Of a stretch of 37,284 nt of DNA, positions 1 to 37,284 are shown piece by piece. The translations under genes and the position numbers were made by a program. This DNA is from Allokutzneria sp. NRRL B-24872 (lineage in GTDB: Bacteria; Actinomycetota; Actinomycetes; Mycobacteriales; Pseudonocardiaceae). Each line of letters opens with the position of its first letter. Position 1 is the stretch's first letter. The notes beneath the pieces are model-generated. The model was not told the DNA's origin, did not search any database, and saw only the letters and a program-made list of their open reading frames with translations. The stretch covers positions 1 through 37,284 of the forward strand of contig NZ_MUMH01000098.1 of assembly GCF_002155965.1 (NCBI RefSeq), in the 5' to 3' direction.

Positions 1-119
1 TCGGTGGTGGGTTGTCTGCGGGCGGCATGGCTGACTCCTCGTGACGGCGGGGCTCAGCCTGGCACGTCCCGCGATGATCGCCAAGTCCTGCCCCTGATGG
101 AGTAATTCCCTGGTAGCAG

Positions 120-133
120 AGGACTTTCGGCCA
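120..133 (+). promoter_or_regulatory. DosR-type box upstream of the nitroreductase
   Basis: The 14 bases read AGGAC-TTTC-GGCCA, one mismatch per half from the GGGAC-N4-GGCCC pattern that recurs in this window. The site lies 73 bases before the ATG at 207, a suitable distance for an activator. The family knowledge is that DosR (DevR) binds GGGAC-N4-GTCCC-like dyads. Assignment here is by eye and by context. Confidence 0.5.
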
Positions 134-206
134 TGGTTTGCACGGATGGAGCACGCGCATCGTTGAGGCGGAAACGTTCGCGACCCAGTTGAGTAGGTGC
201 ACGACG

Positions 207-1205
207 ATGGACGAGGCGACCACGGCGTTCGGCCTGACCACGACGGAGATCGACGGGGCGCTCCGACTGGCCTCGCTCGCCCCGTCGGTGCACAACAGCC
301 AACCCTGGCGGTTCGCGGTGCTGCCCGACCGGATCGAGCTGCACGCCGACCCGGAGCGCAGACTGCCCGCGACCGATCCCGAGGACCGAGAACTCCGGCT
401 GGCGTGCGGGGCCGCGCTGTTCAACCTCCGCATCGCACTGGAGGAATCGGGAATCCGGCCGTTGACGACGCTCGTTCCCAACGGGAGCGGGAGCTCGCCG
501 CTGGCCGTGGTGCGCTACGGAGGCCGCTCGCGGCCCTCGGCGCAGCGAACGCGCCTGCTGCGCGCGGCGCGTGGCCGCCGCACCAACCGGCGGCCCTTCA
601 TCGATGTGGCCGTCCCCTCCGGGCATCGGGCGGAGCTGGTGCGCGCGACCGAGGCCGAGCGCGCCTGGCTGCACGTCCTCTCCACCGGGCAGGAACGCGC
701 CGCGCTGCGCGAGCTCGTCAACCGGGCCCACCGCGCGCAACTGGCCGACCCCGCGTTCCTGGCCGAGTTCACCGCGTGGACCGGGCACGCCGGTGGCAGG
801 CAGGACGGGGTACCACCCGGCTCCGCCGGACCGCGCCCGGAGCCCCAGGACGAGTGGGTGCTGCGCGACTTCGCCGCCGGTCAGGGACGCGAGCGCGTCG
901 TCGGCAAGGACTTCGAGTCGCAGCCGCTGCTAGCGGTGCTGTGCTCCTTCCACGAAGGCGATCTCGCCCAGGTTCAGGCGGGGCAGGCGCTGCAACGGCT
1001 GCTGCTCACCGCGACGACGCTCGGGCTGGCCGCGTCGTTCCTGTCCCAGCCCATCGAGGTCCCCTCGGTCCTGGCGGAGCTGCGCCACGCGCTCGGCATC
1101 ACCCTGACCCCGCAAGCGGTGCTGCGCCTGGGATTCGGCTCCGCCGTGCCCGCCACGCCGCGCCGCCCGGTCGCCGATCTGCTCCTGCCCCAGCCGGCCC
1201 CGTGA
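207..1205 (+). CDS. Acg-type nitroreductase-fold flavoprotein
   Basis: This 332-residue protein belongs to the Acg family (Rv2032, Rv3131 and Rv3127 of M. tuberculosis), which has a degenerate nitroreductase fold that holds FMN. The N-terminal segment LASLAPSVHNSQPWRF (about residues 21-36) is the family hallmark; the C-terminal part has TTLGLAASFLSQPIEVPS and a final RLGFG element. Length fits the roughly 330-residue mycobacterial proteins. I chose the ATG at 207 rather than the in-frame ATG at 138, because conserved sequence begins just after it and the longer form would run into the DosR-type box at 120-133. Acg proteins are dormancy-regulon members thought to store or sequester flavin; true reductase activity is doubtful. 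The stop lies 14 bases before the next gene, suggesting an operon with the CBS protein. Confidence 0.88.
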   Translation: MDEATTAFGLTTTEIDGALRLASLAPSVHNSQPWRFAVLPDRIELHADPERRLPATDPEDRELRLACGAALFNLRIALEESGIRPLTTLVPNGSGSSPLAVVRYGGRSRPSAQRTRLLRAARGRRTNRRPFIDVAVPSGHRAELVRATEAERAWLHVLSTGQERAALRELVNRAHRAQLADPAFLAEFTAWTGHAGGRQDGVPPGSAGPRPEPQDEWVLRDFAAGQGRERVVGKDFESQPLLAVLCSFHEGDLAQVQAGQALQRLLLTATTLGLAASFLSQPIEVPSVLAELRHALGITLTPQAVLRLGFGSAVPATPRRPVADLLLPQPAP

Positions 1206-1219
1206 GCGAGGAGAACGCC

Positions 1220-1585
1220 GTGCCCGTCGACACGCTGATGTCCAGCCCCGCCATCACCGTCCGCCCGGAGACCCCGGTGCTGGCCGCCGCCGCGCTGATG
1301 ACGGCGCACGGCTACACCCTCCTGCCCGTGACCGACCACAGTGGACAGTTGCTCGGGGTTGTCGACGAGCTGGCCCTGCTCAAGGGGTGCGGAGCGGGAG
1401 CCGTCGGCGCGGTCATGACCTCACCCGCGCGCGGAATCGACGTCGGCGCCGGGAGCGAGGAGCTCGCCGAAGTCCTGCTCGGTGACGGCATCCGCGCCGT
1501 CCCGGTCACCGACGGCAGCACCGTCGTCGGTGTCATCACGCGCCGGGACCTGCTCCGCTCCCTTGTCCGTTCGGCGCTCGGCTGA
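1220..1585 (+). CDS. Two-CBS-domain protein (Rv2626c/HRP1-like)
   Basis: A 121-residue protein made of two CBS motifs: the first around DTLMSSPAITVRPETP to VDELALL, the second around VMTSPARGIDV to GVITRRDLLRSLV. Stand-alone CBS pairs bind adenosyl nucleotides in many proteins. The closest known type by layout is hypoxic response protein 1 (Rv2626c), which is 143 residues; its ligand and partner are unsettled. The GTG at 1220 has a GAGGAGA ribosome site 5-6 bases upstream. An alternative GTG at 1202 overlaps the previous stop as GTGA and would add six residues. The gene follows the Acg-type gene in the same direction and probably shares its promoter. Its last 50 bases overlap the 3' end of the convergent PPOX gene. 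Confidence 0.85.
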   Translation: MPVDTLMSSPAITVRPETPVLAAAALMTAHGYTLLPVTDHSGQLLGVVDELALLKGCGAGAVGAVMTSPARGIDVGAGSEELAEVLLGDGIRAVPVTDGSTVVGVITRRDLLRSLVRSALG

Positions 1586-1988
1586 CGGTGGTCGTCGTGC
1601 CCGGGATCCTGCGACCGTGCAGGATCCCGGGCACGATCACGAAGAAGACCGGGTGCTCCCCCGGTGCCCATGCGCGCAGCCCCAGTGCCAGCAGGGCGTC
1701 CCGTTCCGCGGGCTCGCGCACCACCCTGGCGTAGCCGACCGCGGTCACGCTCCAGCCCGTCCGAAGCGTCGCGTCGACGTCGTCAACCTCGAAGGCCACG
1801 ACGGCGTTGCGCACCGCCGCCGCGAGCTTTCCCCCGTGCCCGGTCCGAAAGACGACGCTGCCGTCGTGCAGCACGAAGTTGACCGGTACCACCGCGGGCA
1901 ACGCCTGATCGGTGTAGGCGATCCGGCCCAGCTGGGCGGTTCCGAGCAGGCGCAGGCACTCCTCGGTGCCCAGGACTTCCAGTTCCAC
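1536..1988 (-). CDS. PPOX-fold flavin-binding protein (Rv0080-like)
   Basis: A 150-residue pyridoxamine 5'-phosphate oxidase-like split-barrel protein. It begins MELEVLGTEECLRLL and has the typical GRIAYTD...PAVVPVNFVLHDGSVVFRT strand pattern, SVTAVGYARVV in the middle and a closing GRRI motif. Members bind FMN, F420 or haem; the sequence does not say which. Rv0080 of the M. tuberculosis DosR regulon is the same kind of protein. The start is GTG, preceded by AGGGAGAAGAAC. It follows the DoxX gene by 70 bases on the same strand and is probably co-transcribed. After the conserved GRRI the frame continues about 17 low-complexity residues and overlaps the convergent CBS gene by 50 bases. An 18-bp hairpin lies inside the coding end. 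Confidence 0.85.
   Translation of the reverse strand: MELEVLGTEECLRLLGTAQLGRIAYTDQALPAVVPVNFVLHDGSVVFRTGHGGKLAAAVRNAVVAFEVDDVDATLRTGWSVTAVGYARVVREPAERDALLALGLRAWAPGEHPVFFVIVPGILHGRRIPGTTTTVSRAPNGQGSGAGPGA
1595..1636. terminator. Perfect 18-bp hairpin, bidirectional terminator
   Basis: TCGTGCCCGGGATCCTGC (1595-1612) is repeated in exact inverse at 1619-1636 with a six-base loop. It sits just past the CBS stop and inside the last codons of the PPOX gene, so it could end transcription from both convergent genes. There is no clear T-run on either side. Confidence 0.7.
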
Positions 1989-2002
1989 GTTCTTCTCCCT
2001 GA

Positions 2003-2049
2003 GCGCGGTGGATGCCGGTGCCGAAGACCGGCACCGGCACCCACCGCGC
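2003..2049. repeat. 20-bp near-perfect inverted repeat between DoxX and PPOX genes
   Basis: The outer arm GCGCGGTGG (2003-2011) pairs with CCACCGCGC (2041-2049), and the inner arm TGCCGGTGCC (2013-2022) pairs with GGCACCGGCA (2030-2039). One mismatch (2012/2040) separates them; the loop is GAAGACC. On the minus strand it lies after the DoxX stop and just before the ribosome site of the PPOX gene. It lacks a T-tract, so it may be an intercistronic stabiliser, a partial terminator or an operator. Confidence 0.75.
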
Positions 2050-2057
2050 TTTCTGCT

Positions 2058-2630
2058 TCAGGCCAACCACCCGTGCCGCCGCACGACCTGGCGCGACTCC
2101 CAGGTACGACCGAGCCCCCACGTGTTGCCCGCGTGGGTCGCCGCCAGCGCGATCAGCACCAGCGCGTAGATCACGTGGTAGTCGATGAGCGGGTTGGTCG
2201 AGCCGCTCGGCGCGCCCGAGGCGCTCACCTGGGCGAGCGGCCACTCCGCCACCCACATCAGCAGCATCATCACCGTCCCGGCGACCGCGGCGAGCCGCAG
2301 CCCGGCCCCGAACAGCACCGCCACCCCGATCCCGGCCAGTCCGAGCATGAACAGCCAGTCGACCCACCACGCCCCGGCGATGGCGCGCAAAGGCTCCCGG
2401 AACGGACCGACGTCCACGCGCCCGAGGAACCCCGCTGTCGGCGAGCCTCCGCCCAGCCATGCCTTGGCAGCGGGCGTGGCGTAGCCCAAGCCGAAGAGCT
2501 TGTCGAAGAAAGCCCACAGGAACAGCAACCCCGTCGCGACGCGCAACAGGGCCATCGACTTCTCCGCGGGGCCGCTGCTGTGGAACGGAACTCGGTTCCG
2601 CTTGGTGCCCGGGTCGTTCTGGATGGACAT
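2058..2630 (-). CDS. DoxX-family membrane protein
   Basis: A 190-residue protein with four predicted membrane helices, for example MALLRVATGLLFLWAFFDKL, WVDWLFMLGLAGIGVAVLF, LAAVAGTVMMLLMWVAEWPL and YHVIYALVLIALAATHAGN. The arrangement and the FFDKLFGLG loop fit DoxX/DoxD proteins, which are linked to thiosulfate:quinone oxidoreductase and, in mycobacteria, to thiol redox complexes. The ATG at 2630 has AGGAGGTGGGAC just before it; longer in-frame starts up to 2720 lack that. It is the first gene of a likely DoxX-PPOX operon. A DosR-type box (2684-2697) lies 54 bases upstream. The exact electron donor cannot be read from the sequence. Confidence 0.85.
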   Translation of the reverse strand: MSIQNDPGTKRNRVPFHSSGPAEKSMALLRVATGLLFLWAFFDKLFGLGYATPAAKAWLGGGSPTAGFLGRVDVGPFREPLRAIAGAWWVDWLFMLGLAGIGVAVLFGAGLRLAAVAGTVMMLLMWVAEWPLAQVSASGAPSGSTNPLIDYHVIYALVLIALAATHAGNTWGLGRTWESRQVVRRHGWLA

Positions 2631-2683
2631 GTCCCACCTCCTGTCGTCCCCAGCAGTCTCACCGGTCACAGGAGGCGGCACGC

Positions 2684-2697
2684 GGGCCATAAGTCCT
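2684..2697 (-). promoter_or_regulatory. DosR-type box upstream of the DoxX gene
   Basis: The minus strand reads AGGAC-TTAT-GGCCC, one mismatch from GGGAC-N4-GGCCC. It lies 54 bases before the DoxX ATG. It is also in the shared upstream region of the divergent universal stress gene. A weaker look-alike (GGGCC-TTTC-GCCTC) is at 2764-2777. Confidence 0.55.
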
Positions 2698-2834
2698 CGC
2701 TGCCAAGGGATTCCGGGCATCGATCACTTTGATCCACAGTAGACACCTCCTGGCGCGGCGGAAGGGCCTTTCGCCTCTGGCGCCAACGCTCGCCCGCGCG
2801 TTGCCTGGAAAGGCGACGACCACCGGAGGCTCCG

Positions 2835-3536
2835 ATGTCCGCCACCACCGCAGTACGGTCACCCGGCTCGCGCACCAAGCCCCGCAAGCGCGCCACCCGC
2901 CTCACCGTGGGCACCGACGGCTCCTACTGGGGCGACGTGGCACTGACCTGGGCACGACGCCACGCCACCGCGACGGACGGCGACCTGCGCATTGTGAACC
3001 GGCCCGAGCCCAACCCCCTGCCCGCCCTGCTCGCGGCGAGCGCCGGATCGCGGATGCTCGTCCTCGGCTGCCGCGGCGAACGGCACCGCGCCTTCGGTCT
3101 GGGAGCTCTCGTGCTGCCCACCGCGGGCTCCGCCCGCTGCGACACCCTCGTCGTGCGAGGACTCTGGTCGGCGATCGCCGCGCGGCACGGCCGGATCACC
3201 GCCATGGTCAGCGGTGGCGACCACGACACCGCGGTGCTGCGCTCGGCCGCCGGGCTCGCCACCGCCTACGGCGCCGAGCTCCACGTGCACGCGCGCCCGC
3301 ACGGCGGCGCGCTCGACCACGCGAGGAGGTGGCTGGCCGAGAACGCACCCGCCGCACGCACATCGCTGCACCCGGACGAGCAGAGCCCGCACGACGCGAT
3401 CCTGCGCGCGAGCGACTCCGACGTCCTGGTCCTGGGGCGCGGCGCGACCTCCCACTGCGGCACCGTCGCCCGCTTCGCCCTCCACCACGCGCCGTGCCCG
3501 GTGCTCGTCGCGGGATCTTCCGCTCCTGCCAGCTGA
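2835..3536 (+). CDS. Universal stress protein, two-domain with shortened first domain
   Basis: A 233-residue UspA-fold protein. The first domain opens RLTVGTDGSYWGDVALTWA (about residues 21-39) but is cut short: the usual middle helices are missing and it goes quickly to SRMLVLGCRGERHRAFGLGA. The second domain covers about residues 115-233, including DVLVLGRGATSHCGTVARFALHHAPCPVLVAG, the normal USP end. USPs of the M. tuberculosis DosR regulon (for example Rv2005c, Rv2623) bind ATP through G-x2-G-x9-G(S/T); the second domain has only a partial match. The ATG at 2835 follows GGAGGCTCCG. It is divergent from the DoxX gene and probably shares the control region. Confidence 0.82.
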   Translation: MSATTAVRSPGSRTKPRKRATRLTVGTDGSYWGDVALTWARRHATATDGDLRIVNRPEPNPLPALLAASAGSRMLVLGCRGERHRAFGLGALVLPTAGSARCDTLVVRGLWSAIAARHGRITAMVSGGDHDTAVLRSAAGLATAYGAELHVHARPHGGALDHARRWLAENAPAARTSLHPDEQSPHDAILRASDSDVLVLGRGATSHCGTVARFALHHAPCPVLVAGSSAPAS

Positions 3537-3657
3537 GGCCGAGCGTTCGCCGTGCCGACTCGTCGAGGGTGCCCGCAAGAACCGGAGCGGCGAGGCCCCA
3601 GCACCAGCGAGCCGGTCGTGGCCACGAGAAGAGCGACCGCGAAGGCCGCGGACGGAT

Positions 3658-3689
3658 GTGGCGCCGGCGGGGGACTCCGCCGGCGCCAC
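3658..3689. terminator. 13-bp hairpin between convergent genes
   Basis: GTGGCGCCGGCGG (3658-3670) and its exact inverse (3677-3689) flank a six-base GGGACT loop. The hairpin lies between the ends of the universal stress gene (plus) and the SPW gene (minus) and probably ends both. Confidence 0.75.
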
Positions 3690-3706
3690 GTCGTCGGGAT
3701 CGGTGC

Positions 3707-4075
3707 TCACGCCATGTGGTGCCGCCGGTGCACTTCACGGCTCGCCGGCAATGCGGTCAGCGTGGAGACGACCACCACGACACCGATGACCCACGACGTC
3801 CACGTGGCGGTGTTGTTCCCCACGTAGGAGAACAACCACGGAGCGACAAGCATGGCGACACCCGCCGCCGCCATCACCCACTCGTCGATGTAGGCGCCCG
3901 GCATCGCCAAAGCGCCGAGCGCCAGCCCACCGATCACCACGCCGATGATCACCATGGCCCAGCTCCCGGCCGTACCGACCTTCAGCCACAACGGAAACGA
4001 CGCGATCACCGCGCCGGCCATCAGACTCACCCAGTCCTGAACACGGGTCCAGGACCTGGCTCGCGTGTCAGACAT
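3707..4075 (-). CDS. SPW-repeat membrane protein
   Basis: A 122-residue protein with four predicted membrane helices in two similar halves: DWVSLMAGAVIASFPLWL then SWAMVIIGVVIGGLALGAL; EWVMAAAGVAMLVAPWLFSY then SWVIGVVVVVSTLTAL. The W-x-P-W-like pattern at the end of the first helix of each half is the SPW repeat, found in small membrane proteins of unknown function. The ATG at 4075 is preceded by GGAGGTGAG at a good distance; a GTG at 4081 would sit on top of that site. A strong DosR-type box at 4126-4139 lies about 50 bases upstream, so the gene probably has its own stress promoter, separate from the hsp20 gene 112 bases further upstream. Confidence 0.82.
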   Translation of the reverse strand: MSDTRARSWTRVQDWVSLMAGAVIASFPLWLKVGTAGSWAMVIIGVVIGGLALGALAMPGAYIDEWVMAAAGVAMLVAPWLFSYVGNNTATWTSWVIGVVVVVSTLTALPASREVHRRHHMA

Positions 4076-4125
4076 GACCACTCACCTCCACTGGTAAGCC
4101 TTGTGCGCCAACGGTGGTAGTGACA

Positions 4126-4139
4126 GGGACCAAGGTCCG
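4126..4139 (-). promoter_or_regulatory. DosR-type box upstream of the SPW gene
   Basis: GGGAC-CAAG-GTCCG on the plus strand is almost a perfect dyad and one of the best matches to the classical GGGAC-N4-GTCCC DosR site. It lies 51 bases before the SPW start codon. A second partial match, GGGCC-CTGC-GGCAC, follows at 4149-4162. Confidence 0.6.
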
Positions 4140-4187
4140 CAGGCGGCTGGGCCCTGCGGCACTGGCCGCGGGAACGCAACCGGTCGC

Positions 4188-4592
4188 CTACATCCTCTTG
4201 ACCGGGATCCGGTGCTCTTCGTCGATGTCTCTCCTGGGCATCCTCACTTCGAGGATTCCGCCCTCGTAGCGCGCTTCGACGGCGGAGGGGTTGACGCTCG
4301 GTGGCAGGCTGACGGTGCGCTTCACCGCCCCGTAGTGGAATTCGCTGTAGGTCTTCTCCTGCTTCTCGTCGGTCCGTTCAGCCTCGATGCTCAGGTCTCC
4401 GCCCTTGACGGTGACCTTGATGTCGTCCGGGTTCACGCCCGGCAGCTCAGCGCGCAGAACGTAGTCGTCGTCGGTGACGCGGTCCTCCAGACGAAGCTGT
4501 TGGCGAGCGGTGAACAGGGTGAACGGGAATCCGTTCTTGAGCCGGTGGAGTACCTCCGGCACCCGGGATCCGTGTGGAACCGGTGTCGTCAT
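4188..4592 (-). CDS. Small heat-shock protein, Hsp20/alpha-crystallin family
   Basis: A 134-residue alpha-crystallin-type chaperone (HspX/Acr type) expected to form oligomers that hold unfolding proteins. The alpha-crystallin domain spans about residues 35-130: DDDYVLRAELPGVNPDDIKVTVKGGDLSIEAERTD, then YGAVKRTVSLPPSVNPSAVEARYEGGILEVRMPR, with the A-x-x-x-n-G-v-L signature as ARYEGGILEVRM. It ends HRIPVKRM, an I-x-V tail that may help assembly. The ATG at 4592 has GAGGGG six bases before it; the longer frame to 4631 has no such site. Two DosR-type boxes lie 90-135 bases upstream. In M. tuberculosis hspX is the most strongly DosR-induced gene. Confidence 0.93.
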   Translation of the reverse strand: MTTPVPHGSRVPEVLHRLKNGFPFTLFTARQQLRLEDRVTDDDYVLRAELPGVNPDDIKVTVKGGDLSIEAERTDEKQEKTYSEFHYGAVKRTVSLPPSVNPSAVEARYEGGILEVRMPRRDIDEEHRIPVKRM

Positions 4593-4682
4593 CTGTTGCC
4601 CCTCTGCGGCAGTAGTGCTCTGAGACCTCAACAGAACGCCCAGAGCGCCCGAGCGGCACAGAGGTGCTCGACCCCGATCTCC

Positions 4683-4726
4683 GGGACCAAAGGCCCTGAG
4701 CGGTCGCCGACCGGGACCAAGGACAC
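4683..4726. promoter_or_regulatory. Tandem DosR-type boxes between hsp20 and the small gene
   Basis: GGGAC-CAAA-GGCCC (4683-4696) is a perfect match to the motif of this window. A second copy, GGGAC-CAAG-GACAC (4713-4726), starts exactly 30 bases later, about three helical turns, so both would be on the same DNA face. CACCGGTGG overlaps its end at 4724-4732. The pair lies between the divergent hsp20 gene and the 56-residue gene at 4805 and may serve both. Confidence 0.65.
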
Positions 4727-4804
4727 CGGTGGTCGGGGTCGTCCCGCAGGCGCGGTGAGCGCGGCCGGCTGCTGGACTGAACCGGAGACGAGGAAGTGAG
4801 TGCC

Positions 4805-4975
4805 ATGAGTCAGGAGCGGGAAGCCTTCAGGACAGCGGAAGAAGCCCGAGCGGACGTGACGCGGCCCGGGAGATCAGCCGGAACCGCCGACGTCGTGCGA
4901 CGCCTGGTGGACGCGGCCGTCTACCGCGAAACCCACCGCGACGAGCCGCAACCCGACACCGCACGGCCCCGGTGA
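4805..4975 (+). CDS. Small protein of 56 residues, unknown
   Basis: An open frame from ATG 4805 to TGA 4973-4975 encodes a charged 56-residue protein beginning MSQEREAFRTAEEARAD and ending DEPQPDTARPR. The middle (TADVVRRLVDAAVYRETHR) could form an amphipathic helix. AGGA lies upstream at somewhat long spacing (about 12 bases). It is 49 bases before the CoA-binding protein gene on the same strand, and downstream of the tandem DosR-type boxes, which supports a short stress operon. I recognise no family. Composition and codon use match the neighbours. Confidence 0.5.
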   Translation: MSQEREAFRTAEEARADVTRPGRSAGTADVVRRLVDAAVYRETHRDEPQPDTARPR

Positions 4976-5024
4976 CCGCGTGCTCCGCACGCCAGCGGCT
5001 GCCTGGGATCGGAGGAGGACAGCC

Positions 5025-5501
5025 ATGCCCAGTGTGCAAGAAGCAGCAGCGCGATTCCTGGCCCACAAGAGGATCGCGGTGACCGGGGTCTCGCGGAACC
5101 CGCGCGATCACGGCGGCAACATCGTCTACGTCAGGTTGCGGGCTCGCGGGTACGAGGTGTTCGCGGTCAACCCCAACGCCGAGGAGGTCGAGGGCGATCC
5201 GTGCTTCGGGGACCTGAAGTCGATCCCCGGTGGTGTCGACGCCGTGGTCGTCGCCACCCGTCCGGACGTCGCCGAGGCCACCATGCGGGAGTGCGTCGAG
5301 CTGGGCATCGAGCAGGTGTGGATGCACCGCGCGTTCGGTCCCGGCAGCGTGTCCGCCGCGGCGGCGGCGTACGGCCGCGAACACGGGGTCGCGGTGATCG
5401 CCGGGGGCTGCCCGCTGATGTTCGAGCCCACCTCCGACCTCGGGCACAGGATCATGCGCTTCGTGCTCACCCGGACCGGCGCGGTCCCCGGCCAGGTGTG
5501 A
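5025..5501 (+). CDS. CoA-binding domain protein (YccU type)
   Basis: A 158-residue single-domain Rossmann protein of the CoA-binding/YccU family. It opens VQEAAARFLAHKRIAVTGVS (about residues 4-23), a glycine-poor nucleotide loop typical of this family, followed by GYEVFAVNPNAEEVEG, VDAVVVATRPDVAEATMREC and EQVWMHRAFGPGSVS. It ends with a CPLMFEPT element. These are the stand-alone relatives of succinyl-CoA ligase alpha subunits; their physiological role is not established. The ATG at 5025 follows GGAGGAGGACAGCC. It is probably the second gene of an operon with the 56-residue frame. It converges on the histidine kinase gene, whose stop is 199 bases away. Confidence 0.87.
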   Translation: MPSVQEAAARFLAHKRIAVTGVSRNPRDHGGNIVYVRLRARGYEVFAVNPNAEEVEGDPCFGDLKSIPGGVDAVVVATRPDVAEATMRECVELGIEQVWMHRAFGPGSVSAAAAAYGREHGVAVIAGGCPLMFEPTSDLGHRIMRFVLTRTGAVPGQV

Positions 5502-5700
5502 CGGGCGAGGTGCGCCCACAGGGGGCTCCTCGGCGGTGCGGACCTGGAGCGGGATTGCGGCCACGAGGGCGGTGAACGCGAGTGGTGGCAACGTCTCCGG
5601 CGGTGAGCGTCGGCCCGGCAGCGGTGGTGACCATCGCTGTGAACACTCGGGTGCGGACGTGCGCGAAGAGGCCGTCGCGGACCAGACCAGGACGGCTGGG

Positions 5701-7317
5701 TCAGGACAACGGGACGCGCCAGGTGAGCCGTGTCCCGCCACCCGGTCTCGGTGCGCACACGGCGGTTCCACCGCAGAGCAGCGCCCGCTGCTCGATGTTG
5801 GCCAGTCCGCTGCGCACCACCCCTTCGGGAATTCCCGCGCCGTCGTCGACGACCTCGATCACGAAATCGGCGGCGGCCTCAGCGGTCACCACGATCGTGC
5901 TGGCCCCGGCGTGCCGGACCGCGTTGCTGACCCCCTCCCGGAGCGCCGCCTCGGCGTGCTCGGCGATCTCCGGCGGCACCAGCGTGTCGACCGCGCCCGC
6001 CATCCGCACCGAGGGCGCGGGCCCGCCGGCCGCGGACGCCTCCGCTGCCACGCTGAGCAGGCGATGGCGCAGGCTGTCGGAGTTCTCTTCTCCCGCGCTG
6101 TGCAGGTCGAAGATCGAAGTTCGGATGTCGCGCACGGTCTCATCCAGCTGGTGCACCACCTTCTGGACCCTCGCCCGCACGTCCGGTTGGGCGATCAGGT
6201 GCAACGTGCCTTGCAAGCTCATGCCCGAGGAATCGAGCTGCTGGATGACGTGGTCGTGCATGTCGTGCGCGATGCGGTCCCGGTCGGCCAGCACGTCCAG
6301 CAACCGCCGCGTCCGCTGGGTCTCGGCGGCCTCCAGGGCGAGCGCGGCCTGGTCGGCGAAGGAGGCCAGCACCGGCACCTGCTCCGGCTCGAACTGCGGC
6401 ACGCCCCTGTCCCGCACGGCCAGCAGCACACCGCTGATCCCGGCAGCGGTCCGCAGCGGCACCGCGAGCGCCGGCCCGAGCAGGTCGGCGTGCTCGCCGG
6501 GGTCGGCCTCGACGGTGGCGCCCAACTCCGGGATGAGGCTGGTGCCACCGGAGCGGAAGACCTCGGCGATCGGCGCGGCGGTGGCGGCGACCATCGACCC
6601 CAGCAGCCGGTCCGCACGTTTCCCCGCGGTGGTCCTCACCGTCAGGCTTCCCCCGTCGTCGACGAGCAGCATCAGCACGCTGTCGGCGTGGGAGAGCTCA
6701 GTGGCGCGTTGGGCGACCAGGCGCAGCGCGTCGTCGGTGGAGGTACCACCCAGTAGCTCAGCGCGGATCTCCGAGGAGGCTTCCAACCAGCGCTGACGCA
6801 TCTGGCTCTGCTCGAACAACCGGGCGTTCTCGATCGCCGCACCCGCCGCCGCGGCCAGTGCCTCCAGCACCACGGCGTCATCGGCGGCGAACGCCGCGGC
6901 ACCCTGTTTCTCGGTCATGTACAGGTTGCCGAAGACCTCCTCGCGCACCCGCACCGGAGCTGTGAGGAAGCCGCCCGTCGGCGAGTGGTTCGCCGGGCAA
7001 CCGACCCAAGCCGGGTGATCACCCAGGTTCGGCAGCCCCGCGCAGACGAACTCCGACAGGCCCTCGCGCTTGCCCAGCACGCCCAGCGCGCCGTACTTCG
7101 CGTCGACGAGGTCAACAGCGGCCTGCACGATCCGCTGCAACGTCGAGTCCAGCTCCAGCCCTGTCCCCACCGCGAGCACCGCGTCGATCAACCCCTGGAC
7201 GCGGTCGCGCGTCTTGACGATCTCGGCGAGGCGGTCCTGCACCTCTCTGAGCAGCTCATCCAGCCGCAGACCGCTCAGCCCCGCGCTCGGCGACAGCGGG
7301 ATCTCCGTGACGGACAT
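5701..7317 (-). CDS. DevS/DosT-type GAF-GAF sensor histidine kinase
   Basis: A 538-residue cytoplasmic kinase with the layout of DevS/DosT: N-terminal helix with ELLREVQDRL, GAF-A (about 45-165), GAF-B (about 185-335), a HisKA_3 dimerisation domain and a C-terminal HATPase. The phosphorylated residue is probably His354 in HDMHDHVIQQ; the ATP N-box is EGVSNAVRHAGAS and the G-box DDGAGIPEG. In DevS/DosT, GAF-A binds haem through a histidine in an NHPP motif; here NHSP supplies His111. However, GAF-A lacks about 30 residues before that histidine: FVCAGLPNLGD joins directly to HPAWVGCPANHSP. Haem binding may therefore be altered. The ATG at 7317 follows AGAGGAGTTGGCGCC. No response regulator gene adjoins it. 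Confidence 0.92.
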   Translation of the reverse strand: MSVTEIPLSPSAGLSGLRLDELLREVQDRLAEIVKTRDRVQGLIDAVLAVGTGLELDSTLQRIVQAAVDLVDAKYGALGVLGKREGLSEFVCAGLPNLGDHPAWVGCPANHSPTGGFLTAPVRVREEVFGNLYMTEKQGAAAFAADDAVVLEALAAAAGAAIENARLFEQSQMRQRWLEASSEIRAELLGGTSTDDALRLVAQRATELSHADSVLMLLVDDGGSLTVRTTAGKRADRLLGSMVAATAAPIAEVFRSGGTSLIPELGATVEADPGEHADLLGPALAVPLRTAAGISGVLLAVRDRGVPQFEPEQVPVLASFADQAALALEAAETQRTRRLLDVLADRDRIAHDMHDHVIQQLDSSGMSLQGTLHLIAQPDVRARVQKVVHQLDETVRDIRTSIFDLHSAGEENSDSLRHRLLSVAAEASAAGGPAPSVRMAGAVDTLVPPEIAEHAEAALREGVSNAVRHAGASTIVVTAEAAADFVIEVVDDGAGIPEGVVRSGLANIEQRALLCGGTAVCAPRPGGGTRLTWRVPLS

Positions 7318-7754
7318 GGCGCCAACTCCTCTGAGAATCCCTGTCGGTGGCGCCAGCCTGACAGCTCCGCTGCGGGCTCGCCGAGCGCGCCACGAGTGGC
7401 GTAGTCCCACGTCGTCGGGGCAAGAAGACCCAGAGCGTCACGCGGTACGCGGAGACGGGGGTGAATCGCAGCCGCTGTTCACCCTCCACATCGCCTTGGC
7501 GGAACCTGGATCGCGTCCTTGACCGAACCACGTCCCCACCGTGCGAAAGCCTGCGGTGCGCGATCCCAGCCAGCTGCACCGTGCGCCGTACCGTTGGCAA
7601 CTGCTCCGCGACCGGCGGCATATCGCATGGGCGGACAGTCCCTGTGCACCAAGGATTTCAGGCACGGACCACGTGCTCTCGCAGAGAACGGTCCTCGATC
7701 GGCGATCGCGGGCGAGGTCCATGAACCTGGCTCCGAGGCGCGGCGCCGGTGTGC
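7318..7754. other. 437-base intergenic region upstream of the kinase
   Basis: No convincing gene was found on either strand. Short minus-strand frames here have no recognisable domain. The region holds several DosR-like half or full sites on the minus strand: GGGAC-TGTC-CGCCC (7629-7642), GGGTC-TTCT-TGCCC (7418-7431) and a half site GGGAC (7404-7408). A short inverted repeat CGCCAC-GA-GTGGCG lies just before the last of these. It probably contains the kinase promoter and a long leader. Confidence 0.5.
7629..7642 (-). promoter_or_regulatory. Candidate DosR-type box far upstream of the kinase
   Basis: The minus strand reads GGGAC-TGTC-CGCCC, with one mismatch to GGGAC-N4-GGCCC. It lies about 310 bases before the kinase start, further than the other boxes in the window. 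It could autoregulate the kinase or serve an unseen transcript. Confidence 0.35.
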
Positions 7755-8408
7755 TCAGGTCGGTGGTGGCGCGGAGGCCATGCGCTCGGCCCGTTCCTTG
7801 GTGCCGAGCAGCATTTTCCTGCTCATCACGAAACTGACGAGTTCGACCGGCTCAACCAGCAGCGGCGCCCACCGGCTCAGGTACGCACAGCGCTCCCGCA
7901 CCACCAGCCGCGTTGTTCCGTTCGCGCCCTCGCGCAGCACGAAGGCCCAGGTGAAGTCATAGGGTGCGCTGTCGAGACCCGGCAGGGCACCGCCGCGCAG
8001 GACCAGCGCCCTACCCACGTCGAGGTCCGCCACGGTCAGCGCGAATTCGGGGGCGAGGTTGACCTTCGCGCCCACTTCGACGTGTTGCCACTCCTGGACG
8101 ATCCGCTTGGCACTGTGGATGTCACAGCCGAGCAGGTTCTCCGCGAAGTCGTAGCTGTGGAAACCGCCGCGGCCCTGGCCGAGTTGAGCGATCCACGGCC
8201 AGACCTCGGCCGTGGTCGTCTCGATCGTGACCGCCCGGGTCGCGCTCAGGTCCGCGTGAGCCGTCAGTTCGTCGCCGGGCAGTGCCGAGCTCACCTCGTC
8301 GTCGGCAGCGCCCCATCGCAGGCATCTGCCTCGCAGGAGGTTGACGGCGGCGACGGCCACACCGGCCAGGACCACCGATCGAACCAGATGTGTTCCGCGG
8401 TGGCTCAT
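7755..8408 (-). CDS. SRPBCC (START-like) family protein with N-terminal membrane anchor
   Basis: A 217-residue protein. An N-terminal hydrophobic segment (LVRSVVLAGVAVAAVNLL, about residues 8-25) probably anchors it in the membrane. The rest has SRPBCC features: ATRAVTIETTTAEVWPWIAQLGQGRGGFHSYDF opening the fold, HVEVGAKVNLAP in the middle and a beta-rich WAFVLREGANGTTRLVVRER near the end. The first helix after the initial strand contains W-P-W-I-A-Q-L-G, common to a subgroup next to oxidoreductase or membrane genes. The ligand is unknown. The ATG at 8408 follows GGGGAAGCGGCC. It starts 38 bases after the DUF4389 gene and is probably translated from the same transcript, led by the DosR-type box at 9824. 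Confidence 0.8.
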   Translation of the reverse strand: MSHRGTHLVRSVVLAGVAVAAVNLLRGRCLRWGAADDEVSSALPGDELTAHADLSATRAVTIETTTAEVWPWIAQLGQGRGGFHSYDFAENLLGCDIHSAKRIVQEWQHVEVGAKVNLAPEFALTVADLDVGRALVLRGGALPGLDSAPYDFTWAFVLREGANGTTRLVVRERCAYLSRWAPLLVEPVELVSFVMSRKMLLGTKERAERMASAPPPT

Positions 8409-8446
8409 GGCCGCTTCCCCTTGTCTGCCGGGCGAACTTCCGCGAG

Positions 8447-9730
8447 TCACGACGACACCGACCCGGACAGGGGGTCAACCCGCTTCCTGGTGCCGACCAC
8501 CAGGAGCAGCGATCCACCGAGACTGGTGGCAAAGCCGAAGCCGAGCAGCCCCACGCCGATCCAGGACAGGTCAGGGACCTTGGCCGCCACCGCGAGGTCG
8601 ACATCGACGGTCCGGCCCGGGTCCTCGTTGAGCACCACCAGGTTCCACCGCCCGTCCTGGACCGCCCACAACAACTCCCGCTGTCCCTGCCCGGAGGTGG
8701 ACACCGACCAGAAGCCCTGCCCAGCCGGCGATTGCCGGGGCTGCCCGAGGTACCGGGCGACCTCAGCCTCCGGCCCGATCCCCACGAAAACCGGGGAGGG
8801 GCTCTCCACGCGCACTCGCACCTCTCCCAGCAGCCAGCCGGGAACCCCGTGGAACTCGACGCTGCCCAGCACCAGCTCGCCGGTTTCACTGACGACGTGG
8901 CGCGGTGGCGCGGTGAGGTAACCACTCGCGTCGCGCTGGCTGTGCTCGGTCCACAGCGCCGCGCCACCGACCGCCGCCAGACCGAGACCGGCGAGCAGCA
9001 CCACGGCACCGACCACGACCGCGCCGGTCCTGGGCCCTGATCCCGAAGAAGCCGGAACGTCCGATGTGGACGGAGCGGGTTCGTCGTCCTCGGGCCCACC
9101 GTCGAGCCGGAACGGCGGATAGCGGTCGGTCATCAAGGTCGAGTAGACGAACACCCTGGCCACCCAGCGGTCCATGCCGAGGACGAAGTCCAGGACTCCG
9201 CGCGGGAATCCGCCGGTGAACAGCAGCGCGATCGCGCCGATCAACACGAGCACGGTGATCAGCCCGGTGTCGCCGATGGAGGCGGTCCCGTCGAAGCTCG
9301 CTCCGGTACCGCCGACGAACAGGGCCACCACCAGGTAGTGCGGCAGGGCGAGCAGCCACCACTTGACCAGCACCAGGCCGCGGGAGAGCTGCTCGGGGTA
9401 GGCCACGTCCAGGGTCGCGGGGTAGTCGGGTACCTCGGCGAGGGTGAACGGCGGGTACCGGTCGGTGCCCAGTGCCGAGTAGGCGTAGAAGGCCACCCGC
9501 CAGGTCCACCGCAGCACGCCGAGGTTGAACTCGAAGATGCCGCGCGGATATCGCCCGGTGATCAGGACGGCGAAGAACACCACCACCGTCAGCAGCCAGA
9601 ACGCCGTCCACAGCACCAGCAGGACCACCAGGTGCGGGATGGCCAGCAGCCACTTGACCAGCCAGAGCCACCTGCTCAGCTCGGGGTCGGGGCGTCCGGA
9701 GATTCGAACCGGACTCGTGCGCGGTCGCAT
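8447..9730 (-). CDS. Double DUF4389 membrane protein
   Basis: A 427-residue membrane protein with two DUF4389 copies. Each has a W-L-hydrophobic helix pair, an R-Y-P-R-G-I/G-F-P-R-G-V turn and a TDRYPPF motif: TGRYPRGIFEFNLGVLRW then GTDRYPPFTL; GGFPRGVLDFVLGMDRWVAR then MTDRYPPFRL. After a charged linker (GPEDDEPAPSTSD) comes a fifth membrane helix (GAVVVGAVVLLAGLGLAAVGG) and an extracytoplasmic beta-rich domain, closed by a final helix (WIGVGLLGFGFATSLGGSLLLVVG). Function of the family is unknown. The ATG at 9730 is chosen because conserved sequence starts shortly after and a strong DosR-type box lies 94 bases upstream, inside the longer frame. First gene of an operon with the SRPBCC protein. 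Confidence 0.85.
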   Translation of the reverse strand: MRPRTSPVRISGRPDPELSRWLWLVKWLLAIPHLVVLLVLWTAFWLLTVVVFFAVLITGRYPRGIFEFNLGVLRWTWRVAFYAYSALGTDRYPPFTLAEVPDYPATLDVAYPEQLSRGLVLVKWWLLALPHYLVVALFVGGTGASFDGTASIGDTGLITVLVLIGAIALLFTGGFPRGVLDFVLGMDRWVARVFVYSTLMTDRYPPFRLDGGPEDDEPAPSTSDVPASSGSGPRTGAVVVGAVVLLAGLGLAAVGGAALWTEHSQRDASGYLTAPPRHVVSETGELVLGSVEFHGVPGWLLGEVRVRVESPSPVFVGIGPEAEVARYLGQPRQSPAGQGFWSVSTSGQGQRELLWAVQDGRWNLVVLNEDPGRTVDVDLAVAAKVPDLSWIGVGLLGFGFATSLGGSLLLVVGTRKRVDPLSGSVSS

Positions 9731-9823
9731 CACGGCACCGAACTCCTTCGCCTCTTCCCCCCGTTGACCACCACTCTTCGCGCCCGGACGCCGGTCGACC
9801 AGACTCCAACGACACCGCGCGGC

Positions 9824-9837
9824 GGGACCTATGGCCC
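9824..9837 (-). promoter_or_regulatory. DosR-type box upstream of the DUF4389 operon
   Basis: GGGAC-CTAT-GGCCC is a perfect match to the motif of this window, 94 bases before the ATG at 9730. It lies between the DUF4389 gene and the end of the LysE gene, with no competing promoter seen. Confidence 0.6.
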
Positions 9838-9913
9838 TGCGCCCGCCCCAGCCATCCGCGGCGAGGGCGCGCACTGGTCGGCCGAGGGCTGGAGCCGGTG
9901 TCCTCCGCCGGAC

Positions 9914-10498
9914 TCACATGACGGCGGCGAAACCGGCTAGTCCTATGTAGACGGTCGCAACGCCGAAGCGGTGCCAGCGCCTGCGGCCCAACCACGGCGC
10001 GACACGCGCACCCAGCAAGGCGTAGCCCACGTCCATCGCCAGCGCGAGGACGAAGAACACCACGCCGTAGACGATCATGTCGCCTGCGTGCCCACCCGGC
10101 GGGAGGAACTGCGGCAGGAAGGCCAGGAAGAACAGCGTCACCTTGGGGTTGAGCACGTTCACCAGGACTCCGTCCAGGAAGATCCGCTGCGCCGACGGCA
10201 CGCGGGCCCGCGCGCCGCCGCCCGTGCGCAGCGCGGCCACCGCCAGGTAGAGCAAGTACACCACGCCCGCGTACTTGATCGCGGTGAACAACGGTGGCGA
10301 CGTGCTGATCACGCTCGCCAATCCGGCGATGGCCACCGCGAGGTGGACCAGCGTGCCCGTCTCCACGCCCAGTGCCGAGAGCAAGCCCGCGCGTCGTCCC
10401 TGTTCGGCGCTGCGCGTGATGATGTAGAGGAGGTTCGGTCCGGGCAGCGCGACCAGTGCGAGGGTGGCTCCGGAGAAGGCCAGCAACGACTCGATCAT
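9914..10498 (-). CDS. LysE/RhtB-family amino-acid exporter
   Basis: A 194-residue inner-membrane exporter with six predicted helices. It opens FSGATLALVALPGPNLLYIITRS, with the family's G-P-N-x-L-y motif, then GRRAGLLSALGVETGTLVHL, and has NPKVTLFFLAFLPQFL in the middle, another diagnostic block. Relatives export amino acids such as lysine, threonine or homoserine; the substrate here is unknown. The ATG at 10498 overlaps the DUF885 stop as ATGA, so the two are translationally coupled. The divergent MocR-type regulator starts 1.5 kb away beside the DUF885 gene and probably controls both. Confidence 0.9.
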   Translation of the reverse strand: MIESLLAFSGATLALVALPGPNLLYIITRSAEQGRRAGLLSALGVETGTLVHLAVAIAGLASVISTSPPLFTAIKYAGVVYLLYLAVAALRTGGGARARVPSAQRIFLDGVLVNVLNPKVTLFFLAFLPQFLPPGGHAGDMIVYGVVFFVLALAMDVGYALLGARVAPWLGRRRWHRFGVATVYIGLAGFAAVM

Positions 10499-11994
10499 GC
10501 CAGCACGTCCTGGAGCAGGCCGAGCGGCGGAGAACCGAGAGCGAGCATCGCCCTGTGCAGGCGCTGCACGGAGAAGTCCTTTCCCCACAACGACTTCGCG
10601 CGCTCGCGCACGTCGAGGATCGCGAGCTTGCCCCACGTGTAGCCGATCGTGGTGGGGTCCATCGCCACGCGCTGCGCCGCCACGTGCGCGGCGTGCCCGG
10701 CGAGGAAGACGTCGGACTCGTAGCGGGCGACCGCGTCGGCCGTGGTCATCGTCCCGGTGTTGAGCCCGATGGCGCAGGCCATCCGTGTCACCCGCAGCAA
10801 CCCGTCACGGGCCACCGCGACGGCGAACGCCGGGTCGCTGTCACGGAATCCTTGCTCCAGCGCCAGTTCCTCGACGTAGTGCGCCCAGCCTTCGCTGAAG
10901 GTCTCCGAACGCAGCGTCCTGCGGACCTCCCCCTGCGCCCTGCGCATCGCCCTGCCGTGCGAGTAGTGGCCGGGGGCCACCTCGTGCAGTGCGATGTTGG
11001 CCAGCCCCGGTCGGCTGAACATCGCCATCCAGTCCTCGCGCTGCCGTTCGCTCCAGGACGCACGGGGCGGCGCGATGCGGAACCAACTCGGTCCGTCGGG
11101 CTCGAACGGCGCGTTCGCGATCATCATCGCCACCGCGAACGGCTGCGCTTCCGGTGTCGGACCCACCAGGCACAACCCGTCGTGGTGAGGTACGAGATCG
11201 TGCTCGGCGGTCCACTCGATCACCTCGCCGACGAGGGCGCGCACCTCGTCGACGAGTTCGTGCGGCTCCGGACGGTCCAGCGCCAACACCCGCATGGTGT
11301 CGGCGACCGGGGCCTTCGCGTCGATGCGGTGGCAGGACTCGGTCAACAGCTCCCGCAGCCGCCCGCGCTCGCTGTCGGCACGCTCTTCCAGCTGCCCGAG
11401 GTCCACGTCGACGCCCTCGGCGCTGGCCAGCAGTCGCGTCAGTCCCGTGGCGCCCATGCCGAAATCCTGTTTTCCGCTGCCTGCCGCGTCGTGCAGGTGC
11501 GAGAGCAGCCGGGACAGCGCGCCGCGGGCCCGTTCGTCCTGTGGCCCCAAGGAGTTCGCCAAGCCCTCCGCCACCGGGATCGCCGCCGCCGCGACCGGGG
11601 CGGCCACGTCGTCGAGTGCCTGGATCGCGGCACTGACGGCATCGGGCCACGCCCGGACGTGCTCCTCTCGCGCCGCGAGGCGTTGCTCGATCGGGGCGTA
11701 GGAGCGCGCATAATCGGTCAGGTCGAGGTTCCGGACGTGCACCATGGGGTCCCGGCGATGCAGTTCCAGCTCGCCGAAGCGCACGCGCGCCGCCTCCTCG
11801 GCGATCCGCAGCCGGGCCTCGTCGTGCGGATCCGCGCATGGTGGACCGACGCCGAGCGCATCGAGCGCACCGGCGACTCCGGCGAGGGAGAGGTCCTGCA
11901 CGCGTCCGTCGTACTCGTGCCTGCCGGCCACCTCACGAGCGGAGGCCGTGTCCAGATCGCAGAGGGCGCGCAGTCGGCTGCTACCAAGAGTCAT
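10495..11994 (-). CDS. DUF885 metallohydrolase-like protein
   Basis: A 499-residue DUF885 protein. The zinc-type motif HEVAPGH (in IALHEVAPGHYSHGRAM, about residues 335-350) is followed by SETFSEGWAHYVEELALEQGF, which carries the glutamate expected in such metallopeptidase folds. Near the C-terminus is the family block DPTTIGYTWGKLAILDVRERAK. DUF885 members are thought to be carboxypeptidase-like; the substrate is unknown. The ATG at 11994 begins the conserved region; the long upstream open frame is antisense to the MocR gene and is not coding. It heads a two-gene operon with the LysE exporter and diverges from the MocR regulator with 42 bases between starts, so peptide cleavage followed by amino-acid export is a reasonable inference. 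Confidence 0.85.
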   Translation of the reverse strand: MTLGSSRLRALCDLDTASAREVAGRHEYDGRVQDLSLAGVAGALDALGVGPPCADPHDEARLRIAEEAARVRFGELELHRRDPMVHVRNLDLTDYARSYAPIEQRLAAREEHVRAWPDAVSAAIQALDDVAAPVAAAAIPVAEGLANSLGPQDERARGALSRLLSHLHDAAGSGKQDFGMGATGLTRLLASAEGVDVDLGQLEERADSERGRLRELLTESCHRIDAKAPVADTMRVLALDRPEPHELVDEVRALVGEVIEWTAEHDLVPHHDGLCLVGPTPEAQPFAVAMMIANAPFEPDGPSWFRIAPPRASWSERQREDWMAMFSRPGLANIALHEVAPGHYSHGRAMRRAQGEVRRTLRSETFSEGWAHYVEELALEQGFRDSDPAFAVAVARDGLLRVTRMACAIGLNTGTMTTADAVARYESDVFLAGHAAHVAAQRVAMDPTTIGYTWGKLAILDVRERAKSLWGKDFSVQRLHRAMLALGSPPLGLLQDVLA

Positions 11995-12036
11995 GCCGCT
12001 CAGCCTCGCCACCGGCAGGCGGCCCCGCACGAGCCA

Positions 12037-13467
12037 ATGGAGCCAGAAGTGGACCGACTTGACCCGACCTCGGCGCTGCTGGAGGCGCTGGGCGACTGGG
12101 CGCGGCCCGCCGGGCCGCTCTACCGTCGGCTCGCCACCGCGCTGAGCCACGCGATCACCACGGGAGAACTCGCCTGCGGGCAACGGCTTCCCGCTGAGCG
12201 CTCGCTCGCGGCGGCGCTCGCCGTCAGCCGGGCCACGGTCGTCGCCGCCTACGACGAGCTGCGCGCGATCGGCATGGTGACCAGCCGCCGCGGCAGCGGC
12301 ACCACCGTCAGCGCGCTCCCGCCGACAGCTGCTTCCGGTCGCGCTCCGGACGGTCACGCAAAGGCGTTGTTCCGGCGGCTGGTCGACGGCGCGGGACCGA
12401 TGATCTCCTTGGCCACCGCCGCCGAGCCCGCCGCCGAGGAGGTGGCACACGCCCTGGAGGAGGTCGCGCGGCACGACCTGCCCGAGCTGATGGCGCAGGC
12501 CGGGTACCACCCGCGCGGACTGCCGGCGCTGCGCGAGGCCGTCGCCGCCCGGTACGCGGAGTTGGGCCTGCCGACCGAAGCCGACCAGGTTCTGATCACC
12601 ACCGGCGCGGCCCAGGCGATCGGCCTCATCGCCCGCATGTACGTGCCACGCGGCGCGCACGTGGTGGTGGAATCCCCCGGCTGGCCGGGTTGCTTCGACA
12701 TCTTCCGCGCCGAGGGCGCCCGCCTGCTCGGCGTGGCACTGGACGATGAGGGCATCCGCATCGACGAGTTGGCTCGCGTGCTGCGCGAGCACCGCCCGGC
12801 GCTGATCTGCCTCATGCCGACCTTTCACAACCCCACCGGCACACTCATGTCCGCCAGCCGTCGCAGGCGCGTTGCCGAACTCGCCGCACAGCACTCAGTT
12901 CCCGTGGTGGAGGACAACGCCTACCCCTGGACCGCGCAGCGGCCGGCACCGCTTGCGGCCCACGCCGGAGCTGACGCGACCGTGCTCACCGTGGAATCCC
13001 TGACGAAAACCGTGTGGGGCGGCCTGCGCATCGGCTGGTTGCGCGCTCCCGAACACGCCGCAGACCGCCTCGCCCGGTACAAAGCACTCGCCGACCTCGG
13101 CAATCCCCTGCTGGACCAAGCACTGGCCGCGCGCCTGCTGCCACGCCTGACCGAGATCGAGGCCCGGCACACCGCCTCCGCCCGCTCCCGGCTCGACCAG
13201 CTCGGCGCACTGCTCACGGACCGGCTGCCGGAGTGGTCCTGGCACGCACCGGACGGCGGGACAGCCCTGTGGATCGACATCGGCGCGGACACGCGGACCT
13301 TCGCCCAGGTCGCGCTCAGGCACGGGGTCGAGGTCGTACCCGGAGCGTTGCTGGACCCGTCCGGAGGCCACGAACACTGGCTGCGACTGCCGTTCACCTT
13401 CCCCCCGTCGGTGTTGACCGAACTCGTCGAACGGCTTCGCCGGGCGTGGCAGGAACTCAGCCGATGA
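12037..13467 (+). CDS. MocR-type GntR/aminotransferase regulator
   Basis: A 476-residue fusion of a GntR winged helix (about 20-90: GPLYRRLATALSHAITTGEL, ERSLAAALAVSRATVVAAYDEL, RRGSGTTVS) and a class I aminotransferase domain (about 130-470). The PLP lysine is in ESLTKTVWGGLRIGWL (about residue 323), and PTFHNPTGTLMS and VVEDNAYPW are further fold-type I blocks. MocR proteins use PLP as a ligand to control neighbouring genes. The ATG at 12037 is close to the divergent DUF885-LysE start, and this 42-base gap probably holds its operator. Likely role: regulating hydrolysis and export of a peptide or amino acid. Unlike its neighbours it has no DosR-type box. Confidence 0.9.
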   Translation: MEPEVDRLDPTSALLEALGDWARPAGPLYRRLATALSHAITTGELACGQRLPAERSLAAALAVSRATVVAAYDELRAIGMVTSRRGSGTTVSALPPTAASGRAPDGHAKALFRRLVDGAGPMISLATAAEPAAEEVAHALEEVARHDLPELMAQAGYHPRGLPALREAVAARYAELGLPTEADQVLITTGAAQAIGLIARMYVPRGAHVVVESPGWPGCFDIFRAEGARLLGVALDDEGIRIDELARVLREHRPALICLMPTFHNPTGTLMSASRRRRVAELAAQHSVPVVEDNAYPWTAQRPAPLAAHAGADATVLTVESLTKTVWGGLRIGWLRAPEHAADRLARYKALADLGNPLLDQALAARLLPRLTEIEARHTASARSRLDQLGALLTDRLPEWSWHAPDGGTALWIDIGADTRTFAQVALRHGVEVVPGALLDPSGGHEHWLRLPFTFPPSVLTELVERLRRAWQELSR

Positions 13468-13788
13468 CGTCGTGACGCGGCCACTGCTCACCGGCCTTCG
13501 GTTTCCTCCCCGCCTCGGCGCCGGCAACCCGCGGCGGAGCGCTTCCTTGCCGGTGGCGACGAGTTCGGCCCGATGCCTTGGCCCCCAACGAGATCGACAG
13601 AGGGAGTCGGTCGTCCCCGCAACCGGACCGCTTCTCTTCCAGCGCCGTCGGTCGAGCGGCCGCCGGGGCTCCCGTCGCTCTCACGCAGCACTGTCCCGCT
13701 CACGTGGCTCTCCGGTTCTCCCCGACCTCCGCCTTCGAGCCTCGTGGGCGCGGACGTTCGCGCTCAGAGCAGCGAGACCCCGATCGGC
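13468..13788. other. Intergenic region after the MocR gene, no gene seen
   Basis: About 320 bases with no convincing frame on either strand. A short minus-strand stretch (13488-13703) reads DGSPGGR and REAVRLRGRP, faintly like a universal stress protein, but the match is too weak to call. The DosR-type box at 13789 marks the start of the next control region. Confidence 0.4.
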
Positions 13789-13831
13789 GGGACCAACGGC
13801 CCTGGCCGGCCCACAGGGGGCACCGGTGGAC
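13789..13831 (+). promoter_or_regulatory. DosR-type box and partner site upstream of the hibernation factor
   Basis: GGGAC-CAAC-GGCCC (13789-13802) is a perfect match to the window motif, 68 bases before the ATG at 13870. Thirty bases on, GGCAC-CGGT-GGACT (13819-13832) is a weak second copy. The element CACCGGTGG at 13821-13829 is also present beside the hsp20 boxes (4724-4732). Confidence 0.6.
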
Positions 13832-13869
13832 TGGAGAGTAACGACCACAGTGGACAGAAAGAGGAACCG

Positions 13870-14559
13870 ATGAGAACCGTTGCCCACAGCGCGCTTCCCG
13901 AGGCGGAACTGAGCACGGCGGGCGCGGTACCGCTCGGCACCGACGAGTACACCCGCAAACGGCTCGCCGGGCTGACGCGTGTCGCCCCAGCTCCCGTCGA
14001 CCGCGTCCGAGTGCGGCTGAGCCGTGCGACGGAGTCGGGTGACCGTTCAGCGGTCGTCAAGGCAGCGCTGCACATCAGCGGACGCGTCGTCCGGGCGCAC
14101 GTCGCGGCGCCGACCTTCCGCGAGGCGGTCGACCGAATGCGCGACGTCCTGCACCACCGGCTGTCGGTACTCGGCTCGCTCCGTTCGGAACCGCCGCACC
14201 AACGGGCTGAGCACCGTCCCGCGCGAGTCCGCCGCGACCCCGCCGACCGAGATTTGGTGCGCCGCAAAACCTACGCGGCGGAGCCGATGAGCGTCCTCGA
14301 CGCACGGGTCGACATGGACCTGCTCGATCACGACTTCTACCTGTTCGTCGACCAGGAGACCGGCCGGGATGCCGTGGTCGCGCACGACGACACGGTGCTG
14401 GACGCAGACGCAGCACCGGTGCTGACCGTTGCCCAAGCGGTCGAGCGACTCGACCTCAGCGACGAGCCGTTCGTGTTCTTCGTCGACCCGGACACCGGTC
14501 GGGGCACGTTGGTCTACCTCCGCTACGACGGGCACTACGGCCTCATCGGTCCGCGATGA
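13870..14559 (+). CDS. Ribosome-hibernation (S30AE)-like stress protein, Rv0079 type
   Basis: A 229-residue protein related to hibernation-promoting factors. Residues about 44-105 resemble the N-terminal S30AE/HPF fold (VDRVRVRLSRATESGDRSAV, VVRAHVAAPTFREAVDRM). It is followed by two C-terminal dimerisation-type units: RRKTYAAEPMSVLDARVDMD-LLDHDFYLFVDQETGRDAVV (about 131-170) and a second ending VFFVDPDTGRGTLVYLRYDGHYGLIGPR (about 185-229). The first matches the usual R-K-x-f-x-x-x-P-M-s-v-x-e-A pattern. Rv0079 (DATIN), a DosR-controlled ribosome-associated protein, is the nearest known type. The ATG has AGAGGAACCG before it. Expected role: stopping or storing ribosomes under hypoxia. Confidence 0.85.
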   Translation: MRTVAHSALPEAELSTAGAVPLGTDEYTRKRLAGLTRVAPAPVDRVRVRLSRATESGDRSAVVKAALHISGRVVRAHVAAPTFREAVDRMRDVLHHRLSVLGSLRSEPPHQRAEHRPARVRRDPADRDLVRRKTYAAEPMSVLDARVDMDLLDHDFYLFVDQETGRDAVVAHDDTVLDADAAPVLTVAQAVERLDLSDEPFVFFVDPDTGRGTLVYLRYDGHYGLIGPR

Positions 14560-14570
14560 CCGCACGCGGG

Positions 14571-14604
14571 AACGCCCTCGGGTTCACTGGACCCGAGGGC
14601 GTTT
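14571..14604 (+). terminator. 13-bp terminator after the hibernation factor
   Basis: AACGCCCTCGGGT (14571-14583) pairs exactly with ACCCGAGGGCGTT (14591-14603); the loop is TCACTGG and the stem is followed by TTT on the plus strand. It starts 12 bases after the stop codon. Confidence 0.85.
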
Positions 14605-14639
14605 CGGCGGTTGCTCGACGAGCCGAGGTGGCGTTCTCC

Positions 14640-15068
14640 GCACGAGGAACGGGAACGCGCGCCGGATGTGGGCCCACCACCGCGATCGGGCGGCTGGCGT
14701 GCCGAACGACGTCGACGACCATCGAAGCATCCCGCGAACGCCGCACCAGCTCCTTCTCGGGTTCATCCCGGCCGGTCCAGCGGCGTGAGCCACCAATGCG
14801 CGACATGGAGCCGCCGCCCTGCACGCGAGGCTTCCCGCAGCGCGAACTCCGGCCCCGCCCAGGAGAGCTCAGTGCCGGCTCGCCCTGCACTCGCAGATCG
14901 AGAACGCCTCCGTCCCGTGGTCGATGCGCGAGGCCCTCAGCCACTGCGTCTGCTGGCAGATGTGCACCAGACAACGGGCGGCCCCGTCGCACGGCTTCCC
15001 GCGCCGCCCAGGCCACCACCGGACTGCGATCAGCCAAAGGCGAACCCGACCACGATCGGCCCGTTCAC
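14640..15068 (-). pseudogene. Decayed universal stress protein gene
   Basis: Pieces of a UspA domain are spread over this stretch on the minus strand. The start reads MNGPIVVGFAFG and hits a stop; in the next frame comes VVAWAAREAVRRGRPLS, the usual first helix of a USP, and near the end SRDASMVVDVVRHASRPIAVVGP, the usual C-terminal strand and helix, with the glycine loop between them deleted. So the gene has a frameshift or deletion near the start and internal deletions. It followed the decayed BON-type gene directly, as the two overlap at 15065-15068. The pair looks like a lost copy of a dormancy operon. Confidence 0.6.
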
Positions 15069-15240
15069 CTCACGTGCTCCGTCCACTCATCGGCATCGAG
15101 CTCCAGCTCGTCCTGCACGTCCACCACGCCCGGCATGGCCTTGGTCAGCTCCACCGCCTATTCCGCGTCCTCGCCGCCGGGCACCGCGACACCGACTCCT
15201 GCATCGACGAGCGGACGTGCACCGCACCTCGCCAGTGCCC
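15065..15240 (-). pseudogene. Decayed BON-domain (probably CBS-BON) gene end
   Basis: The minus strand encodes LVDAGVGVAVPGGEDAE, then a TAG stop, then AVELTKAMPGVVDVQDELE-LDADEWTEHVR and a final stop at 15065. The second part is the typical C-terminal half of a BON domain (A-V-E-L-T-x-A-x-P-G-V-V-D-V). The internal stop and absence of any N-terminal part show it is a remnant. CBS-BON genes often sit beside universal stress genes in actinobacteria, as seems to have been the case here. Confidence 0.55.
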
Positions 15241-15346
15241 CGTTCCTCAGACAACCGCCGAGCGCGTTGAGGCGAGCGGTCGGATGGGGTGCACGGGAGT
15301 GGTTTACGTGGGTCTGCCGTGGTGGCGGGCTCCTTGCAGGACATGC

Positions 15347-15913
15347 CTAGCCGCGGTGGATCCAGTCGCGCTCCACGCGCTCCCAGTCCGCCCCCCACGC
15401 CGTCACGCGGCCGCGGTCGAGGACCAAGCGCACCGCTCCGTACACGACGCCACTCGCCCCACCTGCGACGACGAGCACACCGAGGGTGACGAGCGCCGAC
15501 ATCCACGTCAGAGCCGCCCCCTCCAGGGGTGGCGGGATCGGCGTCCCCGCGGCGTCGAGCCACACCGGGACGGTCGTGCCCGCACGGGCTCCGGCAGGAG
15601 CGAAGACCTCGCCTTCGCGCGGTGTTCCGTCCGGCGCGGTCCACTGGCCGCGGACCTTCGCCCCTGTGGACACGACGAGCAGTTCCGAGGTGATGACTTC
15701 CGGCGGCGCGTCGTGCTCCAGCACCGCCGTGCTCCGGTGTGCCGCCGTCGAGGTGCCCAGCCGCTCGTGCGCCACCGACCCGGCGACCAACGCCAACGGA
15801 ACCACGGCCAGAACGCACAGCACCAGCAGCACGACCACCGCGCTCTCGACGTGATCGGAGAACCGCCGCAGCGGATTCCGATCCAGCCCCAGTCTCCGCA
15901 CCATGCGACCCAT
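15347..15913 (-). CDS. Rv1733c-type two-helix membrane protein
   Basis: A 188-residue membrane protein of the family of Rv1733c, a DosR-regulon antigen. After an N-terminal RNPLRRFSDHVESAVVVLLVLCVL (about 12-35; helix 1 runs on to LALVAG) comes an extracytoplasmic domain of about 80 residues with VRGQWTAPDGTPREGEVFAP and GTTVPVWLDAAGTPIPPP, then helix 2 (LVTLGVLVVAGGASGVVYGAV) and a short basic tail with WGADWERVERDW. The same order is found in Rv1733c (RNPLVR, W...G..R.GEV, VWVD..G). Function unknown. The ATG at 15913 follows GGGAGGCGTG; a longer frame to 15967 would run into the operator. It is divergent from the DUF2267 gene across a symmetric DosR-like site. Confidence 0.83.
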   Translation of the reverse strand: MGRMVRRLGLDRNPLRRFSDHVESAVVVLLVLCVLAVVPLALVAGSVAHERLGTSTAAHRSTAVLEHDAPPEVITSELLVVSTGAKVRGQWTAPDGTPREGEVFAPAGARAGTTVPVWLDAAGTPIPPPLEGAALTWMSALVTLGVLVVAGGASGVVYGAVRLVLDRGRVTAWGADWERVERDWIHRG

Positions 15914-15967
15914 CACGCCTCCCTCGCCGACTTCTTTCGCTCCCAAGGTTTTCGTGGTCTCCGCCAA

Positions 15968-15996
15968 CGACCAAGGGTCCTTGTGCCCTTGGTCGC
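15968..15996. promoter_or_regulatory. Symmetric double DosR-like operator between divergent genes
   Basis: CGACCAAGGG (15968-15977) is inverted exactly at 15986-15995 around an eight-base centre. On the minus strand the stretch reads as two abutting imperfect boxes, GCGAC-CAAG-GGCAC (15996 to 15983) and AGGAC-CCTT-GGTCG (15981 to 15968). It lies 55-70 bases from both starts (15913 and 16051), so one site may control both genes. Confidence 0.5.
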
Positions 15997-16050
15997 TGGC
16001 AGCAGGTCACCGACGCTGGAACCACCAGCCGAGCACGACGAGGAGGCGGC

Positions 16051-16728
16051 ATGAGCACCCATCGATCGGCCAGCTTCGCCCACGCGGAGAACACGGCGCA
16101 CCACTGGCTCGCCACGATCTCCGACCACCTGGGTACCCACGATCCACACCTGACCTATCGCTGCACGCGGGCCTGGATGCACGCCGTCCGGGACCACTTG
16201 AGCGTGGACACCACGGCGAACCTCGCCGCACAACTGCCGGAGCTGCTGCGCGGGGTGTTCTACGAGGGCTGGGACCCGAGCCGGGTGCCCTCGAAGCAGG
16301 ACGCGACCGGCTTCGTCACCGAGTTCGTCCTGTCAGCCCGGGTCTCCACGGCCCAAGCTGCCGACACCCTCGCCGCGGTCACCACCGCGCTGCGCTCGCT
16401 GCTCGCCCCTGGCACGCTCAACCGCGCCCTCGCCCAGCTGCCCAAGGGAATCCGGCTCCTGGTCGACTCCGCACCCGAGCCGCGACGCCAACCCCCGAAA
16501 GCACCCGGGCTCCAGGAGCGCGTCGAGCGGCTGGAGAACGACGTGCGGGCACTCGCCGAGGCGATCAGGCTGCTGGCTCGCGGAGTCGACGCCACGATCG
16601 TCCCGCTGGAGCCCGTCGGTGAGGACGGCATGGTGCAGTCCACCCGCCAGGCCCGGCAGGCACTGCTGGCCATTGGCAGGCCGGCGCCCGTCGCCGAGAC
16701 GGTACCGGCCCAGGGCGGTGCACGGTGA
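16051..16728 (+). CDS. DUF2267 protein
   Basis: A 225-residue soluble protein with a DUF2267 domain over about residues 10-135: AENTAHHWLATISDHLG, RAWMHAVRDHLSVDTTANLAAQLPELLRGVFYEGWDPS, then a second helical repeat FVLSARVSTAQAADTLAAVTTALRSLL and ALAQLPKGIRLLVD. This pattern of two alpha-helical repeats with QLP-LLRG and QLP-IR-LV is diagnostic. The C-terminal part has a short coiled coil (LQERVERLENDVRALAEAIR). Function unknown; DUF2267 genes are common near stress genes. ATG 16051 follows GAGGAGGCGGC. The gene overlaps the SHOCT gene (GTGA) and shares a control region with the Rv1733c-type gene. Confidence 0.83.
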   Translation: MSTHRSASFAHAENTAHHWLATISDHLGTHDPHLTYRCTRAWMHAVRDHLSVDTTANLAAQLPELLRGVFYEGWDPSRVPSKQDATGFVTEFVLSARVSTAQAADTLAAVTTALRSLLAPGTLNRALAQLPKGIRLLVDSAPEPRRQPPKAPGLQERVERLENDVRALAEAIRLLARGVDATIVPLEPVGEDGMVQSTRQARQALLAIGRPAPVAETVPAQGGAR

Positions 16729-16955
16729 CGCCGTGGCACACCGGCCCCTGGGGCTGGTCCGGCATGGTCTTCATGATCGTCATGATGTTGCTGTTCTGGG
16801 GCGGACTGCTCACGGTCATTCTGACTGTGCTGCGCCACCCCCGGTTCACCCGGCACCGGCTCACCGAGGCGGAGCGCATCCTGGCTGAGCGGCTGGCCAG
16901 GGGCGAGATCGACGAGGACGAGTACAAGCGCCGAACGGCGACGCTGCGGCACTGA
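16725..16955 (+). CDS. SHOCT-domain membrane protein
   Basis: A 76-residue protein with one membrane helix (SGMVFMIVMMLLFWGGLLTV, about 13-32) and a C-terminal SHOCT motif (AERILAERLARGEIDEDEYKRR, about 49-70). SHOCT is a short helical hairpin found at the ends of many stress or membrane proteins and thought to mediate interaction. The GTG start overlaps the DUF2267 stop as GTGA, so the two are co-translated and may act together at the membrane. Confidence 0.85.
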   Translation: MTPWHTGPWGWSGMVFMIVMMLLFWGGLLTVILTVLRHPRFTRHRLTEAERILAERLARGEIDEDEYKRRTATLRH

Positions 16956-17200
16956 CTCCCGCGCTCCCGTGTCCACACCACAGCCCCGCCAGGGACGACA
17001 TCGGCCAGCCGGTGCACCATCTCGGACTCGGAGTCATCGCGGAACTCGCCGGTCACGGTCACCACCGCGCCGTCGACGTCGATGCCCCACCGGCGCTCAG
17101 GGCCCCAGTAGCCATCCGGCGGGTAGCGCACCTGCGCGGCAATGCTGTTCCCGTCCCTGTTCTGGGCGCGCATGATGTCGCGTCTGCTGACCATCCCCCA
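16955..17200 (-). pseudogene. 5'-truncated CBS-BON gene remnant
   Basis: The minus strand encodes GMVSRRDIMRAQ, the usual end of a second CBS motif, then VRYPPDGYWGPERRWGIDVD and GAVVTVTGEFRDDSESEMVHRLADVVPGG, a BON domain. Upstream of about 17200 the frame loses all resemblance to CBS domains, so the gene is cut there. The cut coincides with the start of the carboxylesterase remnant on the other strand, which marks a recombination joint. No normal stop is seen at the BON end before the SHOCT gene. Confidence 0.55.
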
Positions 17201-17420
17201 GCACCGCGCAACGACACCCGAACAGCGCGCGCTCTCCTCGGCGACGATGCGCTACTGGGCCAACTTCGCTCGCGGCGCCGACCCGAACGGTCCAGGTCTG
17301 CCGACGTGGGCGTCCTCCGGCCGTGGTGAACACGTCCAGGAACTCGCCCCCGCCCAGCACAAGCTCGGTTCTTGGAACGGCCCGAACTGGCCGTGCTGGG
17401 GCCGGGGGTTCCCGTGGTGA
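17200..17420 (+). pseudogene. C-terminal fragment of a type B carboxylesterase
   Basis: The plus strand encodes TPEQRALSSATMRYWANFAR, GADPNGPGLPTWASSG and an end with VQELAPAQHKLG. This M-x-x-Y-W-a-N-F-A-x-x-x-D-P-N-G-P-g-L-P-x-W block is the usual C-terminal part of type B carboxylesterases. The catalytic serine, glutamate and most of the roughly 500-residue protein are missing. Upstream the frame breaks off at about 17200, next to the cut CBS-BON remnant. Confidence 0.6.
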
Positions 17421-17745
17421 CTACGAAGCAGTTCACACGCCGCGGTGGACTTGTGTCCGGCGCTCTGTTCGACGTGGTCCTTCTCGTACTGATCTACGTG
17501 TCCCCTGGGTGGCAGGCCGTGCCCGTGCTGACCAGCGCCGCGCGAGGGGTCGTCGTGCTCGTGGACATCGCGTTGGCACTAGCGCTCGTCGTGAACCTGT
17601 TCGGGATCGTCTTTCCCAGGCGCCGAATGATCCGAGCCGGGGACGCGCTCTCAACTGCTGCGGGACTGACCAGCTTGGTGCACCTGCTCCACGTCTTCCC
17701 GTTCAGCTTCGCCGACAGCACCGTTGACTGGACCGCCGTGACAGC
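17417..17745 (+). pseudogene. Three-helix membrane protein, 3' end lost
   Basis: From GTG 17417, which overlaps the esterase-remnant stop as GTGA, the frame encodes a hydrophobic protein: LVSGALFDVVLLVLIYVSPGW, GVVVLVDIALALALVVNLFG and ALSTAAGLTSLVHLLHVFPF. The hydrophobic pattern and codon use are those of a real gene up to VDWTAVT (about 17740). The frame then runs on antisense through the neighbouring gene to 18184 without membrane character. A normal fourth helix and stop are missing, so I read it as 3'-truncated. No family recognised. Confidence 0.45.
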
Positions 17746-17775
17746 AGAGCAACCCTCCGGTGACGGCAGGAACGG

Positions 17776-18522
17776 TCAGCAGGGGTGTCCAGTTCTCCGG
17801 CGCAGAACCCAGCTCGCCGCGGCGGCCACTCGTTCGGCCAACCTGACATCGGGTCCAGCGGGCAGGTACAGCTCCGGCGGGGTGGCCATGACGAGCGCGA
17901 GCGCGCAGGCGTGGTGGACCGGGACGTCCACTCTCGCCCCGGGCACCTCGCTGAGCGCCCGGAGCAGTCCGGGCAACGCAAGCAGCTCCTCGCGCCCGGT
18001 CGCGGAGGTGATCACAGCGGGTTCAGGGGGGACGTCGTCGGCGCGCGGATCGAGCAGATCGACGATCACGTGCGCGTTCACGGCGATTCGCCGCAGGGGG
18101 AAACCCATGGCGTCGTCGCGGTTCCACGCGGTGATGTCGGCGATCCCGGCGGCTGTCAGCACGGGACACAGGATCGGCAGCTGATCCGCTCCCGCGACGA
18201 CGACCCGGCCGGTCTGCGGAGCGCGCCCCTGCTGGAGGAGGAGCGTGAGCACGTTGGCCGTGAGCGCGGCCGCGAGGGTGTCCTGCTCGGTGAGGACGGG
18301 AACCTCCACCAGATCACGCACCGCGCGCACGTGGTGCGGCCGTGCGTTGACCACGAGAACCACAGCGGCACCAGCGAGGGTGGCGTGCAGGTCGGCCCCG
18401 AACGGGATGACGTGGCACGACAGCTCTGCGATGTTCTCGATGACAGTCACCAGGCGCTGAGTGGCATCCGCGGTGCTCCCTTCGGGGACGACGAGAGCGA
18501 CGGTCTTGCGGTGTGTGGTCAT
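17776..18522 (-). CDS. Malic-enzyme-like Rossmann protein without the catalytic part
   Basis: A 248-residue protein. The middle (about 93-150) reads VPVLTEQDTLAAALTANVLTLLL then GRVVVAGADQLPILCPVLTAAGIADITAWN, which follows the order seen in malic enzymes (p-V-f-h-D-D-x-h-G-T-A, then r-V-V-x-G-A-G-a-A-g). Key acid residues and the standard G-x-G-x-x-G/A loop are changed, and the N-terminal catalytic domain is replaced by about 90 residues with little similarity. It is therefore unlikely to be a working malic enzyme; a nucleotide-binding or regulatory role is possible. ATG 18522 follows GGGAGGACGTTCC. It is the third gene of the SulP operon, 13 bases after the 68-residue gene. The end converges on the truncated membrane gene. 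Confidence 0.6.
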   Translation of the reverse strand: MTTHRKTVALVVPEGSTADATQRLVTVIENIAELSCHVIPFGADLHATLAGAAVVLVVNARPHHVRAVRDLVEVPVLTEQDTLAAALTANVLTLLLQQGRAPQTGRVVVAGADQLPILCPVLTAAGIADITAWNRDDAMGFPLRRIAVNAHVIVDLLDPRADDVPPEPAVITSATGREELLALPGLLRALSEVPGARVDVPVHHACALALVMATPPELYLPAGPDVRLAERVAAAASWVLRRRTGHPC

Positions 18523-18535
18523 GGAACGTCCTCCC

Positions 18536-18742
18536 TCATCCGTCGAGAGTCGCGGCGTCGAGCACGGCGGGGTCCACCCAGCCGGTGACGTCGACATCGT
18601 TGCGGACGGCCAGATCGAGCAGGTCGCGGACACGTGCTCCGTGCAGGTGGACCTCGTAGTCGTGCCCGGCCGCTCGGGCAGCCGACAGCGCCGTCAGCCG
18701 CTCAGCGATCTGATCGCGCACTGTTGCGCTGAACTCGCTCAT
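18536..18742 (-). CDS. Small conserved-looking protein of 68 residues
   Basis: Encodes MSEFSATVRDQIAERLTALS, then RAAGHDYEVHLHGARVRDLLDLAVRN and DVDVTGWVDPAVLDAATLDG. The first part is an amphipathic helix; the second ends in an acidic tail. The ATG overlaps the SulP stop (ATGA) and the stop lies 13 bases before the malic-enzyme-like gene, so it is firmly embedded in the operon and is almost surely expressed. I do not recognise a family; it may be a partner of the SulP transporter. Confidence 0.7.
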   Translation of the reverse strand: MSEFSATVRDQIAERLTALSAARAAGHDYEVHLHGARVRDLLDLAVRNDVDVTGWVDPAVLDAATLDG

Positions 18743-20382
18743 GTCCGTTGTTCTCCGGTGCTCAGGTGTGCGACGGCACAGGCGACGGCTTCGTCCGTAC
18801 GGGGGTGGAGGTGTCCGCGTTCCCGGAGGCCGGCCAGCGCGTCCACGGCCTCCAGAGCGCGTTCGTGGTCAGGGCGGACGCCGGAGACGAGCACCAGTTT
18901 TCCTTTGCTCTCAAGGACTTCGATGGCATCGCGCAGAGCCAGCGCACCGGTGGCGTCCACCGCGCTGACACCGGACATTTTGAGGATCACCACGCGTGCG
19001 TCACAGGCGTCGCTGACCCGGTGCACAAGGCGGTGGGCCGCGGTGAACAGCAATGGCCCGTCGAACCGGTAGGCCACGACGTACTGGGCGAGGCCGACGG
19101 TGAGCTTCTCCACGCCGGAGCACCGGGCGACATCGCGCAGTGCGAGTCCGCCCGCGACCACGACGCCGATGATGACCGCGGCGACCAGGTCCAGGGCGAG
19201 CGTGGCGACGGCGGTGACCACGAGCACGAGAGCGTCTCCGCGACCGGCGCGCACCACCGCGCGCACGGATCTGACCGCGACCATGCGGATGGCCGTGGCC
19301 AGCAGGACGCCCGCGAGCGCGGCCAGCGGGATTCGCGCCACCAACGGCGCGGCGGCGACCGCGATGGCCGCCAGCACGAGGGCGTGAGCGAGCGCCGCCA
19401 ACCGGGAACGGGCGCCGGATCGAACGTTGACCGCAGTGCGCGCGATGGCCGCGGTGGCGGGGACGCCCCCGAACATCGGCGTGATCAGATTCGCCAGTCC
19501 TTGGCCGAACAGCTCCCGGTCGGGATCGTGCTTCTGGTCGCCGGCCATCGCGTCGGCGACCGTTGCCGAGAGCAGGCTTTCCAAGGCGGCCAAGGCCGTC
19601 ACGGCGACTGCGGCCGGCACGAGCGCGCCCAGCTCGTCCAGCCGCAGGAAGCCGAGGTCCGGAGCGGGCAGTCCTGCGGGCAGCGCGCCGATCCGCTCGA
19701 CCGGCAGCGACCACACCTCCGCGGCGGCGGTGGCGGCGGCCACCGCGAGCAGCGAGAACGGGATGGCGGGCCGCCACCGCGCACCGAGAAGCATCACCAC
19801 CGCCACTCCGGAAGCCAGCAACAGCGCGGTCCACACGGGCTGGGCCAGGAAGTCCGCGACCGCGCGGGCGGCGACCACCGGCACGTGTTCCGAGGGGGCG
19901 GGGGGCGTGCCGAGCGCGGCGGGCACCTGCTGCAGAGCGATCACTCCGGCGATGCCCAAGGTGAAGCCCTCGATGACCGGTGCGGGCACCAGGCGTGCGT
20001 ACCGACCCGCGCCCACCCCTGCCAGGGCCAGCAGGAGCACTCCCGCGAGCAGCCCGACGGTGAGAACGCCGTCGACCCCGTGGGCGTGCGCGATCGGCAC
20101 CAGGACCACGGTCATCGCGCCGGTGGGTCCGGACACCTGCAGGTTCGAGCCGCCGAACAGCGCCGCGACCGCGCCCGCGACGACCGCGGTCACCAACCCC
20201 GCTGCCGCGCCCAGACCCGAGGAGGCGCCGAACCCCAACGCCAACGGGAGCGCGATCACCGCGACGGTGACACCGGCCAGCAGGTCACGAGGCCGGGCCG
20301 GTGCCCAGTCGGCTCGCGTTGGCAGCAAACGGACGAGGCCGCGCGCCCACCCGCCCGCACCGGTGTGACCGGATTTCCCCAC
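18739..20382 (-). CDS. SulP-family anion transporter with STAS domain (Rv1739c-like)
   Basis: A 547-residue SulP/SLC26 permease. The membrane part (about 25-420) opens PRDLLAGVTVAVIALPLALG and GGSNLQVSGPTGAMTVVLVP, the family's N-terminal motifs, and has many hydrophobic helices, including PVIEGFTLGIAGVIALQQVP and NLITPMFGGVPATAAIARTA. The C-terminal STAS domain (about 440-547) has FDGPLLFTAAHRLVHRVSD, VILKMSGVSAVDATGALAL and GKLVLVSGVRPDHERALE. Substrates of the family include sulfate, bicarbonate and dicarboxylates. The GTG at 20382 follows GGGAGGCTCTG. It heads a three-gene operon divergent from an Rv0081-type ArsR regulator. Rv1739c lies in the DosR regulon neighbourhood of M. tuberculosis. 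Confidence 0.9.
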   Translation of the reverse strand: MGKSGHTGAGGWARGLVRLLPTRADWAPARPRDLLAGVTVAVIALPLALGFGASSGLGAAAGLVTAVVAGAVAALFGGSNLQVSGPTGAMTVVLVPIAHAHGVDGVLTVGLLAGVLLLALAGVGAGRYARLVPAPVIEGFTLGIAGVIALQQVPAALGTPPAPSEHVPVVAARAVADFLAQPVWTALLLASGVAVVMLLGARWRPAIPFSLLAVAAATAAAEVWSLPVERIGALPAGLPAPDLGFLRLDELGALVPAAVAVTALAALESLLSATVADAMAGDQKHDPDRELFGQGLANLITPMFGGVPATAAIARTAVNVRSGARSRLAALAHALVLAAIAVAAAPLVARIPLAALAGVLLATAIRMVAVRSVRAVVRAGRGDALVLVVTAVATLALDLVAAVIIGVVVAGGLALRDVARCSGVEKLTVGLAQYVVAYRFDGPLLFTAAHRLVHRVSDACDARVVILKMSGVSAVDATGALALRDAIEVLESKGKLVLVSGVRPDHERALEAVDALAGLRERGHLHPRTDEAVACAVAHLSTGEQRT

Positions 20383-20430
20383 CAGAGCCTCCCTGACCGC
20401 CGACCGCCGACCGCCCGGCCATCATTCTGC

Positions 20431-20467
20431 TCAATTGCGAAAATCTGCAACTCTGCAACTCAATGAG
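20431..20467. promoter_or_regulatory. Candidate operator between SulP and ArsR genes
   Basis: A locally A/T-rich stretch in a GC-rich setting. It contains TTGC (20435-20438) and GCAA (20447-20450) as an inverted repeat around eight bases, then the direct repeat CTGCAACT-CTGCAACT (20445-20460). ArsR-family proteins bind such short dyads near their own start. The stretch lies 50 bases from the SulP start and 70-100 bases from the ArsR start and may control both. Confidence 0.4.
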
Positions 20468-20536
20468 GTCGGTCACATCGGGCCGCGTGCGACCTCCGCG
20501 CCCACGGCAGCGGGCTCGACAGGGGAAGATGGGGGC

Positions 20537-20935
20537 ATGACAGGGTCGCGACTCCGGCGGACGGCTACCGCCGAGGACGGGGTGTCCACACCGACGCGCC
20601 AGCCGCTCTACCTGCTCAAGGCGGAGTTCTTCAAGACGTTGGGGCACCCGGTGCGCATCCGCGTGCTCGAACTGCTCAGCCAGCGCGAGCACTCCGTCGC
20701 CGAGATGCTGCCGCAGGTCGGTGTCGAGCCCGCGAACCTGTCACAGCAGTTGGCCGTGCTGCGGCGAACCGGCCTCGTCACCAACCGCAAGACCGGCTCG
20801 ACGGTCCACTACGCCCTGACCAGCCCCGAGGTGGCGGAACTGCTCGCGGTCGCCCGGCGCATCCTCGGCGGAGTCCTTGAGGGGCAAGCCGAACTCCTCG
20901 CCGACCTCAACGCCACGGCCAAGGACGGGGAGTAG
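20537..20935 (+). CDS. ArsR-family regulator, Rv0081 type
   Basis: A 132-residue winged-helix regulator. The core (about 22-100) reads PLYLLKAEFFKTLGHPVRIR, VLELLSQREHSVAEMLPQ, VGVEPANLSQQLAVLRRTGL and VTNRKTGSTVHYAL, then SPEVAELLAVARRIL. This is strikingly like Rv0081, a member of the DosR regulon with many targets. The recognition helix is NLSQQLAVLRR. There is no cysteine, so thiol-metal sensing of the ArsR/SmtB kind is excluded; the signal is unknown. The ATG at 20537 is preceded by GGGGAAGATGGGGGC. Divergence from the SulP operon across a 150-base gap with repeats suggests direct control of that operon and autoregulation. Confidence 0.88.
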   Translation: MTGSRLRRTATAEDGVSTPTRQPLYLLKAEFFKTLGHPVRIRVLELLSQREHSVAEMLPQVGVEPANLSQQLAVLRRTGLVTNRKTGSTVHYALTSPEVAELLAVARRILGGVLEGQAELLADLNATAKDGE

Positions 20936-20975
20936 ACCGCGACGACCGCGCCGAGTGGCCGCACTACCCACCGCT

Positions 20976-21614
20976 CTACCGCAGGACCGGCGGCAGCTCC
21001 GGTTCGATCGCTTCAGCGATGAGCCCGGCGTCGGGGCACATGTAGTCCTTCTCCAGGGTGTTGCCGACCGTGCCCAGCAGGTGGACGATCCACCGGCTGG
21101 TGGAACTCAGGTCGAGCGAGATGCGACAGGCCTTGCTCTCGCCGACCGGGGCCAGCATGTTCATCTTCCTGCCGTTGATGTCCATTTCCCTGAACACCTG
21201 CCCTTGCTTGGCCTGCACGGAGGAAACCCCGCCGTCGTAGGCGACGCCGAGGATGACCACGTAGGCCGGCCTGGTGTCCTGTTGCGATATCGACGGCCCG
21301 CTGAACTGGCAGGTGCTCAGCTGCGGGTCCTCCTTCTGCCCCTCTTTGGTCAACTTGAGCTTGCCCTGGACCCTGCTGGCCACCAGGCAGGGATCGATTC
21401 GCTCGCCCGGTGTTCCGGGCTGCGCCGAGGGTCGAGCCGAGGACGGCCGGGCGGAGGAGGTGCCGGGCGGAGTGGCTGAGACACTGCCCGGGACGGACGT
21501 CGCACTGCCCTGGACGAGACTCGTGCACGAGGCGAGCAGCAGGCAGGCGAGCAGGCTGATGGCCACGGGCCGCCGCCTGGCCGCCGGCGACACGGGAGCC
21601 GTTTCCGGTTGCAC
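20976..21614 (-). CDS. DUF3558 lipoprotein
   Basis: A 212-residue secreted lipoprotein. The signal peptide is RRRPVAISLLACLLLASC with a lipobox LLASC, so Cys30 or thereabouts would be lipidated. A Pro/Ser/Thr-rich linker (about 40-70) follows, then the DUF3558 domain: IDPCLVASRVQGKLKLTKEG, STCQFSGPSISQQD, and a last part with LGTVGNTLEKDYMCPDAGLIAEAIEPELP. The conserved cysteines of the family (DPC, C-x-F, ...MC) are present. DUF3558 is typical of Pseudonocardiales and mycobacteria; function unknown. GTG 21614 follows GATGAGGTTCGCTC. It converges on the ArsR gene. Confidence 0.85.
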   Translation of the reverse strand: MQPETAPVSPAARRRPVAISLLACLLLASCTSLVQGSATSVPGSVSATPPGTSSARPSSARPSAQPGTPGERIDPCLVASRVQGKLKLTKEGQKEDPQLSTCQFSGPSISQQDTRPAYVVILGVAYDGGVSSVQAKQGQVFREMDINGRKMNMLAPVGESKACRISLDLSSTSRWIVHLLGTVGNTLEKDYMCPDAGLIAEAIEPELPPVLR

Positions 21615-21835
21615 GAGCGAACCTCATCTTCCTCGAACCCAGTCCCGTGGCCACGGGAACGCACGCCGTCAGCACGTCATCGCCCGAGCGACCCTACAAC
21701 GTTCGCGACCTGCGCCGGAGCGGACTGAAGAACTCCCGGGCGCATTCAAGCGTGGTTGAAAAATCCATGCAGCGCCGCGTCGGCCGACCTCTCCGCCACC
21801 GTCGTCGGCGCGCACGGACCCGAGGTGCTCTCCTG

Positions 21836-23110
21836 TCAGCTCACGTGACTTTCCAGGGACCGCACAGCGGTCATGACGCCGTTCTCCGCGCGGACCCGCT
21901 CGGCGAGGTCGGCGGCTCTGGCCGCCATCGCGGTACTGGACACCGCTTCACTGATGGCGGCGGCGAGTCACTCGGCGGTGAGCTTCTGCTGCCGCACGGG
22001 CGCGGGTGCGACTCCGACCTCGTGCACGCGCTGGGCCCAGTGGGGTTGGTCGGCGACGAACGGGCACACGACCTGAGGCCGCCCTGCGGCCAAGGCGGCG
22101 GCCGTGGTGCCACCTCCGCCGTGGTGCACGATCGCGGACGTGCGGGGGAAGAGCCGGTCGTGGGGTGCTTCGTCGATCACCAGGACCTCGTCGGAGGAGT
22201 CGGTCTCGCCGAGCCCGCCCCAGCCGGTCGCCAGGACTGCGCGAACACCCGCGCGGCGCACGGCCTCCACGACGATCGCACCGGTCCTGCCGGTGCGCGG
22301 CCCGACCATGCTGCCGAAGCCGATGTAGACCGGCGGCGGCCCGCTGTCGAGGAACGCGGCCAGCCGCGGCGAAGGGGACCACGTCCCTGCCGCTGGCAGG
22401 AACCAGAACCCTGTCGTGCGCACCTGCTCCGGCCACAGCGGGTCGACTTGGGCCAGGTGCGGGCTGAAAGCCTGCAGCACCAGGCGATGCGCTCCGTTGG
22501 CTTCGTGCAGCAGGTCCTGGACACCGCGTCGCGCCGGCAAGCCGAGTTCGTTGGCGCGCCAGGTGTTCGCCACTCCGGCTTGGGCGCGCAGCGCCGCCGA
22601 CACCGCCAGGTACGTGGCGCGGTTGAACGCTCTCGGCAGCCGGGGCAGCGGGACCATCGGGCACGGGAACAGCGAACTCGGAACCCACCCTGGCTGCAAC
22701 GTCGCGAGCACCGCGGGCACGCCGAGCATCTCCGCGACGGAGTGCGCGGGCAGCGTCGGCGAGTGCACGACGACGTCCACCTGCGCGCTGTCGCGGGCGA
22801 CGGATGCCAGATCGCGCAACACATCGGCCATCAACGGCTTGATCCGCCGCGCGGTGCGCACAGCGCTGATCTTGCCCCGCAACCCTCGATACCCGTTGCC
22901 GACGGACTCCCGCACCACCGGATCGTCCATCAACCGGTTCGGTCCCTCGTCCAGTGCTGCGAACTCCACGCCGTTGCCCCGCGCCTGCGCGGCGAAGGAA
23001 CCCGGGGCGGCCAGGAGAGCGTCGTGCCCGGTCGAGCGAAGCGCCACCGCGAGCGCCAGGAACGGCTGCACGTCACCGCGCGTGCCGTGGGTGACCAACA
23101 GCGCCCTCAT
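21836..23110 (-). pseudogene. GT1-type glycosyltransferase with an in-frame TGA
   Basis: From ATG 23110 (after GGAGAGATCCG) to the TGA at 21968-21970 the gene encodes 380 residues of a UDP-glycosyltransferase of the MGT/sterol glucosyltransferase type: MRALLVTHGTRGDVQPFLALAVAL at the N-terminus, PPPVYIGFGSMVG in the middle and APHDRLFPRTSAIVHHGGGG-TTAAALAAGRPQVVCPFVADQ as the donor-binding block. It halts at QQKLTAE. Beyond the TGA the same frame continues LAAAISEAV, RAADLAERVRAENGV and ends at 21836, exactly the usual last two helices of the family. So a nonsense change has removed 43 residues. The protein may still fold, as the donor site is intact, or the gene may be decaying. It overlaps the ABC remnant upstream (ATGA). 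Confidence 0.75.
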
Positions 23111-23598
23111 CGGATCTCTCCTGCCTCGGCGACGGCGGTGAACGCGGACAGCCAACGGTCGTCGGTGACAAGCCCGCCGGTCAGCATCTGCAGCCCGGCC
23201 CGAGCCGTCCGCGAGGAGGTCTCGGTCTCGGTGACCTCGCCCCCGAGCAACCTGCCGACCTGATCGCTGAAACGGCGGCGGCTGAGCTTGTGCTCGGCCG
23301 GGAATCGCCAGTGCGGCGATGCGGTCGCCATGTCGTGCGTGGTCAGGAAAATCGTCCTCCTCTGCGCGCGCAACCCCCGGATGGTGTCCTTCACCCGGCG
23401 CGCGTTCACCGGGTCCATCCCGGAGATCGGCTCGTCCGGGAACAACAGCTCCGGCCAGTGCGACAACGCCCGCCCGAACACCAGGCGCAGCAGCTCGATC
23501 AGGATCTTCTGCGTGGTGGACTCGTCCATACCGGACACGGCGGGTTCGACTGTTCTGCGGTAGGTGGAACTCAGGATCTCGACATCGACGACCCTCAT
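23107..23598 (-). pseudogene. ABC transporter ATPase remnant lacking Walker A
   Basis: A 163-residue frame. The middle encodes LRLVFGRALSHWPELLFPDEPISGMDPVNARRVKDTIRGL and RTIFLTTHDMATA: Walker B with its glutamate, D-loop and H-loop of a DrrA-type ABC ATPase. The N-terminal 25 residues resemble the first strand of such an ATPase, but then the frame jumps to the region just before Walker B. Walker A, the Q-loop and the LSGGQ signature are missing, so it cannot hydrolyse ATP. The C-terminal 55 residues match nothing I recognise. The stop overlaps the glycosyltransferase start. Confidence 0.65.
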
Positions 23599-23628
23599 GG
23601 CCGGTTCCGATCTGCTGGACGTGGCGGG

Positions 23629-24501
23629 TCAGCGGGTCGCGTGGACCGAACGCTCCACTTCGGACACTGTCAGCTTGCGACCAGTCGGCCGCAGGTAGCG
23701 CTCATGGAACTGCTCGGCACCCATCTGCTCGACCTCGCGCCAGCCGTACCCAGCCAGCAGGCTCCGCACGTTCTTGGGCCGCAACCCGAAGCGCCACAAG
23801 CCTTTCTGGCCACAGAGGCGGCGATGCAACCTCTCCGCCCCGTAGAGCCGTTCGCCGTCGAGGAAGTCTCTGCGCACGTAGGTGAACACCAGATGGCTCC
23901 CCGAAGGAGCCGAGCGCAGGCACTCCAACGTCGCGCGCACCGCACCCTCGTTCAGGTATTGGGTGACGGCCTCCCACACGAACACCGTCCGCGTATCCGC
24001 CCGATATTCATGCGCGGCAAGAACATCGGCCAGGTTCTCGGCGTGCAAGTCGGCCGGGACGAGCGTGGAGTGAGAGGTCGCCGGACCGGGAACCGAGACG
24101 AGGAGAGCCCTTTTGCGGTGCACGATTTCCGGGAGGTCGACCTCGTAGACCCGCACTCCCGGCGGGAGGGCCGCCCGCAGCACGAGCGTGTCCAAGCCCG
24201 CGCCGAGCACCACCACCGACTCCACGCCCTCGCCGCCCGCGCGCGCCAGGACGTCGCCGATAAAACGCTTGCGGCACAGAACATTTGCCCAGATACCTGG
24301 CGCACGGCGTTCGGAGGCGCGAACCAGCGCGCGCCGCAGCAACGACCATCGGCTGAGCCTGACCAGGAAGCGCCCCGAGCGGGGCAGCATGTGCCGAGCG
24401 AACGGATCGGCCAGCAGCGGGATGGGCTCGTGCTGCTCGACCGCCGCGATCACGGTCGGCCCGAGGGCTGTCTCGACGACAGCGGGATCAGTGGTGGCCA
24501 T
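23629..24501 (-). CDS. LCMT-type SAM-dependent methyltransferase
   Basis: A 290-residue class I methyltransferase of the leucine carboxyl methyltransferase-like group, large in mycobacteria and streptomycetes. The SAM motif is VESVVVLGAGLDTLVLRAAL (about 93-112), with PGVRVYEVDLPEIVHRKRAL next and FVWEAVTQYLNEGAVRATLE later. N-terminal PIPLLADPFARHML is also a family block. Many such enzymes O-methylate polyketides or phenolics; the substrate is unknown. The ATG at 24501 is chosen because conserved residues begin soon after; AAAGG precedes it. The start lies on the left arm side of a long inverted repeat shared with the divergent ABC operon. Downstream is the ABC remnant and glycosyltransferase. 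Confidence 0.85.
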   Translation of the reverse strand: MATTDPAVVETALGPTVIAAVEQHEPIPLLADPFARHMLPRSGRFLVRLSRWSLLRRALVRASERRAPGIWANVLCRKRFIGDVLARAGGEGVESVVVLGAGLDTLVLRAALPPGVRVYEVDLPEIVHRKRALLVSVPGPATSHSTLVPADLHAENLADVLAAHEYRADTRTVFVWEAVTQYLNEGAVRATLECLRSAPSGSHLVFTYVRRDFLDGERLYGAERLHRRLCGQKGLWRFGLRPKNVRSLLAGYGWREVEQMGAEQFHERYLRPTGRKLTVSEVERSVHATR

Positions 24502-24528
24502 GGGCGTGCCTTTGTCAGTTCTCTCCGA

Positions 24529-24755
24529 CTCACTCCGGTTGGAGCGAGCCGTGCCGACCAGGCTTCCCGGCGCACCGACGACAACCATGCACCACAACCG
24601 ATCACCGGGCCAAGACCCGGTTGCCCCGTTACCGATTCGCAAAGCAGCGATCGGGTGATTCCCGATTGCCCGCCCGCGCCCGGTGGTGCACCGTTGACAG
24701 CGGTGTGCCGGGAAGCCTGGTCGGCGCGGTCCCTCCGCTCGGAGGAACCGGAGTG
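24529..24755. repeat. Long imperfect inverted repeat forming mirror-image leaders
   Basis: Left arm about 24529-24596 and right arm about 24683-24755 are inverted copies. The core GCCGACCAGGCTTCCCGGC (24553-24571) is exact in the right arm (24706-24724, inverted), and both arms extend with TCACTCCGGTT on the outside and CGGTG, GTTG and GTGGTGCA on the inside. The spacer holds a further loose GATCACC/GGGTGATT pair. Each arm ends 23-28 bases from a start codon (24501 minus, 24778 plus), so both genes share the same upstream sequence. Confidence 0.75.
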
Positions 24756-24777
24756 ACGGAAGAAGGCGGAGCATGCC

Positions 24778-25704
24778 ATGACCTCTCCCCTGGTACGGAC
24801 GCACGCGCTGACGAAGCGCTTCGGCGCGCTCACCGCGGTGGACGAGCTGGACCTCGACGTCAGCCCGGGCGAGGTGCTGGGGTTCCTCGGCCCCAACGGC
24901 GCGGGCAAGACCACGACCATCCGCATGCTGCTCGGCCTCGCCCGCCCGAGCTCCGGCGCGGCGACCGTGCTCGGGCACGACGCGTGGGCCCAGGCCCCGC
25001 TGGCCCACCACGACGTCGGTTTCCTGCCCGCGGAGTTCGCCCTGCACCCCCGGCTCACCGGCTGGGCCAATCTGGAGCACCTGCGACGGCTGCGCTCCAC
25101 CGCCGCCGAAGCCCACCGGGCCAGGGCGCGCGAGCTCGCCGAACGACTTGGCGCTGACCTGGACCGTCCCCTTCGGACACTGTCATCGGGGAACAAGCGC
25201 AAGGTCGGCATCATCGCCGCGCTCGCCCACTCCCCGCGCTTGGCCGTGCTGGACGAGCCGATCAGCGGCCTGGACCCGCTGGTGCAGAAGGAGTTCCACG
25301 CCATCGTGGACGAGCTGCGCTCCCGCGGCTCCGGAATCCTGCTGTCCTCGCACACCCTGCCGGAGGTCGAGCGCGTCGCCGACCGCGTCGCCATCATGCG
25401 CTCCGGCCGCCTGGTCGCGTGCGAGCGCACCGATGTGCTGCTGGGCAAGGCGGTCCACCGTTTCGAGGTCACCTTCGCCGACGACACCGAGGCCGCGTCC
25501 TTCCTGCGGCAGTGCCCGTCGCTGCCCGCGGTCTCGCACGTCGAGCACGACGGCGCCCTCGTCCGGTTCGCTGTCGAGGGCGCCGTCACCGACGTGGTCG
25601 CAACCCTTGGCGCACAACGGGTGCTGACACTCCGAACACCGGAGACCGAGCTGGAGGACGTGTTCCTGCGCTACTACGGAACCGCGACGGAGGTGGCCCG
25701 GTGA
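24778..25704 (+). CDS. ABC transporter ATP-binding protein
   Basis: A 308-residue ABC-2-type ATPase. Walker A is GPNGAGKTT (about 38-46), the signature LSSGNKRKVG (about 134-143) is slightly unusual as SSGN replaces SGGQ, Walker B is LAVLDEPISGLDP and the H-loop LLSSHTLPEVE. The last 80 residues form the common C-terminal domain ending ELEDVFLRYYG. Such pairs export drugs, lipids or antibiotics. The ATG at 24778 has GAAGGCGGAGC before it. The stop overlaps the permease start (GTGA). The operon diverges from the methyltransferase across the long inverted repeat. Confidence 0.93.
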   Translation: MTSPLVRTHALTKRFGALTAVDELDLDVSPGEVLGFLGPNGAGKTTTIRMLLGLARPSSGAATVLGHDAWAQAPLAHHDVGFLPAEFALHPRLTGWANLEHLRRLRSTAAEAHRARARELAERLGADLDRPLRTLSSGNKRKVGIIAALAHSPRLAVLDEPISGLDPLVQKEFHAIVDELRSRGSGILLSSHTLPEVERVADRVAIMRSGRLVACERTDVLLGKAVHRFEVTFADDTEAASFLRQCPSLPAVSHVEHDGALVRFAVEGAVTDVVATLGAQRVLTLRTPETELEDVFLRYYGTATEVAR

Positions 25705-26492
25705 ACGCGACCGCGGAGTTGTTCCGGCGCGCCCTCGGCGAGCGGCGCTCCACACTGATCGGCCTGACCGTCGGGGCGATCGGGATGTGCGCGCTGGCCC
25801 TGGCCATGTACCCCTCGCTGCGCGAGCAGCTCGGCGCGCTCACCGCCGTGCTTCCCCCGGAGATCACCGCGTTCTTCGGCGCCGACATGGTCACCCCCGC
25901 CGGCTACGTCTCCTCCCAGGTCTTCACCAAGATCGCGCCGCTGCTGGTCATGATCTCCGCCATCGGCGCCGGAGCACTGCCCTGCGCCCTCGAACGCGAT
26001 GGCGTGCTCGCCGTGACCCTGGCGGCCCCGGTGCGGCGCGCGCAGATCATCACCGCGCACGCGCTCGCCATCGTCACGGAGGTGGCGGTGCTCGCCGCCG
26101 CGGTCGGGGCGGTCCTGATCGCGCTGCGCGAGCCGACAGGGCTGGACATCCCCCTCGCGCGGCTGCTCGCGGGAACCGTGGCGCTGGCCCTGCTGGGCGC
26201 CTTCCACGGGCTGCTCACCCTGACGATCGGTGCGGCCAGCGGTTCACGCGGCCTGGCCGTCGGCGTGGGGACGGGCGTCGCGCTGGGCGGCTTCCTGCTC
26301 AGCGGGCTCGCCCCGTTGGTCGGCTCCGACCTGCTCGGCTTCCTCAGCCCGTTCCACTGGGCCTTCGGGGCCCAACCGCTGGAGGCCGGGTGGAGCTGGG
26401 CCGTCCTTTCCGGTCTGCTCGCCCTCGCCGCCGGGTCCGTCCTGCTCGCCGCCGCAGCCGCGCTGCTGTTCCGCCGCCGCGACATCGGCTGA
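25701..26492 (+). CDS. ABC-2-type permease subunit
   Basis: A 263-residue membrane protein with six predicted helices, including TLIGLTVGAIGMCALALAMY, YVSSQVFTKIAPLLVMISAI, VAVLAAAVGAVLIAL and a C-terminal LAAGSVLLAAAAALLF followed by RRRDIG. The R-R-D-I/L ending and order of helices fit ABC-2 permeases of bacterial multidrug or lipid exporters. The GTG overlaps the ATPase stop, so the pair forms one transporter. The substrate is not evident; the nearby glycosyltransferase and methyltransferase hint at a modified metabolite. Confidence 0.88.
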   Translation: MNATAELFRRALGERRSTLIGLTVGAIGMCALALAMYPSLREQLGALTAVLPPEITAFFGADMVTPAGYVSSQVFTKIAPLLVMISAIGAGALPCALERDGVLAVTLAAPVRRAQIITAHALAIVTEVAVLAAAVGAVLIALREPTGLDIPLARLLAGTVALALLGAFHGLLTLTIGAASGSRGLAVGVGTGVALGGFLLSGLAPLVGSDLLGFLSPFHWAFGAQPLEAGWSWAVLSGLLALAAGSVLLAAAAALLFRRRDIG

Positions 26493-26504
26493 CCTGCGTA
26501 TGGC

Positions 26505-26657
26505 TCAGGGGCATCGTCGCCGGTCGGCCGTTGGCAAGGCCGGGAGCTCACCCGTGTCGCTGACGTTGACGGTGCTGTTGATCCTGCCGTGCGCACAGGG
26601 ATTGGTGAAGTTCGCGGTGGGTTTGTTCGTGCCGTACTCGACACTCATCCGCCGCAT
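26505..26657 (-). CDS. Possible 50-residue ORF downstream of the lysozyme gene
   Basis: A short minus-strand frame encodes MRRMSVEYGTNKPTANFTNP and CAHGRINSTVNVSDTGEL. AGGAGG lies two bases before the first ATG (26657) and 11 before the second (26648). The sequence is unlike its shadow frames in having varied composition, but nothing else supports it. It may be a remnant of a secreted protein or a chance frame. Confidence 0.2.
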   Translation of the reverse strand: MRRMSVEYGTNKPTANFTNPCAHGRINSTVNVSDTGELPALPTADRRRCP

Positions 26658-26705
26658 CGCCTCCTGCTACGAACAAGACGTCACGATCATCAGCCTCCTG
26701 TTCTC

Positions 26706-27515
26706 TCAGCCCCGCGCCAGAACCTGGAGTCGCTGGTATGAGCCGTTGAAGGCGTTCTGGTCGATCGGCTTCTCGGAGTACTGCCAGATCGTGTGCACCG
26801 ACCACGCGTGCGGCAGCGGGCCGACCGCGCTGTTGTAGCGCGCCACCCACAACGGGTTGGTCCTGCTGAAGTCGCCACCGTTGCCCGTGCACTTCGACCA
26901 CCAGTTGGTGCTCGTGTAGATCGCCGGGTACCGGCCCGTGCGTGCGTGGTAGGTGTCGGAGAAGTCCTTGATCCAGGACACCATCGCGGCCGGACTGAGG
27001 CCGTAGCAGGTCGCGCCGTAGGGGTTGTACTCGATGTCCAGCGCTCCGGGCAGGGTCTTGCCGTCCCGGGACCACCCACCGCCGTTGCTGACGAAGAAGT
27101 TCGCCTGGACGGCGCCGCTGGACTTGTTCGGCAGCGCGAAGTGGTACGAACCGCGGACCATGCCGATGTTGTAGGAACCGTTGTACTGCTGGGCGAAGTA
27201 CGGGTTCTTGAACGTGGTGCCCTCGGTGGCCTTGACGTAGGCGAACCGCTTGCCCGCGTTCCACTGGGCTTGCCAGTTCACGTTGCCCTGGTGGCCGCTG
27301 ACGTCGATCCCCGCGACCGAAGCTCCGGTTCGAGGATCGAGCGGTACGTCCTCGTGGGTGCGTGGTCGTTGCGGCGACACGCCCTCGTGCTTGGCGACCT
27401 GCGAGCCCATCGCCGCGTCAACGGCGATCTCCTGCCCGTGGGCGGGCGCGGAGAGCACTGCGGTGATCGTGACCGTGAGCAGTGTCGTCAGGGCCGTGCG
27501 AATCGTGCTGTTCAT
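26706..27515 (-). CDS. Secreted GH25 lysozyme (N,O-diacetylmuramidase type)
   Basis: A 269-residue secreted muramidase. The signal peptide covers about residues 1-27 (TALTTLLTVTITAVLSAPAHG). The GH25 barrel (about 66-265) opens VAGIDVSGHQGNVNWQAQWN, with the first catalytic-site aspartate, and has FAYVKATEGTTFKNPYFAQQ, GMVRGSYHFALPN and LPGALDIEYNPYG, with the D-x-E catalytic pair. IYTSTNWWSKCTG and HTIWQYSEKPID complete the Chalaropsis-type pattern; the two cysteines (GATCYG, SKCTG) may form a disulfide. It would cut peptidoglycan outside the cell. ATG 27515 follows GAGGAGGCGAC. No cell-wall-binding domain is present. Confidence 0.92.
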   Translation of the reverse strand: MNSTIRTALTTLLTVTITAVLSAPAHGQEIAVDAAMGSQVAKHEGVSPQRPRTHEDVPLDPRTGASVAGIDVSGHQGNVNWQAQWNAGKRFAYVKATEGTTFKNPYFAQQYNGSYNIGMVRGSYHFALPNKSSGAVQANFFVSNGGGWSRDGKTLPGALDIEYNPYGATCYGLSPAAMVSWIKDFSDTYHARTGRYPAIYTSTNWWSKCTGNGGDFSRTNPLWVARYNSAVGPLPHAWSVHTIWQYSEKPIDQNAFNGSYQRLQVLARG

Positions 27516-27537
27516 GTCGCCTCCTCGGCGCGGTGGA

Positions 27538-28362
27538 TCACCGTGTCCTGATCGTGAGCGCGAGGGCTTGTCCCGCGACTCTCTGGAGCTGTTCGCTGAC
27601 GAAGTGGATGCGAGGGCTGTCGGTAGTTGCCCACAGGATGTTTCCCAGGCGCAGCAACGGAACTGAGATACGGCGAAGCACCGTCTGCGTGTCCCAGCGG
27701 TGCGTGGCCTCAGGAGATGCGACGGTGGGCGTGCGGCTCACCAGAAGTTCGTGCACGGAGACCTCGACCAGCCGCTGAGCAGTTCGTGTGAGGTTGACCA
27801 GGTCGCCGACCGCAGTGGTGTATCGGCACTCGAACAGCTCCTCGGCGGCGTCGGCGCACGTGCGCAGCGCAGACCGGGCCGCGAACAGGCGCTGCGTCAA
27901 CGCCTCCGGTCCAACGGCGGCGAGCGCGAATTCCAACTCGGCGATGGCATGGACGGCCTCGCCGTTCAAGGACGCCTTGCCTCGAACACCTACCGTGCTG
28001 CACATCCGAACCTCCACCCCGGCCGAATCTCGACGCCGGTAGCTGTAGCCACCTTTTGGTTGTCCAAGCGCAAGAAAAAACAAATCACTCGAACTGGACA
28101 GAGCCGCCGTGTGTCGCACGAGTGACGAAGCCAGCGCCCCGGCGTCAGGCAGATGCCCCGATGCGGCCGAAGGAGTGTGCAGGCAGACCTCCTCGATCAC
28201 ACAGCGGCTTCGGCCGAGGAGGTTTGACGTGAACAAGACGCCGTCAGTCGCACAAACCGCTTCCACGAACCGGTACAACCCATTGACTGACGCCCAACCC
28301 CTTTGAAGCCGGTAACGACGGGTACTTCGTTCCTGTTCGACATCCTCACCGGATGCGATCAA
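27538..28362 (-). CDS. Unrecognised 274-residue protein
   Basis: An open frame with convincing codon use over its second half. It includes VRMCSTVGVRGKASLNGEAV, HAIAELEFALAAVGPEALTQ, ECRYTTAVGDLVNLTRTAQR and PLLRLGNILWATTDSPRIHF. It is predicted to be mostly helical after residue 130 and beta-like before. No motif or family is recognised and there is no signal or membrane segment. The start is uncertain: the frame begins at a TTG (28362), while a GTG further in (VEAVCATDG) is possible. Its 5' third is clearly lower in GC than the neighbours, suggesting acquired DNA. It lies 22 bases from the lysozyme start on the same strand. Confidence 0.5.
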   Translation of the reverse strand: MIASGEDVEQERSTRRYRLQRGWASVNGLYRFVEAVCATDGVLFTSNLLGRSRCVIEEVCLHTPSAASGHLPDAGALASSLVRHTAALSSSSDLFFLALGQPKGGYSYRRRDSAGVEVRMCSTVGVRGKASLNGEAVHAIAELEFALAAVGPEALTQRLFAARSALRTCADAAEELFECRYTTAVGDLVNLTRTAQRLVEVSVHELLVSRTPTVASPEATHRWDTQTVLRRISVPLLRLGNILWATTDSPRIHFVSEQLQRVAGQALALTIRTR

Positions 28363-28394
28363 GAATCCGGGTTATGTGACTGGAGAAGGAGAAC

Positions 28395-28727
28395 GTGGTG
28401 AAAACCGTTCGCATGGCAGGACGCGGTCTCGTGGTCGCTCTTTCAACGGCCGTGTTGCTGCCCTTCGTCGCGGGAACCGGCAACGCCGGCACCGCGCCCC
28501 AGACGAGTTCCGTCGGCGCGCACTCCCAGGGCACGACGACTTCCGGAACCCAGGATGCGCGCCTGCTCCGCGACGGCCGCTGGGTCCACGACCGGTGGGT
28601 GCGCGACCGCTGGCACCGGCGGCCCTCCCACGGCATCGGAATCGGTGTCGGGATCGGCCTGGGATTGCGCATCGGGCTGGGCATCGGAATCGGTGTCGGC
28701 ATCGGCGACGACGGCGATGACGACTGA
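28395..28727 (+). CDS. Small secreted protein with Gly/Ile repeat tail
   Basis: A 110-residue protein. A signal peptide (MAGRGLVVALSTAVLLPFVA, about 7-26, probable cut after GNAG) precedes a Thr/Ser-rich part, then a Trp/Arg/Asp block RWVHDRWVRDRWHRRP. The C-terminus is a glycine-isoleucine repeat, GIGIGVGIGLGLRIGLGIGI, ending in an acidic GDDGDDD. The repeat could be a membrane-active or beta-rich strand; no family recognised. The GTG at 28395 is preceded by GGAGAAGGAGAAC; the next codon is also GTG. A strong terminator follows at 28775. Confidence 0.65.
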   Translation: MVKTVRMAGRGLVVALSTAVLLPFVAGTGNAGTAPQTSSVGAHSQGTTTSGTQDARLLRDGRWVHDRWVRDRWHRRPSHGIGIGVGIGLGLRIGLGIGIGVGIGDDGDDD

Positions 28728-28774
28728 CTCGGCGTCCAGGAGCGCCTCGCGCGGGTGTCACGCCCGCCCGGGGC

Positions 28775-28836
28775 ACTGACTGCGGTGGGCCCGGCGGCGA
28801 CCTTCCCCGCCGGGCCCACCGTCCTCAGTCACTGTC
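28775..28836 (+). terminator. Terminator hairpin after the small secreted protein
   Basis: GGTGGGCCCGGCGG (28784-28797) pairs exactly with CCGCCGGGCCCACC (28807-28820) around a nine-base loop. The stem extends outward with GACTG/CAGTC, interrupted by a small bulge. It separates this gene from the following operon. Confidence 0.75.
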
Positions 28837-28944
28837 CTTCGCAGAGCGATCTCGGCCGAGGTTTCACCAGCAGGTCGCGGGGCAATTCCACGTCCGCGCA
28901 CCCGGCGGTGATGGTGGCCGCCGCCGCCTGATGAGAGGTCGCAC

Positions 28945-29928
28945 GTGACCGGACTCCTGCACGACTCCTCGCCCGCACCGAGTCCGAAGGAACGGAGTGC
29001 GGAATCGGTCGCCGCCGCCGTGCGGGAGTTGCTCCGTTGCGGCGAGCTCGCTCTCCCGCTCCCCGGTGGCGGGCAGACCGCGCACCGTTGGGCGGCGCTC
29101 GCCGCGTGGGGCCGACGGGATCTGACGCTGGCGAGGCTCGGGGAGGGACACGTGGACGCGGTCGCGATCCTCGCCGAAGCCGGTCGCGCTCCGGTGCCGG
29201 ACGCGCTGTACGGGGTGTGGGCGGCGAAGTCGGAGGGAACCGGCGCCACGCTGACAGACAAGGGGTTGGGCGGCACCGTGCGTTTCTGCTCCGGGCTGAC
29301 GGTGCTGGACCGGGCGCTGGTCGCCGCTGGTGACGTGCTGCTGGAAGTGGACCTGCGCCAAACGGCGGTGCGACGGCGTCCCCTGGTGTGGCAGGCGATC
29401 GGCATGGACGCTTCCGACAGCGGCGACGCGGTCTTCGACGGCGCCGGTGTCGATGAGGGCTCGATCGTGGGCGAGCCCGGTTGGTACGTTTCGCGGCCGG
29501 GTTTCGCGCACGGTGGAGCGGGTGTGGCCGCGGTGTGGCTCGGCGGCTGTGCCGGAATCCTGGACTCCGTCCTGGCTCATCTGCGTGCACGCGACAACGT
29601 CGACGAGCACCAGTTGGCCCACCTTGGTGCCGTGCAGACCTCGATCCGCGCGAGCGAGGCGCTGTTGCTGCGCTGTGCCTCGGTCATCGACGAGGCTCCG
29701 CGAGCGGACGTCGCGGTTCTCGTCGACACCTGCCGGGCCGCCGTCGAACGCACGGCCTGCGAGGTCCTCGAAAGGGCACCCAAGATCACCGGGCCGAGCT
29801 TGATGTGCCGGGACCGGGACTTCGCGCGACGGCTGGCCGACCTCCAGGTCTACATCCGCCAGCACCACGCCGAACGCGCTCTCGCCGCTTTGGGAACCCG
29901 GGTGCTGGCCGGCGAGGGCATCCGATGA
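28945..29928 (+). CDS. Acyl-CoA dehydrogenase-like protein
   Basis: A 327-residue relative of acyl-CoA dehydrogenases. Recognisable parts are GGQTAHRWAALAAWGRRDLTLARLGEGHVDA early, KSEGTGATLTDKGLGGTVRFCSG (the middle beta domain) and GGAGVAAVWLGGCAGILDSV with HQLAHLGAVQTSIRASEALL (the C-terminal helices). It is shorter than the usual 380 residues because the N-terminal helical domain is trimmed. No clear catalytic glutamate can be placed, so it may oxidise a non-standard substrate. GTG 28945 follows GAGAGGTCGCAC. It overlaps the next gene (ATGA) and heads a three-gene operon. Confidence 0.78.
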   Translation: MTGLLHDSSPAPSPKERSAESVAAAVRELLRCGELALPLPGGGQTAHRWAALAAWGRRDLTLARLGEGHVDAVAILAEAGRAPVPDALYGVWAAKSEGTGATLTDKGLGGTVRFCSGLTVLDRALVAAGDVLLEVDLRQTAVRRRPLVWQAIGMDASDSGDAVFDGAGVDEGSIVGEPGWYVSRPGFAHGGAGVAAVWLGGCAGILDSVLAHLRARDNVDEHQLAHLGAVQTSIRASEALLLRCASVIDEAPRADVAVLVDTCRAAVERTACEVLERAPKITGPSLMCRDRDFARRLADLQVYIRQHHAERALAALGTRVLAGEGIR

Positions 29929-31217
29929 GCAGGGCGATCGCCGAGGAGCTGTGGTCCCGTGCACTGGCCGACCCGACCCTGCGGCCGTTCCCTGCTGTCG
30001 ACGCCTCGGAGGTCCTCGTCGTCGCGGCGCATCCTGACGACGAAACGCTTGGCGCGGCCGGACTTCTGCAACGCCTGCACGCCGACGGGTGCTCGGTGAC
30101 CCTCGTCGTGGCCACCGACGGAGAGGCGGCCTTCCCCGCCGCGGACCGGGACGAGCGGCTGGCACTGGGGCGGGTGCGGCGCGGGGAACTCACGGATTCC
30201 CTTCGCCGCCAAGGACTCCACGACGTCGACCCCATCTGGCTCGGTCTGCCGGACTCGGGTCTGCGTCGGCACTCCACCGAGCTGGAGCAGGCGCTGTCGG
30301 AGTTGGCGGCCGGGACCGGTCTCTGCCTGTTCCCCTGGCCGGAGGACCCGCACCCCGACCACCAGGAGGCGGGCCGGGCGGCGCTGCGCGCCGCACCGCT
30401 CACCACGCACTGCTGGTCCTATCCCATCTGGATGTGGCACTGGATCTCCCCGCAGGACCCGGGAATACCGTGGTCCCGCGCCTTTGCCCACCACCTCACC
30501 GAGACGGAGCGCGCGCACAAGGCCGCGGCCATCTCGCGCTTCACCTCCCAGCTCACCCCCGGCCCCAGAGATGAGCCGCCGATCCTGCCATCGGACGTGC
30601 TGGCGCACTTCGACCGCGACGCGGAGGTCTTCTTCCGCGAGCCGCCCCGCCGATCCGCGCCACCGAGCCGCTTCGCCGAGATCTACGACAGCGCAGACGA
30701 CCCCTGGCAGGTCGAGTCGAGCTGGTACGAGCGCCGCAAGCGGGCGGTCATGCTCGCCGCCCTGCCGAGGCAGCGCTACGGCTTCGCGGTGGAACCGGCG
30801 TGCGGCACCGGCATCCTCACCCGCGAGCTGGCGCGGCGCTGCGATCGCATGCTCGCCTTCGACCCGGTGCCCCAGGCCGTGCGACGCGCCCGCACCGCGA
30901 ACTCCGGATCGTCCCATGTGGACGTTCGTACGGGCGCGCTACCGGAGTCGCTGCCCGCGGAAGGCGTGGATCTGCTGGTGTACAGCGAGATCCTCTACTA
31001 CCTCGACGACGGTGATCTGGCCGAGACCGTGCGGCGATCGGTCGCAGCGCTGCGACCGGGAGGACACCTGCTCGCGGCACACTGGCTGCCGTGGGCCGCG
31101 GAAGCCCCTCGCGACGGCCTCGCCGCCCACCACCACCTGGTCACGCACCCGGACCTGGAGCTCCTGATCGAGCACCTCGACAAGGACTTCGTCGTGCACG
31201 TGCTGAGGCGAGGTTGA
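29925..31217 (+). CDS. PIG-L deacetylase fused to a SAM methyltransferase
   Basis: A 430-residue fusion. The N-terminal PIG-L/LmbE domain (about 28-225) has the zinc motif AAHPDDETLG (His36, Asp39) and the later ligand block PWPEDPHPDHQEAG (about 138-151); family members remove acetyl groups from N-acetylglucosaminyl compounds. The C-terminal domain (about 240-430) opens RFAEIYDSADDPWQVESSWYERRKRAVML, the start of a NodS-type methyltransferase, with SAM motif VEPACGTGILTREL and VDLLVYSEILYYLD. The ATG at 29925 overlaps the previous stop, and the stop overlaps the next start as TTGA, so all three products are made together. Confidence 0.88.
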   Translation: MSRAIAEELWSRALADPTLRPFPAVDASEVLVVAAHPDDETLGAAGLLQRLHADGCSVTLVVATDGEAAFPAADRDERLALGRVRRGELTDSLRRQGLHDVDPIWLGLPDSGLRRHSTELEQALSELAAGTGLCLFPWPEDPHPDHQEAGRAALRAAPLTTHCWSYPIWMWHWISPQDPGIPWSRAFAHHLTETERAHKAAAISRFTSQLTPGPRDEPPILPSDVLAHFDRDAEVFFREPPRRSAPPSRFAEIYDSADDPWQVESSWYERRKRAVMLAALPRQRYGFAVEPACGTGILTRELARRCDRMLAFDPVPQAVRRARTANSGSSHVDVRTGALPESLPAEGVDLLVYSEILYYLDDGDLAETVRRSVAALRPGGHLLAAHWLPWAAEAPRDGLAAHHHLVTHPDLELLIEHLDKDFVVHVLRRG

Positions 31218-31981
31218 TCACGGCGATCGGGGTGGTGATCCCCGCGCGCGACGAAGCGGGGCTGATCGGCGCCTGCCTGCACGCGATGTCAGCGGCACTG
31301 CGCGGCGTGCCACCGCGCGTCGAGCGCGTGGTCTGCGTGGTGGCCGACCGCTGCACCGACGAGACCGTCCGGCTCGCGCGGGCGGCCTTCGGCGGATGGC
31401 AGGCGGGCGTGATCACGGTCAACGACGCCCCGTTGAGCATCGGCGAGGTGCGCGCCCTGGGGTGCCGGGCCGCCCGGTGGAGGTTGCGTACCCACGCACC
31501 GTCGACCACCCTGCTCCTCAACACCGACGCGGACTCCGCGGTCGGGCGGAGCTGGGCGCGGGAGCACCTGCGGCTGGCCGACGAGGGCTCGCACGCCGTG
31601 GCGGGCACGGCTGAGTTCGCTTCCCCTTTTCCCGTCGCATCGGTGGCGACGCTGCGCTACCAACGGGTCCTGGACCGAGCGCGTCGTCCGGAGGGGCACG
31701 GCAACGTCTACGGGGCCAACCTCGGAGTCCGGGCCGACGCCTACGCCGCGGTCGGTGGCTTCCACGCGCTCAGCACCGGGGAGGACCACGACCTGTGGGA
31801 CAGGCTCGGCGTTGCCGGGTTCCGGCTGCGCTACGACTGCGCGGCCCGGGTCCGCACCAGTGCGCGGCTCGCTGGGCGCGCTCCGCACGGCCTGGCCGAA
31901 CTGCTGCGCACCCTCGTCGGCGAGCAGCCGGAAGCAGTCCCCCGTGGGGTTCCTCCCGGTTCGGTGCTTGCGCGGCGGTGA
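31214..31981 (+). CDS. Family 2 glycosyltransferase
   Basis: A 255-residue GT-A-fold enzyme. It opens ITAIGVVIPARDEAGLIGAC, the usual nucleotide-sugar strand, has VCVVADRCTDETVRLARAAF and LLLNTDADSAVGRSW (the D-x-D metal motif within TDAD), and near the C-terminus VYGANLGVRADAYAAVGGF and TGEDHDLWDRL (the E-D-x-D/L catalytic-base block). No membrane helices. The TTG at 31214 overlaps the previous stop (TTGA) with GAGGCGAGG before it. A sugar added by this enzyme could be deacetylated and methylated by its neighbour. Confidence 0.88.
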   Translation: MITAIGVVIPARDEAGLIGACLHAMSAALRGVPPRVERVVCVVADRCTDETVRLARAAFGGWQAGVITVNDAPLSIGEVRALGCRAARWRLRTHAPSTTLLLNTDADSAVGRSWAREHLRLADEGSHAVAGTAEFASPFPVASVATLRYQRVLDRARRPEGHGNVYGANLGVRADAYAAVGGFHALSTGEDHDLWDRLGVAGFRLRYDCAARVRTSARLAGRAPHGLAELLRTLVGEQPEAVPRGVPPGSVLARR

Positions 31982-32024
31982 GCGGGGTATTCGCGGTTCA
32001 CCAGCGCATCGACCGAGGAGAGCC

Positions 32025-34106
32025 ATGTCCCCCAAGCAACAGCGCCGCGAGTCGGCTCGTACCAGCGCCACTGGCCCTGGCGAGCCCACCGCGACGGCAC
32101 GTGATCGCGGCCAGGCCGGGCGGCACCTCACCACCGCGCAGGGGTTGCGGCTCAACGACACCGACCACTCGCTCAAAGCGGGCGCCAGGGGCCCCACGCT
32201 CATGGAGGACTTCCACCTCCGGGAGAAGATCACCCACTTCGACCACGAGCGCATTCCCGAGCGCGTGGTGCACGCCCGTGGCGCCGCCGCGCACGGCACG
32301 TTCACCGCCTACGGCAACGCCTCCTCGGTGACCAAGGCGGGTTTCCTCCAACCCGGCCGCCTCACCCCGGTCTTCACCCGCTTCTCCACCGTGCTCGGCT
32401 CGCGGGGCTCCGCCGACACCGTGCGCGACGTCCGGGGCTTCGCCGTGAAGTTCTACACCGACGAGGGCAACTTCGACCTGGTCGGCAACAACATGCCGGT
32501 GTTCTTCATCCAGGACGGCATCAAGTTCCCCGACATCATCCACGCCGGGAAACCGCACCCCGACCGCGAGATCCCGCAGGCGCAGTCCGCGCACGACACC
32601 TTCTGGGACTTCGTCTCCCTGCACACCGAGGCCACCCACCACGTCATGTGGGCGATGTCGGACCGGGGCATCCCGCGCTCCTACCGCACCATGGAGGGCT
32701 TCGGTGTGCACACCTTCCGGTTGGTCAACGCCGAGGGCGAGAGCGCTCTGGTGAAGTTCCACTGGAAACCGGTGGCCGGAGTGCATTCCCTGGTGTGGGA
32801 GGAGGCGCAGATCGCCGCGGGCGCGGACCCGGACTTCCACCGCCGCGACATGGCCGACGGGATCGACGCGGGCGCGCCGCTGGAGTTCGAGCTGGGGTTG
32901 CAGGTGCTGCCCGACACCGAGGAGCAGAGCTTCGAGGGCATCGACCTGCTGGACCCGACCAAGATCGTCCCGGAGGAGCTCGCCCCGGTCGTGCTGGTCG
33001 GCAAGCTCGTGCTGGACCGCAACCCCACCAACTACTTCGCCGAGACCGAACAGGTGGCCTTCCACACCGGCAACCTGGTACCCGGCATCGAGATCACCGA
33101 CGACCCGTTGATGCAGGCGCGCATGTTCTCCTACCTCGACACCCAGCTCACCCGCCTCGGCGGCCCGAACTTCACCCAGCTGCCGATCAACTGCCCGCAC
33201 GCCGCGGTCAACGACAACCTCCGGGACGGCATGCACCAGAGCATGATCCACACCGGCGTCGCCCCGTACCTGCCGAACAGTCTCCAGCCGGAGGGCCCGG
33301 CACCGGCGACGGCGCGCGAGGGCGCCTACATCCCGGTGCCCCGCGAGGTCGACGGCCACAAGATCCGCGCCAACCCGGCCTCATTCGACGACCACTTCTC
33401 CCAGGCCAGCATGTTCTGGGCGAGCATGAGCCCGATCGAGCGGGTGCACCTCGTCGAGGCGTTCACCTTCGAACTCGGCAAGTGCTACGAGACCCCGATC
33501 CGCGAGCGGATGCTCGGCGTGCTGGCCCACGTCAACGGCGAACTGTGCGCCGCGGTCGCCGAAGGGCTCGGGCTGCCCGCCCCGACGGGCACCCCGACCA
33601 CCGACGTCGTCGCCTCCCCAGCGCTCTCGCAGATCACCACCGAGCCCGGCCCGATCACCGGCCGCGTGATCGGCGTGGTCGCGACGTCACAGGCCGACCT
33701 GGGCGGTATCACCAAGCTCCGTGCGGCCGTGGAGGCGGAGGGCGCGGTCCTGCGCGTGATCGCCCCGGTCGGAGGTGTCCTGCGCAAGGCCCGCGCCGAG
33801 CACGTGGTCGAGCGCACCTTCCTCACCACGAGATCGGTGGAGTTCGACGCCGTGGTGATCGCGGGCGGCACCGGGGACCTGCACGACATCAAGCTCACCG
33901 TCCTGCTCCAAGAAATGTTCCGGCACTGCAAGGTGATCAGCGCCTGGGGCAACGGAAACGACGTCCTCACCGCGGCGGGCATCGACACCGGGGCACCGGG
34001 CGTCCTGCTCGCCGAGAAGGCGGTCAAGCCCTACTTCTCCGACCTTCTCGCCCAGGTCGGCCTGCACCGCGCCTGGGATCGAGCGGAGCACGTCATGACG
34101 GGCTGA
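32025..34106 (+). CDS. katE: Large-subunit monofunctional catalase (KatE/HPII type)
   Basis: A 693-residue clade 2 catalase, which splits hydrogen peroxide. Catalytic His83 is in [12 protein letters not shown], Asn156 in [11 protein letters not shown], and the haem tyrosine in [19 protein letters not shown] (about residue 370). The core runs to about residue 520 ([20 protein letters not shown]). The C-terminal flavodoxin/DJ-1-like domain typical of large subunits follows ([20 protein letters not shown] to [13 protein letters not shown]). ATG 32025 is preceded by GAGGAGAGCC. It is 43 bases after the glycosyltransferase stop, so it may be in the same transcript, but it has a normal gap and may have its own promoter. 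No OxyR- or FurA-type gene adjoins it. Confidence 0.95.
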
Positions 34107-34829
34107 ACGATACTGCCCGCACGCTGAGCAGCCGGGTGTGCCGACGGAGGCGGGGTCTGGCAGGCAGCGCGGTGGGTCTTTCGCGAACGCCTGTCCGTCG
34201 ACGAAGCACCGTGGGCTCTCGCGCGTGCTCCGCCAACGCGGCTGTCCACTGTGGAACGGTTCTCCTCGGTGCACCCTCGTGCGCGAACTCTGAAGAAAAT
34301 CTGTGCTGGCCGCAGTAGACATTCACTCACCGGCAGGTGTAATGTTCTGCTCACACCAAGAGAGACAAGGTCAAGCAGGCGCGGGAGATGACGGAACTGC
34401 CCGCGAGGTGAGACAGCGGCAAGAAGGTGGCGGACCGCGCAGTGACGAGGTTCGTGACCGAGGCCGCGGCACAGGGGTCGAGCAGCGAGGACGAGGAGCA
34501 CGACCCCGCGCAGTTGTGCAGGACAGCAAGGCGGTCACGCGTGCTGGAGCTGATCAGCAGAAGGGCTCCGGCAGGTGGTCGTGAAAGCAGTCGCGGTGCT
34601 CGTCGTGGCCGCGACGTGAAGATCGCAGAGCAGAGGAAAGGGAAGGGCACATCATTGGATCTCCCGCTCCGGCGCGATGGCTCTGGGCGGGTACCGCAGT
34701 CCCATCAGATTGGCAGGTGGTTCTCGGTTACTGATCACCCGAACACGCGTGGTCCCTTCTTCACACGGGCTCCGCGAGTGCAGTGGACCGGGTTGAACTC
34801 CGGTTGGCAATGATGAACCCATAACCCCC
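34107..34829. other. 720-base region after the catalase, no confident gene
   Basis: Several short frames occur but none has convincing domain content. Around 34365-34480 the plus strand encodes broken helical pieces (DKVKQAREMTELPAR, stop, KKVADRAVTRFVTEAAAQG) that could be the remains of a small charged protein. A good promoter-like pair lies at 34316-34345. Confidence 0.4.
34316..34345 (+). promoter_or_regulatory. Promoter-like -35/-10 pair
   Basis: TAGACA (34316-34321) and TAATGT (34340-34345) are 18 bases apart, close to the housekeeping consensus. Between them is CACCGGCAGGTG, a short dyad that could bind a regulator. What it transcribes is unclear; the next real gene is the MerR-type gene 535 bases on. 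Confidence 0.35.
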
Positions 34830-34862
34830 GGGACCCCGGCGCCGCAACGGCGCCGGGGTCCC
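34830..34862 (+). terminator. 14-bp hairpin before the MerR gene
   Basis: GGGACCCCGGCGCC (34830-34843) pairs exactly with GGCGCCGGGGTCCC (34849-34862) around GCAAC. It ends 18 bases before the MerR start codon, so it may end upstream transcription or form a leader hairpin of the MerR message. Confidence 0.65.
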
Positions 34863-34880
34863 TCGTGATGTGGAGGTGGC

Positions 34881-35213
34881 ATGATCCCAGAACAACCTGA
34901 CTCGACCGCGTCGAACACCGCTGACAAGTTCGACGACGAGCACTACCCCGCTTACACCATGGGGCGCGCTGCTGAGATGCTCGGCAGCACGCAAGGTTTC
35001 CTGCGCAGCCTCGGCGAGGCCGGGTTGATCGAGCCCCAGCGCTCCGCCGGCGGACACCGCCGCTACTCCCGCCACCAGTTGCGCCTCGCCGGACGCGCGC
35101 GGGAACTGGTGGATCAGGGGACCCCGATCGAGGCGGCGTGCCGCATCGTCACCCTCGAGGACCAGCTGCACGAAGCGCAGCGACGCAATTCCGAGCACCG
35201 CTGCTCCGACTGA
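34881..35213 (+). CDS. Short MerR-type transcriptional regulator
   Basis: A 110-residue protein with a MerR winged helix at about residues 24-70: PAYTMGRAAEMLGSTQGFLR, SLGEAGLIEPQRSAGGHRRY and SRHQLRLAGRARELVDQGTP. After that a short helix (IVTLEDQLHEAQRRNSEHRC) may form the dimer coil, but there is no effector domain. Related small MerR proteins regulate heat-shock operons (HspR) or stress genes; the final cysteine is not clearly a metal site. ATG 34881 has GGAGGTGGC. No target gene adjoins it, as the downstream sigma factor is decayed. Confidence 0.8.
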   Translation: MIPEQPDSTASNTADKFDDEHYPAYTMGRAAEMLGSTQGFLRSLGEAGLIEPQRSAGGHRRYSRHQLRLAGRARELVDQGTPIEAACRIVTLEDQLHEAQRRNSEHRCSD

Positions 35214-35282
35214 GGTGAGGTGTGCTGCCTCCAGGGGCGCACACCGTCACAGCCGTTCGCCGGCAACGCACTCGGTCCGGGG

Positions 35283-35990
35283 TCACGCTGGGAGCTGGGC
35301 GGGCAGGCCGACTGCGGTGACCAGGGCCGGGTTGTGGAACTTGACGGCGCGGCAGAAGCGGTCGCCGCGGGTCGTCAACACCACAGGCCCTCGGCCCGGA
35401 GGGTTCCGGAAGCGTCGGGGCGGTAGCCGGCCGCGGCGGGTTGGCCGTTCGCGCGAGTGGGTAGCAGCCGGACCGCCCAGTCCGGAGTGCTGAAGGCACG
35501 CCGTTCCAGGAACGGTAGGCACACGTGCAGGCCCTTGAACCAGACGGGGTGCGGCACGGCTTCGAGGCTGAAGTCGTCGTGGATGACGGCGCGGATGGCG
35601 CTGGTGTCCCCGGCCTCGAACGCGGCGATGTAGCGGTCGAGCAGCGCGCGTTCGAGTGCCAGGTCCGGTGGCGTCAGCTGCTGGGCGGGCAGGTCCAGTT
35701 CGTCGAGCCGATTGCGGGACCGCTGCAACAGGCTCTTCACCGCGGCAACGCTGATGTCGAGCGTCTCCGCGATCTCGGCGGCCGACCAGGAGAGCACCTC
35801 CCGCAGCAGGAACGCCGCGCGATGCCGCACCGGCAGGTACCGCAGTGCCGCGATCAACGCCAGCTGCACCGACTCGCGCATCACGACCACTTCCCCGGGA
35901 TCGGGGTCGACCGCGCTGTCGGGGAGCGGTTCGAGCCACGCGAGGGACCTGTCGTCGAAGACATGGAGGGTGGTGGCTCGTCGAGGCGGT
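35283..35990 (-). pseudogene. Decayed ECF-type sigma factor (SigG/SnoaL type)
   Basis: The minus strand encodes AWLEPLPDSAVDPDPGEVVV, MRESVQLALIAALRYLPVRH, AAFLLREVLSWSAAEIAETLD and ISVAAVKSLLQRSRNRL, the sigma-4 region, then a SnoaL-like tail with LLDRYIAAFEAGDTSAIRAV and HDDFSLEAVPHPVWFKGL. The frame stops at 35375 in GTLRAEGLWC. In another frame the tail continues GPVVLTTRGDRFCRAVKFHN and ALVTAVGLPAQLPA to 35283, so one base has been lost near 35380. The whole sigma-2 region that binds RNA polymerase and the -10 element is missing upstream of about 35990. It is therefore not functional. Confidence 0.75.
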
Positions 35991-36107
35991 CGCCACCGGG
36001 GACACCTCTGTCTTAGCCGTGTCAGGTCGTGGAGGCGCACCTCGGTCGCTGTGACCGTGAGGCGCCCGCCGCCACCCGGCAGAACGCGGTGACGGCGGGC
36101 ACGGATC

Positions 36108-36413
36108 TCAGCGGGGCTTCGTGCAGGTCTTCCTGGTGTACACGGCATTGGTGGTCCCAGGGTGGTATCCGACGTGCGTGGTGCCGGGGCCAACACAACG
36201 CCTGTCGTTGGGTGAGATCAGCCTCTTGACCTCGATCTCGACCCAGCCGGAGCCGCAGTGCCCGTAGTACGCCCAATTCGCCCAATTGGTGTAGAAACCG
36301 CAAGGGAACTTCTCGCCCTGCGCCTCGCTCGCGGCCGCTGAACCGGTGTTGACCAGACCGAGCGTTGCGAGCGCTGCTGCGGCCACCAGTGCGGCCGAAA
36401 TCTTCTTCCTCAT
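36108..36413 (-). CDS. Small secreted protein with four cysteines
   Basis: A 101-residue secreted protein. The signal peptide is MRKKISAALVAAAALATLGL to about residue 28 (SAAA). The mature part has PCGFYTNWANWAYYGHCGSGW, RRCVGPGTTHVGYHPG and a final YTRKTCTKP, giving four cysteines that could form two disulfides. The C-G-F/Y-Y ... Y-x-H-C-G ... C-V-x-P-G-T-T pattern resembles small secreted actinobacterial proteins that have been annotated as DUF6355, a family of unknown role; this assignment is from memory and tentative. The ATG at 36413 has CGGAGACATGC before it. Its upstream region is A/T-rich for this genome. Confidence 0.65.
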   Translation of the reverse strand: MRKKISAALVAAAALATLGLVNTGSAAASEAQGEKFPCGFYTNWANWAYYGHCGSGWVEIEVKRLISPNDRRCVGPGTTHVGYHPGTTNAVYTRKTCTKPR

Positions 36414-36603
36414 GCATGTCTCCGATGTCGTCACAGTTCTCGGTGCGCCGAAACGTAGGAGAAATGAAGTGGGACGACAAGACTTTACTCATACTTGAGG
36501 TTTGCCGGAAATTCGCCATTTCACCTGAGCATGCACGTTCCGACATGCGTGGCGAGGCTCACCTGTAACCCTAAAAAGTGACAAAACGCGGCCAGGTCGA
36601 ATT

Positions 36604-36834
36604 CTATTCACTTCGTTCAGGGCGGCAGCTCCATTGTGGCCGCAGGACGTGCTCGTCACACGTTTTCCGCAGCCCTTCCTTGGAGCCGAAGTGGTGCAGC
36701 ACCGAGGCGGACGAGACACCAGCGGCGGGCGTGATCGCGCGCACGCTCGTGGCGGTCACCCCATCGGAGCGGAAGTGCTCCAAATCGACGTCTCGGATGC
36801 GTGCTCGGGCGGTGAGATCCTCGACTGAACGCAT
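36604..36834 (-). pseudogene. TetR-family regulator cut after the DNA-binding domain
   Basis: The frame encodes MRSVEDLTARARIRDVDLEH, DGVTATSVRAITPAAGVSSA and VLHHFGSKEGLRKTCDEHVL, the normal TetR helix-turn-helix with S-V-R-A-I and a-G-V-S...h-F-G-S-K-E-G-L. It then becomes RPQWSCRPERSE and stops, 76 residues in total, where a working TetR has about 200. The ligand-binding and dimer domain is missing and nothing resembling it continues in other frames nearby. It may be a remnant. Confidence 0.6.
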
Positions 36835-36861
36835 GAACGGGATGCTCAACGTTCGTTCAGT
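36824..36861. promoter_or_regulatory. Inverted repeat spanning the TetR start
   Basis: ACTGAACG (36824-36831) is inverted exactly as CGTTCAGT (36854-36861). The start codon of the TetR fragment lies between them. TetR regulators often bind such a dyad at their own promoter, so this may be the old operator. Confidence 0.35.
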
Positions 36862-37232
36862 CGCCCCGGGGAGAGCAGGCGCGCGAAGTACGCATTCCGC
36901 ACCGGAAGAGCCGGATTGGGAATGAGCTGCGGGGGGCGCCAGGCCGAGGAGCTCGACGACGTCACCTGGTGCTCACGGACCCATCGACTGCGGTGCCCCT
37001 CGCTTGCTCACACGGACGGGCGCGCGGCCATGATCGCGGTTCGGATTCACCTCGTGCCGCGCGCGTCCTGCAGCCACGGCTAACCACGCTTCCGCATCTC
37101 GTCCATGACTGCGGAACGCGGCTCTGTTGGTCAACGATCTAGGGCCGATCCGCGCCGTGCGTCTGCCTATTAGGGGCCGCAGTGCTACGTCTTGAAGGCG
37201 TGCACAGGTCCCGTACGGGGTCGGACTGGTGA
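36862..37232. other. Region without a recognised gene
   Basis: No frame on either strand shows a known domain. A minus-strand frame at 36973-37239 has no recognisable sequence and poor start context. No tRNA fold was seen. This continues the low gene density of the right end. Confidence 0.4.
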
Positions 37233-37284
37233 TCAGCACTCCGCCACGTCGGAGTCGCGGGCCAGGGCCCGCACCACGTCCTCG
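37233..37284 (-). CDS. C-terminal end of a gene running off the window
   Basis: The minus strand reads EDVVRALARDSDVAEC and then TGA at 37233-37235. Composition and codon use look like real coding sequence, but only 16 residues are visible, so no family can be assigned. It could also be a chance frame. Confidence 0.3.
   Translation of the reverse strand, partial: EDVVRALARDSDVAEC

Follow-up and report, generated by a model that had tools for sequence, protein, structure and literature searches.

A probable DosR/OsdR-type hypoxia and stress regulon island in an Allokutzneria-like actinomycete

Results

Genes and boxes of the window

We analyzed a 37,284-nucleotide stretch of DNA from Allokutzneria sp. 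NRRL B-24872 (here, the window), the left part of which carries a cluster of dormancy-type genes together with DosR-type boxes (Table 1). No RNA families or tRNAs were found in the window.

Table 1. Features of the window. Paired box scores refer, unless said otherwise, to one box scan and to the leave-genus-out scan, in that order.
Feature	Position	Strand	Evidence or context	Box score
First codons of full-length DevS/DosT-type kinase	1..28	-	rest on C459:258-1961	
Weak DosR-type box CAGAGGACTTTCGGCCATGG	117..136		between kinase and Acg	7.2 and 7.4; <7 in leave-genus-out scan
Acg-family FMN oxidoreductase	138..1205	+	NF047509, 320 bits (cut-off 199); PDB 2ymv; start probably ATG at 207	
Two-CBS protein	1220..1585	+	PF00571; weakly like Rv2626c	
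PPOX protein (Pyridox_ox_2)	1536..1988	-	PF12900, 3e-29	
DoxX-like membrane protein	2058..2630	-	PF07681, just under cut-off (23.2 versus 23.6)	
DosR-type box GAAGGGCCTTTCGCCTCTGG	2761..2780		common to USP and DoxX	8.7 / 8.4
USP-like protein	2835..3536	+	PF00582, 41 bits	
SPW-repeat membrane protein	3707..4081	-	PF03779, above cut-off	
DosR-type box ACAGGGACCAAGGTCCGCAG	4123..4142		before SPW	11.1 / 11.6
Hsp20/alpha-crystallin	4188..4562	-	PF00011 on longer ORF 4188-4631	
DosR-type box TCCGGGACCAAAGGCCCTGA	4680..4699		before Hsp20	11.5 / 11.1
Second DosR-type box ACCGGGACCAAGGACACCGG	4710..4729		before Hsp20	10.6 / 10.7
CoA-binding protein	5025..5501	+	PF13380, above cut-off	no strong box
Second DevS/DosT-type kinase	5701..7317	-	GAF-A short by 30 residues	no strong box
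Protein without family assignment, in DUF4389 unit	7755..8408	-	homologue beside DUF4389 in Streptomyces L015	
DUF4389 protein	8447..9733	-	PF14333, above cut-off	
DosR-type box GGCGGGACCTATGGCCCTGC	9821..9840		before DUF4389	9.2 / 9.4
LysE transporter	9914..10498	-	PF01810	no strong box
DUF885 protein	10495..12894	-	PF05960, 1.7e-43	
DosR-type box GGCGGGACCAACGGCCCTGG	13786..13805		before hibernation factor	11.1 / 11.0
RafH-type ribosome hibernation factor	13870..14559	+	PF02482, PF16321; 8whx, 7e-33	
Rv1733c-family membrane protein	15347..15967	-	NF050032 on ORF 15347-16006, 127.5 bits (cut-off 80)	
DosR-type box CAAGGGTCCTTGTGCCCTTG	15972..15991		common to Rv1733c and DUF2267	8.6 / 8.5
DUF2267 protein	16051..16728	+	PF10025, above cut-off	
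SHOCT small protein, last gene of boxed unit	16725..16955	+	PF09851, just under cut-off (26.5 versus 27)	
SulP transporter and two small proteins (18739-20382, 18536-18742, 17776-18522)	17776..20382	-		no box
Rv0081-type ArsR regulator	20582..20935	+	6jmi, 6e-33	no box

The initial annotation had placed products resembling at least nine members of the Mycobacterium tuberculosis DosR regulon in this stretch, and most of the families held up. The Acg, PPOX, and Rv1733c assignments rest on the matches in Table 1, the SulP transporter on a profile match, and the DevS/DosT kinase of the window on best PDB matches to the DosT/DevS GAF-A and ATPase domains. The hibernation factor, likened to Rv0079, was nearer RafH than standard HPF (next best PDB match, 4e-8), and the ArsR regulator had Rv0081 as its best match among solved ArsR proteins (next, 2e-12). 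The equation of the two-CBS protein with Rv2626c was not borne out, the likeness being distant (E = 1.4e-5; rank 20th of 28 solved CBS proteins), and the supposed SRPBCC protein (7755-8408) matched no Pfam family. Two assignments survived in part. The Hsp20 protein belongs to its family, but none of 25 matches (organisms not displayed) was named HspX or Rv2031c, which leaves the likeness to Rv2031c at the family level. The USP-like protein passed the profile cut-off of 24 bits over its whole length, but no single stretch of it did; a genome-wide Usp search (11 matches, none in the window contig) did not list it.

Continuation of the island on a neighboring contig

The left-end unit of the window runs past the contig end into the neighboring contig C459, to which the window is joined by an exact 260-bp overlap. 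The support for this join consists of the overlap and synteny. C459 carries the gene for a DosR-family response regulator (C459:1972-2622; phmmer to DevR 3c3w, 2e-85), the full-length DevS/DosT kinase, universal stress proteins (USPs), acetate kinase, and an operon ordered phosphoketolase-USP-Acg-USP-ADH-pyruvate formate-lyase (PFL)-activase, with a box before the phosphoketolase gene. The Acg copy in this operon scored 228 bits against NF047509. The island spans 48 kb or more, and positions 1 to 16,955 of the window form one end of it. The 21-kb stretch as the whole island was dropped, since the C459 overlap extends the island leftward.

Enrichment of the DosR-type box

The palindrome nCaGGGnCntanGnCCCtGn, also written CAGGGNC-N4-GNCCCTG, is the DosR/OsdR box, and the OsdR consensus published in the available part of PMC5069765 is nearly identical to it. 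We learned our box matrix de novo, starting from random seeds, with upstream regions that excluded the host genus (leave-genus-out). At scores of at least 8, it gave 11 intergenic matches in 6.0 kb (joined stretch, 52.6 kb), 0 in the 4.0 kb right of the island, and 1 in 26.5 kb of background, while column-permuted control matrices gave a mean of 0.29 matches and a maximum of 3. For 15 of the 22 scorable units of the joined stretch, no more than 1 of the 130 background units reached the box score, and the distance from box to start was mostly 65 to 160 bp. The other seven had no strong upstream box; one of these is a merged unit that has a box in its interior. The automatic unit caller had fused 14 C459 genes into one unit, masking the internal box before the phosphoketolase gene, and had placed a spurious frame over DUF885. 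Two units right of the island scored 6.3 to 6.4 (top 2.3% of background).

The palindrome thus precedes member genes above chance, weakly so with a matrix built only from published Streptomyces sites. At scores of at least 6, that matrix gave a modest signal, 8 intergenic matches in 7.1 kb compared with 4 in the 26.5-kb background, but there were also 2 in the 4.0 kb right of the island; its permuted controls gave up to 7 matches at ≥7 (5 observed) and up to 5 at ≥8 (4 observed). The plain motif GGGAC-N4-GTCCC showed no enrichment in the window (12 matches versus 13.7 expected), and with one mismatch it was uninformative genome-wide (352 per strand versus 281 for the reversed control).

The shared motif invoked in the initial annotation is a real, enriched box, but one that ceases near 16 kb. 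Gene content, DosR on the overlapping contig, and box enrichment support a DosR-type regulon gathered here; the dormancy island proposed for positions 1 to 20,940 shows only part of it, and because the strong boxes cease near 16 kb, a regulon end at 20,940 is unsupported. The motif thereby sets the boundary of a DosR-type island found outside Mycobacterium and Streptomyces, and corrects the list of its members. Among the proposed additional members, DoxX, SPW, DUF4389, DUF2267, and (by operon) SHOCT gained support. The SulP, ArsR, and CoA-binding genes have no strong upstream box, so their membership by shared motif is unsupported. The best upstream scores of SulP and ArsR were -0.6 and -0.9, outside the boxed set, and on these scores the SulP-ArsR group is a neighbor with its own putative regulator. 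The boxed uncharacterized families (DUF2267, DUF4389, SPW, DoxX, and Rv1733c) are candidates for low-oxygen survival functions.

LysE and DUF885, which lie inside the stretch and were absent from the initial annotation, are probable passengers in the island. Upstream of DUF885, no box match of ≥5 was found within ∼390 bp.

The island and its fermentation operon in other actinomycetes

Is this arrangement kept in relatives of the host? Comparison of gene order across the Pseudonocardiaceae revealed that Acg and DosS are neighbors with the same divergent orientation in genomes G034 (closed), G057, G179, and G088 and in one of two G022 regions. G088 resembles our island further in carrying DosRS, Acg, USP, Xfp, AckA, ADH-PflB-PflA, SulP-ArsR, an S30AE-type protein, and a P-type ATPase within 40 kb. 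In the congener G034, 13 boxes scoring at least 7.5 lie within 38 kb, with most of the same families, and none in ∼42 kb of flanks. Gene order and membership of dormancy-type regions nevertheless vary in the family, with two separate parts in G034. The closest complete congener has DosRS and the PFL half ∼360 kb apart, and of the 18 kinase regions sampled in the family, 2 (G079 and G160) contain no other tallied families except DosR, so the island is not universal.

In other members of the family, each of the 15 pfl units that could be scored exceeded the 95th background percentile; outside the family, the box is present at 13 of 18 pfl loci.

With the M. tuberculosis DosR (DevR) regulon, the island shares the regulator, kinase, Acg, Rv1733c family, RafH/Rv0079-type factor, PPOX, Hsp20, USP, and Rv0081-type regulator. 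It differs in a distantly related CBS protein and an Hsp20 alike at the family level, and for these two the comparison is loose. In M. tuberculosis the DosR-regulon genes are scattered over several loci, and the fermentation operon is not known there.

Islands of this kind are already known from Streptomyces: according to the available part of PMC5069765, gathering in one region was described for the OsdR/OsdK island of Streptomyces coelicolor (SCO0167 to SCO0219). As far as the accessible text of PMC5069765 and PMC6302529 goes, the Streptomyces OsdR system shares with ours a DosR-DosS pair that lies in a single chromosomal cluster with genes for USPs, CBS-type proteins, nitroreductase, PPOX, ADH, and PPDK, a near-identical palindrome, and a putative PFL; in S. 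lividans, the putative pyruvate formate-lyase SCO0206 and PPDK, ADH, USP, nitroreductase, PPOX, and CBS-type genes are co-expressed with OsdR (PMC6302529). Relative to those portions of the literature, our island has in addition a RafH-type factor, pairs of Rv1733c and DUF2267 genes, and a second kinase whose heme domain is shortened. Phosphoketolase and acetate kinase, present here, do not appear in the accessible OsdR island descriptions, and the PFL activase is intact here but a putative pseudogene in S. lividans (PMC6302529, same portions). Unlike the Streptomyces OsdR island as described there, the genes annotated in the window and C459 include no nitrate reductase. What our analysis adds is a fermentation operon that is intact and preceded by a conserved box, with putatively direct regulation by DosR.

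Discussion

Taken as a whole, the locus is very probably an island in which an Allokutzneria-like actinomycete gathers a hypoxia and stress regulon of the DosR/OsdR type. We observed the gene families, the contig overlap, and a box enrichment that is conserved in relatives, and we infer signal, binding, activation, and physiology. By homology to Mycobacterium and Streptomyces, the full-length heme GAF kinase encoded on C459 would phosphorylate DosR as oxygen falls or NO rises, and DosR would bind the palindrome before its target genes. In the window these would be Acg-CBS, USP, DoxX-PPOX, SPW, Hsp20, DUF4389 and its partner, the RafH-type factor, Rv1733c, and DUF2267-SHOCT; on C459, DosR itself, the acetate kinase-USPs-GAPDH genes, and the phosphoketolase-to-activase operon would be switched on. 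The predicted outcome is hibernating ribosomes together with acetate, formate, and alcohol fermentation, which would yield ATP without respiration.

One potential alternative, which we regard as improbable, is a general stress island whose genes are inherited jointly and answer to several regulators (sigma factors, ArsR, and others), the palindrome marking only a few DosR targets. In its favor are the units that lack a strong box, among them SulP, ArsR, CoA-binding, and the window kinase, and the Rv0081-type ArsR at the edge; however, the boxed majority of units at broadly similar distances from the start, and the ending of strong boxes at the edges of the island here as well as in G034, argue against it. 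For the DosR/OsdR-type regulon, we somewhat favor a reading in which DosR/OsdR is a direct fermentation switch in aerobic actinomycetes: PFL, an enzyme killed by oxygen, would be kept under a DosR box in five or more families, mostly together with its activase, in several genomes alongside ADH, and in this one with phosphoketolase as well, so that the "dormancy" response would include mixed-acid fermentation, to which this strain would add an oxygen-blind second kinase. Such a link between the dormancy regulator and fermentation, in organisms commonly considered aerobes, is testable.

The second kinase is probably either a decaying or an oxygen-blind duplicate. In alignment, the C459 kinase has a complete GAF-A domain and the DMHDHVIQ phospho-histidine motif, whereas the window copy lacks 30 GAF-A residues that are present in 20 of 20 other aligned kinases. 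Judged by its amino acid changes in three domains (13, 17, and 22 versus 5, 7, and 3 in the full copy), the window kinase is a fast-changing duplicate. The deletion and the raised rate of change suggest decay toward a pseudogene, to which we give about an even chance; its frame is nevertheless open, with a dN/dS of 0.31 against the full copy, well below 1. The same open frame and constraint would suit a functional oxygen-blind kinase providing basal DosR phosphorylation, or a DosR phosphatase, as would the retained DMHDHVIQ around the phospho-histidine, the likewise retained equivalents of the proximal His (heme ligand) and the distal Tyr, and the activity of the DosS kinase core by itself reported in the available part of PMC4082495. 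We consider this reading somewhat unlikely: in each of the three domains the window copy has more amino acid changes than the full one, RLY has become QLD just after DMHDHVIQ, its gene has no strong box, and the congeners G034 and G068 each have a single kinase match at E ≤ 1e-60. AlphaFold gave low confidence at the deletion, equally low there in the intact control, and was therefore uninformative on the two readings. The 30-residue gap itself was absent from the initial annotation.

A DosR-boxed island that continues on a second contig

The window holds one end of a real DosR-boxed hypoxia island of a known kind, in a fermentation-rich variant. Profile searches of the window (contig C474 of the 8.19-Mb draft genome) found Acg, two CBS domains, PPOX, SPW, Hsp20, CoA-binding, a GAF-GAF kinase, DUF4389, S30AE, Rv1733c, DUF2267 and SulP, and thus bore out most of the families listed by the initial annotation. 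The listed DoxX and SHOCT genes gave matches, but slightly below the profile cut-off, and the listed USP scored 41 bits on the whole protein but is absent from the matches listed in a genome-wide Usp search. Rv0081, RafH and DosT/DevS are the closest solved structures for the ArsR protein, the S30AE protein and the kinase, respectively, in agreement with the proposed Rv0081-type regulator, hibernation factor and DevS/DosT kinase. The two-CBS protein and Hsp20 belong to the families named. Comparison with solved structures revealed no special closeness of the two-CBS protein to Rv2626c, so that proposed equivalence is not supported, and no particular tie of Hsp20 to Rv2031c (HspX), support for Hsp20 being at family level.

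The island extends past the window onto C459, a 31,959-bp contig of the same genome. The first 260 window bases are the reversed end of C459, whose final 25 bases match the reverse complement of window 253-277, resembling a hairpin artefact; such a hairpin at the C459 end is the probable reason why the assembly broke within Acg. The join is supported by the recurrence of the divergent Acg/kinase junction in relatives (the closed genome of the congener G034, G057, G179, G088 and one of two G022 regions). C459 holds 8 of the 11 Usp-domain matches listed genome-wide.

Features of the window and of C459, with related pieces in other genomes
Feature	Location	Evidence or remark
Second DevS/DosT-type kinase	window 5701-7317 (-)	
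LysE	window 9914-10498	profile search; absent from initial annotation
DUF885 protein	window 10495-12894	profile search; absent from initial annotation
Divergent Rv1733c-DUF2267 pair, two copies	window 15347-16728; C459 3669-4890	55% and 76% identity (DUF2267 proteins, 76%); common intergenic box in each
Short piece like type-B carboxylesterase C-terminus	window 17142-17420	23.3 bits, below cut-off; 67% match in G034, at boxed island edge
EryCIII-like glycosyltransferase, LCM-type methyltransferase, ABC transporter, GH25 lysozyme-like, acyl-CoA dehydrogenase-like, PIG-L/methyltransferase, glycosyltransferase 2, large catalase	window 21968-34106	outside island
DevS/DosT-type kinase, full-length	C459	
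Response regulator	C459	matches DevR 3c3w, 2e-85 over 213 residues
Pyruvate formate-lyase	C459	TIGR01255, 1123 bits, above cut-off
Pyruvate formate-lyase activase	C459	TIGR02493, above cut-off
Phosphoketolase, second Acg, acetate kinase, GAPDH, PEP synthase	C459	profile matches above cut-off
Acetate-CoA ligase-like, zinc alcohol dehydrogenase-like	C459	below equivalog cut-offs
Putative CBS-BON (three), P-type ATPase (two)	C459	labelled by eye from sequence
S30AE-like matches	G158:C2:369731-370000; G171:C1:381031-381309	in-frame TGA; possibly pseudogenes

The box and the boundary of the island

Starting from random words, an EM motif search of 166 upstream regions from relatives outside the genus arrived at nCaGGGnCntanGnCCCtGn, and a DosR-shaped seed gave the identical outcome. 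This motif resembles the published Streptomyces OsdR consensus, AGGGCCGATCGGCCCT (PMC5069765). We scanned C459 plus window 1-20,940 (52.6 kb, 6.0 kb intergenic) and 13 background stretches (260 kb, 26.5 kb intergenic). At a score of at least 8, 11 intergenic matches fell in the island versus 1 in the background; the remainder of the window (4.0 kb intergenic) had none, and coding DNA held 3 more in the island and 4 in the background. Lowering the cut to 6 gave 15 intergenic matches in the island, 2 in the remaining window and 5 in the background. Column-permuted matrices at cut 8 yielded a mean of 0.29 and a maximum of 3. A simple pattern search in the window revealed no enrichment, and a matrix built from Streptomyces sites alone produced a weak signal, with observed counts reached by permuted matrices and two matches also right of the island.

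To score units, the matrix was retrained after removing this genus as well as G088, G016 and G022. For 15 of the 22 scorable units in the 52.6-kb stretch, no more than 1 of 130 background units scored as high; these 15 represent 10 distinct boxes, as divergent pairs share them. Box centers lay mostly 65-160 bp from the called start, and the called start is doubtful for the genes with the three shorter distances (12, 14 and 28). The Acg box at 117 scored 7.2-7.4 with two matrices and below 7 with the leave-genus-out matrix. No strong box preceded CoA-binding, the window kinase, LysE, SulP, ArsR, a spurious frame over DUF885 or a merged 14-gene C459 unit, inside which a box (score, 11.3) precedes phosphoketolase. 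Two units right of the island scored 6.3-6.4. Because SulP and ArsR lack a strong box, the boxed part of the window stops at DUF2267-SHOCT (16,955). The boundary is therefore corrected from the 20,940 first proposed, and the box lends no support to membership of CoA-binding, SulP or ArsR. Some M. tuberculosis equivalences are corrected as well.

The box before fermentation genes

Of 200 family genomes, 18 carry pflB, spread over 8 of 46 genera; in at least 7 of these 18 it lies within ∼52 kb of a kinase. Thresholds for pfl units were taken from 130 background units (95th percentile, 5.06; 99th, 7.25). All 15 scorable pfl units outside our genome exceeded the 95th percentile and 10 the 99th, several being congeners and thus not independent. 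The G034 and G104 units ran beyond the fetched stretch and our own was merged; all three have an inner box.

Outside the family, we sampled 18 loci in 17 genomes, comprising 13 of 20 non-family genomes with a match and four added genomes with matches of at least 70% identity; the other 7 of the 20 and 13 genomes with 59-64% matches were left out. A box of at least 7.5, taken as the best over up to three genes, preceded the unit at 13 of these 18 loci (families f4, f13, f15 and f18) and was absent at five (G394, G349, G620b, G492 and G704). Of 143 genes at these loci without a match or adjacency to island homologues, 1 reached 7.5, as did 3 of 209 in our own genome background.

The association of pyruvate formate-lyase with OsdR is partly published, since co-expression with OsdR is reported in S. 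lividans for SCO0206, which encodes a putative pyruvate formate-lyase, and for many genes of the SCO0162-SCO0219 interval (PMC6302529). New here are the conservation of the box before pfl units and the intact fermentation operon: the S. lividans activase is described as a putative pseudogene (PMC6302529), whereas the activase is intact in this operon.

A probable relaxed duplicate of the kinase

The window kinase shares 77% identity with the C459 copy and lacks 30 GAF-A residues present in 20/20 other aligned kinases. It keeps the residues aligned with DosS His149 and Tyr171 (numbering counted along the chain), whose roles have been described (PMC4082495). dN/dS was 0.31 between the window and C459 copies and 0.14 between the C459 copy and G034. 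Polarised amino acid changes numbered 13 (GAF-A), 17 (GAF-B) and 22 (kinase) in the window copy versus 5, 7 and 3 in the C459 copy. The duplicate was not found in the two congeners searched (G034 and G068). AlphaFold confidence was low at the deletion and equally low in an intact control. We read the window kinase, from its sequence, as a relaxed duplicate that may be either decaying or oxygen-blind.

The island in Pseudonocardiaceae

A kinase match (E ≤ 1e-60) was present in 155 of 200 family genomes (37 of 46 genera). Among 18 kinase regions of 17-60 kb from 16 genomes, picked nonrandomly by score and contig quality, DosR (≥55%) occurred in 15, Acg in 14, USP in 13, CBS in 11 and phosphoketolase in 8; in G079 and G160, DosR was the sole tallied family. 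SulP and ArsR (≥55% identity), in 3 and 4 of the 18, are thus recurring neighbors. A blastp search (1e-6) of 13 background stretches in our genome, each 20 kb long, detected no member of the tallied families, although one stretch (C6) holds a Usp-domain match according to the genome-wide Usp search. We found no published account of such an island in Pseudonocardiaceae in a literature search that covered few subscription papers.

G034 has a 38-kb region (1,341-1,379 kb) with 13 boxes of at least 7.5 and none in ∼42 kb flanking it. Its DosRS-Xfp genes lie ∼360 kb from that region; with the content split in two, island unity is variable. G022 has two DosRS loci, at chromosome positions 9.45 Mb and 0.94 Mb, each adjoining SulP-ArsR. 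Their kinases are identical over the compared GAF-A stretch, and the sensor locus was probably duplicated recently.
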